From Saccoglossus kowalevskii (Eukaryota > Hemichordata > Enteropneusta > Harrimaniidae), in assembly GCF_000003605.2 (NCBI RefSeq), contig NW_003151785.1, positions 1 through 23,535 on the forward strand: a stretch of DNA of 23,535 nucleotides, in the 5' to 3' direction. Shown here in pieces: positions 1 to 23,535 of this stretch. The position numbers and the translations under genes were made by a program. The notes beneath the pieces are model-generated. The model did no database searches, was not told where the DNA came from, and saw nothing but the letters and a program-made list of their open reading frames with translations. Each line of letters opens with the position of its first letter. The first letter of the stretch is position 1.

Positions 1-950
1 AGACTTGACACAGCACAGTGAAAATTTGATTCACACCGTATGCTTGAAAACTTTTCATCGAAAATAAATTAAGTGAAATTCTGTGTGATTTCATGAGAGT
101 TGAAAATGAAAAAATTATATGACACCCAACCCTACCACTCCATACACAATGTAACCACACCTCAAAAACATCCTTTCACCAGTGTATTCTATTTGAATTC
201 AGGAGAAATTTAAATAAACAAATTATATGATAACAAACTTAATTATAATTTCAACCTCTAATTCAGCACTGATTAAATAAACTACCTCGTCTTTATGCCA
301 ACTTGAAGTTATTCAATGCCTACACCAGTGACTTCAAAATCTATGTTTCAATTCCAGGAATTTCACTTGCTATTAATTGTATGGGAGTGCCAGTCTTTTA
401 TTAGGCTTTCGAAAGCCTTTTGTTATTGTAATGTATATTTTTTTTTTTCTGCCGTTTTTTTAAAACTCTTCTTCTCGAAGATGGGTTGCCCACTTGACTC
501 GAGACTTTGCAGACACAATCTATATGCAATTCTCTAAAACGTCAAAGTTTCCGATTTTCGATATGTGACGTCATTCGGCCGCCATCTTGGATTAAAGGCG
601 AAATTTTCAATGCCGAATTGCACACCTTTCTGAGGGTCTGAGTGCTCCCAGTTTTTATGGTAGCAGCAGTGGAACAAGGGCTACAAATATGATGAAAAAA
701 AAACTTTAGCGGTCACGTGACTTATTTTACTAGAATTTTCAGAAATTTTGTTTTGCATCTCATTTGCACATTTTTGGACTAATTCACTAACCCTGCATAT
801 ATTTTGAAAGATCAAGTGCCATAGTATTTATTTTTCCAAACGGCTTCTCCAGGCGACGAGCCGTTTTTTAGAAAATGATTTTAGAATGTTTTTTCACATT
901 TTTTTTATTGTACCATGCAAAGCATCATGGGAAAGGGGGGAGGGCCCTGT
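1..950. other. AT-rich stretch with no recognised gene
   Basis: I see no domain, exon or RNA gene here. Open frames in it have low-complexity translations and no plausible splice context. A short inverted repeat (AAACGGCT / AGCCGTTT) lies near 837-868, followed by a T-run. It could be intergenic DNA or an upstream intron of the mosaic gene that starts to be visible at 3973. Confidence 0.6.
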
Positions 951-954
951 ACAT

Positions 955-1730
955 TCTGTTTGAAATATCTCAAGCACTATCACAGATAGGCCCATGCACT
1001 CAGTGCAATATTGAAGCTATGGGATAAGAGATGTGACTAACACATTAAATGACCATATATGGTTATGTGACCTCATTAAATATGCAAGTCTCTAATATCT
1101 CAAGTACTATTACATGTACAAACATGGAACTAACGTTATATTGAAAACAATGGACAAGAGAATTGACCAAAAGATTTGTTGACCATAGATGGTCATAGAA
1201 CTCATTAAATATGCATATCCCGAATATGTTAGGCGCTATCGCAAGTACAAACATAGAACCATTGCTATATTGAAGGCATTGGACAAGAGAAATAGCTAAA
1301 ATGTTCAATGACCATATATGGTCATAGAACTCATTAAATATGCATATCCCTAATATCTTAGGCACTATTGCAAGTACAAACATGGAACCAATGCTATATT
1401 GAAGGCATTGGACAAGAGAAATAGCTAAAATGTTCAATGACCATATATGGTCATAGAACTCATTAAATATGCATATCCCTAATATCTTAGGCACTATTGC
1501 AAGTACAAACATGGAACCAATGCTATATTGAAGGCATTGGAAATGAGAAATGGCTAAAATGTTCATGACCATATATGGTCATAGAACTCATTAAATATGC
1601 ATATTACTAATATCTCAGGCACTATTGCAAGTACAAATATGGAGACAATGCTATATTGAAGGCATTGAACAAGATAAATTGTTAACATGTTCAATGACCA
1701 TATATGGTCATATAATTCATATAGTGTAAT
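955..1730. repeat. Tandem satellite, about 129-bp unit, roughly six copies
   Basis: The palindrome GACCATATATGGTC, or a close variant, begins at 1051, 1181, 1310, 1439, 1567 and 1696, so the spacing is 128-130 bp. Each unit also carries ACTCATTAAATATGCATA and a conserved stretch ending in GGCATTGGACAAGAGAAA. The outer units are more diverged than the two central ones (1310-1566), which are nearly identical, as expected if homogenisation is strongest in the middle. Because 129 is a multiple of three, one minus-strand frame stays open through four units and gives a 43-residue peptide repeat. I read that as a by-product of the period. Confidence 0.9.
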
Positions 1731-1834
1731 CAGTTCACCATACTGTGACTAGATCAACATACATTGTGATCAATTTGCCTACAGTATATAGTAAACGGAT
1801 CACAGTACATGTCTCCATTACCCTAGATATCACA

Positions 1835-2730
1835 GAAGTGTAATGTCTTAACTCTTTTGCATGAACGCAATTCAGCGCTAATGCAGGCATAGCATCGAAA
1901 GCCGGTAATCGCTGCTTGCAGCTATATTTTTCTATTGTAATGTCAATTTCTTGTGATTACTCGGAAAATGAAGCTGTAACCACATACCACAGTGCTGCAA
2001 CTAAATCCTGGTATAAGCACCGGTTAGGCAGTCTTGAACTATGCATGTGAAGCCAGCTGAGACGTATATCCAATCCTATAGATTTCTCATTGTTTGGTAA
2101 CTATTTGCTGCAAATGCAACAAAAATCAATATAAAAATATTACCCACACAGCATTCTACAAGTTACTTGTATTGTGATGAATTTGTTTTGCGTATCTGTT
2201 GATCGACTTATTTAGCTGATTACTAGCGAATGGCAGTGTTATATCTGTCATCGTTTAGGCCCATGCGAGGTTCTGGACGGAACTTGGTTCAGTGATTTGG
2301 AACTAATTACGATATAACCGTCGCTATTCGAACTACTATTTCTGACAGTTGGTATTCGCAGTTACTAATATAGTGAACGATTAATCAAAAGATATGACGT
2401 ATTCAGTGCTTAGTGTGATTGGCTGTATGATTGAAGGTTACGCCCTAGAGTTTTTATACTGCTTTGTAATTGGTTAAGGTTTTGAAAGTGAATAAAAGAG
2501 TTTTGAGTTGGTCTTGGCGAGAACACCACGACAGAGGCAGTCTTGGGGCAGTCGTGGGGCAGTCTAGGAGAGTCTTGGGTCAGCCTTACGACAGTCTTGG
2601 GGACTTTTCCCCAGGGCGCGGTGTCTTATAGAGTACTCGACTGACTGACTAAAGACAAGAGTTGAAACGTATTTTGTTGTGTGCGTCTATGAGACGAGAC
2701 AAGATATTCCCCCTTACACGTGTGGAGAAC
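1835..2730 (+). mobile_element. Possible LTR retrotransposon remnant (LTR plus start of internal region)
   Basis: The block could begin TGTAATGTCT at about 1840 and end CCCCCTTACA near 2718. It contains a TATA-like stretch (TTTTTATACTG, about 2449) and AATAAA (about 2492). After CCCTTACA comes TGTGGAGAACCCAGAG, which resembles the start of Ty3/Gypsy internal regions in many animals. No gag or pol follows, because the sequence runs into an unrelated minus-strand relic at 2775. The second LTR and the target duplication are not visible, so both the boundaries and the element class are uncertain. Confidence 0.35.
2510..2612. repeat. Degenerate GTCTTGGGG short repeats plus a GGGGACTTTTCCCC palindrome
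   Basis: Variants of GGCAGTCTTGGG recur about six times between 2510 and 2605. The run ends in an inverted repeat, GGGGACTTTTCCCC, at 2599-2612. This second motif looks like an NF-kB/Rel site, but that is only a resemblance. The block lies inside the suspected LTR and could be part of its regulatory region. Confidence 0.6.
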
Positions 2731-2774
2731 CCAGAGAAGAAGAATTCCCCCCTCATAATATGCTGGACAAACTA

Positions 2775-3110
2775 CCAGAAAACAGCATCTGTACATATTT
2801 GGCAGATTCTATTTTCCACTGGAGTTCCATAATATCGACCGGCCTCAATGTGTAACTTATGATTAGAGCACCGAAGTTTAGTTAAAGCGTGTCTGCACAG
2901 GGGAACACGAACGATATCCAAATAATTCTCATAAACAATATTTGTTTTAAATCGGCGAAACGTTCGTAACTTACATCTACTGCTTGGGAATCTACGAACA
3001 TCGTCAAATCTTTCCAACTTTTGAAATAACAATCTCTCTCTGTCTTTTTTTCCAATTAATAACGTTATTTCATCAGTAATTTTGGAGATAAACCTCTTCT
3101 CTCAAATAGT
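2775..3110 (-). pseudogene. C-terminal relic of a retroelement reverse transcriptase
   Basis: The minus-strand frame is open from just after a TGA near 3105 down to a stop near 2772. It ends with R-H-A-L-T-K-L-R-C-S-N-H-K-L-H-I-E-A-G-R-Y-Y, then E-N-R-I-C-Q-I-C. A leucine/arginine-rich helix followed by H-x-L-x-I-E-x-G-R-Y and a closing R-x-C-x-x-C is typical of the C-terminal tail of LINE-type reverse transcriptases in marine invertebrates. There is no polymerase core (no YxDD) and a stop lies upstream, so this is a short dead fragment. The family assignment rests on recall of that tail motif. Confidence 0.6.
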
Positions 3111-3408
3111 ATGCATATTGTGTTTAATTAATAATTTCTTAAAAAGATGGTTTTCCTATCAGTGCCAATTTTTTACAATACCGATTTCCTATAACTGTCG
3201 CTCCATAAATTGGTTTAATTTTCGAGTCAAATATTCTTTGAAGTAAGTTTAGATAAATCAATTACCAATTCTTTTCCAGACCACGTACGCTGCCTTTGAA
3301 GCTTTTCCGGCCAAAATTGCACATGCCAACTTAAATGAACCAATTACGGCAAAGACAACATCTAGATATGTATAATTTACAACAATCTCAATTATATGTA
3401 CAGTAAGG

Positions 3409-3656
3409 CGGCGGCGCCAGGCGGTCGCTGGGGGCGTCCCCCAAAGTCAGGCTGAAACCCTTTGTGTATTTTTCACTTACATCCACCGCTATATAAGTCA
3501 GCAAAATGTGCCCCTCAAAATGCAGGAAATAGCATTTCAGAGGGTCTAGATTTCATTTTTTTTCGGGGAGCATGCCCCCAGACCCACCTAGTAAGGTCGC
3601 GCCGAAGGCGCGAGGTATTGTGAGCAGACTCCATACAAAATTTTGTGCCGCCGCCT
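3409..3656. mobile_element. Short non-autonomous element with GC-rich inverted ends
   Basis: Left end GGCGGCGGCGC at 3409 and right end GTGCCGCCGCC at 3645-3655 are near-perfect inverted repeats about 248 bp apart. The interior has the GGGAGCATGCCCCC and GCGCCGAAGGCGCG palindromic blocks often seen in dispersed repeats of marine invertebrates. It stands out as GC-rich in AT-rich surroundings. No clear target-site duplication was found and there is no coding sequence, so the class is unassigned. Confidence 0.55.
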
Positions 3657-3972
3657 CTGATATGGACGATCTTATCTACAATCATGGATATTATCTTCCA
3701 TGCAACAACTGACATTTCGGATATCGACGTTCGACGAAACACTGGAAGAGCTTATGAAATCAACAAAGAAATGGTCTGAATCTCGCTCACCGACAGACGC
3801 CGTATCGAATGTCATCATTATGCCATTCAGATGATCCTTTACTAAACGACTTGACTAAATACCCAAACTGAACTCTTGAGTGTACACATTTCCATTAAAC
3901 AGTACATGCAATAATATCGCCTAGGATTCTATTTAACTCCCCTAATTTGTTGTTGTTATTTACCAATTCTAG

Positions 3973-4308
3973 ATATTTACAACATCGCTTTGAATAGTTA
4001 CATGCCCGGTTGTCTTCTCACCAACTGCTGGGCATTGAACGATGGGCGCATACCACGTGATGTTAATTCGAAATACCAGGAAGATATTGCCTCAGTCTTC
4101 ACGGCTCGTTATATAATGCCATCTGTGGATCCACCAACGCGAGACCAGCAACCCGGATGGAAAAGCATGGACTGTAAATTGAACAGCTTGAGACAGTTGA
4201 CGAACAACGATAGGCGAGAGCGTCTACTTTTCAAAATGTCAATCGACATGACTTTCGACAAGAAGCTCCTCGTCGACAGTGTCAGAATTCTGACAAGAAG
4301 GGAAGATG
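3973..4308 (+). CDS. Mosaic gene exon 1: fucolectin/F5-8-like module, first part
   Basis: Acceptor TTCTAG is at 3967-3972 and donor G|GTGAGT at 4308/4309. The exon is 336 nt, phase 1 at both ends, so it can be skipped or moved without frame change. It reads I-Y-N-I-A-L-N-S at the start, then A-L-N-D-G, and later K-M-S-I-D-M-T-F-D-K-K-L-L-V-D-S-V-R-I-L. This follows the order of the fucolectin/F5-8 type C-like jelly roll (N-x-A-L-N, a short D-G motif, then a hydrophobic V-D-L...V-x-V-x-I-x-x-R strand pair). Two cysteines (GC...NC) lie near the start and one DC in the middle. Family identity is inferred from this spacing and from the next exon. No signal peptide is encoded, so at least one upstream exon is missing from the window or was not recognised. 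Confidence 0.65.
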
Positions 4309-5141
4309 GTGAGTGGATACTAAACAGACAATTGTATAATGATGGCGTACCATTTCGCATATGCCTACAATTATTTTAGAAGAATATGCAAGCAATTATA
4401 CCATGGATGCAAATGGCCGCCATATTGGTGGGGGATGGGGGTCTGGCTGAGTAGCATGACACATTTGACTAAAATCGAAAATTGTATTATTTACATAAAT
4501 TAATATTCAATAGCAATGAAAAATAACGTCTTTTCAGGAATACTGTGCCAACGTGCTTTCCGAGCTAGCTGCAAAAATAATCGAAAAACTGGTGTCAAAG
4601 TGTTTTTAAGTCCAGCAAACAAAGTAACCACAATTTTATTCTTTAATGTGATCATAACAAGTTGCGAAATTCGTTGATGGCCTGCGTACGACTGACTTCG
4701 AAACGATCCATCCAGATCGGACGCACTCCCCCTTGCCAATCCTTCCTGGCACAATGTAAGTGCGTTCGTGTCGCTGCCTCGGGGTGCCCCCCTAGTGACG
4801 TGGCAGTAGTGACCCGTGGCAACGAAAGGGCTCCTCAAGGAAGTAGTTTACAAGAACGTAATCCGGGAAGCAGTGTCACGTGACTGTATTGGTCCGATAC
4901 TACGCAAGCGAAACTCGTAAAACGTATAAAATTTATTTCAAATACACACCAAGTTTAACCATGTTGGCGTTGATAATTTTATACAACTTCGCAGTTATTT
5001 TCTGTACATGAAAGAATGAAACAGTGTTTGAGAAAAAAACAATTTTTTTCCAATAAACAATCATGCTAATAAACAATTACTTAGTCAAGACAAAGTTAAA
5101 TTAATTTAATTAATATCGTGCAATAATTAATATCTACACAG
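4309..5141 (+). other. Intron between the two halves of the fucolectin-like module
   Basis: This is an 833-bp phase-1 intron. Nothing coding is supported in it. The part from about 4500 to 4910 is richer in GC and CpG than its flanks and may be an old transposon, but I found no terminal repeats or protein relic. Confidence 0.6.
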
Positions 5142-5414
5142 TATCTCGCCTGGAGGGTATTACAGTCCTCTCTTCAGCTGTACTCCTCGATGAAGAAGCT
5201 GTTCGCGTGGTGTGTGGTGATACTCTAGAACTCATTAATGGCGTTTACCCAGAAAGCATCATCATAGATGAAACAGATGGTGGTTTAGTGTGGATACATT
5301 TTTTCTGCCAAGCCGATTTCGATGACTTGTACACCGAAGGCTTAAGGATTGGAAGTCTTCTGCAGACACATTACGGCGCTTACATATATGAAATCGAAGC
5401 GTACACTACATACG
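5142..5414 (+). CDS. Mosaic gene exon 2: fucolectin/F5-8-like module, second part
   Basis: Acceptor CTACACAG ends at 5141 and the donor is G|GTTAGT at 5414/5415. The exon is 273 nt, phase 1 to phase 1. The join with exon 1 creates a Val codon (G+TA). It opens R-L-E-G-I-T-V-L, matching the R-L-x-G-x-x-V strand of fucolectin-type domains. It closes with G-L-R-I-G-S-L-L-Q-T-H-Y-G-A-Y-I-Y-E-I-E-A-Y, matching the final strand that usually ends in L-x-L-x-E-V-x-V-Y. Two cysteines lie between (V-V-C-G and F-F-C-Q). Such modules usually bind fucose, galactose or acidic lipid. The residues that would decide binding cannot be judged by eye, so the ligand is unknown. Confidence 0.65.
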
Positions 5415-5434
5415 GTTAGTGCAATTATTGTTGG

Positions 5435-6048
5435 TTGAAATGGGGGGGGGGGGGGTCGTCACCTGCTCCTGCGACAGACGGCCATGGCGTGTCGGTATTT
5501 ACAAATAGACGTCTATCCGCAAGCTTTTACGTTTTTAGCAGGTGGTGTTATTCACTGGTTCCCAGCATCCCTTGCGAATCACAAGTAGTACGCAGGTAAC
5601 TAGTGATCACCATATTGGTCCAGTGGGCCGGGATTCCCACGTGACTAAATGGCGTAATTTGGAAACATTCCAATTTTCGTTTCCTCGTAAACAAGTTTGT
5701 ATTACTGCGATGAGGCATGCCTATTCAGTCTGCCTGTTTAGACTTCCTATTTGAGACGTTTCTTGCTATGTGTTACAAAAGAAACAGTTTTATATTCAAG
5801 CAACTATTGAGTGTAAAAGAAAAAAAACTCTGTTTTAATATAACGACCACTAGCGTACGCGCTGGCGTCAGGTAAGCAAAGGAAATAAAACAAAGAATGA
5901 GAACGTGATGGACCAATCAGATCGCCGGAACCATTACTAGTTACCGAGCTCTTGTGGCTTGGTGCGCTATGACATTTGAGAACCAGCCAAGCGTTGTTAT
6001 CGTCACTCAATTCCCGCGCGTGCGCAGGTGACGACCCCTCCGCTTTAA
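5435..6048. mobile_element. TTAA-flanked MITE copy 1, split by a nested element
   Basis: The left half (about 5450-5553) and right half (about 5987-6048) match the two ends of the intact copies at 9355, 11101 and 17511. The right end is CGACCCCTCCGCTTTAA. The left terminus is worn and replaced by a run of 14 G at 5442-5455. The two halves are separated by a 432-bp insertion (see 5555-5986). Confidence 0.8.
5555..5986. mobile_element. Nested element with long imperfect inverted ends
   Basis: It interrupts MITE copy 1. The left side begins CTGGTTCCCA and the right side ends TGAGAACCAG. Inverted similarity continues inward: GTAACTAGT and ATTGGTCC at 5597-5624 are mirrored by ACTAGTTAC and GGACCAAT at 5910-5945. 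Pieces resembling GTTGTTATCGTC flank both sides, compatible with a duplicated target, but the exact duplication is blurred. There is no transposase frame, so it is non-autonomous. Confidence 0.6.
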
Positions 6049-6996
6049 TCTCGTAATTTCAATGCTATACACCTTTTCTATAATCGAGCCATTTAGTGAC
6101 GGAACGATTTGATGACGTAAGTGAATAGCACGAAGGCCTTCATAATCCTTCGATATCTTTTCACAAAATGGTATTCAGATTACACCTTGTTTTAAAAGTA
6201 TAACATACTTAGGTAGTTTAGACGTATTATATATCATATATTCAATGTTAAGTGTACGTGCACTGATGCGTGTGTATGTTGAGTCGTTGATTACGATTAC
6301 ACAGTGACTGGATATTTCTATGTTGCAAATATGTCTGAAAACTTTGCTATCCTACTCCTAAGTTTTGTATGAACATATTGTAGACTTTGATTTTTTTCAA
6401 TAAATTGTTTTAATTATGTAGGAATTCTCATTAAATGTAATGTTTGAGATGTTTTTTTTTTTTAGAATCAGCGGTATGAATTGATTCAGAACTAATTTAT
6501 TTAAACACATTTCAATATTATCTATTCAACTTTTACCTCAAGAAATAGATTATTTAGTGGGAGTCAAATACACTTTATATAAACACGGGTCAGGTGTGGC
6601 AGAAAATAATATAAACCAAAATATAATTGAATTTAAGGTGGCGTTGGAGGGAAAAATGCATTTAGAGGTGGAATTTAATTTTTTTTACATTTATATAGTA
6701 GAAAACGACCTTGCTCTTGAGTGAAAATTTCAAAATTCTATTGTGAGTAGAACACCTAATAAACTAGGTTTAAATTATTAAAAACAAACACATGTACCAT
6801 GGTCTTACTTTAACTGTTTAATTTGCATAAATCTTGCTTAATTAATGTTGATTGGTCGCTGGAGCTTAACAGTGGTATGCAAATCATGTTTCAGTTTCGT
6901 TTCCTGTGTACTTCTTTCACCATGGAGCTACCTTCATCATTTCACAAACACCGTTCGTACGCAACACACCAGCTATTATATATATCGAGATATTAT
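6049..6996. other. AT-rich part of intron 2, nothing recognised
   Basis: A strong pyrimidine tract plus TAG near 6450-6465 imitates a 3' splice site, but the sequence after it stops quickly in the frames that would fit. No domain similarity or transposon ends were found. Confidence 0.55.
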
Positions 6997-6999
6997 ATT

Positions 7000-7030
<31 letters not shown>

Positions 7031-7032
7031 TT
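6997..7032. repeat. (TTTA)n microsatellite
   Basis: About nine TTTA units without interruption follow an AT-rich TATATA stretch. Confidence 0.95.
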
Positions 7033-7199
7033 ATACATGTCACAGTGTAAGGCCTGCTTATCGCAATTGAGAGGGCCACCAACAGAGCTCACACTGGACA
7101 GGGGGGTTCTTTCACTGCTAGTATAGGGTAGACAATAGTACTGGAAATGAAATACACATACACCAAAATATCGAGTTAAAGCTTCTGGATTTAATACCT

Positions 7200-7830
7200 C
7201 TCAAAATAATTACAAGAAATAAAGCACAGAAAAATACAATGAATAAAGTTACTAAAATAGGGGATTGCTTAGGGAAGTGTGCATTGGTGATAACTCACAG
7301 TTTCAGGATGTAATAATGGAAGACAATCAGTGGCTTCTGCAACACAACGACGAAGAAATACAGGAGTCTTGCTTGTGGAGGAACGCTGGTATTCTGAAGG
7401 GCGCCGCTGAAAGCGGGAGATCGCAGAACAGTAAATACAAGTCTCACAGAATGATGCTTGTAGCCTGTATCACTTGTCACACAATATCGCAGCAGCACAC
7501 ACAGGATACCAAGTTGAAATGATGGACCCAAACTGTCCTCAGCCTGTCTAATTTATAGGCGTGATTCAGTGACACCATCTGGGTTTCCACATAAGTCAAT
7601 CAGAATGTGATGTTGCTAGCAGCTGTGTCACGTAGGCAACTCAGTAGATCATAAACATCCCTTGCTATTCAAATAACAGCACACCTGGTAGATTCCAATT
7701 CTCCTTCCAAAGTTGTAAACACCCTTTGTTTTGTAAATTGCAAGCACACCTGGTAAATTCCAACCGTTTTACAGAGTTGAAAACAAGTATGACCCGTCAT
7801 TCACCTTTATGACAGTTATCAAACGGCAAT
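7200..7830. repeat. Dispersed repeat, copy A (partner at 13605-14050)
   Basis: The stretch from AAAGCACAGAAAAATACAAT (about 7221) to GCAGCAGCACACACAGGAT (about 7506), and again about 7630-7825, is clearly homologous and in the same order as 13605-14050. Shared blocks include ATACAGGAGTCTTGCTTG and ACAAGTATGACC. Copy A also has an internal duplication of AGCACACCTGGTA about 64 bp apart (about 7679 and 7743). No open frame is conserved between the copies, so it is probably a non-coding part of a transposon of unknown class. Confidence 0.75.
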
Positions 7831-8441
7831 GCACAGCGTTTCTCCCCATGGAACACACTTCCATTTGCAGGGTTTGAGGTAATATGACAAAAAACATAAA
7901 ATAAACGATGCAGACACTCACAATGAGAACTGAACTGATTTGATGTAGTCTATATGGGCCGAAAAAGTAAGCCAGTGTGTTATCTCTACAAGTATATGAT
8001 TTCTAAGTAATGTACCCTGTGACGTACCTTGTTTATTTCACTAGTTGACATAATTGCTGAGATGTACATTGTGTGTAGTGCTGATATCGCTTTGACATTG
8101 ATGCAAACATAGATTTAAATTGTCGTTTTTTGGGAGATTGACGAAATCAAAATACTCGAGTTTTGAAGTATTATTTGTCAATGCATGGATTGGCAGTGTC
8201 CCTTTTGCTTTTTTTATTTTTTCCAAAATGAAATAATATACAGTCCGGTGTTTCATCTTAAGTGTTACTTTCTAGTTGCTTTTCAATATTGTCGCTCATG
8301 GGTTAGTAGGTATTGTCACATGTTATTCAGAAAACAAACCTATCATTTTAATATGCTTAGTCGTGGGGTGTCCAATCATTAGGATCTTTTAAGTTCTGGT
8401 AATTTTTCCCGAGTTAGGTCATGTTGTTTAATGCCATTCAT
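7831..8441. other. Intron 2 sequence, nothing recognised
   Basis: The sequence is AT-rich with only short open frames on both strands that carry no domain-like features. I found no terminal repeats. Confidence 0.5.
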
Positions 8442-8525
8442 ACGGTGATTTACCCCAGACCATTCGTCCTGGTGTTGTGGCGATAGCGATAACACCGGGA
8501 CGAATGGTCTGGGGTAACGGTGATT
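8442..8525. mobile_element. 66-bp near-perfect foldback insertion with 9-bp target duplication
   Basis: ACGGTGATT occurs at 8442-8450 and again at 8517-8525. Between them lies a 66-bp hairpin: arm 8451-8476 (TACCCCAGACCATTCG...), loop 8477-8490, arm 8491-8516. The 26-bp arms differ at one position, which would be a G-U pair in RNA. The exact flanking direct repeat says this is a recent insertion. A 9-bp duplication fits Mutator-like or similar DNA transposons, but the element is far smaller than usual MITEs. Confidence 0.85.
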
Positions 8526-8960
8526 AGTTTACCCGGTTTGGTAAGATGGGTTTCTTTGATCACTTGTCAGCACGATACATAGCCATCTGCCGTGACAGTG
8601 TTGCTCTTAGGGTATTTAATGAATGGATATATACATGTGATATCTGAATAATGACAACAGCAAGCAACATCGCTATTTTACCTTCAGTTGTGAATGACTG
8701 GTTCGTGGCAACCAGTCACTGCGCATGCACACATGCGCAAAGCATAAACAAGCACCACGGCATATAATGCAAACGCTTCTTGGATTTTTTTCATTATGCT
8801 GAATACACTGATTAAATATTTGTATTATTATTAAATCATCGTCATGTGACGAATGTGTCACCGCATGACGTCTATGGTATTTTGCATGATAATAATTTTG
8901 TTAAAACAAAACTTGGCACAGGAAAATATATCACATGTGTTCTATATTTTATTAGCACAG
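8526..8960. other. 3' part of intron 2
   Basis: A TGCGCATGC/CATGCGC-rich spot lies near 8720-8740. The rest is AT-rich and ends in the pyrimidine-rich acceptor TTTTATTAGCACAG used by the kringle exon. No gene was seen. Confidence 0.5.
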
Positions 8961-9197
8961 GCGGTCTCGATGAATGTTTCTGGAATGTTAATGGAGTCGA
9001 CTATCGCGGTGAGGCGAGTATGGAAGGGTGCTTGCCATGGTTGGAAGTGCTTGGTGTTACTAAACGTACGTTCCTTGTGCATCTAGATAAAAACTATTGT
9101 CGCCACATGAAGTATTTAGATCACTACCATACTATCTGTGCTATCACCATGGATGATGTAGCTGCCTGTTATGCAGGTGAACCAGGGGAAAAATGCT
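8961..9197 (+). CDS. Mosaic gene exon 3: kringle domain
   Basis: Acceptor CACAG is at 8956-8960 and donor T|GTAAGT at 9197/9198. The exon is 237 nt, phase 1 to phase 1, encoding one whole module of 79 codons. Six cysteines occur in kringle order: D-E-C; Y-R-G...E-G-C-L-P-W; K-N-Y-C-R; H-T-I-C; V-A-A-C-Y; G-E-K-C. The Y-R-G, C-x-P-W and N-Y-C-R motifs are the classical kringle signatures and the length is normal. The G-P-W segment before cysteine 4 is not conserved, so it is a divergent kringle. An earlier AG at about 8922 is possible but lies upstream of the module and has a poorer tract. Kringles mediate protein-protein binding in secreted and receptor proteins. Confidence 0.85.
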
Positions 9198-9267
9198 GTA
9201 AGTTTGATTCTCTCATCGTCATTGCTAACTTTATGCCACCATTGTAGTCCAGTACTACATGTATATC

Positions 9268-9334
9268 CCGGGTGTACATTACACGCGTTATACAGTGTAC
9301 AATTACGGTGTACACATTACACGGTGTACAATGC
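9268..9334. repeat. Cluster of GTGTACA / ACGGTGTACA motifs
   Basis: GTGTACA occurs at about 9272, 9295, 9308 and 9324 with interspersed TTACAC, and ACGGTGTACA is exactly repeated. It lies 20 bp from MITE copy 2. It looks like a short degenerate tandem repeat. Confidence 0.6.
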
Positions 9335-9354
9335 CACACGTCCTATTTCAAATG

Positions 9355-9523
9355 TTAAAGCGGGGGAGTCGTCGCCTGCGCATGCGTCAGATGGCCATAG
9401 CGTGCCATTGTTTACAAACAAACGTCTACCCATGGACATTTACGTTTTTAGCGTGTGTTGTTATCGTCGCTTGGGACTCAATTCCCGCGCATGCGCAGGT
9501 GACCACCCACCTACCCACTTTAA
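9355..9523. mobile_element. TTAA-flanked MITE copy 2
   Basis: TTAA at both outer edges (9355-9358, 9520-9523). The left end is AAAGCGGGGGAGTCGTCG and the right end is its worn inverse (CAGGTGACCACCC...). The interior shows the CATGCGTCAGATGGCCATA and TTACAAACAAACGTCTACC segments common to the family. About 165 bp, with no coding capacity. Confidence 0.85.
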
Positions 9524-10819
9524 ATTGTAATGTATGGTAGTGATTGTTCCAATAATTGACATACTGTAAAATACTTTATTTTAGAAGGAATTGGGTGTTT
9601 TGTATGGATTTTTTCCCACTGATTATTGATGAGTTAAACGTGAAATATAGCAAAAAGTTTATTCGCTAGAATCTATTTTCACTGAAGCATTTCTTCAGCG
9701 AAAATTAATTTTCAAGTGGAAAAAATGTATTCTACAGTATATTAGATCGAATTCTCTAGTCACTGACGTCCAACACATTGCGTTTTGTGCTCCGAGTCAT
9801 AGTCTATTATGCTTTATCACCTGCTTCAAATTCTTCCAATCTCAACTTGGCACGTGACCCCCCCGAAAATGAATTTAATTACATTTAATTAAATCCATAG
9901 TTAGATGCAGGTTCGTGGCCAGAGTAATTTTTGTTTGCTTGTTATTATCCAAACAGTCTTGGCTATAGACTGTTAACATTTAGCAAGGCTAAAATGCACT
10001 ATATTTCACTTTTTACAAAACTACGATACATTTAAATTTGGAACTGTTACAGCCATTTTAATTATGAGCATTAGCAATCTACTTTCTGAGTGAATGGTTA
10101 TGCAAATTAGCCATTATTCCCACTTGTGTTTTTTAGTTTACTAGGGAAGTTCAAATCCAAATAGCTCTCACAATTGTTGTTTATTTCAAGTGGAACTATC
10201 ACACTACATTTATCAGTTGTTTATTAATAAATCGGCATCCGGGCGTATATATAGTTTGTTTTGTTTTCATATCACAAAGTTGCCAAGCAGGCCCGTTTTA
10301 TAAAAGTGACGTTTATCGTCCACAAAATAGGCTATTGCATCACGACGACATGCCAAAATCTATCATACACCACGCTTACTGATGTTCAATCGTCAGACAA
10401 AAATAAAATAAAAATATTTACAATTCGAGGGAAACGGACGTAAAATTGTCCGTGAAGTCAAAATCTTGCATGTCATGGCGTCTTGTTATAATTTCCACTG
10501 ATGAGGAAGGGGCACAATGGATTACGTAAAGCCGATGAGATATTATTACAGTTATATAAACATAGCGATCGCGATTGGGCGAGTTGAGTCTAAATTAACC
10601 TTTCCTGAAACCTTTAACAAATACTTTGTATGACACAGTTTTTCGCGATCCCCGGTGAAATACCATATGGACAGTGCGAATTTAGACGACGCGGTTGAGA
10701 TGGGATGTAATATTTTGCTACATAACGGCTATTCGCAGTTTTTACTGCTCAATCGCTCAAACGCCGTTGAGACAAATTCGAAATGAAGTCGCATTAGAAG
10801 GGAAACAGGTCGATAAAAA
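9524..10819. other. Intron 3 sequence with no recognised gene
   Basis: AT-rich. At 9903-9921 the string AGATGCAGGTTCGTGG equals the terminal motif of the MITE at 10820, so a truncated relative starts there; no matching right end was found. The open frame near 10261-10443 has no domain features. GCGATCGCGATTG near 10565 and TTCGCGATCC near 10642 are short palindromic spots without clear meaning. Confidence 0.5.
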
Positions 10820-11032
10820 TTAAGGTATTGATGCAGGTTCGTGGGCACTTTTAATCACATACGCGGGCCTCGGTTCCCTATATTTTAAAACCGTTTTTGA
10901 GTATGTTCCAGCATTGACAATGCTCCGAAATTTTATAACTATATAGCCAAGTCTGTCTGAGTAAGAAAAATAAAAAAAAAAAAGAAAAAAAAAATCATTC
11001 CGACTGCATACGAACCTGCATCTATACCTTAA
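10820..11032. mobile_element. Second MITE family, TTAA-bounded
   Basis: TTAAGGTATTGATGCAGGTT at 10820 is mirrored at the right end by CGAACCTGCATCTATACCTT up to TTAA at 11032, giving inverted repeats of about 23 bp with one or two mismatches. The 213-bp interior is non-coding and contains an A-rich run at about 10968-10994. The TTAA edges suggest the piggyBac-like target preference, as in the other MITE family here. Confidence 0.8.
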
Positions 11033-11100
11033 TATTTTGCTTTTCTACATGTGCTACATTTTGGTGGCTGAAAGTGCCAGACATACTAGACGGTGACCTA

Positions 11101-11265
11101 TTAAAGCGGGGGAGTCGTCGCCTGCGCATGCGTCAGATGGCCATAGCGTGCCATTGTTTACAAACAAACGTCTACCCATGGACCTTTACGTTTTTAGCGT
11201 GTGTTGTTATCGTCGTTTGGGACCCAATTTCCGCGCGTGCGCAGGTGACGACCCTCCCGCTTTAA
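11101..11265. mobile_element. TTAA-flanked MITE copy 3 (best preserved)
   Basis: TTAA at 11101-11104 and 11262-11265 enclose a 165-bp unit with inverted ends of about 25-30 bp (AAAGCGGGGGAGTCGTCG against CGACCCTCCCGCTTT). The inner part of each arm includes TGCGCATGCG and its mirror CGCGTGCGCA. It sits 27 bp upstream of the EGF exon and so close to its branch-point region that it may form part of the 3' splice environment. Confidence 0.9.
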
Positions 11266-11292
11266 TTAATAAGTACATACATTTTATTGCAG

Positions 11293-11415
11293 ATTATCCC
11301 AAAACCTACCTATGTGAGAGTAACCCATGCCACAATGAGGGTACCTGCGTTCCAATATTCGATACTTACACGTGTGTTTGTCCAGTTGGACTCACCGGGG
11401 ATCTGTGCGAAGGAG
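11293..11415 (+). CDS. Mosaic gene exon 4: EGF-like domain
   Basis: Acceptor ATTGCAG ends at 11292 and donor G|GTATAT is at 11415/11416. The exon is 123 nt, phase 1 to phase 1. Six cysteines in EGF spacing: C-E-S-N-P-C, N-E-G-T-C, Y-T-C-V-C, then G-L-T-G-D-L-C-E-G. The hallmark G-x-x-G-x-x-C end is present. The N-x-D/E calcium signature at the start (D-x-D/N-E-C) is absent, so this is a non-calcium-binding type. The join with the kringle exon forms a Tyr codon. A GT further 5' is not available in the right phase, which supports this donor. Confidence 0.92.
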
Positions 11416-12735
11416 GTATATATTGTGAAACATGATAAATATCAATTGCATGGTAGTTATGCGCTACGACGGCGCTTGGTACACTTTTATATAAAGAGAT
11501 ATCCCAGCCCAACCATCTCCACCGTAAACAGTCAGAAGCAAGCAAGCCTCCTTAAAATTTGTATGACAATTCGATCATAACTTTTTTGAGTTATAAGTGA
11601 AACACTTTCCAACAATTGCTGTTACAACCAGATCAAGATCTCCCTCAACATCTAATCTAACGGTATGTCAAAAGGAACCTCTCTTGAACATTTTTAAATT
11701 ATGAAAATTCGACCATATCTCACAGAATGTAATCGGTTGGTCCTTATGTCAAGGGAAGTTGCTGTTGAAATTTGTACATGAATCAACATGATGAGTTGTG
11801 AATAAAAAAGACTTCACTCCCCATCCCACAAACAACAATTGTGTCATGGAAACCGGGTATACAACAGTACAAACATTTATCGGAATGGTCATTGAGCAAC
11901 TGCTCAACATTTCATTGGCATGCATCAATTTGAGTTGAAAATGAAAAAAAAATAATCATTTCCATACCTACAGACAGACTAAGTACAAAGAAACAAACAC
12001 AGCCAGAGATAATCACTCATTTTTCATATGGATACAGAGAATTCAAGCCCCCATTTATGTAGCAGACGAAATGGCGCCACCTACACTATTCTATCCACGG
12101 AGTACCCGGAGTACCATTTATTATAAATCACGGTACATTTACAATCCAATTTGTTTGCATCAAACAGATAATTAGGTCTCAAGAATAATAAATGGTCTCT
12201 ATTACATATTCGTGTTTCTTTAATTTTTTCACCACCAGTTCCCTCTTATCATCACACATTCACAAAATAGCCATTTTTTTGAGTGAAAACTGACAATTTT
12301 TTTCCGTTGGCTCAAAAATTAGGATTCATTTTCAGGAAATTTGAAGATTATAAGAAAAAAGTGCAAACAAAAAATTTGGCAAAAAAGTATGGTATACGTG
12401 AAAATATATGACTTTGTCGGCCGAGAGCGCGAGAACCACATAGTTACATAAATCAGTAGAGCAGGAGACACGATGACGGTAGAAAATAAGTGTAAAATCA
12501 AGTCTCGTGGCTTTCTCAATCCCGCGATATCTGGGCGGCCATTTGCGTCTGTTATCCTGTCATATCTAGTAAAATCAAATTTTTGAAACATACTATCGGC
12601 ACAACAAACGTATTCCTTCCAGTTTTATATATTTTCATTCAGTGGCAGATGAATCTAACTAGCTAATAAACATACAGTGCACAATGACATCATTTGATTA
12701 AAAAATGAGCGTATAAGTGTTATATTTATTCACAG
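11416..12735 (+). other. Intron 4, no recognised gene
   Basis: The sequence has the style of dispersed invertebrate repeats around 11550-11800, with phrases such as ATTCGATCATAACTTTTTTG, but no second copy in this window. A region near 12400-12560 is higher in CpG. No protein relic was identified on either strand. Confidence 0.5.
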
Positions 12736-13020
12736 TGGTTGGGTTCAATATACGAGGGTCATTCACATATCCTGAAGCAATGGCTGCCTGCAAATACTTC
12801 AATGCAAGCCTGGCATCTTTCGAGGACGCGCGAATGGCTCACTGGTACCACGTAGAGTGTGATGGATTTTATTGGAATGAAGGTAGAATTCCAAGAAGAA
12901 CTACAAGTAATTCAGTCACGGCTATGGTACATCAAATGATACGTTACAACAGTCACTGGATTCTAGCTAAGAACGCCCCTCTGGCCACACGTTTTTGGGC
13001 AATGTGTGCCCGGGCATCAG
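12736..13020 (+). CDS. Mosaic gene exon 5: Link-like module
   Basis: Acceptor TTATTCACAG ends at 12735 and donor G|GTAATT is at 13020/13021. The exon is 285 nt, 95 codons, phase 1 to phase 1. It reads G-S-F-T-Y-P-E-A-M-A-A-C, then N-A-S-L-A-S-F-E-D-A, then V-E-C-D-G-F-Y-W-N-E-G-R-I, and ends F-W-A-M-C-A. This follows the Link (hyaluronan-binding) module order: aromatic-rich strand, EA..AC helix, LAS turn, C-x-x-G-[FW]-[LY], then Y/W-x-x-x-C. Only three of the four usual cysteines are seen, so one disulfide is probably lost. A divergent C-type-lectin-like fold is the main alternative, as the two folds are related. Confidence 0.6.
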
Positions 13021-13604
13021 GTAATTATTATGATTTTTCATCTCTGGCTTGTACAAGGTACAACAACGGCTGAATGCTTATTTTACAATTTCTTGTTTGG
13101 CGATCCGAGGCATACCAATACTACTGAAACCAAGTTTGGTTTCTAAAGGATACAACTTTTATAAGCTGATAGGCAAATAGATCCCATAGAGCGAAGAAAA
13201 TAACCACCGGAAGGTACACTCTCCCCCAACATGGGCGCTACATGCAATTCCTCTTATTTTGGCTGATCAAGTTATCCCGCAATCCAAAAACCACCCATCC
13301 AGTTGTACACACTAGTTAAAACCAGTCATTTTAAGGAATATTATGAATCCTTGTGCTCAGTGGTAGACCATTTCCCCATTTCATACGATGTTTGGAACAG
13401 TGTGTTATATTCTGTATCCCGACCCCTACAAGACTCGTGGACGATAGATACTGTGGTTCACCTTTTCAACTATTAGCCCACTTTGTATTGTAGAAAATTA
13501 ATTTGACATCACCAGTAAACAGCAAAGACGCGATAGTACAATAACTCAATGACAGATATGGGTATTCGAAATGCGCAACTTGTGCGCCCTGAGACTCTTC
13601 AATG
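13021..13604 (+). other. 5' part of intron 5, nothing recognised
   Basis: No motif, open frame or repeat with a partner in this window was found here. Confidence 0.5.
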
Positions 13605-14050
13605 ATAATGATAGGAAACAAAGCACAGAATAATACAATGAATATATTCACTAAAATAACTCAGAGTTCCAGAATGTGAAAAATTATGGAAGTCAATGGC
13701 TTCTTGCAACGCAACAAGAAAGAGATACAGGAGTCTTGCTTGCAGAAGAACGCTATTATTCTGGAGGGCACTGCTGATAGCAGGATAACACAGAGCAGTT
13801 CATACAAGTCTCAGAATGATGATTGAAACCTGTATCCCAGTCTCACACTATTGCAGCAGCAACACACAGAATGGTAATTCCCAATCTAGCCTAGCTCTCG
13901 CACGATAAGATTGCAGACACTCACGCAAGCAAGTCAGTAGATCGTAAACATGCTTTGTTATGTAAATCACAAGCACGCCTGGCAGATTCCAATTTTCCTG
14001 AAACAAGTATGACCTGTCAATCACCTGTATGACAGTTGTTATGAACCTGG
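13605..14050. repeat. Dispersed repeat, copy B (partner at 7200-7830)
   Basis: It carries the same ordered blocks as copy A: AAAGCACAGAATAATACAAT, GGAGTCTTGCTTGCAGAAGA, then AGTAGATCGTAAACATG, ACACGCCTGGCAGATTCCAA-like and ACAAGTATGACCTGTCA. It lacks the internal duplication of copy A, and about 100 bp of copy A between 7520 and 7630 is missing. This copy is directly followed by a Tc1-like relic on the minus strand. Confidence 0.75.
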
Positions 14051-14199
14051 CCGCCAATATCCCGCACTCCAGGACGCAACACTAATAATACTAATTTAAT
14101 AATACAGCAAGCTTAAACCATTGTTAGGAGTAATATAAATCACACACCGGTCAGCAATAAACATTACAATAAGGATAATAGCCCAGCTCAGAATTGCCT

Positions 14200-14550
14200 A
14201 CCCTGCCTAGGTGCACAACTCATACAGCATAGTTCAAGCGAAAGTACAGTCATTCACAGTAACGTCGCCGACAATATCAGTTCTACAGCTTCAAACGATG
14301 AGAGCTCAAGGAATGCAAACTACACGACACTGGCCGTGATGTTACGCTACTTCTATACTGTCCGTGCTGAGTAAGGAGCAAGATCAACAAACCACGCTTT
14401 CTGGTGAAACACAGGTCTTTGAATAATGTTGATTTTACAGCGCAGAACCACAGCAGGCTGTCTCGCATCTATCATTCCCACTTCCTGAATTGCAGGACAG
14501 GTATTATCTTGAGACATGTGCTGGCTTCCACGTCGACACTGCACTGGGGC
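14200..14550 (-). pseudogene. Tc1-like transposase relic, N-terminal DNA-binding region
   Basis: A minus-strand frame from about 14544 reads M-S-Q-D-N-T-C-P-A-I-Q-E-V-G-M-I-D-A-R-Q-P-A-V-V and then F-H-Q-K-A-W-F-V-D-L-A-P-Y-S-A-R-T-V. This resembles the first helix-turn-helix and the R-F-x-x-T-G-x-V-x-D-x-P-R-S-G-R-P-R linker of Tc1 transposases, with the linker worn. Frame breaks follow, and no catalytic part is attached. It has the same orientation as the relic at 14600-15370 but is a different copy, because that one has its own N-terminal part. Confidence 0.45.
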
Positions 14551-14599
14551 TGAACTATACTACTCAAAACAATTTAAAGAACATTTGAATATTTCAGTT

Positions 14600-15370
14600 A
14601 CAGCAAGATCCTTTATTTCAGAAAAACCCATTTGGTAAAATAATTGACGTGAAACATATGCAAATGAAACAGATGATAAGGACTGCACATTACACATTTC
14701 GTTACATGAGTTCTGAAAGAGAGAAGGGTTGAAAATGAAAATCCCAGTTCATGGAACATTTCAATAATGGGTGTGACCACCTCTTGCAGAAAATCTGTGA
14801 CAACACGTGCACGCTGTGGTCTGGCTTTATCATCTTGTAGAACTGCCGCGTCTCCTATCCACGGTAGACAAGGTAACACTACAGGATCTCGTCTCTGTAA
14901 CATAATACAGTTAAGTTGCCATCAGTAACATGGAGAGGGGTCCTTCGGTGGTAACTAAAGCCACCCCATACCATGATGCTGCCACCACCAAACTGGTTGT
15001 GCTGTCTGATGGTGGCATCAGTGAAGCATTCGTGTCTATAGACAAGATTACGACCATCATTGTTCTGCAAAGTGAATCTTTGACTCATCTGTGAAGACGG
15101 AGTTGCTGCTGCTGAGGGTCTTACGTAGGGAATTGGCAGTTACGGTTCAGTTACGAAGGGCTGAAATAAGGAGGTAGCAGTTCTCAGCAGAAGTTGTGAC
15201 ACGTGGACGACCTGACCTGGGTCTGCCATGTACTGTATGGGTTTCTCTGAAGCGCTGGGATGATCTGTGAATAACAGATGGGCAGCTTATGGCAAGGAAA
15301 CACTCTCATTCAACAAGCCTATGGCTCTGGCTCTCTCTTCAGTTGTTAAATGTTGACATGAAAGCATGCT
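14600..15370 (-). pseudogene. Tc1/mariner transposase pseudogene
   Basis: Read on the minus strand: T-E-E-R-A-R-A-I-G-L-L-N-E (first helix-turn-helix, near 15340), G-R-P-R-S-G-R-P-R-V-T-T (15196-15238, the AT-hook-like linker), F-T-D-E-S with the first catalytic Asp (near 15080), F-G-G-G-S-I-M-V-W-G-G (near 14970), R-Y-R-D-E-I-L, and Q-D-D-K-A-R-P-Q-R-A-R (near 14840) with the second catalytic Asp. The third catalytic acid (D-L-N-P-I-E region) is missing. The sequence jumps to a 3' tail after F-L-Q-E-V-V, so there is an internal deletion, plus frameshifts and in-frame stops. Full-length relatives are about 340 residues. Terminal repeats were not located with confidence. Confidence 0.9.
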
Positions 15371-15906
15371 TGCAAAAGCTGCGACAATGCCATTAGTGAG
15401 TGTATTCTGATTACCATAATTGGCAGATGTGATCACAAGGATGCATTATGTACAGGGAAAAATAGAATATCACAACACACCGCTTTTTTTCATGACTCCA
15501 TGCAAACTTCTATTTTCAGGGTTTTTAGGTAGTATACAAAACCTAAAAGTAAAGGATGCTGACAGTGCATTTGGCCATAGCATCCGTAAATTACCGTTAT
15601 GTTTATCCAGTTCACACCCAATCGGAGTAGAAAAAAATCTTCGCGATCGGGATAAATTTCCTTTAACAACAGGTTGCAAAACATTACCCTGGGTACCCTA
15701 TTTTTGACCGAGGCTTTCTTTGTAAATATTTAAATATGTGTCATTCTATAATACCTGTAAAATGCGCCAACGTGATCTAATGCAAAATATCCAAATCGAG
15801 ATACAAAACAACATCTAGATCGGGTTTTATATCTCAAATTGGATACGCGTATATTCCGAATAGATAGACGGTTAGGTTTGCACAGCTTACTTCTTTATTC
15901 ATTCAG
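15371..15906 (+). other. 3' part of intron 5
   Basis: The open frames near 15420-15707 on both strands lack domain features. The stretch ends in the acceptor tract TTCTTTATTCATTCAG of the first F5/8C exon. Confidence 0.5.
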
Positions 15907-15995
15907 ATAGTAGCTGCCCGACCAACTATTTCCCTTATGGTGTTATTGATGGTCGTATACAAAAAGAACAAATAGTAGCAAGCTCAAGATATGAC
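15907..15995 (+). CDS. Mosaic gene exon 6: F5/8 type C domain, N-terminal piece
   Basis: Acceptor TTCATTCAG ends at 15906 and donor GAC|GTAAGT is at 15995/15996. The exon is 89 nt, phase 1 at the start and phase 0 at the end. It encodes S-S-C-P-T-N-Y-F-P-Y-G-V-I-D-G-R-I-Q-K-E-Q-I-V-A-S-S-R-Y-D in short. The order C...Y-G-V...G-R-I...Q-I-x-A-S-S is the canonical opening of F5/8 type C (discoidin) domains, which starts with the first disulfide cysteine. It is too short for ordinary frame listings, and the case for it is that it supplies exactly the part missing from exon 7 and repairs the phase. The donor lies at the head of an array of copies of itself. Confidence 0.85.
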
Positions 15996-16100
15996 GTAAG
16001 TATAGGTGGGAGATATGACGTAGCGAGTAAAATATATGACGTAAGAGTATAGGTAGGAGACGTAAGTATAAACAGTGAGTTAAATATATGACGTAAGTTT
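15986..16100 (+). repeat. Minisatellite built from copies of a 5' splice site
   Basis: ATGACGTAAG or a close variant occurs with GAC at 15993, 16017, 16038, 16059 (AGACGTAAG) and 16090. The spacings are 24, 21, 21 and 31 bp, and the filler AGTATAGGTRGGAG is shared. The first copy is the real donor of exon 6. Using the second or third copy would add 8 or 15 in-frame codons with no stop, and a TAG precedes the fourth. Confidence 0.85.
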
Positions 16101-16356
16101 TTATATTAATTTTATGATAAGAAGTAAGTATGAGTTGTAGTAATCTTTATTTGCTTCATACGATTTCGAAATAACAATTATTAACTGGAAGCTGTAGGGT
16201 ATTTGCCATATACACATACTTAATCTGAAATATACAACACATACAACATATATACCAATGTGTACGATCATTGTTGTTAGCGGTTATGCAATTATATTAT
16301 ATTATTATATATTTGCTATATTATATATGATTCCATTTTTTAAATTTATCACACAG
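16101..16356 (+). other. 3' part of intron 6
   Basis: AT-rich, ending in the acceptor ATTTATCACACAG. No other signal seen. Confidence 0.6.
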
Positions 16357-16623
16357 GAACACACGTTGGACTTCAGTGGGGACGTTAATTTATATTTTCG
16401 TGGCAACCTAACGCGCTACTACAATATATGGACTGGAGTTGATGCACCCGATCAAACGTGGCAAATATATTTCCATGAAAGTCAATTGGTGAATGGAGTT
16501 GGTATATATCTAGCAGCCTCCTTGGATTTTAGTGGATGGATGCTACAAACCTTCAAGTTGTCGTACTACCACCAAGAATGGGGTATGATGATTGAAGTGG
16601 AGGATGGCAGAGGCAATACTAAG
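16357..16623 (+). CDS. Mosaic gene exon 7: F5/8 type C domain, central piece
   Basis: Acceptor CACACAG ends at 16356 and the donor is AAG|GTCTTA at 16623/16624. The exon is 267 nt, phase 0 at both ends. It reads N-L-T-R-Y-Y-N-I-W-T-G-V-D-A-P-D-Q-T-W-Q-I-Y-F, then V-N-G-V-G-I-Y-L, then F-K-L-S-Y-Y-H-Q-E-W and V-E-D-G-R-G-N-T-K. This matches the F5/8C core: W-x-A-x-x...Q-W-x-x-V-D-L, V-T-G-V-x-x-Q-G-R, F-K-V-x-Y-S-x-D-G-x-x-W, then x-D-G-x-x-K. A weaker GT at 16583 would cut the domain before the D-G strand and is rejected. The donor GTCTTA is weak, but the next exon restores the domain exactly. Confidence 0.85.
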
Positions 16624-16898
16624 GTCTTACACATTATATTGGGTTATTTGACATCTATTGTCGATTTTATATATTTATTTAGCTCTTGAGATAAAAAGCA
16701 ATCGAATTCATTTTGGAAGTGCTGAAACTGGTTTTCATGGAGAGTATTTTAGGAAGGATTCTTCATCTTTATTTTAATGATTTTTTTGGGATAGTAGCCC
16801 CCAAAACAACGACCACTTGACTTTGGAAAAGAGTTTGGGGGTTGCTCTCTTTGAATGCGTTTGTTATATTTATTTAAATAATATTATTTATTTCACAG
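16624..16898 (+). other. Intron 7
   Basis: A 275-bp phase-0 intron that ends TTATTTCACAG. Nothing else seen. Confidence 0.7.
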
Positions 16899-17052
16899 GT
16901 TTACCACATACAGAACATTTCCGATTTATCCAGTCTAAACTCTGTTTGTCCACATATTAAGACATCCCGTTTGATTATTACAGCGTTAGAGTGGCTTCCG
17001 CAACTACCCGGTGGACATATTGAAGTCTATGGGGAATTCAAACCACGAAATG
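16899..17052 (+). CDS. Mosaic gene exon 8: F5/8 type C domain, C-terminal piece
   Basis: Acceptor TTTCACAG ends at 16898. The exon starts phase 0 and joins exon 7 as K-V-Y-H-I-Q-N-I. It continues P-H-I-K-T-S-R-L-I-I-T-A-L-E-W and ends G-G-H-I-E-V-Y-G-E-F, the classical closing strands (A-R-Y-I-R-I-x-P-x-x-W...L-R-x-E-x-Y-G). There is a cysteine at N-S-V-C-P, but the usual final cysteine after Y-G is not obvious. No GT gives a phase-1 end after the last strand; the best donor is a GC site, G|GCAAGA at 17052/17053, which leaves phase 1. The alternative is a terminal exon read to the TAA at 17085, but no poly(A) signal follows. Confidence 0.75.
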
Positions 17053-17510
17053 GCAAGAACAGGAATTTCTATGATTTACACCATTAAGTTGTTTTAACAA
17101 TATCCATTTTAATTATGATGAATTTAAAATATATACACCGATTCCCTTGTCATGACGTCAATAGTGATGTAAGTTACATATTTGTCAGGAGAAAAAAGAA
17201 TAACTGCTACTGGTGTATTATATGTGCATTTATACCTGCCACTAAATAGCAACATGAAAGTGTTTCCATGGTTACAGTTCGCAAATAACCTCCTCAGCCA
17301 TATATAAAAAAATGTACCAAAATGTAAGTTGGGAAAAATTTGCAAAAGAGACTTCTTTAATTAGATGATTGAAAGAAAGTACGCGACAACGTATAGTACT
17401 TGTGCAACCGTTGGAAATTAAGTACATCTTCACACATAAAGTATAAATATACTGTACTACAGTATCACCTGTGCAACCCAAACAAATTTCGCTCCCTAAC
17501 TTTCTCAAGT
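17053..17510 (+). other. Intron 8, 5' part
   Basis: No gene seen. The open frames on both strands here are short and without domain features. Confidence 0.5.
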
Positions 17511-17676
17511 TTAAAGCAGGGGAGTCGTCACCTGCGCATGTGTCAGATGGCCATAGCGTGTCATTGTTTACAAACAAGCGTCTACCCATGAACCTTTGCG
17601 CTTTTAGCGTGTGTTGTTATCGTCGCTTGGGACTCAATTCCCGCGCGTGCGCAGGTGACGACCCCTCCCGCTTTGA
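17511..17676. mobile_element. TTAA-type MITE copy 4
   Basis: The left edge is TTAAAGCAGGGGAGTCGTCA and the right edge CGACCCCTCCCGCTTTGAA; the right target copy has decayed from TTAA to TTGA. The interior is nearly the same as in copy 3. It is oriented like all the others in the window (same strand), which suits a family whose members were seeded or counted from one orientation only by chance. Confidence 0.85.
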
Positions 17677-18156
17677 ACAAACTTCATTGTTGTGCTATAT
17701 TATAGAACATAGACGTACACAGTACAGAATACATTAGCATGACTTTAGAAAGCTGATGCCTTTTTTATGGCTGCAATGTTAACAGGTGCAACGATATGAC
17801 AAATTGTATTAGCACGAGTCGGCACCTATACATGTATGTATGCGATTGGAGAATTGAAATGCCGATTATGTAACCATCAACTGGAAGAAATAATATGTGT
17901 CCCTGTTTATATTGTAGCAGAATGTTGATATGTTGTTCGGGAGGGTATTTGTGAACTTGACCAAATCTTCTATTGTAATTAGTTCAGGCTAGGCACGATC
18001 TGTTGCTAAATTAGCTGAACTAATCTATGTTTTACGTGTAGATTAACATAATTTATCTACGAAGTAAAACAAATGTCTTGAGAATAATACTTATACATAT
18101 GCTAATACTCCCCCTAGAAAGCATATCTTCATTGTTTTACATCCGGATCAACGCAG
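17677..18156 (+). other. Intron 8, 3' part
   Basis: No gene seen. It contains two competing acceptors for exon 9: CTCCCCCTAG at 18117 and CAACGCAG at 18156, both phase-compatible. Confidence 0.5.
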
Positions 18157-18396
18157 GAAAACATTTATTGGAAAGTGTGCAGTCAGAAGTACTGGGCACG
18201 AAAACGTATTTCATGACTAATCGCCAAGAATGTGAAGCATTGTGTCTCGAGGAAGACATCGGTCAATGTCTTTATCTTATGTATTCCACTATAATTTCTA
18301 AATGTCAATATGGACCAATTCCCTACTGGATGGAAGATATGTCGTCCACATTACAACCGTCCTCGCAGTGGGACTACTACATTCGCCTGACAGAAG
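18157..18396 (+). CDS. Mosaic gene exon 9: PAN/apple-like module
   Basis: The chosen acceptor is CAACGCAG (ends 18156), donor G|GTATTA at 18396/18397. The exon is 240 nt, phase 1 to phase 1. Reading: K-H-L-L-E-S-V..., then R-Q-E-C-E-A-L-C-L-E-E-D...C-L-Y-L-M-Y, then S-K-C-Q-Y-G-P-I-P, and ends W-D-Y-Y-I-R-L. C-x-x-x-C in a helix followed by C-x-x-[FY]-x-Y and a later K-C is the PAN/apple core. W-x-Y-Y-x-R as the last strand fits too. The module is short (80 residues) and has four cysteines in the core. The CTAG at 18117 would add 13 residues. PAN modules bind protein or carbohydrate. Confidence 0.7.
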
Positions 18397-18748
18397 GTAT
18401 TATAGTATATATATCAAACCGATCTCTAAAGAATGTACATTATATGTTCCTTTCTAACAATCAATCAATATTGCGCAGTATTTAATATCTTTTTTTTCAA
18501 CCATTTACTATACACTTGGTCAAAACTTTTGACCGCAGTATTCCCCTCATATTATTCCCATTTGAAAATTTGAAGAACAATCGAAAGTTTCAACTAATAT
18601 TCACGTTTCCATTCATCGATATCAATAAATGTCGTTTCACTGCTGAAGAAACAGATATATGGGATATTACTTCATGGTGTTTGATCGACGTACACAGTTT
18701 TGGATAATACATGTTACCGTATACTTGTAATACCATATCATTTTACAG
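18397..18748 (+). other. Intron 9
   Basis: A frame at about 18516-18707 has D-I-N-K-C, but it lacks a splice acceptor and further cysteines. I see nothing else. Confidence 0.6.
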
Positions 18749-19171
18749 ACGTCTTGAACTGCCAAAATATCACCAGAATATGCTCAATGAAACAGGAATG
18801 TACCGAAGATAGCGGAATTATAAGCACTTTGGACTACCCAAATCCTTACAGGGACGCGTCCCAGTGTTCATGGCTGTTACTGGCGCCCATTACGTCATAC
18901 ATTATAATTGAGTTCCAGGAATTTGATGTTGAGCGTGATAGAAATCTATGTCATTCTGACTTTGTGGAAGTCTATAGTGGACGGTTTGGCGTCGAACGTA
19001 GAGGTCGATACTGCAATCATAACAAGCCAACAACTGCAATACTCTCCAACTTCAACGAGATGTTTGTAATGTTTACCTCCGATGCATATGATGATAGTAG
19101 CCACGGTTTCGTCGCTTCGTATAAGTTCCAATCAGTGTCCGTTGTGAGTTCCCTGTCATCAAATAACTCAG
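18749..19171 (+). CDS. Mosaic gene exon 10: CUB domain
   Basis: Acceptor ATTTTACAG ends at 18748 and donor G|GTAAGT is at 19171/19172. The exon is 423 nt, phase 1 to phase 1, and carries a complete CUB domain. Order: S-G-I-I-S-T-L-D-Y-P-N-P-Y; Q-C-S-W-L-L; Y-I-I-I-E-F-Q-E-F-D-V-E; C-H-S-D-F-V-E-V-Y-S-G; R-Y-C-N; M-F-V-M-F-T-S-D-A-Y-D-D...H-G-F-V-A-S-Y. The four core cysteines are K-Q-E-C, Q-C-S-W, N-L-C-H and R-Y-C-N, and two more cysteines precede the domain. The D in C-x-S-D-F and the S-D near the end match the calcium-binding acids of cbCUB domains. CUBs act in ligand binding and multimer assembly. This exon is the most certain in the gene. Confidence 0.95.
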
Positions 19172-19527
19172 GTAAGTTTGTATATCTTTACCACGACGAC
19201 GAAAATGCTTTACAGAATTACCATTTTTTACATAATTATTACATTTTCCAAACAAGGTCAATGTAAAAACTATGCCTTAAATGTTACTAACCATAATTTC
19301 CGCTAAAACTGCTGTGAATGTTGTAGTTATTATGGATATTAGAGATATTAGACGTGGATAATAGTGAATTGTTCGTGGGGGGGATATGTTGAGCTTATCT
19401 TGTTGAAGCAGCAAGTGTATAAGTAGGTAACATCATCTGGCTGATATCGAGGGGGTATCCTGAAACAACCCCTCGATCTTCCGTTGTCTTTTACTATTGC
19501 CTTTGTTTTTTGTTTGTTTTTTCTCAG
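19172..19527 (+). other. Intron 10
   Basis: A 356-bp phase-1 intron with a G-run (7 G) near 19377 and a strong pyrimidine tract (TTTTTTGTTTGTTTTTTCTCAG) at its end. No gene. Confidence 0.7.
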
Positions 19528-19722
19528 CCTGCCATTCGGGGTGGAAACCATTCAACAATTGTTGTTATCAGTTGTTTCAAATGGCAGATCCATTATCCTG
19601 GAACGACGCTCTTGGTGTTTGTCACACACACAATTCATCATTAACCAGTGTAAAGAGTAGAGATGAATCTGTATTTCTTCATCAAATGGTTTCAGATCAA
19701 CATCTTTCATGGACGTATATAG
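19528..19722 (+). CDS. Mosaic gene exon 11: C-type lectin domain, first part
   Basis: Acceptor TTTTCTCAG ends at 19527. Reading: A-C-H-S-G-W-K-P-F-N-N-C-C-Y-Q-L-F, W-N-D-A-L-G-V-C, S-S-L-T-S-V-K-S-R-D-E-S-V-F, then L-S-W-T-Y-I-G. This is the standard opening C...W..[FY]...CY, W..A...C and L..[IV]....E, leading to W-[IT]-G-L. The exon is 195 nt and phase 1 to phase 1. The only donor that keeps the domain is G|GCAAGC at 19722/19723, a GC 5' splice site: it joins G to GA and restores I-G-L-H-D-V. The later GT at 19733 would create a TGA at the join. Confidence 0.92.
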
Positions 19723-20595
19723 GCAAGCATTGTAATATGAATTGGAAATTTATCCCAGAAATGGTGTATATGATAGACACTATGAGTCATATCAATCCTT
19801 ATTGTAAAACAATACGATTGTGTTGTTCGGCATGTTTTTTTAATTGATATGTAAATTATTACTATACTTTTTATTATTTTGTTTATTATTTGTTGCTTTA
19901 TCATGTACATACTATTTGGCAATCGAAAGAAAGCTTAGAAAGTTATCGGAGACAAACATTAAGTAGCCTCCAAAAAACTGAAGCTTGGCAACCTATATCT
20001 GTCTCCTGTTTGAGGTGTACAACGTGAAAACACATTATTGAAATTTAGAATACATACAGAAAATTATTATATTTTACATGTGTGGTTTCAGACCAAATTT
20101 ATTCCAGAGCACCTCTACAACAAGTTCAATATAAATCTGATTTTATTAACTTGAGATATTGATGGAAAAGCCAAAGAATTATGACTAATTAGGCAAATTA
20201 GGTAATTAATATGCACGGATATTGACTCAAAACATATCAGCTCTGTGTATTGTCCTAGAGCATCTATGTACCATGTTTTATTGTAATGTTATAATTAGTA
20301 CTTAGGATATCAGTGGAAAAGCCAAACAATTGACTAATCACTATGCAAATTAGGTAATTTATAGGCATGGATTTTTTACTCGAAACTAATCAGGTCTGCG
20401 CATATGCACCAAGTTTCATCAAAATCCAATGAGTAGTTCTTTAGATATTAATGGAACAGTGTTTGAAACACGTTTGATGAAAAAGCAATTTAGAAATTTC
20501 ATCTAGTAAGATTTACTTTCCCTTTTAAAATGTGTTTTTAATTTGCACAGTCAGTTTTTTACTGAAAAATAATATAACGTTTGCTTCTCACGTAG
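19723..20595 (+). other. GC-AG intron 11
   Basis: An 873-bp intron with a GC donor and the acceptor TTCTCACGTAG. It holds the repeat array at 20090-20490. Confidence 0.7.
20090..20490. repeat. Diverged tandem repeat, about 140-150 bp per unit
   Basis: GATAT[TC]xATGGAA starts at 20155, 20306 and 20444. Between the first two units the blocks GGAAAAGCCAAA, GCAAATTAGGTAATT and TCAG[CG]TCTG repeat in order. Each unit is preceded by AGAGCA-like then ACCAAGTTT/ACCATGTTT. The spacing is 151 then 138 bp. It is not related to the satellite at 955-1730. Confidence 0.75.
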
Positions 20596-20677
20596 GATTA
20601 CATGATGTGGACATTGAAGGCATTTACAAATGGTCTGATGGCAGCCCTTTGTCATATACAGATTGGGACATAGAAAA
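20596..20677 (+). CDS. Mosaic gene exon 12: C-type lectin domain, central part
   Basis: Acceptor CACGTAG ends at 20595 and donor AA|GTAAGA is at 20677/20678. The exon is 82 nt, phase 1 at the start and phase 2 at the end. It reads L-H-D-V-D-I-E-G-I-Y-K-W-S-D-G-S-P-L-S-Y-T-D-W, the very conserved G-L-x-D...E-G-x-[WY]-x-W-x-D-G-[ST]-x-[LV]-x-[YF]-x-x-W core of C-type lectins. The gap between D-W and the next exon lacks an obvious E-P-N or Q-P-D calcium/sugar motif, so carbohydrate binding of the classical type is doubtful. Confidence 0.92.
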
Positions 20678-21472
20678 GTAAGAGCTATATATTTTCCTGG
20701 GAAAGAAAATTCGAATATATTCACCGCCTAGCAACCAAAATCGGGGAAAACTCTCAAGAAACGGTACTTTGTGCTAGTTGTTGAGACTCCCCTGAACTGT
20801 ATGGCAATATGACCTCTATATGTGCAACATATGTGTAAATTTGGTTGTTCAGGATTGTCTCATAGGTTTGTGCTCTTTTCTCGACTTTAGCTGTTTTCAC
20901 CGGCTTTCGATCGGCGTTACAAAGCAGCTTGCGCAGAGGCCAAGGATATACATGGTACAGTGGTGCGCGTTTTAGCAACGTGGAGCGTTCTGTGACGTAG
21001 CTAGTCCAGTGGATTTAGCCCTGAAACAGGCCGAACCGGGAAGTAAATAGTACATTAACAAATTTGGTATCAAAATATAAGGAATTGTTTGTAGATTTAC
21101 CCAAAAAAAACAAGAACTGATAACATGGGCAATTTTTTTTACACGGGTAGATGTAAGGGTTAGTGTTTTTCGTACATTTTATATTTTTCTTACATTTATA
21201 TTTTGTAATTAATACTACTTACAGCCTACACATTATTTCATATAGATATTGCTAGTGATTTCTATACACTTTTTATTTAGATAAACTGAAGAAACTATCC
21301 GTCAGTTATAGAACAGAAATTTGCTAATGTCAGCTTTATTTTACAATTATTTTAATCCTGTCAAGTAGTCAACCAATCTTTTGTTTTACCAGATACTTAT
21401 CGTTATAACAGAATATCTTTCTAGAAAACTAAGCATTGTTTGAACTTTTAATGACTCGTTTGTGATTTCCAG
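20678..21472 (+). other. Intron 12, no recognised gene
   Basis: The section 20740-21050 has higher GC and CpG than its flanks and may be an old transposon, but I could not identify ends or a protein. The remainder is AT-rich. Confidence 0.5.
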
Positions 21473-21522
21473 TTTTTTTAAACACTCTGTTATTCCCAAA
21501 ATACACAAGGAAGATTGTTATG
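21473..21522 (+). CDS. Mosaic gene exon 13 (tentative): C-type lectin domain, later part
   Basis: Acceptor GATTTCCAG ends at 21472. Phase 2 completes the AA from exon 12 as Asn. It reads F-F-K-H-S-V-I-P-K-I-H-K-E-D-C-Y. The E-D-C is the third conserved cysteine region of C-type lectins (E-D-C-V). A GC donor G|GCAAGA at 21522/21523 leaves phase 1; otherwise the frame ends at TGA 21549. The last cysteines (W-N-D-x-x-C...I-C-E) are not found before 21718, so either another exon lies beyond the pseudogene and the window end, or the domain is truncated. Confidence 0.5.
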
Positions 21523-21717
21523 GCAAGACCCATATAAACACTTTTCTATGATTACTTCTTATTTCCTTTCTGTATTAATTGCTCTGTTTAGAGTAATCAT
21601 ATTTTAATATAGTTAAAACAAGTCATTTGCAAGTCCTTGCATGACTGTCAATCATAATAGATTGCTCAGTTTGTAAAGTCAATGTGATGTTTGATTATCA
21701 TCACGTAATTTCCTTAT

Positions 21718-23535
21718 ATGGCAACCAGACGAACCTTAAGTACCACAAGATTCTGCCGCAATTTCTTGCTTGAACACTTTCAGACTTTTTGAATGCAAAC
21801 ACTGACAACTTTTACCAAAATGTGAAGGCTTTTGTGCGTACTAAACGCGTCTTTTTTATGCTTGTGATAAATTTAGATTCGTACAACATTGCAACAACAA
21901 AACTCAAGATCCACGAAGATGAGTTGATGCAACAGGCTGATTGAAACGGCTGCACAACTTATTAAAATGATATAAAATCGTCCAGCACAATTAGTCATTT
22001 ATACCCAAACACTAGAGAAATGCAACGCACTGAGAAAGAAATTGAGTACCTTCCATCCACCCTGAAAGTTTTACTTCAAGATATGTTTGTTGGAAAAAAC
22101 ACTGATGTTAAAGTGGCATGCATAGGGCAGGCCATCATGCAGTCAGTTTGCCCACGAGTTATAGTGACTCTACTACAAATAGGACTTGCTGTTCGAATGC
22201 ATCGCCAGTTTGGCTCACGATTTCTCATTGATTCTCTCCATAGTCATGGGTTTTGTTCATCATATGCAGAGGTACAGAAGTTCGAACGTAGTGCCACCTT
22301 GCACCAAGGAACTGACATTCCTGGTTTCACATCCGGACATTGACGGGCTGAATACGTTCCATGGTATGGGCATAATAACGACCATAACACCAGGGATATT
22401 GTGGAACAAAACTATACCTAAAGTTCATGTCACATCCGAGGATATAGTTTCTATCGCAAAAGTTAATAATAAATGTTATAAGCAGTTATCAGAGGGCATG
22501 GCCAAATTAAAGTATGCCCAGTTATCCAGTTTGATACATTGAATGTGGGTCTTCTGTGGAAAATCTCTTGGCTGTTATATCCATCTAGACCATCTTTATG
22601 CAAATGGTACATCAAGGTCCTCATCCTGGGGTCTCATCTATAATGTTCATGTCAATCGATATTAAATCAACTAATGAATCATGTATCTTCTCAACTATGT
22701 GCTTCATCAGTGAACAAACCAAGAAGTATGATGTATCACCAGTGCTCACCTTCGGCCAGCCTTTGTGGTGGAAATCACTGCATGTGCAAATGGGTTTTCT
22801 GGGTTGCATTGGACATTTGATGAGTGGATCTGGACTTAAGAAACTATTGGAGACAATTTATGCCGAGAATGCTGTTGGACATATGTTGAGTGGCAAGGCC
22901 ATTTCAATGGATATTATGAGTCACATTCTAGTGGAAGCAGCATTATATGCATTGCTTTTGTCAATGATGTATGACCTTCCATTACCAGGGAGATACCAGT
23001 GCTAGTGAATTAACAGATATACCTGAACATCCCGATTCCAGCAATGCAAATCAGTCACAAACAGAAGGTACAACAAATAAGTTGAAAGAAGCGGGGAACA
23101 TCCTAAAGAGGCTGCCTGCACATGAGACAGAGATAGAATCGGTTTGTTCGGAGGAAGTACTGACTTTAATACAGTAAAAAATCAACCAATTCAAGGAAAC
23201 ACTCGCTTCCCTTAGAACATCCAAATTATGGCTACAGTACATAGAGATGATTGAAATACTCCAGCAGTTCATTAAAGCTGAAAGAACTGGTAACTGGTCT
23301 CTCCATCTAAAAGCATTTTCGAACATGCCTCTATACTTTGCTGCATCTGGCCATAATCTTTATGGAAAATCAGTGTACATATATCTTCAGATTATGTCAA
23401 AACTACCAGAAAGTAATGCTGATGTATTTCGATCATTCCTGAATGGATACCATGTGGTTAGGCAGACAGACTGGGCAGGTATATCGACTGATATTGCAAT
23501 TGAAAAAGTGTTGATGTGGAGTGTCAAAACAAGTG
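21718..23535 (+). pseudogene. Decayed copy of a large, apparently multicopy protein of unknown function (runs off the end)
   Basis: A protein-like reading follows the plus strand for more than 1.8 kb but changes frame repeatedly. ATG at 21718 opens M-A-T-R-R-T-L-S-T-T-R-F; a frame change at a T-run near 21790 leads to F-V-R-T-K-R-V-F-F-M-L and K-I-H-E-D-E-L-M-Q-Q; TGA lies at 21942. A second stretch from 22020 contains A-C-I-G-Q-A-I-M-Q-S-V and G-S-R-F-L-I-D-S-L-H; TGA at 22341 with a frame change leads to N-T-F-H-G-M-G-I. Next come P-L-W-W-K (about 22770), G-C-I-G-H-L-M-S-G-S-G-L and A-V-G-H-M-L-S-G-K-A-I. After a TAA at 23175 the frame continues with A-E-R-T-G-N-W-S-L-H to the end. I recall similar sequences as multicopy uncharacterised proteins of corals, molluscs and other invertebrates. 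The function is unknown to me. The copy is dead. Confidence 0.75.

Follow-up and report, generated by a model that had tools for sequence, protein, structure and literature searches.

The nearest published relatives that we found for the gene described here are the GRL101-like LGRs of snails, that is, the receptors of locus SudRes2 in Biomphalaria sudanica, in which a lectin precedes LDLa, followed by LRR and 7TM (PMC12297450); the available part of that report mentions no further modules. GRL101 of Lymnaea and its orthologues are type C2 LGRs with several LDLa modules, LRRs, and a relaxin-receptor-like 7TM; the ectodomains described in the available parts of the sources contain LDLa and LRR only (PMC8286064, PMC11863921, PMC4079206). 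In the available portions of this literature, GRL101-type receptors have ligands that are either unknown or only proposed, and a connection with parasite resistance is reported for receptors with a single added lectin. In RXFP1, a type C1 LGR, one LDLa module is placed ahead of the LRRs (PMC2396169, as excerpted). The LDLRR-GPCRs of Ciona represent a lineage-specific expansion with 14 members that share a relaxin-receptor-like 7TM and LDLa repeats; they lack LRR, and the excerpted text reports no mosaic modules (PMC2396169). Kringle, lectin, CUB, discoidin or LDLa modules are found at the N-terminus of amphioxus GPCRs, which that source, in its available part, assigns to the adhesion family (PMC2246102).

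The window, that is, the whole stretch of DNA that was analysed (23,535 nucleotides from Saccoglossus kowalevskii), contains 13 exons that form a chain on the + strand between positions 3973 and 21522. A preliminary description made from the window had read this chain as a gene for eight modules (fucolectin-like, kringle, EGF, Link-like, F5/8C, PAN-like, CUB and C-type lectin) and as a possible lineage-specific recognition, complement-like or matrix protein. We propose that the modules very probably form the N-terminal ectodomain of a very large type C LGR (relaxin receptor/GRL101-like) that is one of a gene family in this genome, because in paralogues a trefoil stands in front of the same chain, which leads, where it can be followed, to a relaxin-receptor-like 7TM, in C4224 by way of LDLa and LRR.

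The chain was rebuilt using the end points, exon count and module list of the preliminary description as anchors; joined, the 13 exons give 918 residues without a stop, and, as had been claimed, all of the module borders are phase 1. The inner introns are phase 0 in the F5/8C module and phase 1 and 2 in the C-type lectin. In a six-frame comparison of the window with seven paralogous contigs (E ≤ 0.001), exons 1–12 are matched in one of these, C4224, with their order kept and on a single strand, and the matches extend past the exon edges by at most 67 bases; the remaining window matches in this comparison are opposite-strand shadows of the exons and dispersed repeats. With homologues in the same order and on the same strand for 12 of the 13 exons, we regard the exon chain as real. 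The joins had also been described as intact, and this holds for the chain as a whole, which is open, but two inner joins require GC donors (after 17052 and after 19722), and exon 13 requires a third; the first two are credible because the homologous positions of C4224 carry GT donors in the same phase.

The chain begins with the two halves of the module that we designate FTP, exon 1 (3973–4308, phase 1-1), with homologues on all seven of the fetched paralogous contigs (which were picked by this match), and exon 2 (5142–5414, phase 1-1), which ends in IYEIEAYTTYG and is assigned from the rebuilt chain and its paralogue match. This module had been named fucolectin-like, an F-type lectin identity that the profile searches do not support: neither the window FTP module nor the window kringle module has, on its own, a match in Pfam, the FTP family profile has no match in the PDB at E values up to 10, the FTP family alignment matches no lectin family in Pfam, and hhalign gives a probability of 0.3% against eel fucolectin. 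Judged by these profile searches, the FTP module is a family-specific domain.

Exon 3 (8961–9197, phase 1-1) encodes a divergent kringle. Its identity is rescued by the family: Pfam Kringle is matched by five of the six members (all but that of the window), and a profile of the six matches plasminogen in the PDB at 2e-20. The family alignment has six invariant cysteines, and the exon 3 module is evidently a kringle. Exon 4 (11293–11415, phase 1-1) is an EGF module (Pfam EGF, 4.6e-11), and exon 5 (12736–13020, phase 1-1) is a Link/C-type-lectin-fold module, for which Pfam Xlink gives 17.5 bits against a cut-off of 27; all four of the aligned family members match Xlink at E ≤ 1 (best 6.8e-5). 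Three exons encode the F5/8C module (F5_F8_type_C, 19.7 bits against a cut-off of 28.2; E ≤ 0.5 in both family members that were aligned, best 9.7e-4): exons 6 (15907–15995, phase 1-0) and 7 (16357–16623, phase 0-0), both assigned from the chain and the paralogue match, the latter ending in EVEDGRGNTK as in C4224, and exon 8 (16899–17052, phase 0-1), whose GC donor is matched in residue and phase by a GT donor of C4224. The PAN-like exon 9 (18118–18396, phase 1-1) reaches 16.3–16.8 bits with PAN_1 against a cut-off of 21.4, and two of three aligned family members match (best 2.1e-5); its acceptor at 18118 is preferred to that of an earlier model, 18157, because C4224 has an acceptor at the homologous place. 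Exon 10 (18749–19171, phase 1-1) is a CUB module (Pfam CUB, 1.8e-21), and exons 11 (19528–19722, phase 1-1, GC donor) and 12 (20596–20677, phase 1-2; chain and paralogue match) are parts 1 and 2 of a C-type lectin (Lectin_C, 2e-11 when joined). Thus, among the names given in the preliminary description, EGF, CUB and C-type lectin pass the Pfam cut-offs and kringle stands by way of the family profile, while Link, F5/8C and PAN are below cut-off and fucolectin is not supported. Four frames were also compared with NCBIfam and had no match there.

The same chain can be followed further in C4224, where trefoil, FTP, kringle, EGF, Link-like, F5/8C, PAN-like, CUB, C-type lectin, LDLa repeats, LRRs and a rhodopsin-family 7TM are found in this order on one strand and within 19 kb. 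The LDLa cut-off of Pfam is passed in four of six frames tested, and a profile derived from the frames that pass detects a fifth LDLa at 0.006; LRR_8 is found above cut-off at 3e-11 in three pieces joined by hand; two LDLa-like and two LRR-like frames have, each alone, no Pfam match. The CUB exon of C4224 contains one in-frame stop. The 7TM frame matches 7tm_1 at 1e-15, the only such Pfam family reported at E ≤ 0.01 (no 7tm_2), so an adhesion GPCR like those of amphioxus is rejected. When this frame is compared with solved chains, relaxin receptor 1 is the best match (1e-35), followed by TSHR (4.7e-21) and LGR4 (5.2e-15). RXFP1 also shares an ectodomain of LDLa and LRR; to our knowledge, it has no mosaic N-terminus. 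The LDLa and LRR parts were read in C4224 only, so it is in this one paralogue that the sequence contains the features of a type C LGR (a 7TM of the LGR branch, LRR before the 7TM, and LDLa) as well as several LDLa repeats as in GRL101. We infer that splicing would join the modules of C4224 in a single transcript and that the 3′ half seen there was probably once present, or still is, in the window gene.

Against the available descriptions of known receptors, the likeness to the SudRes2 receptors is that a single receptor unites a C-type lectin, LDLa, LRR and a rhodopsin-type 7TM and that paralogues form a family; the difference is that here the lectin comes only after trefoil (in the paralogues), FTP, kringle, EGF, Link-like, F5/8C, PAN-like and CUB (PMC12297450). 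GRL101 is described as a single gene per ambulacrarian species (PMC8286064, as excerpted), whereas a gene family is present here.

The wider genome bears on whether the chain is a single gene, as had been proposed. A trefoil exon is located 0.3 to 3.2 kb upstream in the seven fetched paralogues; on 7/7 of these contigs the FTP-kringle pair is flanked, in order, by the trefoil exon and the EGF exon, with Link next in order on six. At the 10 PAN loci outside the window, a family CUB is found 0.2–2.9 kb downstream on the same strand in nine cases, and a 7TM 8.4–20.6 kb downstream on the same strand in six, C4224 included. C4224 is not an independent case because the 7TM query was taken from it; when it is left out, a 7TM is downstream at five of nine PAN loci, a count with a chance of ~7e-16 under random placement (one 7TM place per contig, from 20 matches on 17 contigs; 10 CUB places; 25 kb limit). 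This count excluded CUB-like matches on C1598, C1938, C3355 and C4503, and no PAN or 7TM match is found on any of these contigs. On nine of the 17 contigs where a 7TM was matched, no PAN, CUB or FTP match is found. A side observation in this genome was a mitochondrial COX1 with seven internal TGA codons.

We considered it highly improbable that these are adjacent genes, that is, a secreted protein ending at F5/8C, a PAN-CUB-lectin protein, and separate neighbouring LGR genes. This arrangement would fit the window frame if the GC donor at 17053 is unused (the frame then ends at the stop 17085–17087), the opposite strands of the early modules and of CUB/7TM on C2733, and the 4/10 PAN loci that have no nearby 7TM match; however, at the corresponding join C4224 has a normal GT donor in the same phase, the acceptor of the PAN exon is phase 1 in both the window copy and C4224, the PAN-to-CUB and PAN-to-7TM orders recur as counted above, and a lectin-LDLa-LRR-7TM fusion is already described in snail receptors (PMC12297450, in the part available). 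The module order recurs at several loci of the genome and a split into separate genes was not seen among them, which supports the claim that the modules belong to one gene.

The 7TM matches likewise bear on the claim that the eight modules are the whole of a matrix or complement-like protein. Neither part of that claim is supported by the paralogues, which begin with a trefoil and, where they can be followed, continue to the relaxin-receptor-like 7TM; we therefore dropped a stand-alone secreted protein, because several paralogues run on to 7TM. A related reading, in which the window gene encodes a soluble complement- or matrix-type protein and a 7TM is present in some paralogues only, is improbable. 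It draws on the four PAN loci without a 7TM match within 25 kb (C4124, C1804, C4384 and C2447), on C1804, where no LDLa was found in the 3.6 kb fetched beyond the lectin, and on the window copy, where no membrane anchor is visible; but the other six PAN loci do have the 7TM, the PAN of C2447 matches weakly, contains stops and has no CUB, only ~13.6 kb of the C1804 contig is left for a downstream 7TM, and the genome search scores best candidates only. The type C LGR ectodomain is thus our preferred reading of the chain.

The ends of the window gene raise a different possibility, that the family is as we describe it and the window copy is decaying or truncated, with its trefoil lost and its lectin cut off; we consider this rather unlikely, with an appreciable chance of being correct. 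At the 5′ end, no trefoil was found in a search of the window, including the 3.97 kb upstream of exon 1 (best E 0.06, at a place not upstream of exon 1), a stretch longer than the trefoil distances in the seven fetched paralogues; but the contig begins at this point, so the trefoil may be separated by a longer intron. At the 3′ end, exon 13 (21473–21522, the start of lectin part 3) is doubtful: inspected by eye, it weakly resembles the lectin exon of C4224 from 331800, which is taken as the lectin end and itself has no Pfam match, it is unmatched in the paralogues, although its 17 residues are nearly too short for such a test, and a stop follows soon after if its GC donor is not spliced. A dispersed repeat also begins 3′ of this exon (23178–23534; 72 genome matches including itself), but it may be intronic, as are other repeats in the window. 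Decay is further opposed by the twelve exons that are open and splice in frame and by a pN/pS of 0.44 between the window and C4224, calculated on eleven exon blocks that exclude exons 6 and 13 and at nearly saturated synonymous sites. By-eye inspection identified no start or signal peptide upstream, and the end of the lectin domain was not identified in the window, so the model of the window gene is incomplete; directly beyond the window, its contig (C4199) is N from 23536 to 33500.

If the window modules are the ectodomain of a type C LGR, the architecture suggests a relaxin-type receptor refitted with a string of binding domains that recognise something extracellular. In this scheme, a string of carbohydrate-, matrix- and protein-binding modules would be held off the membrane, where it could capture or scaffold a large ligand such as a glycan, the surface of a microbe or tissue, or a peptide bound to matrix; the membrane-proximal LDLa and LRR would relay binding to the 7TM in the way of relaxin receptors, and the output would be a G-protein signal. 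By analogy with the lectin-bearing GRL101 receptors of snails, the most likely use would be that of a lineage-specific recognition receptor (immune or chemosensory), to which we give about an even chance. More tentatively, and with somewhat less confidence than that, the family may constitute a lineage-specific, expanded class of recognition GPCRs in which nine shuffled modules (trefoil to C-type lectin) precede the LDLa/LRR of a relaxin/GRL101-type 7TM, so that binding to complex surfaces would be converted to a G-protein signal in pattern recognition or chemosensation.

The module combination had been called unfamiliar, and we did not find it in searches of the open-access literature. If correct, this family, with a GRL101-type 7TM behind up to nine further binding modules, would be a natural experiment on turning an endocrine-type receptor into a recognition receptor and a case of exon shuffling of phase 1-1 modules acting on a GPCR; also, a module chain that is read from a genome window may be just the front of a membrane receptor.

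Kremen, which consists of kringle, WSC and CUB, was rejected as a counterpart, because no WSC match was obtained at E ≤ 1 among the window modules and the order of modules differs; the kringle and CUB are common to Kremen and the window gene.

The window gene was rebuilt as a chain of 13 exons and 918 residues, on a contig (C4199) of 69,177 bases of which the window covers the first 23,535; the chain has the same first and last base (3973 and 21522) and the same modules as the preliminary description, all joins are open, and the phase is 1 between all modules, as had been claimed for every module border. Two inner joins use GC donors, at 17052 (after the F5/8C module) and 19722 (inside the lectin), and splicing at the end of exon 13 (21522) would require a third; the main co-linear paralogue, C4224, has GT donors at both the F5/8C end and in the lectin. 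The homologous PAN acceptor in C4224 indicates that the window PAN exon starts at 18118. When all open frames of at least 18 residues in the window were compared with seven paralogous contigs (E ≤ 0.001), the matches comprised exons 1 to 12 and dispersed repeats, the exon matches overrunning by as much as 67 bases and having shadows on the opposite strand; C4224 matches all twelve exons in order. Exon 13, whose shortness keeps the test from being firm, has no match in the seven contigs at this threshold. As judged by sequence comparison, most exons of the chain are settled by the paralogues. Across eleven exon blocks aligned with C4224, pN is 0.338 and pS is 0.768; because synonymous sites are close to saturated, the ratio (0.44) is merely a sign of constraint.

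The module assignments differ in strength. For the window copy, the EGF, CUB, and C-type lectin (Lectin_C) calls made earlier are above the Pfam cut-off, the Xlink, F5/8C, and PAN_1 calls fall below it, and separate searches with the kringle exon and the family-specific first module (FTP, exons 1–2) gave nothing. The Pfam kringle model has at least 86 matches in the genome, none of those listed being in the window; several of them are clustered (C4566, C4317, and C1555). Family alignments support the kringle: 5/6 members match Pfam Kringle, six cysteines are invariant, and the family profile identifies plasminogen in the PDB at 2e-20. For the Link-like module, Xlink is matched at E ≤ 1 by 4/4 aligned members (best 6.8e-5), of which one additionally matches Lectin_C, and weak PDB matches are to C-type-lectin-fold receptors and TSG-6. 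Pfam PAN is matched by 2/3 members (best 2.1e-5) and F5/8C by 2/2 (best 9.7e-4). The FTP module has 41 invariant columns across six members; that alignment matches no fucolectin or discoidin model, which leaves the initial fucolectin-like label unsupported, and the likeness, judged by eye, is confined to the two ends of the module.

A search of the genome (572 Mb, that of an animal to judge from the genes it carries) with FTP–kringle gave 29 matches, three of them the window itself; those elsewhere include C4224, C1266, C4310, C2733, C1352, C3236, C1804, C1342, and C3647, and regions of the first seven of these contigs were read. On all seven, a trefoil exon, first spotted in C4224, lies 0.3 to 3.2 kb upstream of the FTP module and is the first recognised module (C4224:321189-321326, C1266:63268-63402, C4310:58497-58631, C2733:82007-82141, C1352:14640-14780, C1804:27983-28117, and C3236:92704-92838, where the trefoil and kringle matches are divided between frames). 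Pfam Trefoil is matched by 6/6 aligned members. EGF is present on 7/7 contigs and Link on 6/7 (not found on C2733); since the contigs were selected by their FTP and kringle matches, only trefoil, EGF, and Link are independent finds. No trefoil was found in the 3.97 kb of the window upstream of exon 1. In C1352 the beginning of the first of the FTP exons is repeated in tandem to give three copies (15815-15886, 15914-15985, and 16012-16338), the last complete.

Downstream of the C4224 lectin, and on its strand, come LDLa repeats (4/6 tested frames above the Pfam cut-off), leucine-rich repeats in exons of 72 bases and phase 0, and a 7TM frame of 368 residues (338461-339564; Pfam 7tm_1, 1e-15). 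Two LRR frames taken singly have no Pfam match, three LRR pieces joined match LRR_8 at 3e-11, and the frame assigned as the lectin end has no Pfam match. The solved structure nearest to the 7TM is that of relaxin receptor 1 (1e-35); the thyrotropin receptor is next (4.7e-21), and LGR4 scores 5.2e-15. On this similarity, it belongs to the relaxin-receptor branch.

Genome searches gave 20 matches on 17 contigs for this 7TM, 11 for PAN alone (one in the window), and 26 for CUB plus lectin. Outside the window, a family CUB lies 0.2 to 2.9 kb downstream of 9/10 PAN matches and a 7TM 8.4 to 20.6 kb downstream of 6/10 (C4150, C4224, C1352, C4310, C167, and C46), all on the same strand. Because C4224 supplied the query, the count without it is 5/9, with a chance probability of about 7e-16 if matches are placed at random; this model is rough, since it takes no account of gene clustering. 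In C4310 and C1352, trefoil, FTP, kringle, EGF, Link, PAN, CUB, lectin, and 7TM follow in one direction over about 45 kb and about 66 kb, respectively. Against linkage we count C4124, C1804, and C4384 (PAN and CUB, no 7TM match); C2447 (PAN, neither CUB nor 7TM match); a stop inside the lectin match on each of C4310 and C46; the 9/17 7TM contigs without any PAN, CUB, or FTP match; and C2733, in which early modules (77705-82141, minus strand) lie about 8 kb from CUB/7TM (90074-97409, plus strand), as if a piece had been inverted.

That C4199 is missing among the 7TM matches is uninformative, as C4199:23536-33500 reads N. The protein-like frames in window 21966-23535 have no Pfam match; one (23178-23534) has 72 genome matches, itself included, which marks at least this stretch, at the window's end, as dispersed-repeat sequence. 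Two states are possible for the window copy: intact, the repeat then sitting inside an intron, or truncated.

The family is most likely a type C LGR in a variant form, with an ectodomain not met in the literature searched, and the window gene is probably a member. The outer part of the long ectodomain would bind carbohydrate or protein surfaces, and the inner LDLa–LRR part would couple this binding to the 7TM. Relaxin receptors lacking LDLa bind relaxin without raising cAMP (PMC2396169); IGF is proposed as a GRL101 ligand by the author of PMC8286064; and a schistosome-resistance-linked locus in snails contains lectin-bearing GRL101 receptors, although the validated variant belongs to a neighbouring gene and it is not known which gene is causal (PMC12297450). 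The single N-terminal lectin of those snail receptors is described there as unique to them among GRL101s (PMC12297450). One lead is that C-type lectin, PAN, and kringle domains, together with GPCR terms, are abundant in Xenoturbella-specific protein groups; the passage of PMC11521371 on them does not say whether these occur in one protein. Among the open PMC titles, abstract openings, and passages listed or seen, we found no LGR with this ectodomain.

The C4224 CUB exon (329565-329972) is well kept except for one in-frame TAG; the CUB matches of C4310, C1352, C4150, and C46 show none. Four copies of one short repeat are located in the window introns (5441-5551, 9355-9512, 11100-11264, and 17482-17665), and it recurs at C4224:318939-319088. 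Pieces of another dispersed repeat (7033-7905, 13695-14042, and 15467-15565) resemble C4310:52541-53431; the first sits in the FTP–kringle intron, as its C4310 counterpart does, and points the same way relative to the gene, and may therefore be an old insertion common to both. Window 14138-14267 matches C3236:99361-99496, probably a further repeat, and imperfect repeats of about 150 bases were seen by eye at 1063-1748. A COX1 match at C4830:13523-14863 (minus strand) contains seven TGA and is presumably mitochondrial.
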